Part shown: positions 1-43,612 of the stretch, one piece after another
How the letters are laid out: every line of letters starts with the position of its first letter
Numbering within the stretch: the stretch's first letter is position 1
Source: a virus
IMG/VR virus record: IMGVR_UViG_3300025890_000047
Coordinates: 1 to 43,612 of that record
DNA length: 43,612 nt
Direction: 5' to 3' (one strand)
Made by a program: the position numbers and the translations under genes
The notes under the pieces: generated by a model
The model's input: the letters and a program-made list of their open reading frames with translations, nothing else
What the model was told of the DNA's origin: nothing
The model's database searches: none

Positions 1-1254
1 TTGATGGGTATGGACATGTATCCAAAGATTGCAAAGTACCCAGGACTAAGACGCAAGCGAGCTACCAAAGAAAGCTGGGAAGCACATAGGTTTGTTAAAG
101 AAGAAGGCAAAGGTCTTAACATAAACCCACAAGACCCATCAGGTGCTGGCAATAGTTTTCACTACTCAATAGATGATAACAGAATTACAGACGAAGCGTG
201 GATACGACTTAATGGTTATGAGATTGGTATGCCACAACTTGGTCAGGTTTGGTTACTTGCCACGATACTTGACGAAGAAGCAGTCATCCGTTTCCAACTT
301 AATCCATACGGCAGACAGTTTCCTGTAGTCATTGGTGGTATATATCACGACAGTCACAAGACTTATGCACAGTCCTTGTACGACTTAATGCTTCCATTAC
401 ATGAGATAAGCACATGGTTATTGCGTTCTCGTATAGATAACGTACAGGCTGCACTAAGTAATTTGATATTTGTAGACCCAACATCCGTTAGTATTCCCGA
501 CTTGATTGACAGAAATCCGTGGGGATTAGTGCGTACTTTGCCAGGAACTAAACCAGGTGATGGTGTGTTTATCGCAGAAGTACCCGATGTTACCAGAGGT
601 CACTGGAATGATATTGGTCAAATGTCAGAACTAAAACAACGTATTAGTGCTGCGTCAGACATGCAACAGGGTATGCCGACTGGAGATGGAATACGATCTG
701 CGACTGAAATCCAACGACTTACACAACTCGGATCACAAAGACTTGGTGTTATCAGTCGTGTTATGTCAGCCACAGCCGTTAGACCTATGGTTCGTATGAT
801 GGTTGCTAACCTTCAGGATGCAATCAACATGGAGGGTTCTCTAAGAATTTCAGCAGAAGATAGTCCAGGTAAACTAGCGTCTGTCATATCGGACGACTAC
901 CTAGATTTCGATGCTACAATGTTACAAGGAGAAATAGATTATTTAGTTGTTGACGGAACTTTACCAGTTGAGCCGACAAGAAACGCAGAGACATGGATGA
1001 ACATCTTACAAGTGATGAGCCAGAGTGGTTTGTCTATGGAATACAAGATGGGCAAGATTGCTGAAGAAGCTGTGCGTTCAATGGGTGTGTCAGACTTGGA
1101 TCAGTTTAAGATTTCTAAGGATGAAAAAGCACAGGGCATGTCGCCATCTCAGGAGATGGAGATGATGGAAAAAGCAAGGGGTGCTTCGGTAATGCCAGCA
1201 GAACAGTTACAGCAAGAGGCACAAAAAGGTAATTTGAAAAGAATGGGAGAGTAA
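1..1254 (+). CDS. Portal protein, C-terminal part (cut by window edge)
   Basis: The dodecameric portal forms the DNA channel at the capsid vertex, binds terminase during packaging and carries the tail. The 417 readable residues are open from base 1, so the N-terminal part probably lies outside the window and the TTG at base 1 need not be the start. Typical of podovirus-type portals are a mixed wing/stem region near residues 100-160 (a segment beginning YAQSLYDLMLPLHEIST followed by RIDNVQAALSNL), a helical stem near 210-275 rich in Gln and Met (SATEIQRLTQLGSQRLG) and a Met/Gln/Glu-rich charged C-terminal barrel (from about 370). Position upstream of tail and scaffold genes fits. Family assignment is by recognition of overall pattern, not alignment; a head-tail connector of another name is the only serious alternative. 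Confidence 0.82.
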   Translation: MMGMDMYPKIAKYPGLRRKRATKESWEAHRFVKEEGKGLNINPQDPSGAGNSFHYSIDDNRITDEAWIRLNGYEIGMPQLGQVWLLATILDEEAVIRFQLNPYGRQFPVVIGGIYHDSHKTYAQSLYDLMLPLHEISTWLLRSRIDNVQAALSNLIFVDPTSVSIPDLIDRNPWGLVRTLPGTKPGDGVFIAEVPDVTRGHWNDIGQMSELKQRISAASDMQQGMPTGDGIRSATEIQRLTQLGSQRLGVISRVMSATAVRPMVRMMVANLQDAINMEGSLRISAEDSPGKLASVISDDYLDFDATMLQGEIDYLVVDGTLPVEPTRNAETWMNILQVMSQSGLSMEYKMGKIAEEAVRSMGVSDLDQFKISKDEKAQGMSPSQEMEMMEKARGASVMPAEQLQQEAQKGNLKRMGE

Positions 1255-1255
1255 G

Positions 1256-1537
1256 ATGCCAACTGAAACTAAAGCAGCAGAACTTGAGCAGAACCTTAGT
1301 CTTGATGGGTTGTCCAAGCAATGGATGAAACAGATTGTTAAAGAAGCCATTGAACAGCATGAAATGCGAACAATGCCAGTACCAGCACAGGGATGTGCAA
1401 ATTGTAGCTGTAAACAACAAATCCAAGAAGTCATGTGGAAACTAAATTCTTTAAATGCTCGATACCATGAGGACGACAAGTATGCCTTAACCAAGGCAAA
1501 ACTAATAACATTGATGCAAAAGATGGGTATTGAATAA
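1256..1537 (+). CDS. Small hypothetical protein with a Cys cluster
   Basis: A 93-residue protein starting one base after the portal stop with a good ribosome site (GGGAGAG) inside the portal end, so translation is probably coupled. It is predicted helical and contains a CANCSC cluster near residues 44-49 in the middle, followed by a charged helix. Two overlapping antisense frames here are shadows. The family is not recognised. Its place directly after the portal suggests a small structural or assembly role, but the sequence gives no direct evidence for function; the Cys cluster could bind a metal. Confidence 0.7.
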   Translation: MPTETKAAELEQNLSLDGLSKQWMKQIVKEAIEQHEMRTMPVPAQGCANCSCKQQIQEVMWKLNSLNARYHEDDKYALTKAKLITLMQKMGIE

Positions 1538-1598
1538 GTAAGGACGACAGATGCCGACCATCAAAGTAAATTTGTATCAACTATAAACGGGAAGTAAT

Positions 1599-2117
1599 AT
1601 GGCTTTTACAAGACCAACAGGAGAACAAATATCGTTCAGGTCGGCAACGACTGGAACCCATGTTCTTGATACATATCTGGAAGCGTGTGAGAAAGGTGGC
1701 TTTACCCTATCTGCTCTTATGGATAATTTGTATGCGTCTGATGGTGGATTAAATCCAACAGCACTAGCTTTCCGTGTTAACCAAACTGCTGGAGCAGACC
1801 CTAAACTCCAAGCTAGGTTTGGTAATTTTACTAATGCTAACGATGGGTGGCTTGATACAAACCAATTCTTTTTCAGACAGAAGGGTATTTATGCTTCTGG
1901 AGAAAGTTATGAACGACTTGACATGGTTCAAAGTGGTCAAAAGGTTTTAGTTTGTATCACAGCACATACTTCAGCAGCGACAGTAGACAATACAAAATGG
2001 GTTGAGTTCTTTGATGGAAACGCAATTCTTTCAGAGATCACAACTTTTAGAACAAACTCAGAGCCACGCTTAGACTTACTTGAGGAAAGTGTCTTGCTTG
2101 GTATTAACGTCCTTTGA
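1599..2117 (+). CDS. Putative virion/tail-associated protein, unknown family
   Basis: A 172-residue protein preceded by GGGAAG at good spacing. It begins with MAFTRPTGEQISFRSATTGT and has alternating short hydrophobic and polar stretches suggesting a beta-rich fold, with an aromatic middle (WLDTNQFFFRQKGIYASGESYERLD) that I read as a compact binding domain. The C-terminal 20 residues form a predicted helix. It sits 13 bases upstream of the RCC1-type spike gene and after the portal, so a role at the tail or as a fibre adaptor is plausible. No catalytic motif is visible and I do not recognise the family. Confidence 0.6.
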   Translation: MAFTRPTGEQISFRSATTGTHVLDTYLEACEKGGFTLSALMDNLYASDGGLNPTALAFRVNQTAGADPKLQARFGNFTNANDGWLDTNQFFFRQKGIYASGESYERLDMVQSGQKVLVCITAHTSAATVDNTKWVEFFDGNAILSEITTFRTNSEPRLDLLEESVLLGINVL

Positions 2118-2130
2118 AGGAGGAAAATAA

Positions 2131-4773
2131 ATGTCCACACAATCTCTAAAAGAGTTAGTTGATGCCATTAAAGTTCAAGGCAAATCACTCGCAAATGCTA
2201 CAGGAACTTCGGCAGCAACCAGCCGAGACCTAGTTTATTTATCAACAGCAGTTGAACGACTATTTGGTGCAGACGCACTATTGCAAATGGTAGACACAGC
2301 TTCTCGACCAGTCGAAAGCGTTGTATGTACCCTTGCAACAGAGCAAGCTCGAACATTAACTGACGAGCAAGTAGCACGAACAGTTGTGAAGCTAACCAAC
2401 TCATCTGGTACTCACACAGCTACCGAGTATGTTCTTACAATTCCAAATTCAGGTGTGGCGTTTGTGGTGGACAACAAGCTACCAGTTCCTGTGAAATTAA
2501 AGACAGACACTCAGACTGCAAACATCCCATCAATCGCAGCCAATACAACTGGTTGGGTTTATTGTGAAGGCACAGTCGTAAGCCATGTGATTGATACAGC
2601 AGCCGTGACAGCAGCTATATCAACTCCGACTACGACTGCTGGTGACATGGTTTATCGTGAAGGTGTACCGACACAAACTGTAAAAAACATATCAGTACAT
2701 GTTCGTAACTATGGTCAAGAAAGTTATTATTATCTACGTCCAGACACAAATGTTGCTGGTAACTTTAGTGCTTCTCACGAGAAGGCTCCTAGCTTTACTA
2801 TGTATCCTGGTGTGTCGTACATCTTTGACGTTTCAGACGCTAGTAACTCTGGTCATGTATTTTCGTTTTCAACAACATCAGACGGCACACATAATTCAGG
2901 TGCAGCTTTAGATAGCTGGGACGCAACATCCTCAGTTCATGTGTCACGCTCTGGTACAGAAGGAACTGTCAATGCAACTGTAACAGTCGCAGTCCCAGCA
3001 ACTCCTAATGTTTCAACAGTTTATTATTACTCAGGTGGAACAGACAGTGCGACATTCGATACAGTCGGACTAGGTGGACAGATCAGCATTGTAACTGCCA
3101 CAGGTGTTACACGGCTTCCAATCGGTGAAGATCATAGTATTTTAAGCATCGACAAGTGGACAAACAAGCCAACATGGATGAAGCAAAAAGAGTTTTATCA
3201 TAATAAAGTCGCTGCCGTTCATGGAGACTTAACTGGTTTATGGTCAGATGGTAAGTTCCGAATGGCTAACATGATTACCGATGCTTCTGCATTTCCTTAT
3301 CAGGCAAACGTAGGAACATTTGATACTCAAGCACAATCCACTCAAACCACTTACAGAGGTGGTGGTATGCTTCATTATAGCAATGGCTACGTTGAGCCAT
3401 CTACTTGGGGTGCTGGTTCAGAGGGTGCAACAGGAAGAGGTAACGGAACCGACAACACTAAAGCCTTTGCAACTCCTGGTATTCAGGTCAGTACTTCAGG
3501 CTTGGGTGGTCATGGCATTAACGCTGATGAGAAAGATTTACAAAAAAGCGACTGTAAGCAAATGCTAAAAACTTACGCCAACACCTTTCTTGTTTACGCC
3601 AATGGTGATGTATATGCCACTGGTCACGGAGATGAAGGCCAAAATGGAGATGGTGCAAACACAGACAGGGTTTACTTTAACAAAGTTAACTTCCCGTCTG
3701 ACGCTGGCCCTGTCCGATATGTAATAGGTTCTGGTGCTGGTTCAGAAGCATACGGCACAATCTTGGCTCTTATGGAAGATGGAGATGTTTATGGTTGGGG
3801 TTACAATGGCCATGGAACTATAGGTATTGGAAACACAACCAACCAGAATACACCACAGAAAATAACCACATTTAACAAAAACGTAAAATCTATTGTTATG
3901 TCTGGTGGTCAGTATCCTCATGCTGGTGCTATTACGACTGACCAAAAGTTCTACACTTGGGGTTACAACGGATACGGACAGCTTGGGTCTGGCAATACAA
4001 CTTTGGCTAACGCACCGATAGAAAGAACCATATCTGGTCAGGTTATTGTAAAAGCAGTTATGTCCCAAAAAGGTTCTTATGGTGCAACTCATGTTGTATG
4101 TGCGTCAGGGCGAGTGTACGCATGTGGTTATAATGGGTATGGTCAACTAGGTGTGGGTAACGCATCTCAGCAAAACTCCTTTACACAAGTTGTTGGTGGA
4201 CTTGGAACCGATACAAACAAATATGTTATAGATTTGTTTGCTCCTCAAGGCCACTTCGGTAATACATTCTATGTAACTAATGACGGAAGAATGTGGCACG
4301 CTGGACGTAACTATAGGGGTGAGGCTGCTACTGGAGATGGTGGCGTACAACACAATACCCCAGTTATTTGTAACGACCAATTAACTTGGTGTTCAGATGT
4401 TGTGAGTTCTGCTAACACAGACAGCACTACATATCCATATGCATGGAACCACTTTCTGGTACACAAGACAGTAGCAGACCGAGCCATGAAGAAGAACGGA
4501 TTTGTTTATACTGCTGGGTACTCTATAGCCACACTCGGTTACACTAACCCACCAACTAACACAGATACTCCAAAGCCAATCCAGTTACCTCAAGGTGCTC
4601 AAGGAAAGATCATAGGTTTGTCCAACTGGGGTTATCACTCATCCTCTACTCAAGAAGGTTGTGGTGGAGCTTTGGATAGCGATGGTAACTTCTATATCTG
4701 GGGCAGAGAATATAGTGGAAGTCTAGCTGGGTTTGCAGCAGACCAATATGTTCCACATAAAATGACACCATAA
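2131..4773 (+). CDS. Tail spike/fibre with C-terminal seven-repeat RCC1-like beta-propeller
   Basis: An 880-residue protein with a strong ribosome site (AAGGAGG). It is likely a receptor-binding tail appendage. The N-terminal 170 residues are Thr/Val-rich and probably form the virion-anchoring part. Residues about 185-310 hold a beta-sandwich-like region (PSFTMYPGVSYIFDVSDA). From about residue 485 to the end there are seven degenerate RCC1 repeats, recognisable by cores such as DVYGWGYNGHGTIG, FYTWGYNGYGQLG and RVYACGYNGYGQLG followed by N/T-rich loops. Seven such repeats match one closed seven-bladed propeller. RCC1 propellers are eukaryote-like and also occur in bacterial surface and phage proteins. 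A host-surface ligand-binding role is inferred; no hydrolase motif is seen. Confidence 0.82.
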   Translation: MSTQSLKELVDAIKVQGKSLANATGTSAATSRDLVYLSTAVERLFGADALLQMVDTASRPVESVVCTLATEQARTLTDEQVARTVVKLTNSSGTHTATEYVLTIPNSGVAFVVDNKLPVPVKLKTDTQTANIPSIAANTTGWVYCEGTVVSHVIDTAAVTAAISTPTTTAGDMVYREGVPTQTVKNISVHVRNYGQESYYYLRPDTNVAGNFSASHEKAPSFTMYPGVSYIFDVSDASNSGHVFSFSTTSDGTHNSGAALDSWDATSSVHVSRSGTEGTVNATVTVAVPATPNVSTVYYYSGGTDSATFDTVGLGGQISIVTATGVTRLPIGEDHSILSIDKWTNKPTWMKQKEFYHNKVAAVHGDLTGLWSDGKFRMANMITDASAFPYQANVGTFDTQAQSTQTTYRGGGMLHYSNGYVEPSTWGAGSEGATGRGNGTDNTKAFATPGIQVSTSGLGGHGINADEKDLQKSDCKQMLKTYANTFLVYANGDVYATGHGDEGQNGDGANTDRVYFNKVNFPSDAGPVRYVIGSGAGSEAYGTILALMEDGDVYGWGYNGHGTIGIGNTTNQNTPQKITTFNKNVKSIVMSGGQYPHAGAITTDQKFYTWGYNGYGQLGSGNTTLANAPIERTISGQVIVKAVMSQKGSYGATHVVCASGRVYACGYNGYGQLGVGNASQQNSFTQVVGGLGTDTNKYVIDLFAPQGHFGNTFYVTNDGRMWHAGRNYRGEAATGDGGVQHNTPVICNDQLTWCSDVVSSANTDSTTYPYAWNHFLVHKTVADRAMKKNGFVYTAGYSIATLGYTNPPTNTDTPKPIQLPQGAQGKIIGLSNWGYHSSSTQEGCGGALDSDGNFYIWGREYSGSLAGFAADQYVPHKMTP

Positions 4774-4795
4774 TTAAAATATTAAGGAGAAGAAA

Positions 4796-5113
4796 ATGGC
4801 AACAGTATTATATAAAACTCCAAAAGAAGATTGGGGAAACCCGACTTGGGATAGCGAGAAGGTTAAGTCTATTATGGAGTTTGAGGGTCACTACTACCAT
4901 GCAGTAGATAGTACCTACGCAACTGCTGATGGTGGCTTTGAAGACATTGTTCCAGAAGCTACTGCGACTTCTAACAAATACTTGTTAAACCGAGCTATTG
5001 CCTTGTCTCCTAAGATCAATGGTGACGCTGATAAGGCTTCGGCAATGGGTATTAGTGATGGTGGTAATGCTTCTGCAATCGCTACTGACAAAGCTGCATA
5101 CGAAGCTGAGTAG
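4796..5113 (+). CDS. Small hypothetical structural-region protein
   Basis: A 105-residue protein with a strong ribosome site (AAGGAGAAG). The N-terminal half is aromatic (DWGNPTWDSEKV, EFEGHYYHAVD), while the C-terminal half is Ala/Ser/Asp/Gly-rich (GDADKASAMGISDGGNASA) and probably flexible. It sits directly downstream of the spike gene. It could be a small fibre-associated or chaperone protein, but I recognise no family. Confidence 0.6.
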   Translation: MATVLYKTPKEDWGNPTWDSEKVKSIMEFEGHYYHAVDSTYATADGGFEDIVPEATATSNKYLLNRAIALSPKINGDADKASAMGISDGGNASAIATDKAAYEAE

Positions 5114-5120
5114 ATAGATC

Positions 5121-5372
5121 ATGGTTGATCTAACGGACAAACAGCTTGAAGCTATGTTGGAAAGGTCAGCCGAGTTAGGTGCTCAGAAAGCCCTGGCGAA
5201 AGTCGGACTGTCTGATGACCTGGATGCTGCCAAAGATATTCACGACTTACGGCAGTTAATAGATGGCTGGAGAGATATTAAATCTACTGCTGTCAAGACA
5301 ATGGTTCGATGGGTTGTATTAGCCTTACTTGGCTGTATCTCTATCGGAGTATATATGAGCATTAATAAATGA
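5121..5372 (+). CDS. Small membrane protein, DUF6127-like
   Basis: An 83-residue protein. Residues 1-55 are charged helix (LTDKQLEAMLERSAELGAQ and a DIHDLRQLIDGWRDIKSTA segment), and residues 60-79 form one transmembrane helix ending in INK. This arrangement, an amphipathic helical head with DLRxLIDGWR followed by a C-terminal anchor, resembles the phage family I remember as DUF6127 (number unverified). It overlaps the next gene by ATGA. A holin-like or membrane-anchoring role is possible, but the main lysis genes appear to lie at 31631-32450. The ribosome site is weak. Confidence 0.65.
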   Translation: MVDLTDKQLEAMLERSAELGAQKALAKVGLSDDLDAAKDIHDLRQLIDGWRDIKSTAVKTMVRWVVLALLGCISIGVYMSINK

Positions 5373-5677
5373 CGAAAAAAGAACAACACGATATTTTAGT
5401 TGAGTTCAAGAAGTCTAGTGCATGGACTGTACTAGAAAAAGAAATGAGGGATGCAATAATACAAGCTGCCCTTCAACTCACCGAACAAGGTGGGAATATG
5501 ACTACAGACGAAATACACTTCAGGCGTGGTGCGATGTGGGCTGCTCAGAAGTTTTTAGACCTACCTAGTAATTTAGTCTCACGACTAGAGAACGACTTGC
5601 TGCTGGATGCTGCTCAACAAGGTAAACCAATTACATCAAAACTAAACAGTGACGCTACGGCTTCAACTTTAAATTAA
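5369..5677 (+). CDS. Small hypothetical helical protein
   Basis: A 102-residue protein coupled to the preceding membrane protein by a 4-base ATGA overlap. It is soluble and helical (HDILVEFKKSSAWTVLEKEM, RRGAMWAAQKFLDLPSNL), and its tail is Ser/Thr/Asn-rich. Location between the small membrane protein and the scaffold suggests a head-assembly function, but no family is recognised. The last codons overlap a 15-base word (5651-5665) that recurs in the gap upstream of the capsid gene. Confidence 0.6.
   Translation: MTKKEQHDILVEFKKSSAWTVLEKEMRDAIIQAALQLTEQGGNMTTDEIHFRRGAMWAAQKFLDLPSNLVSRLENDLLLDAAQQGKPITSKLNSDATASTLN
5651..5665 (+). repeat. Direct repeat copy A (GACGCTACGGCTTCA)
   Basis: A 15-base word inside the 3' end of the gene at 5369-5677. 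The same 15 bases occur at 6914-6928 in the untranslated gap before the major capsid gene, and the 10-base core CGCTACGGCT occurs a third time at 5681-5690. The two full copies bracket the scaffold gene and the 25-residue membrane-peptide gene. Confidence 0.75.
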
Positions 5678-5705
5678 TCTCGCTACGGCTAGAAGGGAAT
5701 ACAAA

Positions 5706-6785
5706 ATGGCAATCGATCCAAACGCAGACAAGGCAATGATGGATGCAGTCGCATCTCAACAATTAGGACAAGCAAACGTAGACGCTGGAGCACCTCCTCC
5801 TGGGGCAGTTCCTCCACAAGCAGCACCTACAGCACCTCCTCCTCAACCAGAAACACCACCCACTCCGACTGAGAAAGTAATGGAAGCTAACGCTCCTAAT
5901 ACTGAGGGTGATAATCAAGCTATGGAAGCATACATAGATGTTCCTTTTGGTGAGGGTGATGTTAGGCGTATGTCCCAAAATCAAATTGCTGGAATGGCTA
6001 CAAGATACAAGGACTTAAATCACAAGAACGCAATGAACAAACCACTAGAGCCAGCAATCGCTTTAGTACAACAGATAATGAACCAAGCAAAGGCAAATGG
6101 TCACGAAGCAAGTGGAGATGACGTAGCTCAGTTCCTACATGCAGCAGCTAATGCTTATGTGAAAAATCCACAGATGGGAGGAAACCATGATAGGACACCT
6201 GATCGCCCTGATGGGGGTGACACTATGGGAGCCGAAATGGATGCAGAAATCGCAAAATGGGAAAGCGAGAACGCAGTCACTTTGCCACCTATGTATAGGC
6301 AAGGTTACAAACTCGTCCAGTCACTCGCTGCCGAGAACGCCCAAATGCGAACTGCAATGGAGCAAATGCTTACTCAATCCCAACAGATAACAGCAGACGC
6401 TACTGGTATGGTTGACGCATCTTCTCAAAAGAGTGATGACGCTGCCAAGATGATGGCTGCAAATAATCTTAACGCTGCACAAGCAAAGCATCAATTACCT
6501 GATGACGCAGAAAAAGATTTCTTTACCTTTGCTTTTGAACGAGGGTACGCAGTCGAAGACTTTGTTGACGCTGGCCTTGTGGATAAAATTATGGCCGACT
6601 TCTCTGCCAACAGGATGGGGCCAGAAATGGAACGTCTTAGAACTATGGCAAGTCGTAGGGAAGCATTTACAGGTGCTCCTAACGCAAGTCCGACTGGTGG
6701 TGGAAACACTACGGCTCCTGATGCTAACCAAGCATTTATGGATGCAGTAACACAACAAGCAAAAGAAAAGAGAGGCATGGTATAA
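5706..6785 (+). CDS. Scaffolding protein
   Basis: A 359-residue protein that probably templates procapsid assembly and leaves before or during packaging. Residues 30-55 are Pro-rich and disordered (PPPGAVPPQAAPTAPPPQP), the middle is an Ala/Gln/Met-rich coiled-coil region (residues about 175-260) and the C-terminus is short, charged and basic (QQAKEKRGMV), as in many scaffolds whose C-terminal helix binds coat protein. It lies one short gene upstream of the major capsid gene, the usual order. Function is inferred from composition and position, since scaffold sequences diverge quickly. Confidence 0.75.
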   Translation: MAIDPNADKAMMDAVASQQLGQANVDAGAPPPGAVPPQAAPTAPPPQPETPPTPTEKVMEANAPNTEGDNQAMEAYIDVPFGEGDVRRMSQNQIAGMATRYKDLNHKNAMNKPLEPAIALVQQIMNQAKANGHEASGDDVAQFLHAAANAYVKNPQMGGNHDRTPDRPDGGDTMGAEMDAEIAKWESENAVTLPPMYRQGYKLVQSLAAENAQMRTAMEQMLTQSQQITADATGMVDASSQKSDDAAKMMAANNLNAAQAKHQLPDDAEKDFFTFAFERGYAVEDFVDAGLVDKIMADFSANRMGPEMERLRTMASRREAFTGAPNASPTGGGNTTAPDANQAFMDAVTQQAKEKRGMV

Positions 6786-6863
6786 ATGATGGCTTTACCC
6801 GTCTTTGATGCAATTCAGATTGCGTTAACAGTCGTAGTAATAATCATCCTTGTAAAAAAGTAA
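6786..6863 (+). CDS. 25-residue single-helix membrane peptide
   Basis: An ATG directly abuts the scaffold stop, opening a 25-codon frame. The peptide starts MMALPVFDAIQ and continues as an unbroken hydrophobic run (IALTVVVIIILV) ending in two lysines, a typical one-pass membrane anchor with a positive inside end. Termination-reinitiation from the scaffold gene would translate it, as no separate ribosome site is seen. It is too short for standard gene calling. Function is unknown; a membrane-active or assembly peptide is a guess. Confidence 0.5.
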   Translation: MMALPVFDAIQIALTVVVIIILVKK

Positions 6864-7034
6864 GCAAACAGGGACGACTGGTAAATAAATATCTATAATA
6901 CTGTACTCGTTGGGACGCTACGGCTTCATTAAACCAACAGATACTAAGGTCAAAGCATTACGTCTGGAGACAGTAAGCTGAAATCTAAGTAACACTTTGT
7001 CTTTAACACTAAGCAACCTATAAGGAGTAATATC
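6864..7034 (+). promoter_or_regulatory. Gap before capsid gene with a TATAAT box
   Basis: This 171-base gap is the longest in the left head module. It contains GGGACGACTG at 6871-6880, TATAAT at 6894-6899, the direct repeat GACGCTACGGCTTCA at 6914-6928 and the capsid ribosome site AAGGAG near 7022. TATAAT fits a host sigma-70 -10 box. The -35 position (about 6871-6876) has GGGACG rather than TTGACA, so the promoter call is weak. A separate promoter would help produce coat protein in excess. Confidence 0.4.
6914..6928 (+). repeat. Direct repeat copy B (GACGCTACGGCTTCA)
   Basis: This matches 5651-5665 exactly over 15 bases and lies in the leader of the capsid gene. See the finding on the repeats that bracket the scaffold gene. 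Confidence 0.75.
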
Positions 7035-8216
7035 ATGGCTGCTATTTCAGGACTTCGTGGGACTGGTCAGTTTTCTACCGACTTCCGACCTACGAATTAT
7101 AGAGAGTTATTTACTCTCCTAGAGCCAAATGGTTCTGCACCACTACAGGCATTGTTATCAATGACTGGCAGTGAAAGCACAGACGATCCAAAGTACAATC
7201 ACTTTCGTGACGAACTTCCAGATCGTAAGCTACAAGTAAATGGTGCTGTCTCATCTACTTCAACAACAACTGTTACTGTTGATGCAAGTGATGACGAGGC
7301 TTTCGTTATTCCAGGAACTATTATTTATAATACAGTAACTGGAGAAGTAATGAGAGCGACTGCTGCTGCTAATACTTCCAATCACCAGTTGACTTTGGAA
7401 CGTAATATCGGTGGTACATCTCACCAGATTGCTGATGACAGTGCACTAATCATTGCTGGTTTTGCAGATATTGAAGGTGGCACAGCACCAACTGCTGTAT
7501 CATTTGATCCAACCACAGACTTTAACTTTACGCAGATTTTCAAAACTGCTGTTCAAGTTTCTGGTACTTTGCAAAACACCTATCTCCGTACTGGAGACAA
7601 GGAGCAAGAGAGCTTAACTAAAGCACTCAAGATGCACATGTCAGACATTGAAAGAGCAATGTTCTTCGGCAAGCGTCACATCGCCAACGGATCAACTGCT
7701 TCACCAACTCGTTACACTGGTGGTTTGTTATCTCAGATTACAAACATCTCAGATGCAGCGTCTGGTTTTGCATCCTCTAACACAATTACTGAAAAAGAAT
7801 TTGATCGTCTATTGATCGAAAACATTTTCCAGTATGGTGGTTCAGAGAAAGTTATGTTCGCTGGTGCAAGGGTTATCTCTAACCTTATGGAAATTGGTAA
7901 GAACAGGTGGCAACCTACTCAGGTAGACAACGCTTATGGTGTATCATTCACTCGTTACACAACATACGCTGGCGATCTACTTGTGCAGATGCACCCAATG
8001 TTCCGTCAAGTTCCTAACATGGCGAAGACTGCCGTTATCCTTGATATGAATGAAATCTCATACAAGTACATGGCTGGTCGTGATACTCAGTTAATGAGAA
8101 ACATTGAAACTCCAGACTTTGATGGTGTGAAGCACATGTATCAAACTGAGTGTGGGCTTGAAATGTTACAATCTAAGCCTCACTGGGTAATCAAGAACTG
8201 GAACGCAGTATCATAG
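7035..8216 (+). CDS. Major capsid protein, SU10/DUF5309-like
   Basis: A 393-residue coat protein with strong ribosome site AAGGAG. The N-terminal region is followed by a beta domain (PGTIIYNTVTGEVMRATAA), then a segment typical of this family, FNFTQIFKTAVQVSGTLQNT (about residue 165), then SDIERAMFFGKRHI and a conserved late region (WQPTQVDNAYGVSFTRYTT, MNEISYKYMAGRDTQ). These match the SU10-type major capsid family (DUF5309, HK97 fold) as I know it. It is followed by a hairpin terminator and preceded by scaffold, the usual arrangement. There is no sign of a cleaved N-terminal delta domain in the sequence, which agrees with a separate scaffold gene. Confidence 0.9.
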   Translation: MAAISGLRGTGQFSTDFRPTNYRELFTLLEPNGSAPLQALLSMTGSESTDDPKYNHFRDELPDRKLQVNGAVSSTSTTTVTVDASDDEAFVIPGTIIYNTVTGEVMRATAAANTSNHQLTLERNIGGTSHQIADDSALIIAGFADIEGGTAPTAVSFDPTTDFNFTQIFKTAVQVSGTLQNTYLRTGDKEQESLTKALKMHMSDIERAMFFGKRHIANGSTASPTRYTGGLLSQITNISDAASGFASSNTITEKEFDRLLIENIFQYGGSEKVMFAGARVISNLMEIGKNRWQPTQVDNAYGVSFTRYTTYAGDLLVQMHPMFRQVPNMAKTAVILDMNEISYKYMAGRDTQLMRNIETPDFDGVKHMYQTECGLEMLQSKPHWVIKNWNAVS

Positions 8217-8250
8217 TAGGGACGATCTACTACTGAATACCTTGTAGAAT

Positions 8251-8280
8251 AAGGCGAGCTTAATGGCTCGCCTTATTTAT
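8251..8280 (+). terminator. Rho-independent terminator after the capsid gene
   Basis: A perfect 9-bp stem AAGGCGAGC (8251-8259), loop TTAATG and GCTCGCCTT (8266-8274), followed by the T-rich ATTTATTTTTA. It lies 34 bases after the capsid stop and would separate abundant coat mRNA from downstream tail genes, probably with partial readthrough. Confidence 0.85.
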
Positions 8281-8294
8281 TTTTAGGAGTGACT

Positions 8295-8582
8295 ATGAAA
8301 AACCGACAAGACATTAGAAACGATGCAGCATCTTCGGCTAAGAATGTAAAAGCTAATGCAGCAGTAAAAAAAGCAACACCTCAAACTAATAGCCCTGTTT
8401 ATTATGTAACGGCTGATGAAGTAACTCAATGTTGGGACATACAACTTCGTAATGAAGTTCAGCATGGATACTGGGATGAGGAAAGAGAATATTGTATATG
8501 GGCAATACCACCTAAACTTGTAGAGGCTATGGAACTTCACGACTTCTTTGTTACAGGAAGAGTGATAAAATCAAAGGAATAG
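8295..8582 (+). CDS. Small hypothetical protein downstream of capsid
   Basis: A 95-residue protein. An upstream in-frame GTG at 8289 exists, but ATG 8295 has AGGAG five bases before it and is preferred. The first 35 residues are Asn/Ala/Lys-rich and look disordered. The rest is a compact domain (SPVYYVTADEVTQCWDIQL, EREYCIWAIPPKLVEAMELH). Its place between coat and the head-tail adaptor fits a small head-completion or decoration protein. Family not recognised. Confidence 0.65.
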   Translation: MKNRQDIRNDAASSAKNVKANAAVKKATPQTNSPVYYVTADEVTQCWDIQLRNEVQHGYWDEEREYCIWAIPPKLVEAMELHDFFVTGRVIKSKE

Positions 8583-8585
8583 ATT

Positions 8586-9224
8586 ATGGCTACTGTCGCA
8601 ACACCAAGAACATACTCAAACATCACAGGTAAGACACCTGAGACTGATGAACCAACTCATCTTGATAAGGATGGAGTATCAAAAGAAGCTGGTGCACAAG
8701 ACTTACGCCAAGATATAGATGCGAACAGTATTGCTCAAACTAATACAACTTGGAGGGAGTATGAGGAGAAGAAAGAGCAACGCAATCGTTACTCTGCTAA
8801 CAATCCTCATCTCCAAACACCTTACTCATCACTTGAAACAATAACTATGCAAGCACTAAGACGATACGGGGACATGCACCCTGGAACAGTTGATGGTGAA
8901 GTTATGATGATGTTTGTTGAGTTTGCCAACTTAGTATTGGAAGACTTGAGAGGTCATCCTTATTGGGACAACCCAGAGATAGATTACTACTACCACCCAT
9001 CAGACATCAGGAAAGTACCTGATAACATAATGGTTGCTGGTATGCTTTATCATTATTCCGTTCAGCAACAGTCTAACAAGATTGAAGCCTATGGCCCTAT
9101 GTACTTTAAGATGATGAATAGAATTTTGTACTACAGGAAGTATGGCTCTGGTTCTATAGAGATGTCCCCTTGGGACAGAACTGTAAAGCCTACTGGGACA
9201 CAGTCTTATGACGGGAGTAGATAA
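8586..9224 (+). CDS. Head-tail adaptor (P22 gp4-like role)
   Basis: A 212-residue helical protein with ribosome site AAAGGA. After a polar N-terminal arm of about 80 residues, a helical core appears (MQALRRYGDMHPGTVDGEV, MMMFVEFANLVLEDLRGHPY) and then VPDNIMVAGMLYHYSVQQQS and YFKMMNRILYYRKYG. This size, helical layout and position between capsid and tail hub match connector/adaptor proteins that extend the portal (P22 gp4 type). The stop TAA overlaps the next ATG by one base. Function is inferred from context and pattern; I have not matched a specific family. Confidence 0.65.
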   Translation: MATVATPRTYSNITGKTPETDEPTHLDKDGVSKEAGAQDLRQDIDANSIAQTNTTWREYEEKKEQRNRYSANNPHLQTPYSSLETITMQALRRYGDMHPGTVDGEVMMMFVEFANLVLEDLRGHPYWDNPEIDYYYHPSDIRKVPDNIMVAGMLYHYSVQQQSNKIEAYGPMYFKMMNRILYYRKYGSGSIEMSPWDRTVKPTGTQSYDGSR

Positions 9225-10714
9225 TGTCTACGACTTACGCCCCTTCGGGTGTTAAATACAAAACCTACCCTTACGAAGACTTCCAAGGAATTGATAGTTC
9301 TCGTGATAAGGGAGCTTTGGACACTGGGCAGAAACAGCACATGATCGACATCAGTAATGGCTATGCCGACTGGCGTGGTGCAATGGTGCGTGACCCAGGT
9401 GCTACACAAAGAACTGAAGGTGACAAACTAATTACTCATGTGAACTTCTTTGGTCGTGATCTTGCAATATGGTCTCAAGTAGATGGTGGTGGAATGACAC
9501 TGCAATCTGAAAGATTACACACGGCAGCAGAAGTTTATCCACAAAAAGCAGTCGTCACTTCGACTGTGTATAATGATAAGGTTGTATTCGCTTCACGAGA
9601 TTTCAATATGTACCAGTATGATGGGTTCGTATGGAAACAAATAGAAGCCTTTTCTGATCCTCGCCCTGGCTTTGCTGTGTCAATTCAAAGACGACTTGCT
9701 ATAGCTGGTATGCCAGGAAAGAGAACTGTAATTGATTTTAGTAGAGTGGATGACGAGACTACGTTTACGGATGATGAAGACCCAGCAGCAGCACAGGTTA
9801 CTAAAGCGTCTGACATTGATGTGGGAAACATTATCGGAACTGCTGATGAGATTATGGGTCTGGGGGTATTTGAGAACTCTCGACTTGCTGTATTTACTAA
9901 CGACCAAACGCTAGTTTACAATCTACATCCTGACTACACACAATGGTCTATTGACGATAAAGCCAACATTAAAGTTGGAACAATTAGTCATAACACAATC
10001 ACACAAGCTGGTTCAGACTTATTGTTTTGTTCTAGGGATGGCATACATTCTCTGCGTAGAAGTGAAACGAATGGTGTGACAATCTATACTATTCCAATGT
10101 CTAATAAGATTGACCTGACTTATCGTGCTTTACTAAAACAAATTGAGAACAAAGAAGATATATCAGCTTTCTACGACCAAGATGAAGGTCAGTATCATGT
10201 CTTCTTTCCTTTATCAGAACAGCTTACAAAAAGACTTACACTTACACTTAACCCTATTCAGGGTGGTGAAAGTAAGTGGAGCACTGGCGACTTCCTTAAC
10301 GCCAGATGTGGAACACAACTAGGTGGTGTTACTCTTATGGGAACTCCTGGTGGTGTTTGGGAAAGACGAAAGATCGAAGACGAATTAGATTTTAGTCCTG
10401 AGATGGTAGTGATAACGCCAATCCTATGGCAAGGAGCTATCAACGATATTAAGGAGAGTTACTCTTTTATACTACAAGCAACAGGAAAAGGAGAGCTTCA
10501 AGTCGAGGCTTTTGATGAGCGAGGCAGATACTTGTCAGCCATTCAGTTCACCATCACAGAAGGTGGTGTGGACGACAACTTCCCTGATGTTCCGTTAAGT
10601 AGACAGTATGAAAGAAAATTTGAACATAGATACCGAGGAGTTCAGTTTCGCTTTACAACAAAGGGTAAAGGGTTGCTCAAAATTATCGGTTTTGCAGTAA
10701 ATGTGAGGACTTAA
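9224..10714 (+). CDS. Tail hub / DNA stabilisation protein (P22 gp10-like)
   Basis: A 496-residue protein likely forming the hexameric hub that plugs the portal-adaptor assembly and holds fibres. The sequence alternates short beta blades with features typical of gp10-type proteins: FQGIDSSRDKGALDTGQ and YADWRGAMVRDPGATQRTEG at the start, then repeated blade strands (VVTSTVYNDKVVFASRDFNMY, RRLAIAGMPGKRTVIDFS, SRLAVFTNDQTLVYNLH, GSDLLFCSRDGIHSLRRS) and a beta-sandwich C-terminus (GKGELQVEAFDERGRYLSAI). Gene order adaptor then hub matches P22-type tails. The ribosome site GGGAG lies inside the previous gene. Confidence 0.8.
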   Translation: MSTTYAPSGVKYKTYPYEDFQGIDSSRDKGALDTGQKQHMIDISNGYADWRGAMVRDPGATQRTEGDKLITHVNFFGRDLAIWSQVDGGGMTLQSERLHTAAEVYPQKAVVTSTVYNDKVVFASRDFNMYQYDGFVWKQIEAFSDPRPGFAVSIQRRLAIAGMPGKRTVIDFSRVDDETTFTDDEDPAAAQVTKASDIDVGNIIGTADEIMGLGVFENSRLAVFTNDQTLVYNLHPDYTQWSIDDKANIKVGTISHNTITQAGSDLLFCSRDGIHSLRRSETNGVTIYTIPMSNKIDLTYRALLKQIENKEDISAFYDQDEGQYHVFFPLSEQLTKRLTLTLNPIQGGESKWSTGDFLNARCGTQLGGVTLMGTPGGVWERRKIEDELDFSPEMVVITPILWQGAINDIKESYSFILQATGKGELQVEAFDERGRYLSAIQFTITEGGVDDNFPDVPLSRQYERKFEHRYRGVQFRFTTKGKGLLKIIGFAVNVRT

Positions 10715-10717
10715 AAA

Positions 10718-12547
10718 ATGGCGAGACTTAGACAACAGCATCCTCAGAATTATGTGAACTCTGGAAATATCCACACAGATTTTGAGAACGTAATCAGATA
10801 CGTCAACTCAGCAGAGCTTGGTGACAAAACTTTAGGCGAACTCTTGGGAGTTCTCTTCAATGAAGAGGGTGTCTTCCGTGGCCCTATTGAAATGCGTATT
10901 GACGCTAACTCAGGTATCCAATACCGAGTTGGACAATACACAAGTGCTGAAGATGGTTGGATAACAATCGCAGACATCACAACCTTTAGAGGAACTGCTG
11001 GTGCATCTGTTGGTAATGTTGAGGGGCCATTCTTCTTCAACAGGCAAGACCTTGTTATTGGTGGGCCAGTCGCATCTATTGCTATAGGTTCTGGTGGATC
11101 GGGTTATACGGCTGCTCCGACTGTAACAGTAGCAGCACCAACTGATAGTTCTGGTACGACTGCGACTGCAACGGCAACGATTGATAGTAGTGGTGCTGTT
11201 GATGCTATCACAGTAACTTCTGCTGGAAGTCTGTACTCAACTGTTCCGACTATAACTTTATCAGGTGGAAATGGAACTGGTGCTACGGCTACTGCTACTT
11301 TGGGTGCTGCTGTTAATGTCGTAAGTTACTCATTCGATCCATCCACAGAAGATATTAATGTGTATAAGAACGGAGTTCTTCTGCACGATACTCTTAGTGA
11401 TGGTGGGGTCGCTCAATATACAAAGAATACAACAAACAATACTGTAACTGTTAGCACTACTCCAGCAGTAGCACTTGGAGATAAGATAACAATCTTCTCA
11501 ATCAGGTCTCAGTCTGTAACTAACTTCCGTAGAGAAGACAAAGCTATCTCTGGTTCAACTACAGTCGTGGCGTTTGTTCATACTGATGATGAGAAAATTC
11601 TTGTTTGGCGAAATGGTATTCTTCAAGAAGAAGGTGGTAATGCTGACTACTTGGCCTCTGCTGCTGCAAACACAATTACATTTCTTGATACATCTAATCC
11701 GTTAAACACTGGTGATAAGATCACAATAATGACAGTGGAAAACGAAAGTCTGAAGACTGTTGCTGGGTTAATGTTTGAAGATGAATATACCACAAATGGA
11801 TATATCAACTTTGCCAAGGTTTCAGTTACAGATAATCAGATACCACAAATCAAAGTGGCGAACTTATCTACTGGTCTAGCTGGTAAAGCAAACCTAGTTA
11901 GCCAAGCAACAACACCTTTGACTGCTGTTACAGGCGACTTGCATTTGGATACATCTCAGACACCAGCTATCTTGAAGTTCTATGATGGTACACAGTGGCT
12001 TGAGACATCGCCTGAAAGTTCTCTTCCGACTTTCATACAAACCAACGCTGGTCAGTATGTTCGAGTAAACGGAACGGGTACGGCTCTTGAGTATGGTGAC
12101 ATTGACGTATCGGCTCTAGTACCTAAGACTTATATGGGTGCTGCGAATGGTGTGGCTACACTTGATACATCAGGTAACTTGCCTGTCACTCAGTTGCCAG
12201 AAACATTTTCTACAGTATCTATCCCATTCTTCTCAGTGCACGAAGACAGTGCTGCTTCTATATCTAATAAGACTTACTTCTTCACAAGGTTCTGGAAGCA
12301 AACAATAAGAATTGATGGGCTTGCTTTTAAAACAAACGGAGGAACTTGTACTATTCAGTTAGCAGTAGATGGCTCTTTGGTTGGAACGACACATGCTGTT
12401 ACATCAACATTAAGTTCTATCAGCTTGCCTACAGTTATTGAGATCAATGCAACAGTCGCTTCTCGAAGATTAGAGATTGTCACAACTAATAACTCTGGTG
12501 GTCAAAGCCTAGAAGTCGTAGTTGCTGCTGCCACTGTAAACGTATAG
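10718..12547 (+). CDS. Tail fibre protein
   Basis: A 609-residue protein. The N-terminal 120 residues have the virion-attachment look of short-tailed phage fibres (NSGNIHTDFENVIRYVNSAE, TLGELLGVLFNEEGVFRG). Residues about 125-205 are a Gly/Thr/Ala-rich beta domain of the SGGSGYTAAPTVTVAA type seen in many marine phage fibres. Two tandem T7-fibre-like repeats follow, each with a motif of the form VYKNGVLL or VWRNGILQEE then GDKITI. After LHLDTSQTPAILKFYDGTQW the C-terminal about 130 residues form a jelly-roll-like tip. It follows the hub gene, so attachment there is likely. Receptor unknown. Confidence 0.8.
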   Translation: MARLRQQHPQNYVNSGNIHTDFENVIRYVNSAELGDKTLGELLGVLFNEEGVFRGPIEMRIDANSGIQYRVGQYTSAEDGWITIADITTFRGTAGASVGNVEGPFFFNRQDLVIGGPVASIAIGSGGSGYTAAPTVTVAAPTDSSGTTATATATIDSSGAVDAITVTSAGSLYSTVPTITLSGGNGTGATATATLGAAVNVVSYSFDPSTEDINVYKNGVLLHDTLSDGGVAQYTKNTTNNTVTVSTTPAVALGDKITIFSIRSQSVTNFRREDKAISGSTTVVAFVHTDDEKILVWRNGILQEEGGNADYLASAAANTITFLDTSNPLNTGDKITIMTVENESLKTVAGLMFEDEYTTNGYINFAKVSVTDNQIPQIKVANLSTGLAGKANLVSQATTPLTAVTGDLHLDTSQTPAILKFYDGTQWLETSPESSLPTFIQTNAGQYVRVNGTGTALEYGDIDVSALVPKTYMGAANGVATLDTSGNLPVTQLPETFSTVSIPFFSVHEDSAASISNKTYFFTRFWKQTIRIDGLAFKTNGGTCTIQLAVDGSLVGTTHAVTSTLSSISLPTVIEINATVASRRLEIVTTNNSGGQSLEVVVAAATVNV

Positions 12548-12556
12548 GAGGTTGAG

Positions 12557-13873
12557 ATGAACGATGATATTGGAATGATTTTAACTCAAGCAATAAAAGC
12601 GTTTAACGAAGACGGCTCTCCACCAAAGCAAAGAGAGTACACTACTAGATCAGGCGTTAAACGATCAGACAACTCTGCGTTCTCTAATGCACTAGACGAC
12701 TACGGCATACTGGCAAACCTACAAAGGTTTATTGCGAATATGCAAGACAAGCCTCATAGCGATGGAGTGCATGGTTTAGTGCCAGGTATTTCTCATCCAG
12801 GTGTAACTCCCAACGCTGCTTTTCTTGGTATAGATTTGGATCGTGACAGAGCCAAGAAAAACCAGATGGAAATTGACGCAGCTAATGAAGAGTTCAAACA
12901 AAAAAGAATTGAGGAGTTATACAACAGACTAGAAAAAACTCCGACTAAAGTTCCAAGCAAGGGAGACATTGAACACACCAATGCTATGGAAGGTAAAGAT
13001 ACAAGTATTACCTATATGCAACCTGGTGAAAAAGTCATGCCTGTTGCCGTTCAGAAACAATTTCCTGAACTTGCTATTGCTGTCGAAGAGGCCATAGGAT
13101 CAATGGGTAAAAACCCACAGCAATTTGTAGTTGGTTCAGACAAGGGTAATTATAACACCAAGACTGGTGTTCAACAATTTGATTGGATGGACGATCTATA
13201 TAAAACAGTGGGTGATTATGGAAAAACAGCAGCCGACTATGTAGCTAATAACCCGTATGCCAAAGCAGCAGCGACTGGTGCACTGGTTGCTGGAGGGCAG
13301 TACTTAGGTGGAGCTTCAGGTCAAACATCTTTGGCATCTGGATTGGGTGCTGGTCTCGGTAGTTATGGTGGTCAGTATTTAGATCAAGCTCTGACAAGCA
13401 AAGACTTCGGAAGCCTCCCTAAGACGGGCACAATTAATTCAAAAGACCTTTCAAGTAGTTTAGGAAACTTGTACGACACAACAAGTAAGTCAGAATTTTA
13501 TGGTGCTTCTCTAGGTGCTGGTCTTGGTGGCATGATGGGATATAAGCCAAATGCTGATGATGTACCGAACCCGTCAGCAAACATAGACACAAGCAATATG
13601 AGCCTAGCAAATGTTCCTATGTCTACTGCACCAACTGTTGGTTTCTTAGAGGGGAATGACAATCCTAATTACTTAGCAAGACCTTCTGCTGAACTGCCTA
13701 TAGCTCCTATGTTCCGTATGCCTAGTGGTGTTTCTTATAAACAAAAAGTAAAAGATAAAGACACTGGTGCTTTTAAATACAGTGACATTGATGAAGACGA
13801 TCAAGGAGGTTTTATGAGAAACCTATCTAGCAGTGCAAGACGTTCAGGATTTGGTAACTCAATCTTAGTATGA
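12557..13873 (+). CDS. Gly-rich virion protein 1 with shared C-terminal motif
   Basis: A 438-residue protein with a strong ribosome site (GGAGG). Residues 100-130 are a charged helix, and residues about 150-180 carry ITYMQPGEKVMPVAVQKQFP, a segment I associate with phage minor virion proteins. Residues 235-270 form an Ala/Gly-rich possible membrane-inserting segment (AAATGALVAGGQYLGGASG). The C-terminus is Ser/Arg-rich and ends RRSGFGNSILV, a motif echoed in the two next structural proteins. It overlaps the acetyltransferase gene by ATGA. A minor or ejected virion protein is inferred from neighbours; no enzyme motif is seen. Confidence 0.65.
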   Translation: MNDDIGMILTQAIKAFNEDGSPPKQREYTTRSGVKRSDNSAFSNALDDYGILANLQRFIANMQDKPHSDGVHGLVPGISHPGVTPNAAFLGIDLDRDRAKKNQMEIDAANEEFKQKRIEELYNRLEKTPTKVPSKGDIEHTNAMEGKDTSITYMQPGEKVMPVAVQKQFPELAIAVEEAIGSMGKNPQQFVVGSDKGNYNTKTGVQQFDWMDDLYKTVGDYGKTAADYVANNPYAKAAATGALVAGGQYLGGASGQTSLASGLGAGLGSYGGQYLDQALTSKDFGSLPKTGTINSKDLSSSLGNLYDTTSKSEFYGASLGAGLGGMMGYKPNADDVPNPSANIDTSNMSLANVPMSTAPTVGFLEGNDNPNYLARPSAELPIAPMFRMPSGVSYKQKVKDKDTGAFKYSDIDEDDQGGFMRNLSSSARRSGFGNSILV

Positions 13874-14316
13874 GGATTAGACCAGCTACCGAAAAAGACA
13901 TTGAAGAATGTGTTGGTCTAGCTCTTGGAATGATACTGGAGAGTTGGTGGCAAGACGAACCATTCAGTTCTGAAAAGATGAGAGACTATGCTTATAAATA
14001 TCTCTTAGATGAAAACAAGTTGTTCCTAGTTGCTGAAGAGGAGGGGACTGTTTATGGGTTCCTTTCTGCAAAAGTTACTTACACTTTTTTTGGTCACTCA
14101 GTACATGGAGAAGAAGAGTTGTTATATGTAGTGCCAGAGAAAAGAACTGGAACGACTGCATTAAAGTTTATGAGAGAGTATGAAAAATGGGCAAGATCGT
14201 TTGACGCAAAACATATCTACTTCGCCCCGACTGCCACACAAAGAAGACAATGGGATGCCCTGTCCAAACGACTTGGATACACATACCTTGGCCCAGCTTA
14301 CGGAAAGAAGTTGTAA
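13870..14316 (+). CDS. GNAT-family N-acetyltransferase
   Basis: A 148-residue protein with the compact GNAT layout: MRIRPATEKDIEECVGLALG start, LFLVAEEEGTVYGFLSAKVT as beta strands 2-4, then EELLYVVPEKRTGTTALKFM, which corresponds to motif A (strand 4 and the acetyl-CoA pyrophosphate loop, here with RTGTTA in place of RGxGIG/A), and a C-terminal FDAKHIYFAPTATQ and KRLGYTYLGPAYGKKL. GNAT enzymes transfer acetyl from acetyl-CoA to amines. Phage GNATs inside structural operons are common but their substrates are mostly unknown. The start overlaps the preceding stop (ATGA), indicating coupling with the virion protein. Confidence 0.82.
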   Translation: MRIRPATEKDIEECVGLALGMILESWWQDEPFSSEKMRDYAYKYLLDENKLFLVAEEEGTVYGFLSAKVTYTFFGHSVHGEEELLYVVPEKRTGTTALKFMREYEKWARSFDAKHIYFAPTATQRRQWDALSKRLGYTYLGPAYGKKL

Positions 14317-14369
14317 GGACGACACTTCCAATTAATTGTGCGACTGTAAAAAAAAGGAAGGGTAATTAA

Positions 14370-16130
14370 ATGGGTAGTTCTCCTGGAGAAGATAGCGAAC
14401 CTGGTGTAAGCCCAGGTCAAGTCACAGCAATGACAGGTTCTCCTGTGGGCACAACTTCTATGGGCAGAAGCGTGTCAGGTATGACACCAGATGAAGCATC
14501 CAAAGCAATGGATGTTGACCAAGCTCTTTCTAACGCTGGGTATAGTTCTGGCTATAAGGGAGTGGAAGACGGAAAGGGTAACAGCGTTACAGATGGTAAC
14601 GGCAACCCAGTTTCAAGTGGAGCCTATGGCAATACCAAGGGACAGGCTGAAGCTGACTACGACTATCGGATGGCAGAAGAAAAGGCTAAAGCCGACTTTG
14701 AAGGTAGGATGTATAATGGGCCACCAGTAGACCCTAATCTAGTCAATATGGCAAAGGGCAACCTTAATACGACTAGATCATTCATAACTAATACACCACC
14801 TGAGTATATGAGCAACATAGGTATTAATCCTTATGAAAACCCTAATTTGGGGCCACTAGGTTCGAGCTATACTTCCTTTAACAATAACCCAGATTACACA
14901 AGGGTAGATGTACCAGATAATTTTATTGGGCCAACTAGGGCTGGTGTCATTAGTGCAGCAGAGTTGCTTGGCTCTAACCTTGCTACAGGCACATCTTATG
15001 CAAAAGGAATGGAGGGTTACAAAGATGGAACCTTTGCCGATCCTTATGGAAGTTTCTTAGGCACAACAGTTGATGAAACTAATAGAGACCTAGCTGCCAC
15101 GCCAGGTGGCCTCAACAACACAGGGTATCTTGACCAATTCCAGGCTGGTTACAACTCCACACAAGACCGAGGATTTTTTGACGGAGTATTTGGTATTAGC
15201 AGTCCAGGAGAGCGAGAGCAATTCGCTGGTAAGGGTGATTTAAATATAGACAAGGCTGGCAACGTAGGATTTCAAACTGGTGCTCAACAGTTTGGCGACT
15301 TTGCTGGTGGGATGATCGCTGGTAAATTGCTTGGCCCACTCGGTATGGGCTTAGACTTTAACACTCAAACAAATTATGGAACCAATGTTCCAGGGTACAG
15401 CAACACCCAATCAACGACTAGCTTTGGTATCCCCGATGCAATAGGTGGATTTCTTGGAAGTAAAGCTGCCCCAGCATTAGGAAGCTATGTAGGTCAGCAA
15501 GTTTATGGAAAGACTGGAAATGTAATGAACGCAGCAAACGCACACTTAGCAACTATGGCAGCAACTCAACCCTTGGTTTCTGGTGGAGTTTCTCAAGGAT
15601 TACAAGCTATGGGTGTCCCAGCTAATAGTGTTATTGGAGCATTGTCTGGATCATCAATAAGTCAAGATGGTACTGGTATTCAAGTTGGCGAAGATGCTTA
15701 TAACGACTTTGAAGAAAGACTTGGTGGTGGCAGTGGCACTACAGATACTGGAGACAATAACCAAGGTACTTCATTAATGAACAATCAAGTGCCAGCACTT
15801 CAAGATCAACTTCAAATATTAGATACGTCTGGAACATATAGTGATGACGCTCAAGACAGTGCTCAAACTATGTTCCAACAAGATCAATTAAAACAATACT
15901 TCGCTAATGGTTCCCCTTCTTCCTTAACAGGTGACGCAGTTATGACTGCTGGTAACAACCCATTGTTTAACGCAAACCCAGCAGTGACTTACCGACAATC
16001 AGGGGGGAAGAATAGAAACTACGGAAATGCTATAAGTAATGCAGTAACGCCTTTACAGGCAAACAACTCGCTTAGTAATGCCTCCAGACGTAGACAGTTT
16101 GGTGATGCAATGCTGGGATTATTTGGATAG
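14370..16130 (+). CDS. Gly/Asn-rich virion protein 2 with shared C-terminal motif
   Basis: A 586-residue protein with ribosome site AAGGAAGG. It is dominated by Gly, Ser, Asn, Thr and Tyr with low complexity at the N-terminus (residues 1-110). Residues about 300-330 and 360-430 contain Ala/Gly-rich possible membrane segments (FAGGMIAGKLLGPLGMGLDF). The end reads ASRRRQFGDAMLGLFG, which aligns with the tails of the genes before and after it. This looks like a minor virion protein possibly ejected with DNA; it is not a recognised family. Confidence 0.6.
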   Translation: MGSSPGEDSEPGVSPGQVTAMTGSPVGTTSMGRSVSGMTPDEASKAMDVDQALSNAGYSSGYKGVEDGKGNSVTDGNGNPVSSGAYGNTKGQAEADYDYRMAEEKAKADFEGRMYNGPPVDPNLVNMAKGNLNTTRSFITNTPPEYMSNIGINPYENPNLGPLGSSYTSFNNNPDYTRVDVPDNFIGPTRAGVISAAELLGSNLATGTSYAKGMEGYKDGTFADPYGSFLGTTVDETNRDLAATPGGLNNTGYLDQFQAGYNSTQDRGFFDGVFGISSPGEREQFAGKGDLNIDKAGNVGFQTGAQQFGDFAGGMIAGKLLGPLGMGLDFNTQTNYGTNVPGYSNTQSTTSFGIPDAIGGFLGSKAAPALGSYVGQQVYGKTGNVMNAANAHLATMAATQPLVSGGVSQGLQAMGVPANSVIGALSGSSISQDGTGIQVGEDAYNDFEERLGGGSGTTDTGDNNQGTSLMNNQVPALQDQLQILDTSGTYSDDAQDSAQTMFQQDQLKQYFANGSPSSLTGDAVMTAGNNPLFNANPAVTYRQSGGKNRNYGNAISNAVTPLQANNSLSNASRRRQFGDAMLGLFG

Positions 16131-16139
16131 GAGATTAAA

Positions 16140-16955
16140 ATGGGTGGATTTGGTGGCAACAGTTCAGGTGGTAGTGGTGGACAAGACATTGTTCAAAGAA
16201 CAAAATCTGCAAGCAATAAGCGTAACTCGCAAAACCAAGGTAATGATGATGGTGGCAACGACAACAATAACCAGTCATCTTCTCAAACTTATGTTGCACC
16301 TAAACCAGTTACACCTGTCACGACTGGTGTAGCTAACGTAGCACCAACAGAAACTGGTGGTGGAGCAAGTTTTGGTACAAACTTTTTTAGCAATCAACCT
16401 ACGGACATAAATCAAAAACAATTTGTGGCTGGTGTTGGAGAAGGAGCGACTAAGGACGACTTGGTTTCTGGCATCCTTGGTGGAGAAGGTGGCATTTATG
16501 AAGGTGCTAGTCCGTTTGCATCTAAAGGCGTTGATAGAACAGTGATGACAAATATGGGTCTTGATGCTGGAGTAGTTCCAACTGATGGAAGTGTGGAAGC
16601 ACAGGCATACGCTCCGAATATTTCAGGTGGAGACCCTGGTGTTGGTCTTCAAGGATTTGGTGCAAAGATGATGGGTGGCGAAGGTCAGGTCATTGGTGCA
16701 GATGGAGTTCCCACAGAGTTTGAAGCATTGCCAACTGATGTTGCTAACTCAGACTTAGTTGACCCAAATGCTATGATGCCTATACCTGGTCAAGCAGTTA
16801 TTGCAGACCAAGCATACAACATGCCGACTGGAATGGGTGCTCAAGGATTTTTCCCTAACTCTACTAAGGCTTATCAGTACCAGACAAATCCTTTTGCTGG
16901 ACGCATGATGAACAAAAGAACTGGGTTTGGCAGAAGTCTATTTGCCAATACATAA
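16140..16955 (+). CDS. Gly-rich virion protein 3 with shared C-terminal motif
   Basis: A 271-residue protein with strong ribosome site (GGAGA). The first 70 residues are Gly/Ser/Asn/Gln low complexity, followed by a Gly-rich domain (GGGASFGTNFFSNQPTDINQ, VSGILGGEGGIYEGAS). The end, FAGRMMNKRTGFGRSLFANT, carries the same basic plus FG motif as the two preceding virion proteins. Its position in the same operon supports a structural role. No homology recognised. Confidence 0.6.
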   Translation: MGGFGGNSSGGSGGQDIVQRTKSASNKRNSQNQGNDDGGNDNNNQSSSQTYVAPKPVTPVTTGVANVAPTETGGGASFGTNFFSNQPTDINQKQFVAGVGEGATKDDLVSGILGGEGGIYEGASPFASKGVDRTVMTNMGLDAGVVPTDGSVEAQAYAPNISGGDPGVGLQGFGAKMMGGEGQVIGADGVPTEFEALPTDVANSDLVDPNAMMPIPGQAVIADQAYNMPTGMGAQGFFPNSTKAYQYQTNPFAGRMMNKRTGFGRSLFANT

Positions 16956-16965
16956 GGAGTAGCAC

Positions 16966-17853
16966 ATGGCTGGTTACGGAGACACATTCTCAAAAATGGT
17001 CGGGGGTTATTATAAGCCCGACAGCAAAGAGGCTGCGTCTGCTTCTCTGTTTGGTAACGCTTACGACTTCTATGATGCGTATACTAGCAAACAAGATGCA
17101 GAAGCACAGAGTAAAATGGACGCTCAGATGCGAGCACAAGCACAGGCCAACCAAGCTGCGATTGCTCAAGCTCAAGCTGAAAATGAAGCTCTAATTAAAA
17201 AGAGGGTGATGAACAGGATTGCTGAATTTGATGGAGCATTGAAAGAAACTTACTCTCGTATGGGTGCTAGAATGAATGTAGACCCAGAAGATATACAAGC
17301 AAACTACGACTTGCTTCGTAAGCAAGGTTATGATGATCTTAATGCAATCACTGATCGTGTATCTTCAACTGGATTTTCTAATGCCATACGAAGGGGCATG
17401 GATGGTTCAGGTCTTTATAAAGATGAGCAAGCTGCTCTAGCAACTAAGCTACAGAAGAACTACCAAAAGGTAGATCAAGCTGCTTTTGATGCTGCAATTA
17501 TGAGAACCAACTCTTTTGCTAATGCAGTGAACTCAGGAAGAGACAAAGCACTTAACGAAGTATCTACTGTATATGGCAAACCTATTGATGCAGAAAAAGG
17601 TTTGATAACAAACAACGCTAACAGCTATATGAACACTGCCTTTAACAATGCAAACAAGGCTTCGACAGCAAGTGCAACAGCTATGAATAATGCCGACACA
17701 TACTTGGGTAACGTAGTCGGAACTATTGATGAAAAAGCTCCAGGTGCTGTAAGTTATCTTCGTGGCAATTCAACAACAGTTGCTGATCCTAATGTTACAA
17801 AGATAAAAGAATTAGAAAAGCAAATAGCAATGATGAAGGGAGCTACTACATAA
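16966..17853 (+). CDS. Internal virion protein, helical (T7 gp14-like role)
   Basis: A 295-residue protein with ribosome site AAGGAG. Residues 40-85 form an Ala/Gln/Met-rich coiled coil (DAQMRAQAQANQAAIAQAQ), and the remaining sequence is helical with a second short coil at the C-terminus (IKELEKQIAMMKG). Size, composition and position just before two larger internal proteins resemble the smallest of the three T7-type ejection proteins, which line the trans-envelope channel. The stop overlaps the next ATG by one base. The assignment is by analogy and not by a motif. Confidence 0.6.
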   Translation: MAGYGDTFSKMVGGYYKPDSKEAASASLFGNAYDFYDAYTSKQDAEAQSKMDAQMRAQAQANQAAIAQAQAENEALIKKRVMNRIAEFDGALKETYSRMGARMNVDPEDIQANYDLLRKQGYDDLNAITDRVSSTGFSNAIRRGMDGSGLYKDEQAALATKLQKNYQKVDQAAFDAAIMRTNSFANAVNSGRDKALNEVSTVYGKPIDAEKGLITNNANSYMNTAFNNANKASTASATAMNNADTYLGNVVGTIDEKAPGAVSYLRGNSTTVADPNVTKIKELEKQIAMMKGATT

Positions 17854-19820
17854 TGGCTTTCTCAGCAAACTTCTTTGACGCATACAACACCGAAAAGACT
17901 AACATCCGTAAGAGGCGTAAAGAAAACGCTGAGATGTTTGAGGCATATAAAGATGCCAAAGTCGCTGATGGTGAAGAAGTATCTGTAGAAGAACTATCTA
18001 ATATGAGAAGCAATCTAGCTGGTGGCGACTTCTATTTTGGTCAGGCATTGCCAGCCGAAAAGATGATGGGTGCGTTAGCTGACCGAACAAATGAAAGAGT
18101 TACTAATACTATTTCTGCTGAGTTTGCACAACAAGCAGAGCAGACACAAAAGATTTCTAAGGTGGTCGATAACATAGTTCCTAGTCTTTTAAACATCGCT
18201 GACATTGATGGTGCTGATGGTCAGGAAAAACTAAAGGCAAGGTTTACAGCGATCAACCCTAAAGACCCAGCATTTGGAAACCAGTTATATGAAAGCTGGA
18301 AAGATAGATTACCTAACATGATTGAAGTTGCCAAAGATAAAGAAGTAAATGACTTTATGGCAAAACACAGTGAAGCAAATTTATTTAGTGAAGTAGAGCA
18401 TCTTACTGTTGGTCTTCCAGCTTGGAAGGTTAATGCTATTAGGCAAGGGTACTTATCAAAAGAAAAGGTTTTTGATAACAAGAACTTTACTGATGCTTTG
18501 AAGAACGTAAATCTAAACACAAAGCCAGCAGAGTTTACTCGTATGGGCACAACAGAGTTAGATGATTTTGCTAAACTGTATCTTTTAAGAAATGGTGTTC
18601 TTGAAAAAGATATTACTCCAGAGAGAATAGCTGCTACTAAAGCTGCACTTCAGCCTATATATAATGCTGAGACAAGAGCATATTCAGAAAAACAAGAAAC
18701 AAAGTTTGAAGAGGATGTTGAGAAAGACATTGCCTTGTTGGATATGATTTCAGACCCAACGCTGGATAACCAACGAATGATGTTAGATACAGTGAACAGG
18801 TACAGAAGAGATAATGAGTTACCCGAATATACAAGTATAAATGATGCGAATTTTCAAAAGCTCCTAAAGTCTATGGGAACTCCAGCACTTTCTGCTGCCA
18901 AAGCAAAATATACAAAAATGAAAACGACTGCTGATGCAACAGCAAAAACAATATATGATGCAGCAGTAACCACTTCGCAGAGTAAGTTTGATAGTATCTT
19001 AAAAGGTATGTCAGATAGCGATAACAAAACTGCAACAACAGGTATAGCTGAACAGTTACACAATAGTTATCACATACCACCTTCAATGGTTAGTACAGTT
19101 TTAACAGATATTCTGACATTAGTGGAAGACGACTTTCCAAGTAACCCAACTGAACAAGCTGCTATAATAGGTTTGATGGTTAGGAGACATGGATTATCAA
19201 CAAGCACTGAAGCTATACTTGATTATCAGGCTGCTCAAAGAAAAAGAGATGCAATAGGTATCAAGCCAAACACAACAGTAACAGAATATTTTGACATGGA
19301 GATGAAGCCATTTCTTGTTTTCATACAAAAGCCTATGACACAGATAGCTCTTCTGCCTATAAACAAACCTGTCTTGACGAATAGTGCATACCCTAATGGA
19401 ATATCAGTTCCAGACATACAGAAAAAAGCTATTCAAACTGCTAATGATTTTTTTGATAATATGATTAAGCAAATTGATATGAATGAGTTTCTTTTAGATG
19501 GTGATGATGATGATGGTATTCTTACCATTACTAAAAAAATAGAAGACGCAAGAACTGCTGCCATCATGGAAATCAATAATGCCAAGCCTAATGCCAAGCC
19601 TACATACTTCAGTAAATCTGGCCCTAATTACATAACGAATAATCAACCACTACCTCAAGGTATGAAGGCTGGAAGATACCAATTACAGAATGGTCAGTAT
19701 GTTTATGTGGGGCCATTGACCCAACAACAACAGAATACAAAAATTGTTGGTGGCGTTAGAATGGTTAAGAATGGTAGAGGTCAATGGGTTAGAAGTAACA
19801 ATCAAAGTAACATACCATAA
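17853..19820 (+). CDS. Internal virion protein, large helical (T7 gp15-like role)
   Basis: A 655-residue, strongly helical, soluble protein beginning MAFSANFFDAYNTEKTNIRK. It is charged with no membrane segment, contains long helices (residues about 130-400) and ends in a small beta-like tail (GMKAGRYQLQNGQYVYVGPL) followed by a Gln/Asn/Arg-rich end. It lies between the coiled-coil protein and the giant protein, matching the middle member of podoviral internal core sets. Translation is coupled to its neighbours on both sides by TAATG overlaps. No specific family recognised. Confidence 0.6.
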   Translation: MAFSANFFDAYNTEKTNIRKRRKENAEMFEAYKDAKVADGEEVSVEELSNMRSNLAGGDFYFGQALPAEKMMGALADRTNERVTNTISAEFAQQAEQTQKISKVVDNIVPSLLNIADIDGADGQEKLKARFTAINPKDPAFGNQLYESWKDRLPNMIEVAKDKEVNDFMAKHSEANLFSEVEHLTVGLPAWKVNAIRQGYLSKEKVFDNKNFTDALKNVNLNTKPAEFTRMGTTELDDFAKLYLLRNGVLEKDITPERIAATKAALQPIYNAETRAYSEKQETKFEEDVEKDIALLDMISDPTLDNQRMMLDTVNRYRRDNELPEYTSINDANFQKLLKSMGTPALSAAKAKYTKMKTTADATAKTIYDAAVTTSQSKFDSILKGMSDSDNKTATTGIAEQLHNSYHIPPSMVSTVLTDILTLVEDDFPSNPTEQAAIIGLMVRRHGLSTSTEAILDYQAAQRKRDAIGIKPNTTVTEYFDMEMKPFLVFIQKPMTQIALLPINKPVLTNSAYPNGISVPDIQKKAIQTANDFFDNMIKQIDMNEFLLDGDDDDGILTITKKIEDARTAAIMEINNAKPNAKPTYFSKSGPNYITNNQPLPQGMKAGRYQLQNGQYVYVGPLTQQQQNTKIVGGVRMVKNGRGQWVRSNNQSNIP

Positions 19821-19963
19821 TGGAACATTCTAAAAACAAAGAAGACAATAGGGCTAAGTACCCCGAAGTCGCCAAGTTTGTAGACGAGGTGCGAAAGCAT
19901 TTCCCTGGTGCTAGAGTTACAAGTATCAAGCCAATCAAGGACAAGCCACCCGAAAAAAAGTAG
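19820..19963 (+). CDS. 47-residue basic protein
   Basis: A short gene whose ATG overlaps the TAA of the preceding internal virion gene (TAATG). It encodes a highly charged 47-residue protein with a middle helix (YPEVAKFVDEVRKHFPGARV) and a Lys/Pro-rich end. The stop is immediately followed by the GGGACGACTG word and the leader of the giant gene. The compact helix-strand layout suggests a folded protein rather than chance. Function unknown. Confidence 0.55.
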   Translation: MEHSKNKEDNRAKYPEVAKFVDEVRKHFPGARVTSIKPIKDKPPEKK

Positions 19964-20030
19964 GGACGACTGCTAATATTAAGCCATGTATTCTTAGTGC
20001 AAATTTAACGCATAGTAATGGAGTACGAGC

Positions 20031-23000
20031 GTGGCATTTAAAGACAGTCAAGAAGGTGGGGATTGGTCTTGGTTAGATCAACCTTCAGGTGAGGGTTCAG
20101 CTTCACTTGGTTATGCAGCAAACTTAGATAAACAAAAGGCTCTCGAAGTTTATAAGAACGGGGAGTTTATCCAAGACATCATGGATTACTATGGTGAGCG
20201 AGATGGAATAACCTTTAGTTCAAATGAAGAAGCCTACGACAAATTCTGGACTGATCGTACATGGCGTAACCTCAATACTTTTGCTATTGGTGCTGATTAC
20301 TTAGATGGTAAATCTAACACTGATGCACAGAACATACGACTTGCCCGACTTCAATCAGTGCACACAGCCCTACCAGATTTCTGGCAAGAGGGTGGTAATA
20401 GAGATGCTGGTCATTTAGCAGATATTGCTGGATCAGTAATCTTAGACCCAATTAACGCAATAGGTTTTGGTGCTGGTGGTGCAGCAGCAAAAACAGCAGC
20501 CTTCACAGCTATACGAAGTGGGCTGAGTAAAGAAGCAGCAAAGTCGGCTGGTCGAAACGCAGCAATGAAAAAAGGTTTTGTTGCTGAAGGTGCAGCTAAC
20601 GCACTCGTTGAAGGTGTGGCTAATGTTGGTATTCAAAACAGAGATATAGAAATAGGGCTAAGAGGAGAATATAATCCTTTTGAAACTGCTACTGCTTCTG
20701 CTATGGGCTTTGCCTTGGGTGGTGCTCTCGGTGTTCCTATGGGTCTTGCTGGTGCTTATATGCCAGCCTTTACCAAAGCTGGGAGATCAGGGTCTCACGA
20801 CTGGAAGACATCAAACAAATTATCTCAAGGTATGCGTGAAGGAAAAAAAGCTAGGTTCCAAGACAAACTAGACGCTGCAAGTAACGAAGTTGCAAACGAG
20901 ATTGTAGACGAAGTCGATGATATGACAGCTTCTCAAATCTTGAGAGGCAATGTTATTGCTAGAGCAAAGCAAGATTATGACAAAGCCAGAGCTGAAACAG
21001 CAGAACAAAATGGTGGACTAGATTTAGAAAAGGGAGATGCAAATAATCTTCCTGATGGAGAGCTTTCAACTTGGTCTAATTTAGAAGCTGCTTCAGCACG
21101 AGTGGATCATTTAGCCAAAGCCTCTCACGAAAGAAAAGCGTCAGCACAACAAATAGCTCCTGAAGACCCAGCTAAAGCTAATGACTTAATGAATGAAAGT
21201 CAGAAACTAGCTGAAGCATCTAATGCTATTCAAGACGCATTTAATAGAATGAATAAGAAGTACGAAGACGGGCTAGTGCCTACTGAAAAAGAAATTGAAA
21301 CTCTTTTGTCAGAAGATCAAAGAGCACAGCAATTATTATTTGATTTTAATACAGGCAGTGACCCTAATGTTAAAAACCCAGTTGATCCAAAAGATGCCGT
21401 TATTCCTGGTGCACGACCAGACACTCAACTTCCAGATGGTTCAGCCGTACAAGATGTTGCACCCAAGACAGACCCTGTAGCTGTTCAAGCAGAGGCAAGG
21501 CAAGTTGAAATCAATAAGGCTCAGACAGATGTAGACAATACAAAAGCGTCCTTTGAAGCTGGTGCGACAAAAGTAAATAATGCCAGTCGTAAATTAACAA
21601 GACTTACAGGAGCCTATGAGCGATCATTACAGTCTGGTGTTCCAGAAAATGTTACGTCAGCAGAACAAGCACTAAGGGTAGCAGAAGAAGAATTAGATGT
21701 TGCGACTGGTGAATTGGAAGTATTAACTAACAATGCTAAGATTGCTGAAGATGCTCTTGTTGCAAAAAAATCTGAAGAGTTAAAGGCTGCACCAGATCAA
21801 GACACTTCTCCAGAAGTCGTGGCTGAAACAGAAGCAACAGCTACTGGCAACAAAGTCGTTGAAGAGCCACAGTCGGCAGAAGAAATTGTTGATGAGTTAG
21901 TTAACAGCACTGACCCAGATGAGAAGATTAGCTTCACCAGCCTCAAGTCTACATTAAATTATATTGTTGATGAGCTTGGCTTTAGCCGTGCAGAAGTTAT
22001 TAACTCTTTACCGAAAGCTAAAAAAGGTAGGCCAACTAACGCAGACAAAGAGGCGTTTAGGTCTGCTGCCATTCAGTTTACAGAACGAGCAATGGTACAA
22101 CAACAAGCTCAAAATGCTATTGAACAGTTAACTTCACCAGAACAATTCTTTGATTTTAATGTTGTTTCTGGAATTTTAGATAGCACCTTTACTGATCCTC
22201 GTCTTCGTGCCATTGCTCAAGACGAATATATAACAGCTATAGCTGACCAATCCCCATCTTATATTGCTAACCTGATTAGCGAAAATCCAAACTTAAAGAT
22301 GTCTGAAATTTTAATTCAGGCAGAAGATTACTTCGGAAAAGAAGTTGCTGAGATAATGGCAAACTCTATGAAGTCAGATGTGGTTCAAAAGTCCTCTATA
22401 GATATGGATAAGTTAATTGGCAAGAAAGCTGCGATTGGAAACATGACCAGTAACATCAAAGCCATGAACGACACTATCTTTAGAGTTAGTGAACTTAGGA
22501 AAGCTATCCTTGGCAAATTAACAGACGAAGAATTTAAGCGTGGTTATGGTCAAGTAACTGAGACAAAAAAAATACGGGGTCAAGAGAACCTTACTCAAGC
22601 ACAAGTAAACCAGATTGTTAACAACCCAAACTTCAAGGGTCAGGTAGACACATACAGTAGTTTCTCTTTCCAAGCTGGCTCTGGCTCCACACCACAAAGA
22701 GCCGTTGCTAATGATGCAGAGAAGCAAGTCAAAGAAATAGCTAAGTCAAATGGTATTAACCCAGACCTAAACTCTGGCGAAATCATTGAACAGTTAGAGA
22801 TGCGTGTTCGTAAATTAGAGAACGAGCTTGACGCTGGCGTTAGAACACCTATCGATATGACTAAGCCTCAAGGCTCAACTCTTACTAAAGCTGAGTTTGC
22901 ACAGTTAAGCGAAAAGCAACAAATCATGGAAGTGTTTGTGTCTCGACTACCAAAAGGAAAGGTAGAACAGATCAACGCAATGAGAGAACAGCTTATCAAA

Positions 23001-26000
23001 GCTAACATTGCAGATGGTACTATTACTCCTGAGATGGCAGTAAGCACAGCAGATTTAGCTGTTGAAAGAACGATCGAAAACATGATGAAGCGAGATGAAT
23101 TGCTTGGTCAAGTTGATGGTAAGGGAAAGTCTTTCTCCTCTAATCAGTCAACAAGGGGTATGCAAGATGCCTCAGTTGCAGATCAGTACGCAGACAATGC
23201 CTCACACATGGGTAAAACATATGAAGGTGGCTTTGGTAAAATAAGTATTGGTCGTAATAGAACTATGGTTGGTGGTTCTGCATCTAAGAGAGTACAGAAG
23301 ATACTTCGATCTGCTAACAGGGTTGGTTTAAATGATGGTGCAGTCTTTAGAAAGCACGGCATTGTTAAAGGTGAGAGTGCTACAGTTTCATTTCAAGAAG
23401 CTGCACTGCAAGAATTAGAACAGTCGTTTATCGACAACGCTACTAACCGAGTTGTCAGAAGTGACGAAAAGATTAAAGACAACAAGGTTGAGTTTGACAA
23501 TGCAAATAATGCAATCAAAGAAGCGAATAAACTTAACGCTCAAATTAAAAAGTTAGATAAAGAGATTGATGAAAACCCTGGTGCAGAAAATGTACCTCAA
23601 CTTGAAAAAGATGTTCAACTTTTAAATCAGCAAGTAACTAAGATATATGAAGATGCTATTGCTAAAGCTCCTGATTATGCAGCAGAAAAAGGAAAGCTCA
23701 ATCAATTAGAGCCAACTCTCCGTGGCACAGTATTGGAAATAAGAAAAGAGTTTTCACAGGAAACTGCTAAAGAAGCTGCTGGTCGAAAAGCAGAAAACAG
23801 AAAGTCGTCACCAGTCGGTAAGGTACAGGTGATACTTAATGAGTTGAAAAACCACCAGACCAACATAGTAAAAGCTAAGAAGCGTGGTCGTTCTAAACCA
23901 ATCATGGATGCTTTGTATTCAGAGAAGAAAGAAATATATAAGCGATACAATGCTGAGTTCAAAAAACTTAGCAAGTCAGATCAGAAAAGAATTAAAGAGG
24001 CGAACAAGAAAGTCGCAACACAAACTGCTGCTGAAATTGAAATCAGGCAGCGAGCTAAAGAACAAGAAGTCGCAGACATTAAGATAGATGAAGTTCCAGA
24101 GTGGTATGGTCTTGATGACATAACACCTGAAGAACGAGTTGGTATTATTGAAGATAGTCAAAAACTAGCAGATCAAAACAATAAGTCTCAGGCAGCAGAA
24201 GTAGAGATTAAACAAAAAGCACAAGCTGTTTTATCTAACGACTTGCCTAAAGACGAGATGGTAAGAATAATACTAGAGTTAAAGTCTGAGCTTGATGCAA
24301 TCAAGAATGGTGTACCACCAACTAAAGCCCCAACTGGCACACAGTTCAAACCCTACATCAGAAAAATAGATGGGTATGAAGTGGACGTACATAATCATTT
24401 TAAGTTTGAAGGAAAGGGAGGCGAAGGCTTCCTAGTATTTGATGGTGTCCGTGTAGCTCAAATGGGTAAGATTGGAGACAAAGTAAGTCTTACACTTATT
24501 ACAGACAAGGCTTCAAGTAACGACATACGATTGTTCAGCAACTCGAATATGATGAAAGATAATATCCCTGAGATATTTAAAAACAGAATTGCTGAGTATG
24601 CTGAAAGAACTGGAGCTATCATTAAGACTGAGGGTGAAGAAGGCTTGCAGTTCAAACAAGAGTGGAACAAGTCAGAAACATATAAAGGTCGTGCTGAAGC
24701 AGATGCAGAAGACCTTGTAATTGATGATCCGACTGTAGAGACATCTCCTATATCTGATCCTAAAAATGTTATGACACATACAGCCAACGACTATCAGGTT
24801 CCTCCTGGTCGAAAGATGGCTGTGCAAATTATTGATGATGTTGAAGGTTCAGCACTTCATGGAGTTGTCCGTATCCCTAACCCTAACCAAACTATAGGTC
24901 AGGTATTAAAGACCAGTTCTAATAAGAAGTTTATTATTGGTCATGTAAAAATAGATCGTAAGATAGCATCTGGTCGTAGAAAAAAGGGTATGGCTAATGT
25001 TGTTACCCCAGCCTCTCTTGCTGAAGCTATGGAAGACTTTACTCCATTAACTCCATCAGAGGGTAAGGTCACTTATCAAGAAGGACAATTACTTTTAGGC
25101 AACAAAACAGTCGCAGATAAAAGCCCACGAAAAAGAGCTATGCGACCAGTTAAGGTTGAGGACTTAGGCAATATTAAGGTTAAGAAAAGTTTTCTACCTA
25201 ATGCTGTAGCAGACAAAATTGATAACGCTGCTGACTTACAAGCCTATATTAATAACTTAGAAAACATTTCATGGAGCCGACTAGGTACACTTGCAGATGT
25301 CAAAAGGTTTACGAATACTTTAAAGCAAGCCTACGCAGCAATGGGCAACGCAGTTCCTAATGGCGTGAAAAGAATTGAGTTAGATCAACGACAGTCTTTC
25401 AAAACTCTTCGTAATGTTTTTAAAGGAAGAGCAGATGATGAGATTGAAGCATCGCTAGATTTCCTAAGACGAATTAACCCTGATGGCTCCAATGGAGCTA
25501 TGCCAAGGTTTGAAGGCGTAGATGGAATTGAGGGAGATGCTAACGCAGTCGGTGCTTATAATACAAACGATGGAAAGATATTATTAACTGACAAGCTATT
25601 TGAAAAGGGTGGTGATGAACAGTTACGACCTATACCAGCGACCATAACTGTTGTGCATGAGGTAGGCCACTGGGCTTATGACAACATGTTAACTCCATCT
25701 GAAAAGATGATGTTCTGGCACTCTATGTCAAAATATTATGATGCAGATGGTAATTTAGATATGGAGCTTTTACAGAAAAGACTGCCAGGAATAAGTGGCA
25801 ATGAGATTGAAAGTCCAGCAGAATTATTTGCTCATCAGTTTACATCTTATGCTTTAAATATTGGAGCAGTTCCAGACGCTGCATTGTTTATTAAAGTTGC
25901 ACGACACGCTGTAACATTGATTGAGCGTTTTGTGTTTGGCAAACATCCTATGGGAATACAAAGTGCTGACCCAGATTTAGAAGCATTGTTTGAAAGAATT

Positions 26001-29000
26001 ATTCCTAGAAACCAGTTTGATGCAGATGGATCAGTTGTTCATGGAGCCAGTCGTTTTGCTGGGCTTGAAGAGAATGGCTATACTGTATCTCCGACTGCTG
26101 GGTTTATAGGAAGACAGCTTAATGAATTAGATAATATGCGTAGTAAGCTAACATCTGTTATGAACGTATCAATCGTTAATGATGTTGCTGATACACAGTT
26201 GTTATTAAAAACCCTAGAGGAGACAGGGAAAAATATCTATAGCAAGTTTGGTGGTGGGCAAGGCAAGACACATCATTACACTAACAAAGCTACTGGAGAA
26301 GGTGGAAATCAAAGAGTACGACTGCTTGATGGTCAAGTCACAAACAAGCAAGAAGTCGTAACAGGAGATGGCTCTACTAAGCTAGTTAACATATATAATT
26401 ATCCAGCAGCAAGACGAGCCAGAAACAGATTGCTTAATGCTCAATCTGCCATTCGTGATTACATGAAAGAAGTTACGACTTACGAAGCATCTACAAAAAC
26501 ATCTACTGATGATGCAGAGCTACGACAGTTAATTGCTTCACAACAAATGGACATGGAAGATGCTATGCCTGACAACTCGTTCATTGAAATGGATGAAATG
26601 GAGTTGGCAAACGTAGGTTCTTCTTGGGAGGCTCAAGCCGAAGTTCTCTCTAGGCAGATGACTATGACTACTGGAAACCTTAACTTCATGCACATCCGAA
26701 GACTGGCTGGCGACATGCTTAATGCTATTGACGATGGACAGCGTGAGCTTGTTAAAGCCTTCAATCGTAATATGCCAAGAGATGATATGTCTCGTCAGGT
26801 ATCAATCGACTTCAAAGGTGATGCAAGTATTACTCAGCCAAGCATCAAGGGCAGAAAGAAAAAGATGGGCGATGCTATACAGCTACGTCAAGAGAAGCAG
26901 TTGGTTAATGATATTAAAGAATTGGAAACTGAAAGTGTATTGTTAACTCAAGTTGGTAATGATGCGTTGTTAAGTGCTATCCGTAATGGCGATCCTAAAA
27001 TATTTATGGATAGCTTGGCTGAAACAAACCCTGTGATTAAGAAGTCTGTTAAGCAAATGACGGACGCAGAGCTTAATGCAGAAAAGAAAAGAACAAATTA
27101 TGGAGACAAGCGTAAAGTTGACTTGGCGTTAGAAGTCTCTGCTCGTAAGAACGCAAGTAAAAATGTAAACCAAGAAGAAGCTGAAATCGTATCAGACCCA
27201 GCCGTACAAAAAGCTATTAATAATGAGGTAGCTCAAACTGCTGGCACTGATAGCATAGCTGGTATCCCAGCCAAGACACCACAGCCTATTAAAGATTTCT
27301 TGAGGGGTCTTACTAATGGCGACAAAGTGCAAGAAGCTGTAGGTCAGAACCTGATTTATAGATTACTTAATGTTGGAGGTCACACTATTGACGACTTCGA
27401 TACTGGCTTTGTTCCAGAAAGTATTATGGAAGGCATCTTTACACAGAATACAGTTCCAAAAAGAGCGACTGGAGAACCAGCTTCTTTGAAGGATCAGGCA
27501 TATAACGGCTTGAGAAAAGAATTAAGAGCTATAACTAAGTCCCTTTCTGGTAAGGGAGATATGACACCTAGAGATATGGAAGTAATGTCAGACTTGGCGT
27601 TTCATTTATCTATGTCTGATGCGACTAAAGCTAAATTTGTAAGCAACATGAGAACCCTAGAATTACCTTCTGGTTTGGATAGTTTGCTTTGGTTACGCCA
27701 AGCTATGGTTTATAAGGCTGAAGGTAATTTAGCAGAGTTACAAAGACATGTTCGTGTCTTTGAAGTCGAAGATGGTTTCTATAAAATCCCAGCAAATCCA
27801 AAAGCTCAAGAGCTAATGAGGATTGTGAACAGACACTTTGAAACTATTGCTTACTCACTCAATGGTAACTTTGACCCTGACAAGCTACCACTACAGTTGA
27901 TGAGCTATGGAGACATGTTCGCATCTCAACGTATAGACACAGGCATATCTTCAGCAGTTGATGGTGCAGATAAACGCTTTGTTAATAAGCATGTAGTTCA
28001 AGATTACGCAGTTGAAGCAGTAGACAAATTGCATCAAGACAAAGAAATTATTGCTCGGTCTTTTCTTGGGGTAAGTCGAGAAGCTGATTTGAAAAATCAT
28101 ACATATATCCACTCTGGTCAAGATGGGATGAATACTCAAATTCATAAGACTGAGGTTGGTGAGTATGGCCCAGGTTATTACATGCAGACTTTGTCTGAGT
28201 TTAACTCAAAGTCGTCTGCTGATTTACATAACCGAGGGGCAGATGATTTAATTAAATCAAGTAGCGTATCTGACAATCTTAAACAAAAGTCTTTAATGGC
28301 AAACAGAAAACTGACCGATGTTAATATTGCTATTGATGCACTAAGCATGGAAAAGAAGATGGCTACTCCAGCTAGAAAGAAAGAGATTGTTGGTACTCTA
28401 CAGAACCTAGTCAAGAGAGCTAATTCTTTACAAACAATTATAAACAGAACAGCTACTGTAAACTTAAACAGTGATGTGGTTCCTGTATTTTCAAATCCAA
28501 GGAACATGTTTAATTTTAGTCGAACTGCAATATACGACTTTGTAAATCCTTCTGATAATAACATTGCACATATCATTGCTGATATGGGTGAAAAAGGATT
28601 GATCTCCGTAAAAGGCGTTCAAAAGTTACAAGAAGTTTTAGATGGTTCGTTCACTGGCTCTGACTTCTTCCGTGCTCTAACAGATGAAAACGTAGGTGTT
28701 ATGCACAAGCATGGCGATAGCGTAAATTCATTTGAAGCAAAAACAAGACTTAATGAATACCTTGAAGATGCTGGTTATGAAGGTTCAGTTCACTCAAATA
28801 AAAATAGTGAGACTGTAATAGTTAACTACAATAGCGAAACAATGAAGCCTATTAACGGAGACTTTACCGAAGCAGAACTTAATAACACCAATCAAGGGAA
28901 ATCTGGTGGAGATATAAAACCAACTGGCGACTTGTTAATAAAACAATTAGAAGAAGGCGAAGCCTTTGACCCAACCGACTTTGTTGGATTTAGTGCACAG

Positions 29001-31628
29001 TTACAAAGATCAAGCCTAGCCGATCCAGTCGTAAGAGTGGTAAGGCGTATGGCTAAGAAACAACCACTGGAAGAAGGCGACTTACAGCGAGCGTCAAAAT
29101 TTTCTACTGTTAAAAGTTGGTTCACTGAAAACTCAATTAGGTTTAGAGACAAAGGTGCTCACTGGTATGGAAATCTTTTAAAGCCTAAGAATGGTATAGG
29201 TATATTTGAAAAACACTCAGTTGATTTGGCTGGTAAGATAAACCCTATCTTTTCTAAACTAGAAGAATTGCCTGATGCCAAAGGCCGTATATCAAAGTGG
29301 ATGGGTAAAAACTCTGGGTTAATTGGCAAAGGTGTTCCAGTTCCCGATAGCCACAAAAGAATTGTTAACGCTCTTAGGGCTGGCAACTTGGCTGTCTTAA
29401 AACAAGGTGAAAGAAAAATTGCACAACAAATAGCAAATGCGTTTACTAAAGAACTAAACGATATGAGAGCTATAGGCATCAAGGTTGGTGATGTTACCCA
29501 GGGAGGACGTAATGGTTATTACTTCCCACAAGTTTGGGACGTTGAAGCAATTAGGGAAAATCCTAATGCCTTTATAAACGGCTTATTGGAAATGTTTGTC
29601 CGAGAACAAAACTCTCCAGACTTTGAGGGCACAAGGTTAACTCGTGATGAAATACTAACGAAAGCAAAGAACCTTCAAGAAAGAATGGTTGATAACGAGG
29701 GTGTGGCTGATGAGAGTTTAGTTCACACTGCTATCTCTGATCCATTTTCAAGAAGGATGCTTACTCTAAAGCCAGAAGAAATGAAGGGAATGAGGGGATA
29801 CTTAGTCAACGACCTCCAAGGAATTTTGGCTAAATACTTTGACAGATCAACTCGTAAGATAGCTCTATCAGAAAAGTTTGGAGTAGAGGGTCACGGCTAT
29901 GATGCTTATAAATCTATTGCAGATTTAGGAGATGATGCTGCTGTAACTATACTATCTAATGCCAAGCTAACAGTTAGTAAGTTTGATAGTATGGGTGTAA
30001 AGGTTGATACTGGAGACACTATTGTTCCTAAAATAAACAAGTCGTTTGATGAAATAAAAGAACTTATAGGCTCTGTAAAGAAAGCTCTTGCTGGGAACCC
30101 TCAACAAAATATGGTTCAGGCGAAGAACATTCTTATCAACGCTATAGATGTTACTCAAAGAACTAACCCTCAATTTCTAGTAAGGGTAGATGCAGTCGTC
30201 AACGCACTGGCTGACTTTCAAGGCGTACCACAAAGAAAGGGTTTAATAAGTGACCTTGAAAGCATGAACAGGGTTTTGAACAAGAGACCTATTACTGGAG
30301 AAGGTCACGAATTTTCACACCAGTTCACAAGAAGGCTCAAGACTTTCAATGCTGTTTCGTTACTTGGATTTACAACCCTAACTTCAATGCCTGATTTAAC
30401 TTTACCTTTAATTAGGTCTGGTAACTTAGGTGCTTTTGCCAAGGCTTGGAAACAATATAGTTCCAACCCAGCTTACAGGGCTGCTGCAAAGAATATTGGT
30501 GTGGGTATTGAGAACCTTATGCACGACAGAATGGTACAGATGGCTGGCGAGGGAAATCAGAAGTTTAGTAACTCATTCTTTAACGCAACCTTGTTGACCG
30601 ACTGGACTAACTTCAACAGACAGATGGCATCAATGGTGGGTATGGAAGCCTTTAGGTCAGAAATACAAAACGCTATTACTCTTAGAAACCAAGGAAAACA
30701 AAACAGTCGTTCATATAAAACTTCTGCAAGTTTTTTAGAAAGGTATGGACTAACTGGTGAAAATGCCGAGGTTGATTACTTGTTACCAGGAGCACCACGA
30801 GTGGATATGCCGACTGAAAACCTAGCACAAAGACAAGCATTTAAATATGCAGCTATGCGTTTTACTAACGAAGCTATTTTCACACCTAACCCAAATGACA
30901 TACCGATGTGGGCACAAACACCTTGGGGTTCATTAATGTTCCAGCTTAAATCTTTCCCACTAATGATGGGTAGGATGAGTAAAGATGTGATGTCAGAAGC
31001 CTTTGGTAAAAATGCAGATGGCACAATGAAAGCTAATTTCAAACCACTAATGTATTTACTTACGGCTGGTATAGGTATCGGTGCAGCTTCGGCTGGTGTC
31101 AAAGACCTTGTTCAAGGAAGAGGCGAAGACAGTCAAGGCAATAAGATACGAGAGTTCAGAGATCGAAAGGCAACTGACAGTATATCTTACATAGCTTCAT
31201 TGTTGGGCATCGAAGAAGATGGAGATACTGATAAAGTTTTAGGTTGGTACATCGAAGGTCTCATGGCAATCGGTGGCTTGGGCTTGTTTGCTGAAATGCT
31301 ATACAACTCTTCGGCTCAACTAGATAATGGAAAGTATGGATTTGTCAGAACAATGTCAGCCATAGCTGGCCCAGGAGTTTCTGCTGCTGAAGATATACTT
31401 TTTGATATTCCAGCAGGAGCAAAAGACTTTGTTACAGGTGACGGGACTAAGACTGGTCAAAGGCGTGAAATGTTTAGATCAATCGCTGGACGACTGCCTG
31501 TACTCGGAGGTCTTCATGGCTTCAGAGAAGGAGCAGCCGACTTGGGTGGCAAGAAAGGTGGCAATAAAAAAACCCAATCTAAATTTGGCAAGGTTACGTT
31601 TGCAACTAACAAAGGGTTTGGGAATTAA
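20031..31628 (+). CDS. Giant 3865-residue polyvalent/ejection protein: metallopeptidase and ADP-ribosyltransferase-like domains
   Basis: One uninterrupted 11.6 kb frame from a GTG start (GGAG seven bases upstream). Residues 131-161 and 221-246 are Gly/Ala-rich hydrophobic segments, as are about 3672-3695 and 3736-3758, fitting membrane insertion. Residues 270-800 and 1150-1450 are mostly coiled coil. Around 1760-1970 is a zincin-like domain with HEVGHW (ligands H1876 and H1880, catalytic E1877) and a downstream SPAELFAHQF whose E1931 is the likely third ligand. Around 2685-2945 is an ADP-ribosyltransferase-like domain with YIHSG (H2694), GEYGPGYYMQ (Y2716/Y2717) and SETVIVNY (E2927), the H-Y-E layout. 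Phage 'polyvalent' proteins combine such domains and enter the host with DNA. The C-terminal 900 residues are helical with no catalytic motif I recognise. Delivery into the host is inferred. Confidence 0.8.
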   Translation: MAFKDSQEGGDWSWLDQPSGEGSASLGYAANLDKQKALEVYKNGEFIQDIMDYYGERDGITFSSNEEAYDKFWTDRTWRNLNTFAIGADYLDGKSNTDAQNIRLARLQSVHTALPDFWQEGGNRDAGHLADIAGSVILDPINAIGFGAGGAAAKTAAFTAIRSGLSKEAAKSAGRNAAMKKGFVAEGAANALVEGVANVGIQNRDIEIGLRGEYNPFETATASAMGFALGGALGVPMGLAGAYMPAFTKAGRSGSHDWKTSNKLSQGMREGKKARFQDKLDAASNEVANEIVDEVDDMTASQILRGNVIARAKQDYDKARAETAEQNGGLDLEKGDANNLPDGELSTWSNLEAASARVDHLAKASHERKASAQQIAPEDPAKANDLMNESQKLAEASNAIQDAFNRMNKKYEDGLVPTEKEIETLLSEDQRAQQLLFDFNTGSDPNVKNPVDPKDAVIPGARPDTQLPDGSAVQDVAPKTDPVAVQAEARQVEINKAQTDVDNTKASFEAGATKVNNASRKLTRLTGAYERSLQSGVPENVTSAEQALRVAEEELDVATGELEVLTNNAKIAEDALVAKKSEELKAAPDQDTSPEVVAETEATATGNKVVEEPQSAEEIVDELVNSTDPDEKISFTSLKSTLNYIVDELGFSRAEVINSLPKAKKGRPTNADKEAFRSAAIQFTERAMVQQQAQNAIEQLTSPEQFFDFNVVSGILDSTFTDPRLRAIAQDEYITAIADQSPSYIANLISENPNLKMSEILIQAEDYFGKEVAEIMANSMKSDVVQKSSIDMDKLIGKKAAIGNMTSNIKAMNDTIFRVSELRKAILGKLTDEEFKRGYGQVTETKKIRGQENLTQAQVNQIVNNPNFKGQVDTYSSFSFQAGSGSTPQRAVANDAEKQVKEIAKSNGINPDLNSGEIIEQLEMRVRKLENELDAGVRTPIDMTKPQGSTLTKAEFAQLSEKQQIMEVFVSRLPKGKVEQINAMREQLIKANIADGTITPEMAVSTADLAVERTIENMMKRDELLGQVDGKGKSFSSNQSTRGMQDASVADQYADNASHMGKTYEGGFGKISIGRNRTMVGGSASKRVQKILRSANRVGLNDGAVFRKHGIVKGESATVSFQEAALQELEQSFIDNATNRVVRSDEKIKDNKVEFDNANNAIKEANKLNAQIKKLDKEIDENPGAENVPQLEKDVQLLNQQVTKIYEDAIAKAPDYAAEKGKLNQLEPTLRGTVLEIRKEFSQETAKEAAGRKAENRKSSPVGKVQVILNELKNHQTNIVKAKKRGRSKPIMDALYSEKKEIYKRYNAEFKKLSKSDQKRIKEANKKVATQTAAEIEIRQRAKEQEVADIKIDEVPEWYGLDDITPEERVGIIEDSQKLADQNNKSQAAEVEIKQKAQAVLSNDLPKDEMVRIILELKSELDAIKNGVPPTKAPTGTQFKPYIRKIDGYEVDVHNHFKFEGKGGEGFLVFDGVRVAQMGKIGDKVSLTLITDKASSNDIRLFSNSNMMKDNIPEIFKNRIAEYAERTGAIIKTEGEEGLQFKQEWNKSETYKGRAEADAEDLVIDDPTVETSPISDPKNVMTHTANDYQVPPGRKMAVQIIDDVEGSALHGVVRIPNPNQTIGQVLKTSSNKKFIIGHVKIDRKIASGRRKKGMANVVTPASLAEAMEDFTPLTPSEGKVTYQEGQLLLGNKTVADKSPRKRAMRPVKVEDLGNIKVKKSFLPNAVADKIDNAADLQAYINNLENISWSRLGTLADVKRFTNTLKQAYAAMGNAVPNGVKRIELDQRQSFKTLRNVFKGRADDEIEASLDFLRRINPDGSNGAMPRFEGVDGIEGDANAVGAYNTNDGKILLTDKLFEKGGDEQLRPIPATITVVHEVGHWAYDNMLTPSEKMMFWHSMSKYYDADGNLDMELLQKRLPGISGNEIESPAELFAHQFTSYALNIGAVPDAALFIKVARHAVTLIERFVFGKHPMGIQSADPDLEALFERIIPRNQFDADGSVVHGASRFAGLEENGYTVSPTAGFIGRQLNELDNMRSKLTSVMNVSIVNDVADTQLLLKTLEETGKNIYSKFGGGQGKTHHYTNKATGEGGNQRVRLLDGQVTNKQEVVTGDGSTKLVNIYNYPAARRARNRLLNAQSAIRDYMKEVTTYEASTKTSTDDAELRQLIASQQMDMEDAMPDNSFIEMDEMELANVGSSWEAQAEVLSRQMTMTTGNLNFMHIRRLAGDMLNAIDDGQRELVKAFNRNMPRDDMSRQVSIDFKGDASITQPSIKGRKKKMGDAIQLRQEKQLVNDIKELETESVLLTQVGNDALLSAIRNGDPKIFMDSLAETNPVIKKSVKQMTDAELNAEKKRTNYGDKRKVDLALEVSARKNASKNVNQEEAEIVSDPAVQKAINNEVAQTAGTDSIAGIPAKTPQPIKDFLRGLTNGDKVQEAVGQNLIYRLLNVGGHTIDDFDTGFVPESIMEGIFTQNTVPKRATGEPASLKDQAYNGLRKELRAITKSLSGKGDMTPRDMEVMSDLAFHLSMSDATKAKFVSNMRTLELPSGLDSLLWLRQAMVYKAEGNLAELQRHVRVFEVEDGFYKIPANPKAQELMRIVNRHFETIAYSLNGNFDPDKLPLQLMSYGDMFASQRIDTGISSAVDGADKRFVNKHVVQDYAVEAVDKLHQDKEIIARSFLGVSREADLKNHTYIHSGQDGMNTQIHKTEVGEYGPGYYMQTLSEFNSKSSADLHNRGADDLIKSSSVSDNLKQKSLMANRKLTDVNIAIDALSMEKKMATPARKKEIVGTLQNLVKRANSLQTIINRTATVNLNSDVVPVFSNPRNMFNFSRTAIYDFVNPSDNNIAHIIADMGEKGLISVKGVQKLQEVLDGSFTGSDFFRALTDENVGVMHKHGDSVNSFEAKTRLNEYLEDAGYEGSVHSNKNSETVIVNYNSETMKPINGDFTEAELNNTNQGKSGGDIKPTGDLLIKQLEEGEAFDPTDFVGFSAQLQRSSLADPVVRVVRRMAKKQPLEEGDLQRASKFSTVKSWFTENSIRFRDKGAHWYGNLLKPKNGIGIFEKHSVDLAGKINPIFSKLEELPDAKGRISKWMGKNSGLIGKGVPVPDSHKRIVNALRAGNLAVLKQGERKIAQQIANAFTKELNDMRAIGIKVGDVTQGGRNGYYFPQVWDVEAIRENPNAFINGLLEMFVREQNSPDFEGTRLTRDEILTKAKNLQERMVDNEGVADESLVHTAISDPFSRRMLTLKPEEMKGMRGYLVNDLQGILAKYFDRSTRKIALSEKFGVEGHGYDAYKSIADLGDDAAVTILSNAKLTVSKFDSMGVKVDTGDTIVPKINKSFDEIKELIGSVKKALAGNPQQNMVQAKNILINAIDVTQRTNPQFLVRVDAVVNALADFQGVPQRKGLISDLESMNRVLNKRPITGEGHEFSHQFTRRLKTFNAVSLLGFTTLTSMPDLTLPLIRSGNLGAFAKAWKQYSSNPAYRAAAKNIGVGIENLMHDRMVQMAGEGNQKFSNSFFNATLLTDWTNFNRQMASMVGMEAFRSEIQNAITLRNQGKQNSRSYKTSASFLERYGLTGENAEVDYLLPGAPRVDMPTENLAQRQAFKYAAMRFTNEAIFTPNPNDIPMWAQTPWGSLMFQLKSFPLMMGRMSKDVMSEAFGKNADGTMKANFKPLMYLLTAGIGIGAASAGVKDLVQGRGEDSQGNKIREFRDRKATDSISYIASLLGIEEDGDTDKVLGWYIEGLMAIGGLGLFAEMLYNSSAQLDNGKYGFVRTMSAIAGPGVSAAEDILFDIPAGAKDFVTGDGTKTGQRREMFRSIAGRLPVLGGLHGFREGAADLGGKKGGNKKTQSKFGKVTFATNKGFGN

Positions 31629-31630
31629 CT

Positions 31631-31999
31631 ATGGAAAAAAAAGAAGGCTACGCATCAAAGAATTTCAAGTGGAGTGAGTTCGCTTGTCGATGCTGTGGGT
31701 TTGTAAACGTAGAACAGGAAGCTGTAGAAAAACTACAGGCTCTCCGAGATGAGCTTGGCATACCATTTTCTCCGTACTCTGCAAGTCGTTGCCCAAGACA
31801 CAACGCCAAAGTCGGAGGTGCACCAAAGTCTCAACACATTGCCAGGGAGGACGAACCTTCCAAGGCTTTTGATGTACCATTGGTTACAGACAAAGACACG
31901 ATTGTTAAGGCTGCAATGAAAGTCGGCTTTATGGGAATTGGAATGAATTACAAAACCTTTGTTCATATGGACAACAGGAAAAAAAGAGCGAGATGGTAA
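31631..31999 (+). CDS. Endolysin, M15-type peptidase
   Basis: A 122-residue protein resembling peptidase M15 (VanY/M15_3-like) enzymes that cut peptidoglycan stem peptides. It starts with the typical NFKWSEFACRCC segment and LQALRDELGIPFSPYSASRC, then the metal-site motifs SQHIA (H69), KAFDVP (D81) and FVHMD (H112). These three zinc ligands in this order and spacing are characteristic. There is no signal peptide, so release would depend on the adjacent holin-like gene. It follows the giant gene by two bases and the next gene by one. Confidence 0.85.
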   Translation: MEKKEGYASKNFKWSEFACRCCGFVNVEQEAVEKLQALRDELGIPFSPYSASRCPRHNAKVGGAPKSQHIAREDEPSKAFDVPLVTDKDTIVKAAMKVGFMGIGMNYKTFVHMDNRKKRARW

Positions 32000-32000
32000 C

Positions 32001-32450
32001 ATGGATGCAATTTTAACGGCACTATTTGGTGGAGCTACTGGCATACTGGGAACAGTTGTCGGCAAAGTCGCTGGATACTTTGAAGCAAAACAAAAGCTAG
32101 AGTTGACCAGGGAAGAGTTCAAACAAGAACTGGCTTTACAAGAACTAAACATTCAGGCTCGTGCTGCCGAGATGGAAAACGAACAAGTGATTGCAGAAGC
32201 TGCGACTTTTGCTACGACTAGGCAAGCCAGTTACGATCACGACAACCAGTACGGAACTCCGTATCGCTGGGTAATAACTTTACTCCGACTGATACGCCCG
32301 TTGTTGACGCTGTCATTAATTGTTTTAACTGGGATACTTTTCTTTCAACTAAGTACCGAAGGACAAGACGACATTGCTGCTCAAGTTATTTTCTTAACTG
32401 GCATGGCAGTAAGTTGGTGGTTTGGAGATAGGTACAAAGGTGGCAAGTAG
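32001..32450 (+). CDS. Holin-like membrane protein (3TM type)
   Basis: A 149-residue protein; an upstream in-frame ATG (31959) lies inside the endolysin gene and is less likely than 32001, which sits just after the endolysin stop. It has a hydrophobic N-terminus (residues 3-25), a long charged helix (30-75), and two transmembrane helices (99-116 and 124-141) ending in VSWWFGDR. The terminal W-W-F-G-x-R motif and topology match the GTA_holin_3TM family as I know it. Next to an M15 endolysin this supports a host-lysis role: forming membrane pores to release the endolysin. Confidence 0.75.
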   Translation: MDAILTALFGGATGILGTVVGKVAGYFEAKQKLELTREEFKQELALQELNIQARAAEMENEQVIAEAATFATTRQASYDHDNQYGTPYRWVITLLRLIRPLLTLSLIVLTGILFFQLSTEGQDDIAAQVIFLTGMAVSWWFGDRYKGGK

Positions 32451-32589
32451 AGGAATACAAACGACTGAGACTGTGAGGCCGACTGCTTCTCGTCCCACAA
32501 ACTATGCCAAGGCTGGCAGACAAGGACAGATGCTCGTAAAGGGTTGTCCTTGTATAACCAAGAAGAAGGGAACAAAAAAATGCCGATAG
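32440..32589 (+). CDS. 49-residue basic protein with GCPCxxKKK tail
   Basis: GTG at 32440 overlaps the holin-like gene by 11 bases and has a GGAG/AGG region upstream. The 49-residue product is polar with an Arg/Thr-rich head (VRPTASRPTNYAKAGRQG) and a Cys/Lys tail (GCPCITKKKGTKKCR). It overlaps the next gene by ten bases, forming a compact series of tiny frames. It could bind metal or nucleic acid, but no family is assigned. Confidence 0.5.
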   Translation: MASRGIQTTETVRPTASRPTNYAKAGRQGQMLVKGCPCITKKKGTKKCR

Positions 32590-32702
32590 TTATTCAAGAA
32601 AAATACAAAAATACAAATAAGAAAAAAGACAAAGTTGGTGGTGGTGGAATGGACATCGCTAAAACTAAAAAGAAAAAAGTTAAGAAGAAGGCTAAAAAAT
32701 AA
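32580..32702 (+). CDS. 40-residue lysine-rich peptide
   Basis: An ATG overlaps the end of the preceding small gene, and the TAA overlaps the next ATG by one base. Sixteen of 40 residues are Lys, with a GGGG hinge in the middle and an end of Lys blocks separated by Val and Ala. Such a peptide would bind DNA or RNA nonspecifically or help charge neutralisation in the capsid. The gene is so short that function is guesswork, though coupling on both sides supports translation. Confidence 0.5.
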   Translation: MPIVIQEKYKNTNKKKDKVGGGGMDIAKTKKKKVKKKAKK

Positions 32703-32821
32703 TGTATGGAAAAACCAAAAAACCTATGCCTAAGAAAACTCCTAAGTCTCCTTACGGCAAGGTGGTGCAGAAGACTACGAAGAAATCTGTTAGCTACAGT
32801 CCAAACGGACGGAAGGCGTAG
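32702..32821 (+). CDS. 39-residue Lys/Pro-rich peptide
   Basis: It starts on the TAATG junction of the previous peptide. It has a repeat-like composition (MYGKTKKPMPKKTPKSPYGK), basic and proline-rich, with no hydrophobic core, so it is probably disordered. It resembles small MYGKxKKPMP peptides I associate with marine phages (memory only). DNA binding is plausible by charge. Confidence 0.5.
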   Translation: MYGKTKKPMPKKTPKSPYGKVVQKTTKKSVSYSPNGRKA

Positions 32822-32824
32822 TGT

Positions 32825-33295
32825 ATGATTGGAGAAGTTCTCGCTGGAATTGCACTTGTCAATTCTGCCCACAAACAAATCAAGCAGTTAGTAAGTAATG
32901 TAAGTGACATCGGTGGCTTGGCAAAGCATATCGATCAACTGTTTGAAGGCGAGAGACAAATCCAAAAGGACAGAAGCAAAGCCAGCAGTCCATTAAGCAT
33001 GAAGAGTGTTGCAGAAGAAACGATCAATGCTCGACTTGCCCAAGAACAGATGCAAGAGATTGCGACTTTGGTAAACATGAGATTTGGCCCAGGTACATGG
33101 CAAGGGATAATAAACGAGAGAGCCAAAAGAATACAAGAACAGAAGGAACATGAGAGAGCACAGAGAGCACTTAAAAGAAAAGAGCAAGAAGAATTTGCAG
33201 AGAACGCCAAGCTCCTTGGCATTGTGTTCATGTCTATCATTAGTTTAATGGGTATTGTGGTAGGTCTTTTTGTTTACAATTCGAGTGACAATTAA
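32825..33295 (+). CDS. Membrane protein with N-terminal hydrophobic helix, coiled coil and C-terminal anchor
   Basis: A 156-residue protein with GGAAGG upstream. Residues 1-30 form an amphipathic/hydrophobic helix (MIGEVLAGIALVNSAHKQIK), residues 65-128 a charged helix with a Glu/Lys/Arg/Gln-rich coil, and residues 128-151 a transmembrane helix. The layout resembles a spanin or another envelope-associated protein, but orientation (C-terminal anchor) is not that of a typical inner-membrane spanin. It lies in the lysis region. Family not recognised. Confidence 0.6.
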   Translation: MIGEVLAGIALVNSAHKQIKQLVSNVSDIGGLAKHIDQLFEGERQIQKDRSKASSPLSMKSVAEETINARLAQEQMQEIATLVNMRFGPGTWQGIINERAKRIQEQKEHERAQRALKRKEQEEFAENAKLLGIVFMSIISLMGIVVGLFVYNSSDN

Positions 33296-33396
33296 TGGCT
33301 GGCTTTTATTTGTATATAAGTAAGCCGTTTATAAAAGTGGGTAATTATTTCTGGCGTAAACATGTCGTCTGTCTACGAAGAAAACAGGGGAGATAA
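33295..33396 (+). CDS. 33-residue basic amphipathic peptide
   Basis: An ATG overlaps the TAA of the previous gene (TAATG). The peptide is aromatic at the N-terminus (MAGFYLYISKPFIKVGNYFW) and Arg/Lys-rich at the C-terminus. The frame ends three bases before the next ATG, and the ribosome site of the next gene (GGGGAG) lies in its last codons. Tight coupling suggests a real gene, yet its small size makes this tentative. Confidence 0.4.
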   Translation: MAGFYLYISKPFIKVGNYFWRKHVVCLRRKQGR

Positions 33397-33398
33397 AA

Positions 33399-33527
33399 AT
33401 GGATTGGATCACAGCCGACTTAGTAGAAGTTCTACATCATATGTCTTGGTTTGATGGGTTGGCATACATAGCACTAGGTCTTGGTGTTTATGCTTCAGTT
33501 AAATACATACAGAAGAGGTTTAAATAA
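33399..33527 (+). CDS. 42-residue single-helix membrane peptide
   Basis: A good ribosome site (GGGGAG, spacing six) precedes ATG 33399. The product has a polar amphipathic start (MDWITADLVEVLHHMSWFDG), one membrane helix (LAYIALGLGVYASVKY) and a basic end (IQKRFK). The stop overlaps the next ATG. A small membrane peptide near holin genes may modulate lysis, but this is inference. Confidence 0.55.
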   Translation: MDWITADLVEVLHHMSWFDGLAYIALGLGVYASVKYIQKRFK

Positions 33528-33781
33528 TGGCAAAGAAGAAAGCTAGTGGCCCGTGCAAAGGCAAAAGTCTTAACAAACCTTTCCGAACTCCAGGCAAACC
33601 AAAGAAGTCGGCAGTCTGTGTGAGTGACGGAGCTAAGATTAAGATCGTTAGGTTTGGTGATCCCAACATGAAGATTAAGAAAAGCATACCAGCTAGGCGA
33701 AAGTCGTTCCGTGCTCGTCATAATTGTGCAAGCCCAGGGCCAAAAACTTCAGCAAGATATTGGTCTTGCAAAGCGTGGTGA
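33527..33781 (+). CDS. 84-residue basic protein, DUF6321-like
   Basis: It is translated from a TAATG junction. It has a Lys-rich start with GPCKGKSL, a central strand-like part (KIKIVRFGDPNMKIKKSIP) and a conserved end (RRKSFRARHNCASPGPKTS followed by ARYWSCKAW). I recognise this end as typical of a small phage family that I recall as DUF6321 (number unverified). Four Cys residues and the basic surface suggest a zinc- or nucleic-acid-binding fold. It overlaps the following gene by GTGA. Confidence 0.7.
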   Translation: MAKKKASGPCKGKSLNKPFRTPGKPKKSAVCVSDGAKIKIVRFGDPNMKIKKSIPARRKSFRARHNCASPGPKTSARYWSCKAW

Positions 33782-33897
33782 CGAAGTGCATTGGGATTTG
33801 TAAGCTAGTTGATGATGTTTGTGTTGGTTGTTTCCGAACCATAGAACAAATCAAGGAGGCATACACTCAGTCGTTGCCCAAACCAAAAAGAAAATAA
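33778..33897 (+). CDS. 39-residue DUF1289-like Cys protein
   Basis: GTG at 33778 overlaps the previous TGA (GTGA). The product begins MTKCIGICKLVDDVCVGCFR, followed by a TIEQIKEAY helix and a basic end. C-x3-C, then C-x2-C followed by R-T-I/L-E-E/Q-I, is the signature of DUF1289, a small four-Cys family widespread in proteobacteria. That match is clear by eye despite its length. Function of the family is unknown; an Fe-S or zinc site is inferred. In a phage it may have been taken from a host gene. Confidence 0.7.
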   Translation: MTKCIGICKLVDDVCVGCFRTIEQIKEAYTQSLPKPKRK

Positions 33898-34461
33898 ATG
33901 ATCGTAGATGAACTAGAATTATTTAAAGACAAGTATCTAAGGGAAGCCCAAGTCATTGGGTATACTCCATTGAACAATGCTGTCAAAGATATATTCGGAA
34001 TTTACGGATACACTCAATTTGTAAAAGACCCTTATCAAGTACAAGTATTTGTAGTGCCTCCTTATAAAATTATACCAGAACATACACATCCAAATGTTGA
34101 TAGTTATGAAGTTTATCTAGGTGGTCAAATCTTATTTAGTCGTGGAGGTAAATGGATAACCACAAATGAAGACCTAAAGAAAGAAGACCCTGAAGGTCGA
34201 AGTATTAAAAGAGGGAACTTTCTAAGAATAAAACCCAACGACTTACATGGTGGTTGTTTTGGAAAATCAGGTGGTGTGTTTATGTCCATACAGAAATGGC
34301 TCAATGGAGTTCAACCATCTTGTGTCAGTTTTGATTATGATGGGATAGCACTTGATAGTGAACATGAAGTAGACCAAGGCGAAATAAAACATAAAGATTT
34401 AACTTGGAGGGATGCAGCTTCTCTTGAAGACAATCCTCCTTTTTGGGAGGGAGAAAAGTAA
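33898..34461 (+). CDS. Cupin-fold protein
   Basis: A 187-residue protein starting directly after the preceding stop with a weak ribosome site. Cupin motif 1 is seen at H62-T-H64 followed by E71 (PEHTHPNVDSYEVYLGG). Motif 2 is GNFLRIKPNDLHGG, with H117 as the last metal ligand. These residues form a small-metal site in a beta barrel. Such phage cupins are uncharacterised; possible roles are a dioxygenase, a sugar epimerase or a binding protein. The long polar C-terminal arm (residues 140-187) is extra to the barrel. Placement among small basic genes gives little clue. Confidence 0.7.
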   Translation: MIVDELELFKDKYLREAQVIGYTPLNNAVKDIFGIYGYTQFVKDPYQVQVFVVPPYKIIPEHTHPNVDSYEVYLGGQILFSRGGKWITTNEDLKKEDPEGRSIKRGNFLRIKPNDLHGGCFGKSGGVFMSIQKWLNGVQPSCVSFDYDGIALDSEHEVDQGEIKHKDLTWRDAASLEDNPPFWEGEK

Positions 34462-34607
34462 TGGCAAAGTTATGTGCAAAAGGTAAGGCTGCTGCTAAAA
34501 GAAAGTACAAGGTATATCCATCAGCGTATGCAAATATGCACGCTTCAGCTATATGCTCTGGCAAAATCAAAGTCGGAGGCAAGAAAAAGAAGGCTAAGAA
34601 AAAATGA
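34461..34607 (+). CDS. 48-residue basic protein with VYPSAYAN motif
   Basis: The TAATG start overlaps the cupin stop. The sequence reads MAKLCAKGKAAAKRKYKVYP, then SAYANMHASAICSGK and a Lys-rich tail. The K-x-K-V-Y-P-S-A-Y-A-N core is conserved in a family of tiny phage proteins that I recognise but cannot name. Basic charge suggests nucleic-acid contact. It overlaps the next gene by four bases (ATGA). Confidence 0.65.
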   Translation: MAKLCAKGKAAAKRKYKVYPSAYANMHASAICSGKIKVGGKKKKAKKK

Positions 34608-34834
34608 GTGGTCTTCGTAAATGGGTAAAAGAAAAATGGGTGGACATTGGTGCACCTAAAAAGAATGGCAAGTACCAACCATGTGGTAGAAAGAAAGGGG
34701 ATGGACGTAAGTACCCCAAGTGTGTGCCACTGGCTAAAGCCAAGAAGATGTCATCATCAGCTAAGAAGTCGGCAGTAAAAAGAAAAAGGGCTGCGAATAA
34801 TTCGGGGCCAAAACCTAAGAATGTGAGGACGTAA
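34604..34834 (+). CDS. 76-residue basic protein, DUF5872-like
   Basis: It has an ATGA overlap with the previous gene. It begins MSGLRKWVKEKWVDIGAPKK and has YQPCGRKKGDGRKYPKCVPL, the pattern K-W-V-D-I then P-C-G-R then Y-P-K-C that I associate with DUF5872 (number unverified). It is about one-third Lys plus Arg, so DNA or RNA binding is likely. Function unknown. Confidence 0.65.
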   Translation: MSGLRKWVKEKWVDIGAPKKNGKYQPCGRKKGDGRKYPKCVPLAKAKKMSSSAKKSAVKRKRAANNSGPKPKNVRT

Positions 34835-35007
34835 TGCAAGGAACTCCAGCTTGCCCAAGATGTGGTGCTATATGTGGAACAATGTGGGTTCATGGTCACG
34901 AGCAGTGTGCCGTATGCCATCAAGTAGCTGACGGAGATTGCTGTTCTGGAGAGACTGCTAGTTGTCCAGTCCAGTCAGAGGAACCCTCCGACTATCAGGA
35001 TCAGTAA
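34834..35007 (+). CDS. 57-residue Cys-rich zinc-ribbon-like protein
   Basis: TAATG coupling plus GAGGA at good distance support translation. The product starts MQGTPACPRCGAICGTMWVH and continues GHEQCAVCHQVADGDCCSGE with a further Cys, i.e. C-x2-C, C, C-x2-C, CC, C. It looks like a small zinc-binding protein. Its 3' 50 bases overlap the 3' end of the convergent dNMP-kinase gene on the other strand, so the two transcripts are complementary there. Confidence 0.6.
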   Translation: MQGTPACPRCGAICGTMWVHGHEQCAVCHQVADGDCCSGETASCPVQSEEPSDYQDQ

Positions 35008-35611
35008 CATCCTCTTCTTCAAATGGGTCATCACCAAAAAATTCTGGTGGGTGTTCCATTTGGTAAGACTTAAACAAATCAAAGTTTACTATTTTATCTA
35101 GCATCGCAAAGATGCCGTGGCTTTCTTTCTCATTGTTGGTTAGTGTGTGGTCACACTTGAAATCAATCAGTTCCGATGAGTGCGTTGCGTCTTGCAATTC
35201 GCCCCTCTTTAGATGAATGGTCACTCCCCCCATTGCCTTCACTGCTTGAGCTTCGTTGATGTATCTCAAGTCGTCTGCCACTACGGGGGTTCCTAAAGTC
35301 AGGTGTCGTTCCACCTCTTTGACCCAAGTGTTTGCCCAAAATTCGTTGCCGATCTGGTCTCGACCCCATTCCACTCCCAAGGATTGCATCGCCCATCGTG
35401 GTGTTTTCCCTTCTAATAAATCACACGGCACTTCTTTAAGTGAGCCTTCAATGTGTGCATCGGTTAAACCAATCGCTCTAAGCATATTCTTTAGAGGATC
35501 AGCCATCTTGACTTTAGCATATCCGTGGTGTGCACACAAATAGTCGGCACATAAAGTTTTACCCGTTCCAATTTGACCAGCAAAGGCCACGACTTTAATT
35601 CTGGTATTCAT
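34958..35611 (-). CDS. Deoxynucleoside monophosphate kinase
   Basis: A 217-residue P-loop kinase that phosphorylates dNMPs to dNDPs for DNA synthesis. P-loop GQIGTGKT lies at residues 12-19, followed by a lid region (ADPLKNMLRAIGLTDAH), TPRWAMQSLGVEWGRDQIGN (typical of T4 gp1-like dNMP kinases) and VVADDLRYINEAQAVKAMGG. The start is set at 35611 because AGGAG lies five bases before this ATG; an upstream in-frame start would add 11 residues without such a site. It overlaps the preceding small gene by 17 bases and is the last gene of the minus-strand cassette. The Asp/Glu-rich C-terminus (DDPFEEEDVTDPDSRRV) is an extra tail. Confidence 0.85.
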   Translation of the reverse strand: MNTRIKVVAFAGQIGTGKTLCADYLCAHHGYAKVKMADPLKNMLRAIGLTDAHIEGSLKEVPCDLLEGKTPRWAMQSLGVEWGRDQIGNEFWANTWVKEVERHLTLGTPVVADDLRYINEAQAVKAMGGVTIHLKRGELQDATHSSELIDFKCDHTLTNNEKESHGIFAMLDKIVNFDLFKSYQMEHPPEFFGDDPFEEEDVTDPDSRRVPLTGLDN

Positions 35612-35789
35612 ATCCACTCCTGACAAGTTGTATTGATAGGTCAAGTCTTTCTGAAATAAGAAACCTAAGTTTATCCAACGCTTTCTTTACTTCGTCCTTC
35701 GACATATCACCTCTCATGTGCATGAGCCGTGCGTTTAGATTGTCTATCTCAGCCTCAATCGTTAACTTTCTTTCTATAATTTTCTCCAA
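35595..35789 (-). CDS. 64-residue coiled-coil protein (TTG start)
   Basis: It opens at TTG 35789-35787, directly abutting the nuclease stop (TAA TTG), with AAGGAG nine bases upstream; no ATG fits as well. The product is a charged helix-helix (MEKIIERKLTIEAEIDNLNA, LDKLRFLISERLDLSIQLV). A dimeric coiled coil is likely. Located between nuclease and dNMP kinase, its role is unknown. Confidence 0.6.
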   Translation of the reverse strand: MEKIIERKLTIEAEIDNLNARLMHMRGDMSKDEVKKALDKLRFLISERLDLSIQLVRSGYEYQN

Positions 35790-36584
35790 TTATTTTTTCT
35801 CCTTCGGCACATAAGGTTCCCATGCCTCGCAATGAGTTGTGCATCCTTTACTGCATACCCATTCCCCTTTGAAATTTGCTTGTGCATTGCCACATGTTGT
35901 GATGATTTTTTCTTCTGGCATTTTGCCATGCCAACATGCTTCTCTCTTAAAGCATCCACGACATCGCCAGTCACTCTCATCGGTTGCGACTTTAGTGATG
36001 TCATCTTTTAAAATTCTCTCAATCTTTGACATTAAAAATTCATAACGGAACTCATCGAAGTCTACATACTCATGTAAATAAAGACTGTTGTTCTTGCAGT
36101 AACTAACAAACAAGAAGCAAGGCAACCCTGACATTCCCATCATCATCATCATCTGGTCATAATATTTTGGGTGTGAATATCGCACACCTTTTTTTAGACA
36201 CGACTTAAACATTGCATCATTCATAGATTTAATTTCTACACCATGAGCAACCCCGTCTATCTCAACTATGCCATCAGCATGTCCGACTGCTAATCCATTA
36301 TAAGCAGTGTAAGACCATTGCTTCCCAGTCATAGGATCATTTTCCATAACAGAGATGCCAGCTTTTTTTAGGTCAGCAACAACTCTGTATTCAATACTAT
36401 GACCATCCCTAAATATTCTCTTCAACTTAGGGTCGGGAGAAGTTTCTGGATAACCACGATGAGCAAAAGCTATAGCGACAAGGCAATCATTACCAATACC
36501 TGATGCACCAATATATGATCTGGCTTTTTGTTCTGGGTCTGATGCGTATGCTTCATCAATAAGATTTGTAATGTCTGGTTTCAT
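35790..36584 (-). CDS. Cas4-like PD-(D/E)XK exonuclease with Cys cluster
   Basis: A 264-residue nuclease, likely a 5'-3' or branched-DNA exonuclease for recombination. The catalytic motif is GHADGIVE with D104, then HGVEIKS with E117 and K119. A conserved Cys34 (GNDCL) and C-terminal Cys (208, 211, 217, 231, 244, 248, 252) suggest a Fe-S or zinc cluster as in Cas4/AddB-type nucleases. A hydrophobic, Met-rich helix (YYDQMMMMMGMSGLPCFLF) follows the active site. It belongs to the minus-strand cassette with SSB-like and Sak4-like genes. Its start codon lies four bases downstream of a strong terminator hairpin and has no clear ribosome site, so expression may be limited. Confidence 0.8.
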   Translation of the reverse strand: MKPDITNLIDEAYASDPEQKARSYIGASGIGNDCLVAIAFAHRGYPETSPDPKLKRIFRDGHSIEYRVVADLKKAGISVMENDPMTGKQWSYTAYNGLAVGHADGIVEIDGVAHGVEIKSMNDAMFKSCLKKGVRYSHPKYYDQMMMMMGMSGLPCFLFVSYCKNNSLYLHEYVDFDEFRYEFLMSKIERILKDDITKVATDESDWRCRGCFKREACWHGKMPEEKIITTCGNAQANFKGEWVCSKGCTTHCEAWEPYVPKEKK

Positions 36585-36587
36585 ATT

Positions 36588-36613
36588 AAAAAAGGGGGGA
36601 GTTTCCTCCCCCC
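36588..36613 (-). terminator. Rho-independent terminator between SSB-like and nuclease genes
   Basis: Read on the minus strand: GGGGGGAG, loop GAAA, CTCCCCCC and then TTTTTT, an 8-bp all but perfect G/C stem with a GNRA loop. The U-tract ends four bases before the ATG of the nuclease gene. Most transcripts from Sak4 and SSB-like genes should stop here, with readthrough feeding the downstream nuclease and kinase. Confidence 0.88.
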
Positions 36614-36629
36614 AGTCCCAAGCTAAGAG

Positions 36630-37121
36630 TTAAAAGGGTATATCATCATCTAAGTCTTTGCTTGTGCTTACCGAAGGTTGACTAGGGGAGGAGGACACCA
36701 AACCTTTCGGCACGCTTTTGGGATCGATAAAGCCTGAGACCTTAGTACCAGCACGATCTTCGCCAGTCGTCTTGTCTTTGAAGCTCTCATCAACAACCCT
36801 GATCCCTGGCTCAAGTCCAATAAGACTGGAGATGTCGCCTGGTTTATCTGGATTACTATGACCACCGAAAGTACATAGTGCTTTCAGTTGTTCTCGACCA
36901 ATTCTTGTTGCAGCTTCTGATGATGGGGTGTGAACATTAATCCACATCCTAATCATTCCATCATCACAAGACATGTTAACGTAAACTTGAGAGCCACCAG
37001 TCGCAGTCTTGCGAACTTCAGCCTCTGTTACTTTCACAACATACTTACCTTTGGGTAGTTGCTGACTTCCTTTTGCAGCTACAATCCCTTCAAGGTTTAA
37101 ATCTTCAAAACTAAACGCCAT
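36630..37121 (-). CDS. Single-stranded DNA-binding protein (DUF669-like)
   Basis: A 163-residue protein with an OB-fold-like N-terminal 120 residues (LPKGKYVVKVTEAEVRKTAT, GGSQVYVNMSCDDGMIRMWI) and a flexible Ser/Pro/Lys linker ending in DLDDDIPF. The acidic DDDIPF tip is the hallmark of bacterial SSB proteins and recruits partners. The core resembles phage DUF669 proteins as I recall. It overlaps the Sak4-like gene by 11 bases and is followed by a terminator, so it is likely the most abundant product of this cassette. Role: coating single strands during replication and recombination. Confidence 0.82.
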   Translation of the reverse strand: MAFSFEDLNLEGIVAAKGSQQLPKGKYVVKVTEAEVRKTATGGSQVYVNMSCDDGMIRMWINVHTPSSEAATRIGREQLKALCTFGGHSNPDKPGDISSLIGLEPGIRVVDESFKDKTTGEDRAGTKVSGFIDPKSVPKGLVSSSPSQPSVSTSKDLDDDIPF

Positions 37122-37938
37122 TATTTTCTCCTTCTTTTATATGTTTGGCTATCCATTTATCGTAAGTGTCATCGTCCATATCCATTCTGCGAAAGAGATC
37201 GACAATGTTTCCAGTCTGCTCGACTGGTCTTAGTCTGCGTTTTTCGTCACGGACTTTTCCCTTCCATCCATTGACCTCATCAGTGATGACATAACGGATT
37301 ACTTTCTTTTTCGCCTTGTCATCAGTGTCGGCTGTATGCCTTACACCACAAAAGACTGCATCGAAAATTCCAGGGAGTTGTTGTTGAGTAGCTTTGCCAC
37401 CAACCATAGCCCAATACTCTACGTTGCCGTTATCATCTGTGCTCTCTTTTGAAAGAGCCGTGATTAAAACATGACAAGGTAGGTCTCGGATTAATTTACA
37501 AGCACCAATTATATTGGAGCCATGAGTTGCGTAAACTTCAAATCCATTCTTAGCTTTGCCTAGTTTCTTTGCTTCATTCTCAGCAAGCTCATTGGCATAC
37601 TTCATACTGTGATCGGATAGTTCAGTAAGACTATCAATCCCAATCCACTTGTAATCTTTAGAATTAAAGTCTTCCGACTTGATCCACTTAACAATATCTC
37701 TGAAAGAATACTTGTTGTTATCTGGATTTGTTTCGCCACCCCAACTCGTAAAGGGTAGGTAATCAATACCACTAGATCGAATAGAACTAAGTCCACTCTC
37801 TCCACTAATAATGAAACCCTTTCCATAATGCTTTTGATAGTGAGCAAACTGAGTGGTCTTACCCCACCCATGATGCCCGTACAGTAAACATTTACGATAA
37901 GAAGTGGTGTGGTCATTCGTATTCATTGGACTAAACAT
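37111..37938 (-). CDS. Sak4-like RecA-fold ATPase
   Basis: A 275-residue ATPase (AAA_24/Sak4 type). Walker A GHHGWGKT is at residues 21-28, and Walker B is KWIGIDSLTELSDHSM (catalytic Asp near 102). The rest (ELPGIFDAVFCG-like region, VKVIRYVITDEVNGWKG-like end) is typical of phage single-strand annealing/exchange ATPases that act with SSB. The start is placed at ATG 37938, which has GAGG six bases before it; a longer start at 37950 lacks one. Gene order Sak4, SSB and nuclease is a known phage recombination set. It overlaps the preceding gene by eight bases. Confidence 0.82.
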   Translation of the reverse strand: MFSPMNTNDHTTSYRKCLLYGHHGWGKTTQFAHYQKHYGKGFIISGESGLSSIRSSGIDYLPFTSWGGETNPDNNKYSFRDIVKWIKSEDFNSKDYKWIGIDSLTELSDHSMKYANELAENEAKKLGKAKNGFEVYATHGSNIIGACKLIRDLPCHVLITALSKESTDDNGNVEYWAMVGGKATQQQLPGIFDAVFCGVRHTADTDDKAKKKVIRYVITDEVNGWKGKVRDEKRRLRPVEQTGNIVDLFRRMDMDDDTYDKWIAKHIKEGENNGV

Positions 37939-38338
37939 CCGACACCTCACTCACATTTATGGTTGTTGTTCCTAACTTGCGTGTAAGACATGGCAGAACT
38001 TCTTTCTGCTCATCTTCTGTTAGGGAATTAAATTTTCTTTTATTAATAGTAAGTCTTTTGCTTACATGTGCTGGCAACTCATCACGATCAGAAAACAAAT
38101 CAAACATTAAGTCTTGATCCCATTCCCAACGCTCTTGAATTTTCACAGTCACCAAGCTCTTACCAGCTTTAAGCGACTGCTCACCAGTCTCCTTAGAAAA
38201 ACTCTCAAGGATTTTATCCTTCAAGCCTTCCATCTCGTCTTCAATTTTTTGTTTGGTTTTAATAAGGTGGTCATAGCGTTCTGCTTGTCCACTTAGAGTA
38301 GTTTCATCTGCCCCATCATAGGCATCCCAATCACTCAT
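37931..38338 (-). CDS. First gene of recombination cassette, helical protein
   Basis: A 135-residue protein with an excellent ribosome site (GGAGG). The first 55 residues form a charged helix (YDHLIKTKQKIEDEMEGLKD) and the second half is mixed alpha/beta (SLVTVKIQERWEWDQDLMFD, AHVSKRLTINKRKFNSLTED). It leads the minus-strand operon of Sak4-like ATPase and SSB-like gene, so an accessory recombination role is likely. The family is one I have seen next to such ATPases but cannot name. Confidence 0.65.
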   Translation of the reverse strand: MSDWDAYDGADETTLSGQAERYDHLIKTKQKIEDEMEGLKDKILESFSKETGEQSLKAGKSLVTVKIQERWEWDQDLMFDLFSDRDELPAHVSKRLTINKRKFNSLTEDEQKEVLPCLTRKLGTTTINVSEVSDV

Positions 38339-38502
38339 AATAGTCCTCCGTAATGTTAATAGTGATTTATTTATAACTCAAATAGCCATCTGTTACTAGA
38401 CCCAGTTGTGACATTAGATGTGTAGAATAACGCACAGTTGTTTATTAAGTCGTCTTAGTTGTGTTAAATGTAAGGTGTTTAAACAATACGAGGACATATA
38501 AA
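38339..38502. promoter_or_regulatory. Divergent control region
   Basis: A 164-base region between oppositely oriented operons. The minus-strand side holds TTATAAAT (about 38370-38377 on plus as ATTTATAA) near the GGAGG ribosome site. The plus-strand side has GAGGA before ATG 38503. Repeated words stand out: AGTTGTG (38404-38410 and 38457-38463), AGTTGTT (38436-38442) and AGATGTGT (38416-38423). AGATGTGT and AGTTGTG also occur in 43279-43612. A regulator binding site is likely; exact promoters cannot be fixed by eye. Confidence 0.5.
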
Positions 38503-38862
38503 ATGACAGAGACATATAAGATGTATCGGACAGATAGTGACAACACGAGTATCGAAGCTGCAAATTCTGTTGATGCTACAAAACTAGAAGCTATAGTTTG
38601 GGCAGTGATAGATAGGTTCGGTACTGGTGGATGTATCCAAGATGAGGTACTCGAAGAGCTATCGGCTTACCGATACAATTCAATATCAAATAGGTTCAAG
38701 GCATTAGTAGAGAAGAACCTTATTGTTCGTTGTGAGATGACAAGGAAAGGAAAGTCTGGTCGTAGCCAAAGGGTTATGATGTCTAAAAGATTTTACGACT
38801 TGGAAGAGATCACACAAGAAGAACGTCAACAACATTTAGCAGAAACCGAGAGAGGAATATGA
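38503..38862 (+). CDS. Winged-helix DNA-binding protein
   Basis: A 119-residue protein; ATG 38503 is chosen because of GAGGA upstream, whereas an in-frame GTG at 38461 would add 14 residues. Residues about 25-105 match a winged helix-turn-helix: VWAVIDRFGTGGCIQDEVLE, YRYNSISNRFKALVEKNLIV and a wing RKGKSGRSQRVM. The family, with GCIQDEVL and SISNRFKAL, is common in marine phages. It is the first gene of the rightward operon with the prim-pol/helicase and could be the early regulator or an origin-binding factor. Not known which. Confidence 0.75.
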   Translation: MTETYKMYRTDSDNTSIEAANSVDATKLEAIVWAVIDRFGTGGCIQDEVLEELSAYRYNSISNRFKALVEKNLIVRCEMTRKGKSGRSQRVMMSKRFYDLEEITQEERQQHLAETERGI

Positions 38863-38863
38863 A

Positions 38864-39076
38864 ATGAATTTCAACGCAGTCAAATTTATTGATGATTGTG
38901 GTGGCGTAAACGAAGTCGCAAAGGTTATGGGGAAACATAGGACAGCACCTTATAGGATTATAAGGTCTAACTACATTGGCTCTCCACTCCTTTGTAAATT
39001 ACTGGAACGAAATCCTCATTTGGATTTGAACGATTACTTTAATAAGGACACACAAAATGACAGAGACAGTGAATGA
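38864..39076 (+). CDS. Small Cro-like HTH protein
   Basis: A 70-residue protein with AGAGGA before the ATG. Residues 10-35 (DDCGGVNEVAKVMGKHRTAP) and the following YRIIRSNYIGSPLLCKLLER fit a compact helix-turn-helix of Cro or XRE type, with the recognition helix around KHRTAPYRII. It overlaps the prim-pol/helicase by 20 bases, so translation is coupled. Likely an autoregulator of the replication operon, though no operator is shown. Confidence 0.6.
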   Translation: MNFNAVKFIDDCGGVNEVAKVMGKHRTAPYRIIRSNYIGSPLLCKLLERNPHLDLNDYFNKDTQNDRDSE

Positions 39077-41048
39077 CGAATGGCGAAAGTCAATGCACCA
39101 ACAAGCGACAGAGGCAGTTGATAGAGGGTGGAATATTATACCACTTAGTATAACAAGCAAGAAGCCTCTGATAAAATGGGCAGAATATCAGACCAAACAA
39201 ATTACCCATGATGAGGTTGATGAATGGTTCTATGAGGGTGTAGCTACGGAGAGTGGTACAGTCATCAAGAACTTTAACTTAGCCCTGATAACTGGGTCTA
39301 TTTCTGGTGTAGTGGTAGTTGACTGCGACAACGATAAGGCAGTTGAGTATTGCAAGAGTAAAGAGTTAACCACACCATATAGTGTTAAGACTACTAGAGG
39401 TAGGCACTTCTACTTTTCACACCCACAAAATGGTAAGCGATTTCAAAACACAGTTGATCTACACAAAGTTCAGGGCTTAGATTTTAGAGGCGATGGTGGT
39501 TATGTTGTTATGCCTCCGTCCGTTAAGATCAAGGATGGTAAAGTCGCACACATGTATGACTGGGAAATAGGTGTCGGGTGTGACTGGGATAACCTTGACG
39601 ACTTTGCCTGGAGCGAAAATCCTACCGAAGTCCTGGCTCCGATGGAGGGTGAGTTCTCGTTTGGCAACCTCGACTTAGAGAATGTAAAGGTGGCTGACGT
39701 ACATGATGCGATGCCTATATGGGATCAAGCTAAGTTAAGAGTTGCACACATCAATAGAAAGTTTACCACTGGAGATGGTACTGATACTTGGATGTTTAGA
39801 TTTGTCGCACAGAAAGTAAGACAAGGTATTACTGGAGATGATCTATATATAGTAGTCAATAAATTCCATGACGAGTTCTTTGATAGTACAAACTACACTC
39901 CGAATGACACAGATAAGTGGTTAAACGAGAAGATTAAGTCTGCCATTGACCTTGATAAAAGAAATTATAGGTCAGATTATGACAGTAATGGCGATAGAAA
40001 ATCCAATAAAGAAAAGAAAGCTACAAGGCTTGGTCGATTAAGACCTATATATAGTTCAGACGTAGATCGTTTGATCGATACATTAGGAGATACAGATTAC
40101 ATAGCCGAACCTTTAATAGCTCACGGAGCTATCTCACAAGTGGTTGGTTACAACGGGCATGGCAAGTCTTTTTTCTTATCTGCTTTGTTGACATCACTCG
40201 CATCGGGTAATCCAAACTTCGGGCCATACGAAACTAAGAAGCCGTGCAAAGTCTTTTACCTTGACTACGACAATCCAGCACGAACAGTTCTTCATCGCTT
40301 CAAGAACTTCACATCTATGTTTGGAGACACTGGACACAACATGAATATGTGGTCGCCAGCTTTGATTTCAAAAGAGGATGGTGGTGAGATGAACCTTCGT
40401 ACTGAAGATGGGTTCCGACTTCTTGAAGAATGGTTGGACGAGATCAAGCCTGACGTTGTTGTTATCGATACAGTCCGTAATGCTTTTGGTGGTATCGAAG
40501 AAGCATCGGCATCCGAGTGGTTCAAAGTAAATCATGTGGCTCGCAGCATCAGAACAAAATACAATGCAGCAGTCGTAGTCGTCCATCACAGGAATAAGCC
40601 TGGTGAAAGTGGGCTGGGCAGAGAAGCTGGATCGACAGCACAGCTAACCGACATTGATACACAGATTATGGTGACGCAAGTTTTTCAAAACAAACAGGAC
40701 GCAAAGCAGAAAGCTGGTATTCTTGATGGCGACTTTGAAGTTTACACAGGTAATGGTGAACGCAAAAGTCCATTCGGTTATCTGGATCAGTACCTAGAGC
40801 CTGACAGTAGATTGAAAATGGTAACGCAAGTTACGTTTGGTAAGGTTAGATCGCAGACAGAACTACATCAAACTCATTACATTGGTTGGGCTGAAAGATT
40901 GGTGGATGGTTCTTCTTATATAGTGTCAACTCTTTCGCCTAAACAAAAGGCGAGGATACTACATGAAAAGAAAGGGAAGTCTGCTATGGATATTAGCCGA
41001 GAGCTTATGCTTCCAGTCTACGAAGTTAAAAGGTGGATCGGGGAATGA
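39057..41048 (+). CDS. Prim-pol/helicase fusion replication protein
   Basis: A 663-residue protein that primes and unwinds DNA. Residues about 15-180 form an archaeo-eukaryotic bifunctional primase/polymerase: VVVDCDND with D89 and D91, GRHFYF with H117 and LDFRGDGGYVVMPPS with D142/D146. A linker (180-330) follows. Residues about 345-580 form a RepA/AAA_25-type RecA-fold helicase with Walker A VVGYNGHGKS (K370), VFYLDYDNPARTVLHRF, Walker B VVVIDTVRN (D471) and sensor AAVVVVHHRNK. Residues 630-663 form a C-terminal HTH (AMDISRELMLPVYEVKRWIG). Prim-pol/helicase fusions support phage and plasmid initiation, and since no DNA polymerase is visible in the window it may be the central replication factor. 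Confidence 0.88.
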   Translation: MTETVNDEWRKSMHQQATEAVDRGWNIIPLSITSKKPLIKWAEYQTKQITHDEVDEWFYEGVATESGTVIKNFNLALITGSISGVVVVDCDNDKAVEYCKSKELTTPYSVKTTRGRHFYFSHPQNGKRFQNTVDLHKVQGLDFRGDGGYVVMPPSVKIKDGKVAHMYDWEIGVGCDWDNLDDFAWSENPTEVLAPMEGEFSFGNLDLENVKVADVHDAMPIWDQAKLRVAHINRKFTTGDGTDTWMFRFVAQKVRQGITGDDLYIVVNKFHDEFFDSTNYTPNDTDKWLNEKIKSAIDLDKRNYRSDYDSNGDRKSNKEKKATRLGRLRPIYSSDVDRLIDTLGDTDYIAEPLIAHGAISQVVGYNGHGKSFFLSALLTSLASGNPNFGPYETKKPCKVFYLDYDNPARTVLHRFKNFTSMFGDTGHNMNMWSPALISKEDGGEMNLRTEDGFRLLEEWLDEIKPDVVVIDTVRNAFGGIEEASASEWFKVNHVARSIRTKYNAAVVVVHHRNKPGESGLGREAGSTAQLTDIDTQIMVTQVFQNKQDAKQKAGILDGDFEVYTGNGERKSPFGYLDQYLEPDSRLKMVTQVTFGKVRSQTELHQTHYIGWAERLVDGSSYIVSTLSPKQKARILHEKKGKSAMDISRELMLPVYEVKRWIGE

Positions 41049-41079
41049 TAGGTAATAGACTAATTAGAACATTGTTTTA

Positions 41080-41107
41080 CAAGACTGGCTCAAGGAGCCA
41101 TGTCTTG
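41080..41107 (+). other. Long imperfect hairpin after prim-pol/helicase
   Basis: CAAGAC TGGCTC, loop AAG, GAGCCA, one bulged T, GTCTTG: a 12-bp stem with a single bulge. It has no U-tract afterwards, only two copies of TTGTTTCTA (41112-41120 and 41122-41130). It may be a processing site, an operator or a weak terminator. Confidence 0.6.
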
Positions 41108-41218
41108 CTAGTTGTTTCTAATTGTTTCTATCACCTCTCCGAGGATTATAACTATAGGTGTGGGGGGTACGTCAAGTAACTCATGCCTATTCTTATCACG
41201 AATGTTAACAATGAGGAT

Positions 41219-41240
41219 CGACCCCCCCTTATGGGGGTCG
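41219..41240 (+). other. GC-rich hairpin in leader of 41279 gene
   Basis: CGACCCCC, loop CCTTAT, GGGGGTCG: an 8-bp perfect stem in an A+T-rich region. It is followed by CTCTTAAAC, not a clear U-run. It lies 38 bases before ATG 41279 and could act as an attenuator or as protection of the leader. Confidence 0.6.
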
Positions 41241-41278
41241 CTCTTAAACTAAGGGAAGAAAGGAGAGGCGATACGAAA

Positions 41279-41608
41279 ATGTCTGGACGAGTGCTCTCGG
41301 ATGATGAGAGGACTAGGTTACAGTACATGTTGGATAACAATTACACTTACAGAGCAATGGCTAAGTCTATGGGTTGTTGCACAGATACTCTTAAACGGAT
41401 ACTCGTCCGAGAAGACATGGCTGATTTTGAGGGAGCTAAGTATGCCCTTTCGCCTAGTCATAGAACCCAAACCAAAATGTGGAAACGACCATGTATCCGA
41501 TGCAAGTCGGAAGTGGAGAGACCTAAATGGCAGTACATCTGCGACAAATGCAAGCACAACACTCAGCATGTTGAGGGTGTGCCTGATGATTATTTATGGG
41601 AGACTTGA
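41279..41608 (+). CDS. HTH plus zinc-ribbon protein
   Basis: A 109-residue protein. A longer frame from 41183 would run through the hairpin at 41219-41240; ATG 41279 with AGGAG upstream is preferred. Residues 6-45 form a helix-turn-helix (NYTYRAMAKSMGCCTDTLKR), similar to small resolvase-like or Trp-repressor-like HTHs. Residues 74-95 have CIRC then CDKC, a zinc ribbon. The pair suggests sequence-specific DNA binding. It abuts the resolvase gene with its TGA followed directly by ATG. Regulator or recombination accessory is open. Confidence 0.65.
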   Translation: MSGRVLSDDERTRLQYMLDNNYTYRAMAKSMGCCTDTLKRILVREDMADFEGAKYALSPSHRTQTKMWKRPCIRCKSEVERPKWQYICDKCKHNTQHVEGVPDDYLWET

Positions 41609-42130
41609 ATGAGTAATAAGAGTGGTAAGTTTGGTAAGAGAAAAGGCGATGGATATGAACGAGAACTGGCGAAGTATCTTGACCAAAAACTTTTCGGCAG
41701 CACGGGACAAATAAGTCGGATGCCGTTATCAGGAGGTGGGTCGCACCTGGGGGGTGGGGGTCGAGCCGACTTGCTAGGAACTCCGACTATCTGGGTCGAA
41801 GCAAAGCGAACAGAAAAGTTCAGTCCTTATGCTGCTATGGCTCAAGCTGAAAATGGTTTGATAGCTAGCAAAACAAAGGGCGAAGTTCCTGTAGTTATCA
41901 GTCGTAAGAACAACACGCCGACAGCCGACAGCTTAGTCGTAATGAAGCTCGGCGACTGGATCGAGTTGTATTCGGAATGGTTGAGAGCCTGTGGTTATGA
42001 AACTTATGATGAAGAAGAGATGGAAATAACAGTTACCTTCGATGAGCCACGACTTGTTCCAGGCTTACGGGACGACAGGGATGAAAAGGTTGTGCAATTA
42101 TTCAAGCCTAAGAACAACGAAGAGGATTAG
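41609..42130 (+). CDS. Holliday junction resolvase-like (Hjc type)
   Basis: A 173-residue protein with a PD-(D/E)XK core in the order and spacing of archaeal Hjc/phage resolvases: GDGYERELA (E17), GGGRADLLG (D54) and IWVEAKR (E64, K66). A Gly-rich loop (SGGGSHLGGGG) precedes D54. Residues 120-173 form a charged extra tail. It would cleave four-way junctions or branched replication intermediates before packaging. Gene order next to the HTH/zinc protein and in the replication operon supports this; a different nuclease specificity cannot be excluded. Confidence 0.8.
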   Translation: MSNKSGKFGKRKGDGYERELAKYLDQKLFGSTGQISRMPLSGGGSHLGGGGRADLLGTPTIWVEAKRTEKFSPYAAMAQAENGLIASKTKGEVPVVISRKNNTPTADSLVVMKLGDWIELYSEWLRACGYETYDEEEMEITVTFDEPRLVPGLRDDRDEKVVQLFKPKNNEED

Positions 42131-42133
42131 GAA

Positions 42134-42292
42134 ATGAATTGTTGCCCAGCACCAGATGTTTGCAAGAAGTTAGGTGGATGTATAGCCAAGATGAAAGGTT
42201 ATAACGAGAATGTTTCTCGGCTTGCTCCTAATATTATTGATGTAGTTCCACCCAAAAAGAAAAGCGTTGTGAAAGGCATACCTAAAAATTAG
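42134..42292 (+). CDS. 52-residue Cys-rich protein
   Basis: ATG 42134 has AGGA just upstream. The first 16 residues are Cys-rich (MNCCPAPDVCKKLGGCIAKM: four Cys), followed by a Lys-rich C-terminal half (PPKKKSVVKGIPKN). It could hold one zinc or disulfide knot. The stop codon's last base is the first base of the next gene's GTG. Family not recognised. Confidence 0.55.
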   Translation: MNCCPAPDVCKKLGGCIAKMKGYNENVSRLAPNIIDVVPPKKKSVVKGIPKN

Positions 42293-42789
42293 TGGCTGAC
42301 TGGCAAACTTGCCAGCACTGTATGGAAACCAAACCAATTAACGATTATTATAAAGTCGGTGGTCAGGCTAAAAACAAGGATCGCAGAGTGTTAACTTGTA
42401 AGACTTGTTACTTAGAAAAAAAGAATAGGAGCTTTGCTCTCAAACCAGAGAATTATATTAGGAGATCATTCAGCCAGTTAAGACATAGTCGTAAAAAGAT
42501 TAGCCCGAACATGGCATGGGATATTACATGTGAAGATGTTATTGAAATATATTATAAACAAAATGGAGAGTGTGCTCTCACAGGTATCCGACTGGATCAT
42601 ACTAGAACGGGAGATCGAAGGAAACGAAATCCCTTCAACATCAGCATTGATCGGATTGATAATGATGTTGGTTATGTTGTTGATAATATCCAATTAGTTT
42701 GTTCGGTTGTGAACATGATGAAAGGTGCGTGGAATGAAAGTGATTTCTTATACGTTTGTAAAAGGGTAGCTCTTCATGGAGAAGACTAA
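42292..42789 (+). CDS. HNH endonuclease with N-terminal zinc finger
   Basis: GTG start overlapping the preceding stop by one base. The 165-residue protein has C7-x2-C10 and C36-x2-C39 (zinc finger), then a linker helix and an HNH fold: NGECALTGIRLD, NISIDRIDNDVGYVVDNIQL (D120, N132) and CSVVNMMKG. This layout is typical of phage-encoded HNH enzymes; some are mobile homing enzymes and others help terminase. Because it is in the replication region and not next to terminase, homing or a recombination role is more likely. It is not inserted into another gene. Confidence 0.75.
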   Translation: MADWQTCQHCMETKPINDYYKVGGQAKNKDRRVLTCKTCYLEKKNRSFALKPENYIRRSFSQLRHSRKKISPNMAWDITCEDVIEIYYKQNGECALTGIRLDHTRTGDRRKRNPFNISIDRIDNDVGYVVDNIQLVCSVVNMMKGAWNESDFLYVCKRVALHGED

Positions 42790-43042
42790 ACATCAATTCA
42801 TTCAAGCCTATGTAGAAGAAGTCAATCTTGTTGAGGGTTACAATGTATCCCAGCTATCAGACAAAGCTCCAGTCCAAATAATACCCACCATTGAGATGAT
42901 GCCTAATGGATTAATCATAACCCTCGGCTCCTCAACCTATTTCTTTTCACACCTATCAAGCATTGAGTTTAGTTCCACCCTTGCAGAAGCCATGATGTCG
43001 TATGCGTTAGCCCAGAAGAATAAAAAAAAGGACGAAGATTAA
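42776..43042 (+). CDS. 88-residue hypothetical protein
   Basis: Overlaps the HNH gene by 14 bases with AGGG upstream of ATG 42776. It is amphipathic (QFIQAYVEEVNLVEGYNVSQ) with a hydrophobic middle (MPNGLIITLGSSTYFFSHL) and a Lys/Asp-rich end. Its TAA sits in the loop of the terminator at 43028-43050. It looks like a small soluble beta protein; no family recognised. Confidence 0.6.
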   Translation: MEKTKHQFIQAYVEEVNLVEGYNVSQLSDKAPVQIIPTIEMMPNGLIITLGSSTYFFSHLSSIEFSSTLAEAMMSYALAQKNKKKDED

Positions 43043-43050
43043 TCGTCCTT
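43028..43050. terminator. Bidirectional terminator with both stop codons in its loop
   Basis: AAGGACGA (43028-43035), loop AGATTAA, TCGTCCTT (43043-43050). On the minus strand the stem is followed by a run of eight T; on the plus strand by GGTTATTTTTA. The loop contains the TAA of the plus-strand gene and, on the other strand, the TAA of the regulator gene. Confidence 0.88.
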
Positions 43051-43278
43051 GGTTATTTTTAAATCGTATCCAATGCTTTGTAGCACGGCACGAAAGTTAT
43101 ATAGGTTAGGTATGTTTGAGTTCTGCCACCTTAGTATTGTTTGAAAAGAAACCCCTGACTTTTGAGCGACCTTGTTAATTGCCAAGCCTTGCTCATCACA
43201 TAAGTTCAAAAGTTCTTTCACCAAAGGATCGCATCGTAAATCCTCTACATCAGTTGCTCTTTTTCTACCCACTCTCAT
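43039..43278 (-). CDS. XRE-type HTH regulator
   Basis: A 79-residue protein; ATG 43278 is preferred over an upstream start at 43404 that would add 42 hydrophobic, non-conserved residues and run through the control region. Residues about 20-70 match a lambda-repressor-like fold: VKELLNLCDEQGLAINKVAQ, then KSGVSFQTILRWQNSNIPNL and RAVLQSIGYDLKI. The recognition helix is probably SFQTILRW. It faces the 14-bp palindrome at 43320-43333, its likely operator. In a lytic phage such a gene could control the early/late switch; no lysogeny genes are seen. Confidence 0.78.
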   Translation of the reverse strand: MRVGRKRATDVEDLRCDPLVKELLNLCDEQGLAINKVAQKSGVSFQTILRWQNSNIPNLYNFRAVLQSIGYDLKITKDD

Positions 43279-43612
43279 TGTAAAAGTTCGCCATATGTTG
43301 TGTGTCCTTCCATATATTAGTCTATATATAGACGTTATCAGATGTGTCACAGATGTGCAACAACTTACACAGATTAATTGAGATAAATAAAAATGAGTTG
43401 CCACTCAGTTGTGTACCCAAATAGTTTGTCCAAAGTTCGCCAAAGTTTTTGAGGGTTGTGTTACCTTGATGTCGTTGGTTGTCTTGGTCGCCATGATTTT
43501 TAATGGTGTTGGCAACTGTCATACGACAAGGGGACACGAACAAGTCGGAGTAATATTTGAGGGTGGATAAGGGTTTGAGGGGTGTCCGACTGGGAAATTG
43601 GCTCCCCGAAAT
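43279..43612. promoter_or_regulatory. 334-base gene-free control region
   Basis: No plausible gene. It contains a perfect palindrome GTCTATATATAGAC (43320-43333), the 11-base direct repeat AAAGTTCGCCA (43283-43293 and 43432-43442), AGATGTGT/AGATGTGC (near 43340-43360) and several GTTGTG words. The right half of the strand shown is G/T-rich. A promoter/operator area or replication origin are the leading options. Confidence 0.55.
43320..43333. repeat. Perfect 14-bp palindrome GTCTATATATAGAC
   Basis: It reads the same on both strands. It lies 42 bases upstream of the regulator start and is the best operator candidate in the window. Confidence 0.75.

Follow-up and report, generated by a model that had tools for sequence, protein, structure and literature searches.

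Gene content and family of the window

The window, that is, the whole 43,612-base stretch of DNA analysed here, comes from IMG/VR, where it is classed as a linear contig. It begins inside a portal gene and is a partial genome of a marine podovirus of the CRP-810 type. Its features are:

1..1254, + strand: portal protein, C-terminal part (SU10_portal, E 2.3e-22; N-terminus cut by the contig end)
2131..4773, + strand: 880-aa RCC1-repeat (beta-propeller-like) protein, adjacent to the portal gene, at the site of the CRP-810 'tail fiber' gene
7035..8216, + strand: major capsid protein (SU10_MCP, E 5.2e-42)
13870..14316, + strand: GNAT acetyltransferase, within the structural module as in CRP-810
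20031..31628, + strand: giant 3,865-aa ORF that takes up over a quarter of the window
34958..35644, - strand: deoxynucleoside monophosphate kinase
35790..36584, - strand: Cas4-domain / PD-(D/E)XK exonuclease
37111..37950, - strand: AAA ATPase, Sak4-like annealing protein
39057..41048, + strand: bifunctional primase-polymerase (PF09250 and PF13481, AAA_25)
41609..42130, + strand: RusA-like Holliday junction resolvase
42292..42789, + strand: endonuclease VII-like / HNH endonuclease

The major capsid protein matched that of Roseobacter phage CRP-810 at 61% identity over 99% (E 3e-150) and the primase-polymerase at 34% identity over 98%, and the order of the AAA ATPase, PD-(D/E)XK nuclease, Holliday junction resolvase and portal genes was syntenic with CRP-810. 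According to PMC11288001, CRP-810 infects the CHUG roseobacter FZCC0198 and is the type phage of a marine family whose 251 uncultured relatives have genomes of 52-68 kb; most members carry an integrase, and other members have been linked to SAR11, Poseidonocella and Sphingomonadaceae. The window resembles this family in capsid, primase-polymerase, AAA ATPase, nuclease, GNAT acetyltransferase and synteny. The abstract, results and part of the methods of that paper make no mention of site avoidance. Large terminase, cobS/cobT and integrase genes, some of which occur in clade relatives, are absent from the window, whose sequence covers about 44 of 52-68 kb and opens within the portal gene. A near-identity DNA search of the window against phage records gave zero matches. 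The 3,865-aa ORF had zero Pfam or PHROG matches and, from its gene position, may encode a large internal virion or ejection protein; it is about twice as long as the 2,016-aa hypothetical protein in the corresponding region of CRP-810.

Absence of GANTC and its execution at the codon level

An exact scan of the whole window found 0 GANTC in 43,612 bases, in agreement with the original prediction, which put the expectation from base composition at about 150; the computed value was 157.5. A dinucleotide shuffle gave 151.9±11.5, and the reversed control motif CTNAG occurred in 156 copies. When synonymous codons were permuted within each gene of the coding sequence, the control proposed along with the original prediction, 300 such codon-preserving shuffles yielded 101.3±7.7 sites, with a range of 81-120 (z = -13), which supports the strong selection against GANTC that had been proposed. 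No other single site was depleted as strongly in the window.

Since all Asp and Glu codons are GAN, the pair Asp/Glu-Ser represents the first reading frame of GANTC, and the serine codons following Asp/Glu were AGY in 69 cases and TCN in none, against 579 TCN and 248 AGY in all other contexts. Codons of the form NTC accounted for 0/144 after xGA and 505/2,807 in other contexts, and an ANT codon flanked by G-ending and C-starting codons for 0/44, compared with 203/422 elsewhere, so that all three reading frames obeyed the same absolute codon rule. The loss was mainly a matter of synonymous codon choice.

The selection extended to the amino-acid sequence, in which Asp/Glu-Ser was depleted: the window encodes 68 of these dipeptides versus approximately 112 expected from composition, and 104 in the order Ser-Asp/Glu. 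Across 24 genomes, members free of GANTC had a ratio of Asp/Glu-Ser to Ser-Asp/Glu of 0.62, as against 0.80 for the others (Fisher p = 6e-5; Mann-Whitney p = 9e-4), these p-values being optimistic because of the phylogenetic non-independence of the genomes.

Other recognition sites eliminated from the window

GANTC is one among about 40 non-redundant restriction-enzyme sites purged from this genome, and a description by GANTC only was therefore correct for that site but incomplete, as CCGG, CGCG, GCGC, CCGC and many others are also absent. Among the 616 distinct recognition sites of Biopython's enzyme table, 460 were testable, and 48 of these stood at <=10% of the codon-shuffle expectation in the coding sequence, against 8/375 reversed mock sites, the majority of these overlapping sites that are truly eliminated. 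With nested sites collapsed and a second-order Markov null, there were 40 non-redundant eliminated sites in the window and 0 in a simulated genome. Taking elimination as observed/expected < 0.1 at an expected count > 15, observed over expected counts by codon shuffle for eliminated sites included GANTC 0/102, CCGC 0/89, CCGG 0/40, RGATCY 0/37, GCGC 0/35, CGWCG 0/32 and GGWCC 0/29. Over the whole window, counts were zero for CCGC/GCGG, CCGG, GCGC, CGCG, GGWCC, RGATCY, CGWCG and YACGTR, as well as for AAGCTT, GAATGC, ACCTGC, CAGCTG, GGYRCC, GRGCYC and others; 41/64 six-base palindromes were eliminated, and the 4-mers CCGC/GCGG, CCGG, GCGC and CGCG were also zero in the close relatives L005 and L006.

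The losses were precise in their context. GATC was retained (118 copies), yet RGATCY and TGATCA were 0; AGCT was retained (222 copies, with AAGCTA 49 and AAGCTG 59), yet AAGCTT, CAGCTG and GAGCTC were 0; GGSCC was retained (20 copies), yet GGWCC was 0; and ACGT persisted as AACGTA and GACGTA, yet YACGTR, AACGTT and GACGTC were 0. GTGCAC, ACATGT, CTATAG and several A+T-only palindromes occurred at normal frequency, and the non-palindromic Type IIS sites CCGC, GAATGC, ACCTGC and CGTCTC were lost. The losses track enzyme-like specificity rather than palindromy or composition. Two further non-palindromic 5-mers were nearly or wholly missing from the window, L005 and L006 taken together, CCTGC/GCAGG (1 vs 104) and ACCGT/ACGGT (0 vs 45), neither of which matches a site in the enzyme table used; they possibly represent specificities outside it.

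Set beside a handful of yardstick phages, a comparison that carries no ranking among all phages, the 40 non-redundant eliminated sites of the window fall within the 15-47 of other family members (CRP-810 31, G020 42, G030 47) and compare with 22 each in HMO-2011 and HTVC010P, 19 in T7, 8 in Caulobacter phage Kuura, 6 in a Vibrio phage and 3 in lambda.

Turnover of lost sites within the family

Among 80 IMG/VR relatives gathered with the major capsid protein of the window as query, the sets of missing sites differed by clade. Every one of the 20 rows in the window's clade (G+C 0.41-0.53) had lost or nearly lost GANTC, and over the family this held for 44 of 86 rows. Loss of CGCG and GCGC within the window's clade was confined to its low-G+C branch (the window and L003-L006), in which CCGG was lost too, L004 retaining two copies. 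A neighbouring clade (L031, L033, L035-L037) holds GANTC at 60-75% of expectation and has zero GATC, CCGG, CGCG, GCGC and GGCC. In further clades GATC is missing altogether, or CCGG is at zero and GANTC scarce, or ACGT and TCGA are both at zero, as is GGCC where testable. Family relatives that keep GANTC have 30-252 copies (L033 46/60; G010 252; CRP-810 105) and instead are without GATC, GGCC, CCGG, TCGA or GCAGC. CRP-810 keeps the site that is 0 in the window, at a moderately low count (105 vs 170 CTNAG). By codon shuffle, CRP-810 (L001-L002) gave GCAGC 1/141, CCWGG 0/104 and GGWCC 0/69, and these are not the only sites it lacks.

On the capsid tree, the minimum number of changes was 12 for GANTC, 6 for CCGG, 5 for GATC, 4 each for CGCG and GCGC, and 3 for GGCC. 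Read most parsimoniously, the tree places the loss of GANTC in the common ancestor of the clade to which the window belongs; CCGG, CGCG, GCGC and CCGC would have disappeared at a later stage, from the low-GC branch that holds the window. The lost-site sets are lineage-linked in that near relatives have most in common (Jaccard 0.5-0.98 at >=90% capsid identity), the link between lost-set similarity and capsid identity over the whole family being borderline (Mantel p = 0.06).

Host of the window

Our best guess for the host is an alphaproteobacterium, because CRP-810, the only isolate of the family, infects a CHUG roseobacter. The alphaproteobacterial host that had been read from the absence of GANTC is accordingly probable, but its support comes from the host of CRP-810 and is independent of GANTC. 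Searches of bacterial genomes returned five family matches (L143-L147), all in public MAGs whose labels span several unrelated phyla (Phycisphaerae, Gammaproteobacteria, Neomarinimicrobiota, Flavobacteriales) and which probably contain mis-binned virus contigs. Only one match, in an already known MAG, was obtained from 385 alphaproteobacterial genomes.

Proposed stealth against Type II restriction and its alternatives

It is reasonable to suggest, at a probability of about 0.85, that sustained selection, exerted by Type II restriction as hosts changed, removed the sites and that the phage represented by the window escapes by sequence stealth. Incoming phage DNA bearing a site cut by the host would be destroyed on entry, so that synonymous and some amino-acid changes would have removed nearly all GANTC and about 39 other recognition sites. 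Phage lineages may have moved among hosts with different restriction enzymes, and the loss of other sites in other branches fits such movement. This reading starts from the observed absences, the precision of their context, their execution in codons, their distribution over clades and the near-lack of methylase genes; host Type II restriction as the agent is what we infer. Several points argue against it: no host enzyme was identified for GANTC or any other site; CCTGC and ACCGT were lost and match no site in the enzyme table; the family mostly carries integrases, and temperate phages are reported to eliminate sites less often (PMC6286503); and the correlation of lost sets with capsid identity over the whole family was borderline.

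A C5-methylase gene (PF00145) was found in 0/44 records and an N6/N4-methylase gene (PF01555) in 2/44, from which it follows that these phages do not shield their sites by methylation, and protection by phage-encoded methylases is ruled out as a general explanation. G033 (L133) encodes a 446-aa N6/N4 DNA methylase (10243-11436), yet GATC, GANTC and GGCC are almost completely lost from it. The genes exclusive to relatives without eliminated four-base sites included no convincing modification gene, and the idea of regarding those relatives as non-avoiders was dropped because their genomes turned out to lack other sites.

According to the original prediction, GANTC was avoided as the methylation site of CcrM. 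Under such CcrM-specific avoidance, the host enzyme would methylate GANTC, and the methylated or hemimethylated site could harm the phage by recruiting GcrA, by disturbing transcription or replication, or by exposing it to methyl-directed restriction, and GANTC would be dropped in consequence. The probable host class is the appropriate one, GANTC shows the strongest depletion of any single site, about half of the family rows have lost or nearly lost it, and its depletion has been published for about half of pelagiphages (PMC9516812). If CcrM drove the avoidance, GANTC should have been lost selectively and other sites should not; about 39 further sites are gone from the window, which CcrM leaves unexplained, and relatives keep 30-252 GANTC, among them L033, G010 and the roseobacter-grown CRP-810, which have lost GATC, GGCC, CCGG or GCAGC. 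CcrM as the mechanism does not follow from the absence of GANTC, and we hold it to be very unlikely. The same absence would result, in any host, from a HinfI-type restriction system specific for GANTC, and GANTC depletion alone should not be taken as a CcrM signal.

As a rule, CcrM is an orphan methylase that has no partner nuclease. On alphaproteobacterial plasmids, zero annotated nuclease was seen beside the CcrM-like gene in 3/3 copies inspected; on a Staphylococcus plasmid, a CcrM-like methylase adjoins a Type II nuclease. Some hosts of the clade might carry a stand-alone GANTC nuclease, for which a methylase of its own would be unneeded since CcrM protects the chromosome. We consider this unlikely; if true, GANTC would be a ready-made defence site across alphaproteobacteria, which would account for its being lost more often than any other site in the family.

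Self-avoidance, in which the sites missing from the phage genome would be targets of nucleases encoded by the phage itself or by a co-resident element, would agree with the endonuclease VII/HNH-like protein and the PD-(D/E)XK nuclease of the window, but dozens of specificities would require dozens of nucleases, and those of the window belong to general recombination and resolvase families common to the GANTC-keeping CRP-810, making it extremely improbable. A compositional or structural effect without restriction, such as mutation bias, CpG depletion or hairpin avoidance, can point to the low overall CpG (1,115/1,856), but the shuffles and the context table refute it and leave its probability close to nil: neither the codon-preserving nor the Markov null reproduces the losses, AGCT, TGCA and GATC remain common and are zero only with certain flanks, and non-palindromic sites were lost too.

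Relation to known site avoidance and significance

Restriction-site avoidance by phages is already known, elimination of Type II sites being an established strategy that affects about 7.5% of phage-site cases for host-enzyme sites and fewer in temperate phages (PMC6286503). The window is like the described cases (PMC6286503; T7, lambda) in the loss of Type II sites by selection, in extremes below 10% of expectation and in that orthodox Type II sites are affected; it differs in having about 40 sites eliminated in one genome, twice the number of T7 by the same measure, in a mostly integrase-carrying family whose sister clades have different sets. Depletion of GANTC in about half of pelagiphages is likewise known; the 2022 paper that described it gave no explanation, since SAR11 is without known restriction systems (PMC9516812). 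Those marine alphaproteobacterial phages are alike in that GANTC has gone from some clades and persists in others, but that paper concerns GANTC alone, whereas in the window GANTC is among many sites, and the phage family is a different one. Against the literature searched, the number of sites in one genome, their loss in a mostly integrase-carrying family and the clade-specific turnover may be new.

If Type II restriction in changing hosts did remove the sites, the set of missing sites would be a readable record of the restriction enzymes met by a phage lineage. Because these sets differ between sister clades, they could show which restriction enzymes mostly uncultured hosts possess, and they could help in pairing phages with their hosts. 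Streamlined marine alphaproteobacteria have few reported restriction systems (SAR11: PMC9516812), and phages of these bacteria, among them HTVC010P and HMO-2011, give the impression of having evolved with restriction as a dominant pressure. Both of these marine alphaproteobacterial phages show a purge of the same kind, with CTNAG at 0 vs about 114-120 in HTVC010P (L150), and GATC at 0 vs 157 and CCWGG at 0 vs 77 in HMO-2011 (L151).

What the first reader, a model, noticed from the sequence alone, without database searches (positions are those of the whole stretch)
12557..16955. Three neighbouring virion proteins share a basic plus FG C-terminal motif
The ends read RRSGFGNSILV, RRRQFGDAMLGLFG and KRTGFGRSLFANT: two basic residues, two variable, FG, one variable, S/A, then a hydrophobic pair. 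The rest of the proteins differ. The giant protein also ends with FATNKGFGN. This looks like a shared docking or sorting tail for assembly in the virion, perhaps the target of a common partner.
Basis: seen in the sequence. Interest (0 to 1): 0.7.

Follow-up and report, generated by a model that had tools for sequence, protein, structure and literature searches.

The report
Shared docking tail on phage proteins
In a widespread group of marine short-tailed phages, three different neighbouring proteins, probably ones injected into the host, all end in the same short peptide tail, which evolution has preserved while the rest of the proteins diverged; it is probably a shared plug or address tag that holds them in place in the virus particle.

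Summary
Proteins A (12557-13873), B (14370-16130) and C (16140-16955) end in R-R/K-x-G/Q-F-G-x-x-hydrophobic. A score matrix trained without this window and its nearest relative ranks these three tails 1-3 of all 13,012 15-mers in the window's proteins. A matrix trained on any two families recognises the third (p = 2e-22, 1e-14, 2e-17). The motif Arg/Phe/Gly residues are among the few invariant residues of each family, and all Arg and Gly codons are used, so selection acts on protein, not DNA. Related phages keep the tail; a few clades degrade it. The cultured relative's group (Roseobacter phage CRP-810) has one unrelated protein at this locus whose end carries the sister element F-[SA]-x-N-[ILV]. 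The giant protein's FATNKGFGN end does not belong.

Best reading: A, B and C are ejection-type internal proteins, and the tail is a disordered linear docking peptide for one common site at the portal-tail vertex. Precedent: the T7 gp7.3 C-terminal loop, with two lysines at the DNA end, wedged between nozzle subunits. The partner is inferred, not shown; an encapsidation signal read by scaffold or coat is the main rival. I found no earlier description. New variant of a known kind.

The parts
12557..13873 (+). protein A, 438 aa: GE-x-V-x-P domain, Gly/Ala-rich helices, C-terminal module
   Evidence: ORF; 38 distinct homologues; AF2 model mean pLDDT 62
13727..13870 (+). A C-terminal module, residues 391-438: beta-hairpin GVSYKQKVKDKDTGAFKY, then GGFMRNLS, then tail
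   Evidence: homologous to B C-terminus (hhalign P 1.4e-5); hairpin 394-411 predicted, 415-438 pLDDT < 50
13838..13870 (+). A tail RRSGFGNSILV, residues 428-438
   Evidence: rank 1 of 13,012 15-mers; R428 and G433 invariant, G431 nearly so, in 20 homologues
13870..14316 (+). GNAT-family acetyltransferase between A and B
   Evidence: PF00583 E 6e-9; conserved at this place in nearly all relatives
14370..16130 (+). protein B, 586 aa, Gly/Ser/Asn-rich
   Evidence: ORF; 21 distinct homologues plus strongly diverged ones at the same position
16086..16127 (+). B tail RRRQFGDAMLGLFG, residues 573-586
   Evidence: rank 3 of 13,012 15-mers; R573 invariant in 14 homologues
16140..16955 (+). protein C, 271 aa, Gly-rich
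   Evidence: ORF; 26 distinct homologues
16632..16676 (+). internal motif-like copy in C, DPGVGLQGFGAKMMG (F173 and G174 invariant)
   Evidence: rank 5 of 13,012 15-mers; invariant columns
16914..16952 (+). C tail KRTGFGRSLFANT, residues 259-271
   Evidence: rank 2 of 13,012 15-mers; R260, G262, G264 invariant in 14 homologues
9224..10714 (+). tail nozzle/hub beta-propeller, candidate common partner
   Evidence: AF2 pLDDT 81, matches P22 gp10 (Z 25.7), SU10 nozzle (25.4), T7 gp12 (20.2) over >400 residues; 45-81% identity across the group
8586..9224 (+). adaptor, candidate common partner
   Evidence: 54% identity over 128 aa to CRP-810 gp43, next to the nozzle gene in both phages
16966..31628 (+). 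downstream putative ejection block: D (16966-17853), E (17853-19820), giant protein (20031-31628)
   Evidence: giant 35% identical to CRP-810 gp34 and 33% to gp36, the latter annotated internal virion protein D; gene order

Best explanation
A, B and C are internal, ejection-type proteins. Their common C-terminus is a flexible linear docking peptide, R-x-G-[F/W]-G-x-x-hydrophobic, often preceded by a sister element [F/I]-[S/A/G]-x-[N/S/A]-[I/L/V]. The aromatic and aliphatic residues would bind one conserved groove repeated around a ring of the portal-adaptor-nozzle channel, and the Arg pair would face the DNA end. This would park different proteins at the exit vertex, with their acidic bodies on the head side, until ejection. 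Shown: a shared, conserved, protein-level tail, confined to the C-termini of these three proteins and predicted disordered in A. Inferred: virion location, ejection, binding to the portal-tail ring (nozzle/adaptor most likely, by the T7 gp7.3 precedent), and DNA contact by the Arg pair.
For: Tail recognised across families: trained on two, it finds the third, p 2e-22 / 1e-14 / 2e-17, and 28/38, 12/21, 19/26 tails beat all 514 other ORF tails. Motif residues are among the 7-13 invariant residues of each family, enriched at the ends (P 0.017, 1e-4, 0.009). All six Arg and all four Gly codons are used at invariant positions: protein-level selection. Tail predicted disordered. An element matrix trained on A and C picks out the C-terminus of the unrelated protein at the same locus in CRP-810-type phages: most score above every genuine other ORF (9.5 bits), one lies below (7.7) and L125 lacks it. 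Locus lies between tail genes and the giant/internal-protein genes; composition is like P22 gp7/gp20 and SU10 gp21/gp22. The nozzle fold is confirmed and well conserved. Precedents: T7 gp7.3 C-terminal loop 84-98 anchored on two adjacent gp12 nozzles, K84/K85 at the DNA end, six copies (PMC11784390); crAss001 cargo peptides bound to tail rings and muzzle (PMC10172136). The T7 gp7.3 and gp6.7 tails rank 2 and 3 of 49 T7 proteins for the motif.
Against: No direct evidence that A, B or C are in virions or bind anything. T7 tail scores are weak (7.1 and 6.1 bits against a median of 25 for A/B/C) and the comparison was made after noticing the similarity. Portal (68%), MCP (61%) and adaptor (54%) are as conserved between the window and CRP-810 as the nozzle (50%), so conservation does not single out the partner. 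Proteins of 271-586 aa cannot fit wholly in a short tail channel. SU10, which has the same capsid fold, lacks the tail. Some clades have degenerate tails.
Confidence: 0.45

Rival explanations
1. Encapsidation signal: the tail is read by scaffolding or coat protein during procapsid assembly to bring A, B and C into the head (like the T4 capsid targeting sequence or encapsulin cargo peptides, but C-terminal), and has no role at the vertex later.
For: Same sequence facts. In P22 all three ejection proteins need scaffolding protein, not portal, to enter procapsids, and in T4 ten residues of IPIII suffice (PMC8402733). MCP and scaffold are conserved across the group.
Against: In P22 the N-terminal parts of gp7 and gp20 carry incorporation, each protein with its own site. 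The scaffold is less conserved (38%) than portal, MCP, adaptor and nozzle.
Confidence: 0.3
2. The tail acts after ejection: A, B and C dock on each other or on a fourth ejected protein to assemble the trans-envelope channel.
For: Tandem motif-like copies inside A, B and C would allow multivalent assembly. T7 gp6.7 works both in the core and in the extended channel (PMC11784390).
Against: No sequence evidence for a complementary pocket within A, B or C; CRP-810-type phages keep a related element with only one carrier protein.
Confidence: 0.13
3. Common descent only: a C-terminal module was copied among the three genes by recombination and persists without a shared partner.
For: A and B are homologous over the last ~45 aa.
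Against: The tail is the part that stays while bodies diverge to 22-40% identity; motif residues are invariant and synonymous codons are scrambled. The bodies of C and the CRP-810 carriers show no detectable homology to A or B.
Confidence: 0.07
4. External tail decoration: A, B and C are outside proteins attached to adaptor or fibre through the tail.
For: Genes follow the tail fibre gene directly.
Against: No receptor-binding or fibre folds; low-complexity Gly/Ser/Asn-rich composition like ejection proteins; proteins lie before the internal-protein genes.
Confidence: 0.05

Closest known systems
T7 gp7.3 (PF11653) C-terminal loop, PDB 9jyz
   Same: C-terminal tail conserved while the rest varies; basic pair plus small and aliphatic residues up to the end (KKSLSVARSSGGGINI); anchored on the nozzle in the tail channel, lysines at the DNA end (PMC11784390)
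   Different: 80-106 aa basic protein encoded upstream of the portal gene; no GFG core; motif score only 7.1 bits; no Pfam match of A/B/C
T7 gp6.7 (PF17570)
   Same: small core/ejected protein starting MCF and ending SSIRKSAFGGKK, close to SSRRRSGFGGK of protein A in L006
   Different: its C-terminus is not resolved; tail varies among T7-likes; other gene order
Ejection proteins of P22 (gp7, gp20, gp16) and SU10 (gp20-24)
   Same: place between tail genes and the large internal protein; low-complexity Gly/Ala-rich composition
   Different: no shared C-terminal tail found in them; P22 gp7 and gp20 enter through their N-terminal parts
T4 capsid targeting sequence; encapsulin cargo peptides (own knowledge, T4 also PMC8402733)
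   Same: a short shared peptide that sorts several different proteins into a shell
   Different: T4 signal is N-terminal; no sequence relation tested
crAss001 cargo protein gp45 segments on tail rings and muzzle
   Same: short cargo peptides docked inside the tail (PMC10172136)
   Different: internal or N-terminal helical segments of one protein, not C-terminal tails of several

Membership tests
T7 gp7.3 family (PF11653) | profile match | tested here: not met
   A, B, C have no Pfam match at E 0.1, gp7.3 itself matches PF11653 at 3e-61
T7 gp7.3 family (PF11653) | small basic protein of 80-106 aa | tested here: not met
   A, B, C 438, 586, 271 aa, net charge -9, -25, -9; gp7.3 +10
T7 gp7.3 family (PF11653) | C-terminal loop with basic pair docked on nozzle | not testable with these tools
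   needs a structure; tail resemblance weak, 7.1 bits
T7 gp6.7 family (PF17570) | profile match | tested here: not met
   no match for A, B or C
podovirus ejection (pilot) proteins | encoded in the block after tail genes, before or with gp14/15/16-like genes | tested here: met
   gene order in window and relatives; giant related to CRP-810 gp34 and to gp36, annotated internal virion protein D
podovirus ejection (pilot) proteins | present in virion, lost on DNA release | not testable with these tools
   no proteomics for this group found
T4-type capsid targeting sequence | N-terminal signal | tested here: not met
   the conserved element is at the C-terminus in A, B and C
T4-type capsid targeting sequence | signal removed by a prohead protease | not tested
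   no protease search was made
nozzle protein of P22 gp10 / T7 gp12 type (ORF 9224-10714) | beta-propeller nozzle fold | tested here: met
   Z 25.7 to P22 gp10 over 420 residues, Z 20.2 to T7 gp12 over 444

The most novel reading that the evidence does not exclude
Short-tailed phages have a general, transferable C-terminal address tag (F-[G/S/A]-x-x-aliphatic, with Arg in this group) that lets unrelated ejection proteins share one receptor ring at the portal-tail vertex. T7 gp6.7/gp7.3 and CRP-810 gp39 would be other instances, and carriers would be swapped while the tag and receptor persist.
Probability: 0.25. Interest if true: 0.8.

Novelty: new variant of a known kind. Interest (0 to 1): 0.58.

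Why it matters
How podovirus ejection proteins are chosen, packaged and held at the exit vertex is largely unknown; P22 ejection proteins are not even seen in maps. A 10-15 residue tail on three proteins of one phage gives a direct handle: it can be deleted, mutated or fused to a reporter. It would also give a way to spot ejection proteins in marine phages, whose sequences otherwise match nothing in the libraries searched, and possibly a tag for loading cargo into short-tailed phages.

Tried and rejected
Giant protein as fourth carrier: rejected. DNA-level element at gene ends: rejected, synonymous codons vary. Full paralogy of A, B and C: only the A-B C-terminal module is homologous; A-C and B-C align weakly and only at the ends. 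Family identity: no Pfam or PHROGs match for A, B, C of the window, none for C homologues, scattered weak hits for A homologues. Cultured relatives: B matches none, diverged A homologues match none, CRP-810 gp39 matches only itself. Strong tails in P22, SU10, LUZ24, HTVC010P, P-SSP7: none. T7 gene 7 as counterpart of the window GNAT: inconclusive. Finding the partner by conservation between the window and CRP-810: not discriminating. Literature searches for a shared C-terminal motif in podovirus ejection proteins found nothing on point. The 'capsid targeting' texts say P22 uses N-terminal parts, which lowers but does not exclude the encapsidation rival.

Full report
What is there. The window is a fragment of a marine podovirus with an SU10-type major capsid protein (PF17236). 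Gene order: portal (its C-terminal part), scaffold, MCP, adaptor, nozzle 9224-10714, tail fibre 10718-12547, A 12557-13873, GNAT 13870-14316, B 14370-16130, C 16140-16955, D, E, and a 3865-aa giant protein. The ends of A, B and C are as reported. AlphaFold and PDB comparison confirm the nozzle (P22 gp10 Z 25.7, SU10 25.4, T7 gp12 20.2).

Is it chance? No. In related loci the strict pattern occurs in 42 of 84 distinct A/B/C tails. It occurs in 3 of 439 other tails, and those 3 are diverged B-position proteins. A 15-position matrix trained without the window and L001 puts the three window tails first, second and third among 13,012 15-mers. Trained on two families, it recognises the third (p 2e-22, 1e-14, 2e-17; 28/38, 12/21 and 19/26 above every one of 514 other tails). 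In each family the motif's R, F or G are among only 7 to 13 invariant residues. Arg and Gly at these sites use all synonymous codons, so the constraint is on protein.

How far it extends. Using the nozzle as bait, 80 relatives were collected from IMG/VR. The tail is kept through A and C bodies at 22-40% identity. It decays in some clades: A in L047, L056, L058 and neighbours; B in L041 and L078, and GLN instead of GFG in L020-L031; C in L020 and L024. The only cultured relative found, Roseobacter phage CRP-810 (PMC11288001), shares portal 68%, MCP 61%, adaptor 54% and nozzle 50%. A, B and C have no counterpart there; one protein (gp39) stands at the locus. The gp39 family ends in F-[SA]-x-N-[ILV] elements. 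A matrix for the sister element of A and C, trained without that group, scores most of these ends above all genuine other ORFs of those loci. One scores below the best of the others, L125 lacks the element, and the first four 'others' listed by the tool are the same family.

Anatomy. A and B share a C-terminal module of about 45 aa, GVxY..xxDRxTGxxxY...RRxGFG. In A it is predicted as a beta-hairpin followed by a disordered tail. C shares only the last 20-25 residues, and has an internal QGFGxRAL copy with invariant F-G. Composition is Gly/Ala/Ser/Asn-rich with almost no Trp or Cys, like P22 gp7/gp20 and SU10 ejection proteins; the bodies are acidic while the tail is basic.

Mechanism. Inference: three different internal proteins use one docking peptide for one ring-shaped receptor at the portal-tail vertex. 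The closest solved case is T7 gp7.3: residues 84-98 (KKSLSVARSSGGGIN, checked in V01146) are anchored between adjacent gp12 nozzles, and K84/K85 touch the DNA end (PMC11784390). Across T7-like phages the gp7.3 C-terminus is what stays conserved. The T7 gp7.3 and gp6.7 tails rank second and third of 49 T7 proteins for the window motif, but at weak scores, and I looked because I remembered them. This supports 'works like', not membership; membership tests on profile, size and charge fail. The main rival is an encapsidation signal read by scaffold or coat, as scaffold is needed for P22 ejection proteins (PMC8402733). Available data cannot separate these, since all candidate partners are conserved.

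The giant protein. Nine relatives end in aromatic/Gly-rich strings such as SSSFGGTFD or GFGGGGFGKGGF, mostly after a conserved RxPVxGG...F.E segment; none has RR-x-GFG-hydrophobic. CRP-810 gp34 ends NPWASSNSWSKSFDSKWK. This is a separate feature.

Novelty. I found no description of such a shared C-terminal tail in the papers searched, and A, B and C match no confident family. It is a new variant of a known kind (virion docking peptides).

Noticed in passing
window 2131-4773: 880-aa protein with RCC1-like repeats (PF25390 9e-36, PF00415 5e-19), a beta-propeller type usual in eukaryotes, in the structural block after the portal.
   Followed up: partly
window 13870-14316 and same place in relatives: A GNAT acetyltransferase, sometimes two in tandem (L012, L020, L028), sits beside the ejection-type genes. 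P22 gp14 (DUF2824), T7 gp13, LUZ24 gp54, HTVC010P and P-SSP7 have a ~150-aa protein in the same place; PHROGs groups T7 gp13 with the P-SSP7 and HTVC010P ones, the latter with a weak GNAT hit. Possibly one widespread assembly factor.
   Followed up: partly
L084-L092 and window 31490-31628: The giant protein ends in short aromatic/Gly repeats (FGG, WxS, DPFGG) after a conserved RxPVxGG segment; a second kind of repeated C-terminal tail.
   Followed up: partly
window 20031-31628 versus CRP-810 gp34-gp36: The single 3865-aa giant protein corresponds to three separate genes in CRP-810: fusion or fission of an ejection-type protein.
   Followed up: no
L064-L081, nozzle gene: One clade carries an insertion of about 140 aa in the otherwise rigid nozzle protein (match 1900-1940 bases instead of 1488).
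   Followed up: no
L031 and L048, between fibre and A: An extra ORF of about 485 aa is inserted between the tail fibre and A genes.
   Followed up: no
B and C N-termini, window 14370 and 16140: B and C start M[C/G]GG/S in most relatives; T7 gp6.7 starts MCF, gp7.3 MG, P-SSP7 gp23 MC, CRP-810 gp39 MCGG. A shared N-terminal signature of such proteins?
   Followed up: no
HTVC010P 2216-2437 (L150): 73-aa protein between terminase and portal with KRKGRRSTILT near its C-terminus, perhaps another basic/hydrophobic tail type.
   Followed up: no

Follow-up and report, generated by a model that had tools for sequence, protein, structure and literature searches.

A 3,865-residue protein of a marine phage: probably a gp16-class ejection protein enlarged by a polyvalent enzyme cassette

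Introduction

What kind of protein does a phage encode in a single reading frame of 3,865 codons? We met this question in a 43,612-base stretch of viral DNA from IMG/VR (the whole of this stretch is called the window below). A preliminary description, made from the letters alone, took the protein for an ejected effector that also builds the DNA conduit. The view that polyvalent proteins reach the host together with phage DNA comes mostly from gene context. Proteins of the ejection kind and of the polyvalent kind have each been described before, but for a polyvalent cassette carried by a gp16-class scaffold we know of no description. In the open-access literature we found neither a paper that pairs a polyvalent with an internal virion protein nor one on an ejection protein with ADP-ribosyltransferase and metalloprotease. 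The analysis below leads us to characterize the giant protein as, probably, the gp16-class ejection protein of a CRP-810-type phage, enlarged about threefold by a polyvalent cassette of about 2,700-2,750 residues between an N-terminal membrane module and a gp16-type C-terminal core.

The giant reading frame and its relatives

The frame runs from a GTG start at 20031 to a stop at 31628 with no internal stop codon and takes up 26.6% of the window, so that the earlier remark on one frame filling more than a quarter of it holds (Table 1). A ribosome-binding-like GGAG lies upstream of the GTG, and GC content by codon position is even across the whole ORF. The product has a computed mass of ~425 kDa and a computed pI of 5.9. 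Compared directly with Pfam and PHROG, the whole protein gave no match of note, and individual relatives gave only weak, chance-level matches to PHROG.

Table 1. Features of the giant ORF and of its neighbours (positions in the window)
Feature	Residues	Position	Strand	Remark
Whole giant ORF	3,865 aa	20031..31628	+	probable gp16-class ejection protein with polyvalent enzyme cassette
N module	1-262	20031..20816	+	shared with pelagiphage 'internal virion protein D'
Variable linker	263-1784	20817..25382	+	acidic at 251-750
Zincin-type metallopeptidase domain	1785-1990	25383..26000	+	predicted
HEVGHW motif	1876-1881	25656..25673	+	predicted active site
SPAELFAHQF	1928-1937	25812..25841	+	Glu1931, third zinc ligand candidate
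Remnant of second HExxH domain	2430-2640	27318..27950	+	motif absent in the window
ART-PolyVal-type domain	2650-2962	27978..28916	+	probably inactive
C module	3010-3865	29058..31625	+	T7 gp16 C-terminal homologue by profile
C-terminal hydrophobic segments	3672-3756	31044..31298	+	aligned with T7 gp16 TMH II
295-aa neighbour		16966..17853	+	kept in relatives' internal-virion cluster; role by position only
655-aa neighbour		17853..19820	+	in gp15 slot; conserved in close relatives
Endolysin (peptidase family)		31631..31999	+	directly 3' of giant; first of lysis genes

Relatives were gathered by tblastn and by scans of IMG/VR. There were 37 non-identical full-length ones (whole-gene loci on different contigs), each a single ORF of 3,050-4,033 aa. 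The lengths of the N module and the C module are steady among them (824-880 aa for the C module, start to end), while the linker from the N module to the first zincin takes 686-1,663 aa. A widespread family of marine phages has this layout throughout, with the extra residues, protease domain included, between the two membrane segments.

In two genomes the giant lies in pieces. Roseobacter phage CRP-810 (L015) has three ORFs, gp36, gp35 and gp34, corresponding in order to the N, middle and C parts of a gene of ~9.6 kb; the published annotation names gp36 alone of the three (PMC11288001). At the gp36/gp35 break the reading goes on in another frame (about L015:21090-21130), and at the gp35/gp34 break a 31-bp tandem duplication shifts the frame (L015:27065-27126). 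Neither break lies within a module; the second is in the ~73-codon gap from the ART domain to the C module. The three ORFs look like a product of two frameshifts, which may be mutations or sequencing errors. The other case is contig L072, which differs by single-base indels from a relative with 94% identity (L073); single-base insertions at L072:4760 and L072:7862, probably sequencing errors, break the giant there.

These split copies are what could be said for an artefact, i.e. separate genes fused by assembly or an open frame arisen by chance. We give this explanation practically no credence: the pieces in CRP-810 and L072 differ from intact relatives by frame-breaking indels, 37 non-identical full-length relatives on different contigs are single ORFs, and in 200 shuffles of the ORF's DNA with the same base composition the longest stop-free run was 146 codons. 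The giant ORF is genuine.

The phage and the neighbouring genes

The window is a fragment: its portal gene is truncated, no terminase was seen on the 43.6 kb, and the IMG/VR class of the record is linear. Its capsid and stabilization proteins match those of CRP-810 (8e-165 and 2e-164, respectively), and the genes for capsid, stabilization protein, fiber, GNAT and the giant stand in the same order in both. These similarities show that the window comes from a marine phage of the CRP-810 type. CRP-810 is the founder of a proposed marine phage family with genomes of 52-68 kb (PMC11288001); in a complete genome of that size the giant gene would make up about a fifth.

The giant is the last gene of the virion cluster, before the lysis genes, and this order is conserved in relatives. 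The preliminary description placed it beside two internal virion proteins. The position of the 295-aa and 655-aa neighbours, which are conserved in relatives, agrees with such a role, but no similarity to T7 gp15 was detected for the protein in the gp15 slot. The virion cluster also includes a gene for a GNAT acetyltransferase (13870-14316), at the same place as in relatives; pelagiphage S35C6 has an acetyltransferase at the corresponding position of its cluster. Among the structural genes, an 880-aa protein (2131-4773) contains RCC1-like repeats of GWGYNGHG type, as seen by eye.

Terminal modules and homology with gp16

The C module is the best conserved part of the giant protein. With hhalign, the profile of 27 relatives matched T7 gp16 and its relatives with probability 99.9 and E-value 1.7e-31 over 561 columns, starting at T7 residue 597 and extending to about residue 1183 and beyond, through the second hydrophobic region; the match to T7 gp16 alone was weak. 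The module also matched a protein of Escherichia phage TL-2011b (E-value 2.1e-21), which itself matches phrog_342 (4.8e-210), the family that T7 gp16 matches over its full length. An AlphaFold2 model of the module (pLDDT 72.6, pTM 0.73) had the PhiM1 ejectosome as its best PDB match (probability 0.94, E-value 6.7e-3), with low TM-scores (0.19 and 0.16). On the profile evidence, the C-terminal ~850 residues are homologous to the C-terminal region of T7 gp16. Neither Pfam nor PHROG gave a lytic transglycosylase match for the giant; T7-type gp16 has such a domain and the P22 type does not, so it is not universal in the class (PMC8954989).

Several other proteins belong in this context. Podophage proteins of ~1,000 aa, unannotated or vaguely named (L173, L174, L179 and L180), are gp16-class ejection proteins; several of the phages concerned have a gene for a lytic transglycosylase just 5' of the gp16-class gene. 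The 1,671-aa gp52 of pelagiphage HTVC103P (L176:11252-16264) combines similarity to the C module with a C-terminal phage lysozyme domain. When bacterial genomes were searched with the C module, a single contig was found, in a binned Phycisphaerae assembly.

Hydrophobic stretches had been noted at both ends of the protein, and they are present at residues about 129-161 and 217-242 and at residues 3672-3694 and 3736-3762. By the Kyte-Doolittle measure, the hydrophobic segments span 129-242 and 3672-3762 in the giant and 319-412 and 1133-1269 in T7 gp16. The N-terminal one (residues about 125-245) is rich in Gly and Ala and includes a DP[IL]N motif, and the N module gave a profile match to T7 gp16 residues 318-346 (probability 86, E-value 5e-6) that covers 28 columns only. 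This is suggestive of a candidate equivalent of TMH I of T7 gp16. We also considered the giant as a pelagiphage gp37 with a simple insertion and rejected this, as the N module alone is shared.

No recognized domain was found in the linker of the window copy (residues 263-1784). In one relative, the linker (L083:2974-5499) contains an E3_binding domain (PF02817, E-value 2.8e-7); the linker may thus house differing small domains. Coiled coils had been described without a precise location, and they are borne out only in part; a heptad test exceeded 99.9% of the null at residues 2997-3094 and at no other place. Long helices appear near residues 2272-2318 and 2748-2808 in the AlphaFold2 model of the enzyme region.

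The enzyme region

The metallopeptidase site named in the preliminary description is well founded. The pattern HE..HW...P.E..A, to which HEVGHW and SPAELFAHQF belong, is invariant in 34/34 sequences compared, at a mean column identity of 26-27%, and HExxHW arose in none of 2000 shuffles of the giant protein. The AlphaFold2 model of the enzyme region (pLDDT 72.9, pTM 0.42) shows this domain as one helix followed by three strands, then the HExxH helix and the Glu helix, an arrangement that agrees with the description of polyvalent metallopeptidases in PMC5512222. Scores against known families were weak: the window zincin matched Peptidase_M48 with E-value 0.0053, and the best PDB sequence match had E-value 0.17, though nearly all PDB sequence matches were zincin metallopeptidases. 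We characterize residues 1785-1990 as a zincin-type metallopeptidase by motif and predicted secondary structure; its activity is a prediction.

This zincin is the sole enzymatic site kept in all 34 sequences, and that would suit the main rival to our reading, a polyprotein. Here the zincin would cut the giant during head assembly, in the way proposed for P1 DdrB, into an N chain (membrane), a middle chain (effector) and a C chain (conduit), so that the virion never contains the full-length protein. The two gene breaks of CRP-810, lying between modules, would agree with such cutting, and processing has been reported for P1 DdrB (PMC5512222). On the other hand, those breaks may be mutations or sequencing errors, the giant has no known cleavage site, and N4 vRNAP, a virion protein of comparable size, goes into the particle without being processed (PMC5512222). 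We consider the polyprotein rather unlikely.

N4 vRNAP brings up another candidate, i.e. that the giant is itself an N4-type virion RNA polymerase. The size is similar (3,500 aa for N4 vRNAP), and a metallopeptidase domain has been attributed to this giant virion protein of N4 (PMC5512222). Profiles of the whole family and of the enzyme region showed no similarity to N4 gp50 (probabilities 0.1 and 1.2), and we regard this identity as almost certainly wrong.

Many relatives have, after the first zincin, a second HExxH domain (HEIGHM...EEWF in other clades) followed by an ADP-ribosyltransferase domain of the ART-PolyVal kind. For the latter, PF18760 was matched best by L005 (38.4 bits against a cut-off of 31.2) and more weakly by three further relatives; the window copy gave no match to PF18760. 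This copy has HSGQ in place of the HGTP motif but retains GPGxY. The ART motifs are clean in other clades, and CRP-810 has both these and the second HExxH intact. Sequences without the second HExxH form one clade (support 95/86). The loss is secure for the window, L020, L021, L022, L023 and L041; two fragments, L018 (too short) and L025 (domain partly covered), are also labelled in this clade. In the clade of the window the second HExxH has been lost, and so has the histidine motif of the ART domain. With this motif altered and no Pfam match, the ART domain of the window copy is probably inactive. The ART-like domain of the preliminary description is confirmed as a feature of the family, with L005 above the cut-off, and is much less evident in the window itself.

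The folds were harder to establish than the motifs. Sequence motifs, secondary structure and Pfam support speak for both the zincin and the ART, but when the model of the whole multidomain enzyme region was compared with PDB folds, the search returned helical background only and did not independently confirm either fold; a PDB sequence search with the ART profile found no ART. In BFVD the model of the enzyme region matched large polyvalent proteins (E-values 1.2e-20 and 7.4e-12), with ART-PolyVal proteins lower down; the UniProt name of the matched proteins is 'large polyvalent protein'. At least two domains of unrelated kinds are joined in the giant, a single polypeptide whose gene lies close to those of the virion.

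The losses in the window clade, where the C module is still conserved, may also be read in favor of a mostly structural protein: the insert would be a spacer or scaffold, the zincin would serve assembly only, and the ART would be a relic with no effector function. Variation of linker length by more than twofold agrees with that. Still, the catalytic residues of the zincin are invariant at ~26% mean column identity and the ART motifs are clean elsewhere, which argues for enzymatic selection. We find the mostly structural explanation improbable, more so than the polyprotein.

Proposed role of the protein

Homology of the C module with gp16, together with an enzyme region that resembles large polyvalent proteins, fits the initial idea of an effector that also builds the conduit; the part of the idea that rests on the ART is weakened in the window, where this domain is probably inactive.

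If the giant behaves as T7 gp16 does, the head would contain it and it would leave, unfolded, by way of the tail; its two hydrophobic regions would insert it into the inner membrane, and on the cytoplasmic face the gp16-type core would serve as a hub that binds DNA. The intervening ~2,750 residues would likewise come to lie in the host cytoplasm. In T7 gp16 the hydrophobic regions flank residues 411-1118, which are placed in the host cytoplasm and bind DNA (PMC8954989). With a shared topology, residues ~246-3671 of the giant, metallopeptidase included, would be in the cytoplasm; we infer this placement of the enzyme region by analogy with a composite T7 model. The metallopeptidase would arrive within the conduit and might cut a host protein or free the cassette. 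One could speculate that the ejection hub is a membrane-tethered enzyme platform, the metallopeptidase entering the cytoplasm before most of the DNA and acting on a host target where entry takes place or, once inside, releasing the cassette; we offer this tentatively, as a possibility with less than an even chance of being right.

Enzyme domains within a gp16 homologue would give polyvalent enzymes a concrete delivery route and a predicted membrane side of action. As CRP-810 is in culture, packaging, processing and activity are directly testable. The results also suggest that ejection proteins may be hidden among the giant or split ORFs that abundant marine phages carry without annotation.

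Comparison with known systems

T7 gp16 (internal virion protein D, PHROG 342) has in common with the giant a C-terminal region of about 560 columns, hydrophobic regions that flank the core and a place as last gene of the internal-virion cluster. It has 1,318 aa as against 3,865, and published gp16-like proteins range from 609 to 1,337 aa (PMC8954989). Unlike T7 gp16, the giant has an insert of ~2,750 residues with zincin-type and ART-type domains and no transglycosylase domain that we could find. Homologues of the C module of ordinary size, encoded after a lytic transglycosylase gene and free of the insert, are AEW24591 of Escherichia phage TL-2011b (1,004 aa) and the internal virion protein of Vibrio phage CKB-S2 (1,059 aa).

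In cultured pelagiphages, 'internal virion protein D' (HTVC019P gp37, about 1,265 aa) occupies the same gene slot and shares the N module, with about 27-34% identity over some 200 residues. Its other ~1,000 residues have no detectable relation to the C module, and it has no enzyme cassette. A further counterpart is the set gp36, gp35 and gp34 of Roseobacter phage CRP-810: the same protein, with the same order of modules, in the same genome family as the window. It differs in being annotated as three ORFs with two frame breaks and in retaining the second HExxH and the ART motifs.

Phage polyvalent proteins (Iyer et al. 2017, PMC5512222; PF18760) resemble the giant in that zincin and ART domains occur in a large protein encoded beside virion genes. 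The polyvalent domains described there stand beside MuF, portal or RNA polymerase parts, whereas in the giant the predicted enzymes lie inside a gp16-type ejection scaffold.

Follow-up and report, generated by a model that had tools for sequence, protein, structure and literature searches.

The 43,612-nucleotide (nt) window that we analysed, IMG/VR virus record IMGVR_UViG_3300025890_000047, derives from a CRP-810-type marine podovirus whose late operon of structural and lysis genes ends, at its 3′ side, in a run of small genes; the record itself begins within the portal gene. Twelve open reading frames (ORFs) of 33–187 amino acids (aa), designated p1 to p12, tile positions 32440–35007 of the plus strand end to end. 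Just upstream on the same strand lie an M15 peptidase endolysin (31631–31999; PF08291, 59 bits) and a holin-like membrane protein (32001–32450), which overlaps p1 by 11 nt and resembles post-endolysin genes in L254 and L262 (labels beginning with L denote the sequences compared). The endolysin, used as a synteny probe, returned no relatives. On the minus strand, a convergent dNMP-kinase-like gene (34958–35644) closes the late operon, an arrangement repeated in relatives.

The run opens with p1 (32440–32589; 49 aa, GTG start), a member of a family with the pattern RPTxYAKGGxxGxMxxxPCPC that has homologues at the matching position after the lysis genes in L260, L262, L258 and L254 (E = 2e-11 to 2e-8). 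Two Lys-rich ORFs follow, p2 (32580–32702; 40 aa) and p3 (32702–32821; 39 aa), and then p4 (32825–33295), a charged 156-aa protein with a C-terminal membrane helix, p5 (33295–33396), a basic 33-aa protein whose single homologue (L052, E = 1e-4) adjoins a p4 homologue, and p6 (33399–33527), a 42-aa protein with one membrane helix and GGGGAG upstream. A Tlr6F-like domain (FGDPNMKIKK..RRKSFRARHNC..ARYWSCKAW) makes up p7 (33527–33781; 84 aa), and the 39-aa p8 (33778–33897; GTG start, 4 Cys) matches DUF1289 (PF06945) at 35.1 bits against a cut-off of 27. The cupin-like p9 (33898–34461; 187 aa) contains the motif HTHPNVDSYEVYLGG and matches PCO_ADO at E = 0.014. Preceded by GGGAGGGAG, p10 (34461–34607; 48 aa) resembles the N-terminal half of DUF5872 (KLCxxGKAAAKRKxKVYPSAYAN) and ends in a Lys tail; p11 (34604–34834; 76 aa) resembles the C-terminal half (LRKWxxEKWVDIG..QPCGR..YPKCVPLAKA). 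The last gene, p12 (34834–35007; 57 aa), encodes an acidic, Cys-rich protein with a zinc-ribbon-like CPRC..VCH pattern and homologues in L258 (E = 2e-7) and L260 (1e-6).

From p1 to p12 the successive junctions are −10, TAATG, a 3-nt gap, TAATG, a 2-nt gap, TAATG, GTGA, a gap of 0, TAATG, ATGA and TAATG. Counting ORFs of at least 30 aa, the longest coupled chain comprises 12 ORFs over 2592 nt on the plus strand and a single ORF of 327 nt on the minus strand, whereas the best chain among 1000 dinucleotide shuffles reaches 729 nt, with at most 5 ORFs in the five best shuffles. The tiling of the run thus far exceeds chance. A preliminary description of this DNA had reported eleven tiny genes here, most of them overlapping by TAATG, ATGA or GTGA. 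The run is real and most of its junctions are of these kinds; the frames lie where they had been placed. Ten of them encode 33–84 aa, one a membrane protein of 156 aa and one a cupin of 187 aa, which corrects their number to twelve.

Frame conservation in relatives, whose absence that description had named among its refuting outcomes, holds for nine of the twelve genes (p1, p4, p5, p7, p8 through DUF1289, p9, p10, p11 and p12). For p4, 17 homologous frames occur in relatives (best E = 4e-48), alongside a match to phrog_32327 (E = 0.001), and p9 has four relatives (76% in L166); pN/pS is 0.43–0.58 for p1, 0.35 for p4 and 0.21 for p9. A homologue search in related contigs found no significant relatives of p2, p3 and p6, for which the evidence is tiling, joined for p6 by a weak PHROG match (phrog_1597, E = 0.003). 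These three genes, the variation in gene content of the region between relatives, and the assignment of the cyanophage gene T4-GC119 to a metabolic-gene cassette that may be mobile (PMC3037559) would suit a recombination hot spot filled with short ORFs of little function, in which only p7, p9, p10 and p11 are selected. We regard this as improbable in view of the nearly gap-free tiling with coupled starts, and of p1, p4, p5 and p12, which are conserved as well.

By sequence, p7 is a Tlr6F-like domain. It aligns with residues 183–258 of ICP1 Gp125 (hhalign: probability 98%, E = 2e-13, 75 columns, 37% identity), a similarity that spans the whole Tlr6F-like domain forming the C-terminal third of Gp125. 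PHROG matches are phrog_7595 (8e-18) and phrog_9979 (5e-7), the latter equal to Gp125 in length and domain position. Gp125, a protease by prediction only, is predicted to degrade scaffold (PMC9040626), and the ICP1 capsid operon that includes it is transcribed late (PMC7567579). Against the Pfam model Tlr6F/DUF5754 (PF19058), p7 scores 13.3 bits (E = 0.09), below the gathering cut-off of 27.4, and its relative in L190 scores 21.2 bits (3e-4). A 95% identical copy of p7 in L170 sits between an upstream 135-aa ORF and TerL, with a pN/pS of 0.08 between the two. The earlier label DUF6321 was dropped, as none of the 12 proteins of the run matches that family in Pfam up to E = 1; the other two families named with it stand, DUF1289 directly and DUF5872 through relatives.

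Through these relatives, p10 and p11 can be firmly assigned, on profile similarity, as the N- and C-terminal halves of a DUF5872-like protein, encoded by separate adjacent genes. The Pfam family PF19197 spans a p10-type domain (profile positions 1–43) and a p11-type domain (54–112) in tandem. In the window the halves lie in two proteins: p11 matches positions 54–111 (E = 0.0025, 18.8 bits, below the gathering cut-off of 27.5) and a Pfam search gave no PF19197 match for p10. Homologues pass the cut-off, with adjacent p10- and p11-type ORFs of L221 matching opposite halves at 33.6 and 51.9 bits and p11 of P-SCSP2 scoring 53.3 bits. Natural fusions occur as well: L052 joins p10 and p11 in one 133-aa frame (PF19197 6–108, 25.9 bits, just under the cut-off), and L247 and T4-GC119 of cyanophage S-BM3 each carry both domains in one protein. 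Among PHROG families, p10 matches phrog_27331 (6e-23) and p11 phrog_23735 (4e-34). Two ORFs beside the L166 cupin (6636–7099), considered as candidate DUF5872 halves, had no PF19197 match and were dropped.

The two genes travel together. They share a strand in 100 of 100 loci, with p10 first except in L247; p10 accompanies p11 in 77 of 80 contigs; and a single-protein scan of bacterial and archaeal assemblies gave nine contigs, all with p10 beside p11. The p11 family occurs in at least 597 viral contigs. Both genes are under purifying selection (pN/pS of 0.14 for p10 over 64 sequences and 0.19 for p11 over 70). CRP-901 and CRP-902 have p11-type frames that were left unannotated. A structure model of the p10–p11 fusion, of modest quality (pTM 0.39), had no PDB match, and PDB sequence and fold searches gave no significant results.

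Together, p7, p10 and p11 form the core of the run, a movable set of three genes. Among 80 loci picked by p7 alone, p10 is present in 9, p11 in 10 and both in 9. Relatives of the window's family (portal 66–71%) show the orders Tlr6F-TerL-portal (L170), Tlr6F-p10-p11-TerL-portal (L276), p10-p11-TerL-portal (L002) and p10-type..p11-type-scaffold-MCP (L268). Elsewhere, most of 80 contigs with p10 and p11 read portal-p10-p11-GroES-MCP; L050 reads TerL-portal-p10-p11-scaffold-MCP, P-SCSP2 reads portal-scaffold-p10..p11-MCP, and in CRP-2 Tlr6F-p10-p11 stands upstream of TerS-TerL-portal. Lysis-gene neighbours recur too (the window, HTVC203P, HTVC023P and L284), and at some loci Tlr6F adjoins glycosyltransferase or other genes. 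The annotated gene most often next to Tlr6F encodes terminase, though in only about 15 of 80 loci by raw count, uncorrected for chance. Most phages with identifiable neighbours hold the core genes in head, packaging or lysis regions. Cultured carriers include Roseobacter phage CRP-2 and Pelagibacter phage HTVC027P for the p10–p11 pair and Roseobacter phage CRP-810 for Tlr6F, alongside Roseobacter phage CRP-902 and Pelagibacter phage HTVC203P.

These contexts fit the late expression proposed in the preliminary description, and we infer that the run, as the end of a structural and lysis operon, is expressed late. Its suggestion of host takeover fares less well: none of the head, packaging or lysis contexts is early, and a takeover role early in infection is disfavoured because the genes sit at the 3′ end of a late operon. 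The small proteins could instead be late regulatory or host-interaction factors, zinc-binding DNA or RNA binders that tune transcription, translation or lysis timing from a variable accessory island at the operon end. The Cys motifs of p8, p11 and p12, the recurring adjacency to lysis genes and the differing gene content of relatives point that way; we nevertheless judge it unlikely, as the core three are also found among the terminase, portal and capsid genes of phages unrelated to this one and the Tlr6F domain belongs to a predicted capsid protease.

In composition, p1, p2, p3, p5, p7, p10 and p11 are basic (pI 10.4–11.0), and p8 (4 Cys in 39 residues) and p12 (8 Cys in 57) are Cys-rich, which bears out the earlier characterization as basic or Cys-rich, p12 being acidic (pI 4.3). 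Lys and Arg make up 29–40% of p2, p3, p7, p10 and p11, and p7, p10 and p11, with charges of +16 to +22, are as strongly basic as expected of a protamine- or histone-like protein. The five Lys-rich proteins might accordingly be virion-internal and neutralize and condense the packaged genome, genome condensation being the other role raised in the preliminary description. This reading gains from the neighbouring head and packaging genes, from the basic DNA-associated proteins packaged by chlorovirus PBCV-1 (PMC3281028) and from related small families in giant viruses (PMC12085832). We find it doubtful: there is no evidence of basic proteins contributing much to neutralization of phage double-stranded DNA (PMC3281028), and the conserved parts of these proteins are Cys and aromatic motifs, not Lys-rich tails alone.

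The interpretation that we favour, held at about even probability, is that p7, p10 and p11 are small, basic accessory proteins that help to assemble the procapsid or to package the genome. They would be produced late and work inside or on the procapsid. In this view p7 would be a free-standing counterpart of the C-terminal domain of the predicted ICP1 prohead protease, and p10 and p11 would bind one another and work as a single protein in two pieces, with Lys-rich tails that may contact DNA or acidic head or packaging proteins; the other small genes would be accessories of the same late operon. We count against it the lysis-gene neighbours, the Tlr6F loci beside glycosyltransferase or other genes, the terminase count, the low pTM of the fusion model and its lack of a PDB match, the prediction-only status of Gp125, the failure of p7, p10 and p11 to reach the Pfam cut-offs, and the T4-GC119 cassette. 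In the P-SCSP1u capsid structure the shell consists of the major capsid protein only, but the matches listed for that phage include none to the P-SCSP2 region, and the structure therefore carries no weight either way. T4-GC190, detected in S-SM1 virions (PMC3037559), was set aside as virion evidence, as neither the S-SM1 region that contains it nor the S-ShM2 protein has any of the p7, p10 or p11 domains. More tentatively, Tlr6F and the DUF5872 halves might constitute a single module for packaging or head maturation, passed among tailed phages that are not related and present in fused form in giant viruses too; the two halves would form an obligate complex with each other that acts with terminase or prohead protease.

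The families themselves were already known; the split DUF5872, the set of three genes and the link to packaging are not described in the open-access literature searched. Tlr6F and DUF5872, an orphan family, are here tied to one phage module near the genes for terminase, portal and capsid. With the further tie between Tlr6F and a predicted prohead protease, this makes a head-assembly or packaging role testable in cultured phages. If the module reading is true, it would give two widespread orphan viral families their first function. High conservation among marine phages can extend to genes of 40–80 codons, which are sometimes left out of annotations.

Each family departs from its closest known system. 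The 39-aa p8 passes the DUF1289 cut-off yet spans only positions 3–26 of 47. Tlr6F is conserved in almost every polinton-like virus, in many giant viruses, and in several virophages and some phages, and no similarity to any domain whose structure or function is known had been detected for it (PMC4642659); p7 shares its FGD..RH..W core but differs in being a gene of its own close to the split DUF5872-like pair. The C-terminal part of ICP1 Gp125 is homologous to p7, which lacks the protease part. DUF5872, reported for example in algal virus CpV-BQ1 (PMC12085832), has the same domain order in its profile, p10-type then p11-type, whereas the window, like most phages, encodes the halves in two neighbouring genes. 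T4-GC119, which adjoins the gp16 TerS gene of cyanomyovirus S-BM3, holds both domains in one 337-aa protein with extra modules, in the reverse order, p11-type before p10-type.

Twelve small open reading frames (p1 to p12) tile positions 32440–35007 on the plus strand, every junction falling between −10 and +3 nt, bearing out the preliminary description of a run of tiny coupled genes. Their coupled chain spans 2592 nt, against 327 nt and a single frame on the reverse strand and a longest chain of 729 nt in dinucleotide-preserving shuffled controls (n = 1000). Conservation of the frames holds for nine of the twelve: p1, p4, p5, p9 and p12 have relatives in related contigs, p7, p10 and p11 have relatives in many contigs, and p8 is placed by its match to DUF1289, as previously proposed; p2, p3 and p6 are marked by the tiling only. 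The pattern of substitutions points to purifying selection on p7 (pN/pS 0.08, against contig L170), p10 (0.14, 64 sequences), p11 (0.19, 70 sequences), p9 (0.21), p4 (0.35) and p1 (0.43–0.58).

The window, a 43.6-kb IMG/VR virus record, begins inside a portal gene (1–1254) and no terminase gene was seen in it; the record is therefore incomplete at the portal end. Beyond the portal come genes for an SU10-type capsid protein, a virion-region protein of 3865 aa and an M15 endolysin, then a holin-like gene; the run comes next, and a replication block on the minus strand, convergent with it, marks its end. Among cultured phages the closest one found is Roseobacter phage CRP-810, which founded a marine-phage family (PMC11288001); it shares this gene order, with a capsid protein at 61%. 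The late 3865-aa protein (20031–31628) carries a metalloprotease-like HEVGH motif and is likely one of the injected virion proteins or polyvalent proteins of the window's family, and an 880-aa protein between portal and capsid (2131–4773) has GxNGYGQLGxGN repeats, RCC1-like by eye. CRP-810 gp49 (L269, 39214–39372), a 52-aa basic protein (GLYANIHAKRKRI..KMRKPGSKGAPT), is labelled ribonucleotide reductase A subunit, likely a mis-annotation.

The earlier assignment of p7 to DUF6321 is unsupported; p7 is a Tlr6F-like domain by sequence comparison, matching the PHROG families phrog_7595 (8e-18) and phrog_9979 (5e-7) and residues 183–258 of ICP1 Gp125 (hhalign, E 2e-13). Gp125 is annotated as a capsid protease and flanked by portal and scaffold; its predicted task is scaffold degradation (PMC9040626), and its capsid operon is transcribed late (PMC7567579). 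A similar domain lies in a Vibrio phage Peptidase_S78_2 protein, and matches of the p7 model among predicted viral structures include proteins named XkdF and ChaB. Fused Tlr6F proteins of 120–1092 aa are common in larger phages. Some multi-module proteins join Tlr6F with DUF5824 and DUF3721, and in large phage proteins of L186, L192 and L247 a cytidylyltransferase domain is fused with Tlr6F or with DUF5872-like domains.

By profile comparison, p10 and p11 are two DUF5872-like halves. In the 116-position PF19197 (DUF5872) profile, with a cut-off of 27.5 bits, p10-type domains match the start (L221, 6–37, 33.6 bits; L198, 5–39, 35.1 bits) and p11-type domains the end (L221, 55–99, 51.9 bits; P-SCSP2, 55–112, 53.3 bits). 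The window's p11 falls below the cut-off (54–111, 18.8 bits) and its p10 had no match in the Pfam search, so this profile search files neither as a DUF5872 member. L052 encodes both as a single 133-aa frame (PF19197 6–108); L247 and cyanophage protein T4-GC119 hold both domains in one protein in opposite order. Many p10 homologs (L013, L017, L063 and others) have a C-terminal extension ending KGCGxVMxxRRKxT. Two genes beyond p11, L058 has a 93-aa gene (10449–10730; RKSFCARMSGMK..RINKSLRKWNC) that corresponds to the last module of T4-GC119 (L275, 2515–3528); what are tiny separate genes in one phage are a single protein in the other. A small basic gene pair adjoining a cupin homolog (L166, 6636–7099; GGKPGQNSARK / SLTKWTNQKWRTKSGK..GERYMP) looks like a second split family.

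Predicted structures comprise small strands and short helices for p7 (pLDDT 74, pTM 0.58) and, for a p10–p11 fusion (mean pLDDT 73, pTM 0.39), two helices in the p10 part (block means 82–90). Neither model significantly matched the PDB, and alone they support no mechanism.

Among contigs chosen by p11, p10 adjoins it in 77 of 80; across 100 loci with both, they always share a strand, p10 first except in L247. In 80 loci chosen by p7 alone, not all independent, p10 occurs in 9, p11 in 10 and both in 9. Tlr6F, p10 and p11 are directly adjacent in L001, L003, L276, CRP-2 and phage C72C1; DUF1289 and cupin genes separate p7 from p10 in the window.

The neighbourhood of this three-gene set varies. 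In the window's own family (portal 66–71%), Tlr6F precedes the terminase gene TerL in L170 (p7 95% identical), L276 reads Tlr6F-p10-p11-TerL-portal, and L002 p10-p11-TerL-portal. Among capsid-protein relatives, L268 places p10-type and p11-type genes before scaffold and capsid, and L254, L260, L262 and L267 place them after lysis genes; in CRP-810, Tlr6F stands immediately before scaffold and capsid together with two further tiny basic genes. Elsewhere, most of 80 contigs read portal-p10-p11-GroES-capsid, always on the same strand, L050 TerL-portal-p10-p11-scaffold-capsid and P-SCSP2 portal-scaffold-p10..p11-capsid; HTVC203P, HTVC023P and L284 have them beside lysis genes. The window's p11 shares 84% identity with its L276 counterpart but about 45% with the version carried by some other family members, so exchange of the set seems to have taken place.

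We favour, with evenly balanced confidence, a role for Tlr6F and p10–p11 as putative small late accessory proteins in head assembly or DNA packaging: for Tlr6F because the domain occurs in a predicted prohead protease and often adjoins terminase, and for p10–p11 because terminase, portal, scaffold and capsid are neighbours in unrelated phages. They would be expressed late and touch DNA, and p10 and p11 would bind each other. Counting against this role, lysis-gene neighbours recur, of 80 Tlr6F loci only about 15 have terminase alongside (a figure without a chance level), and T4-GC119 has been described within a possible mobile metabolic cassette (PMC3037559). The proteins might instead condense the genome, as first proposed; this is possible but rather unlikely, and according to PMC3281028 there is no evidence that basic proteins take a large share in neutralising phage DNA.

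In passages from a limited sample of open-access literature naming DUF5872, Tlr6F or DUF5754, the split DUF5872, the three-gene set and its packaging context are undescribed. Tlr6F has been described, as a domain of no known structure or function, from polinton-like viruses and virophages as well as from giant viruses and some phages (PMC4642659); DUF5872, Tlr6F and DUF1289 are themselves already known families.
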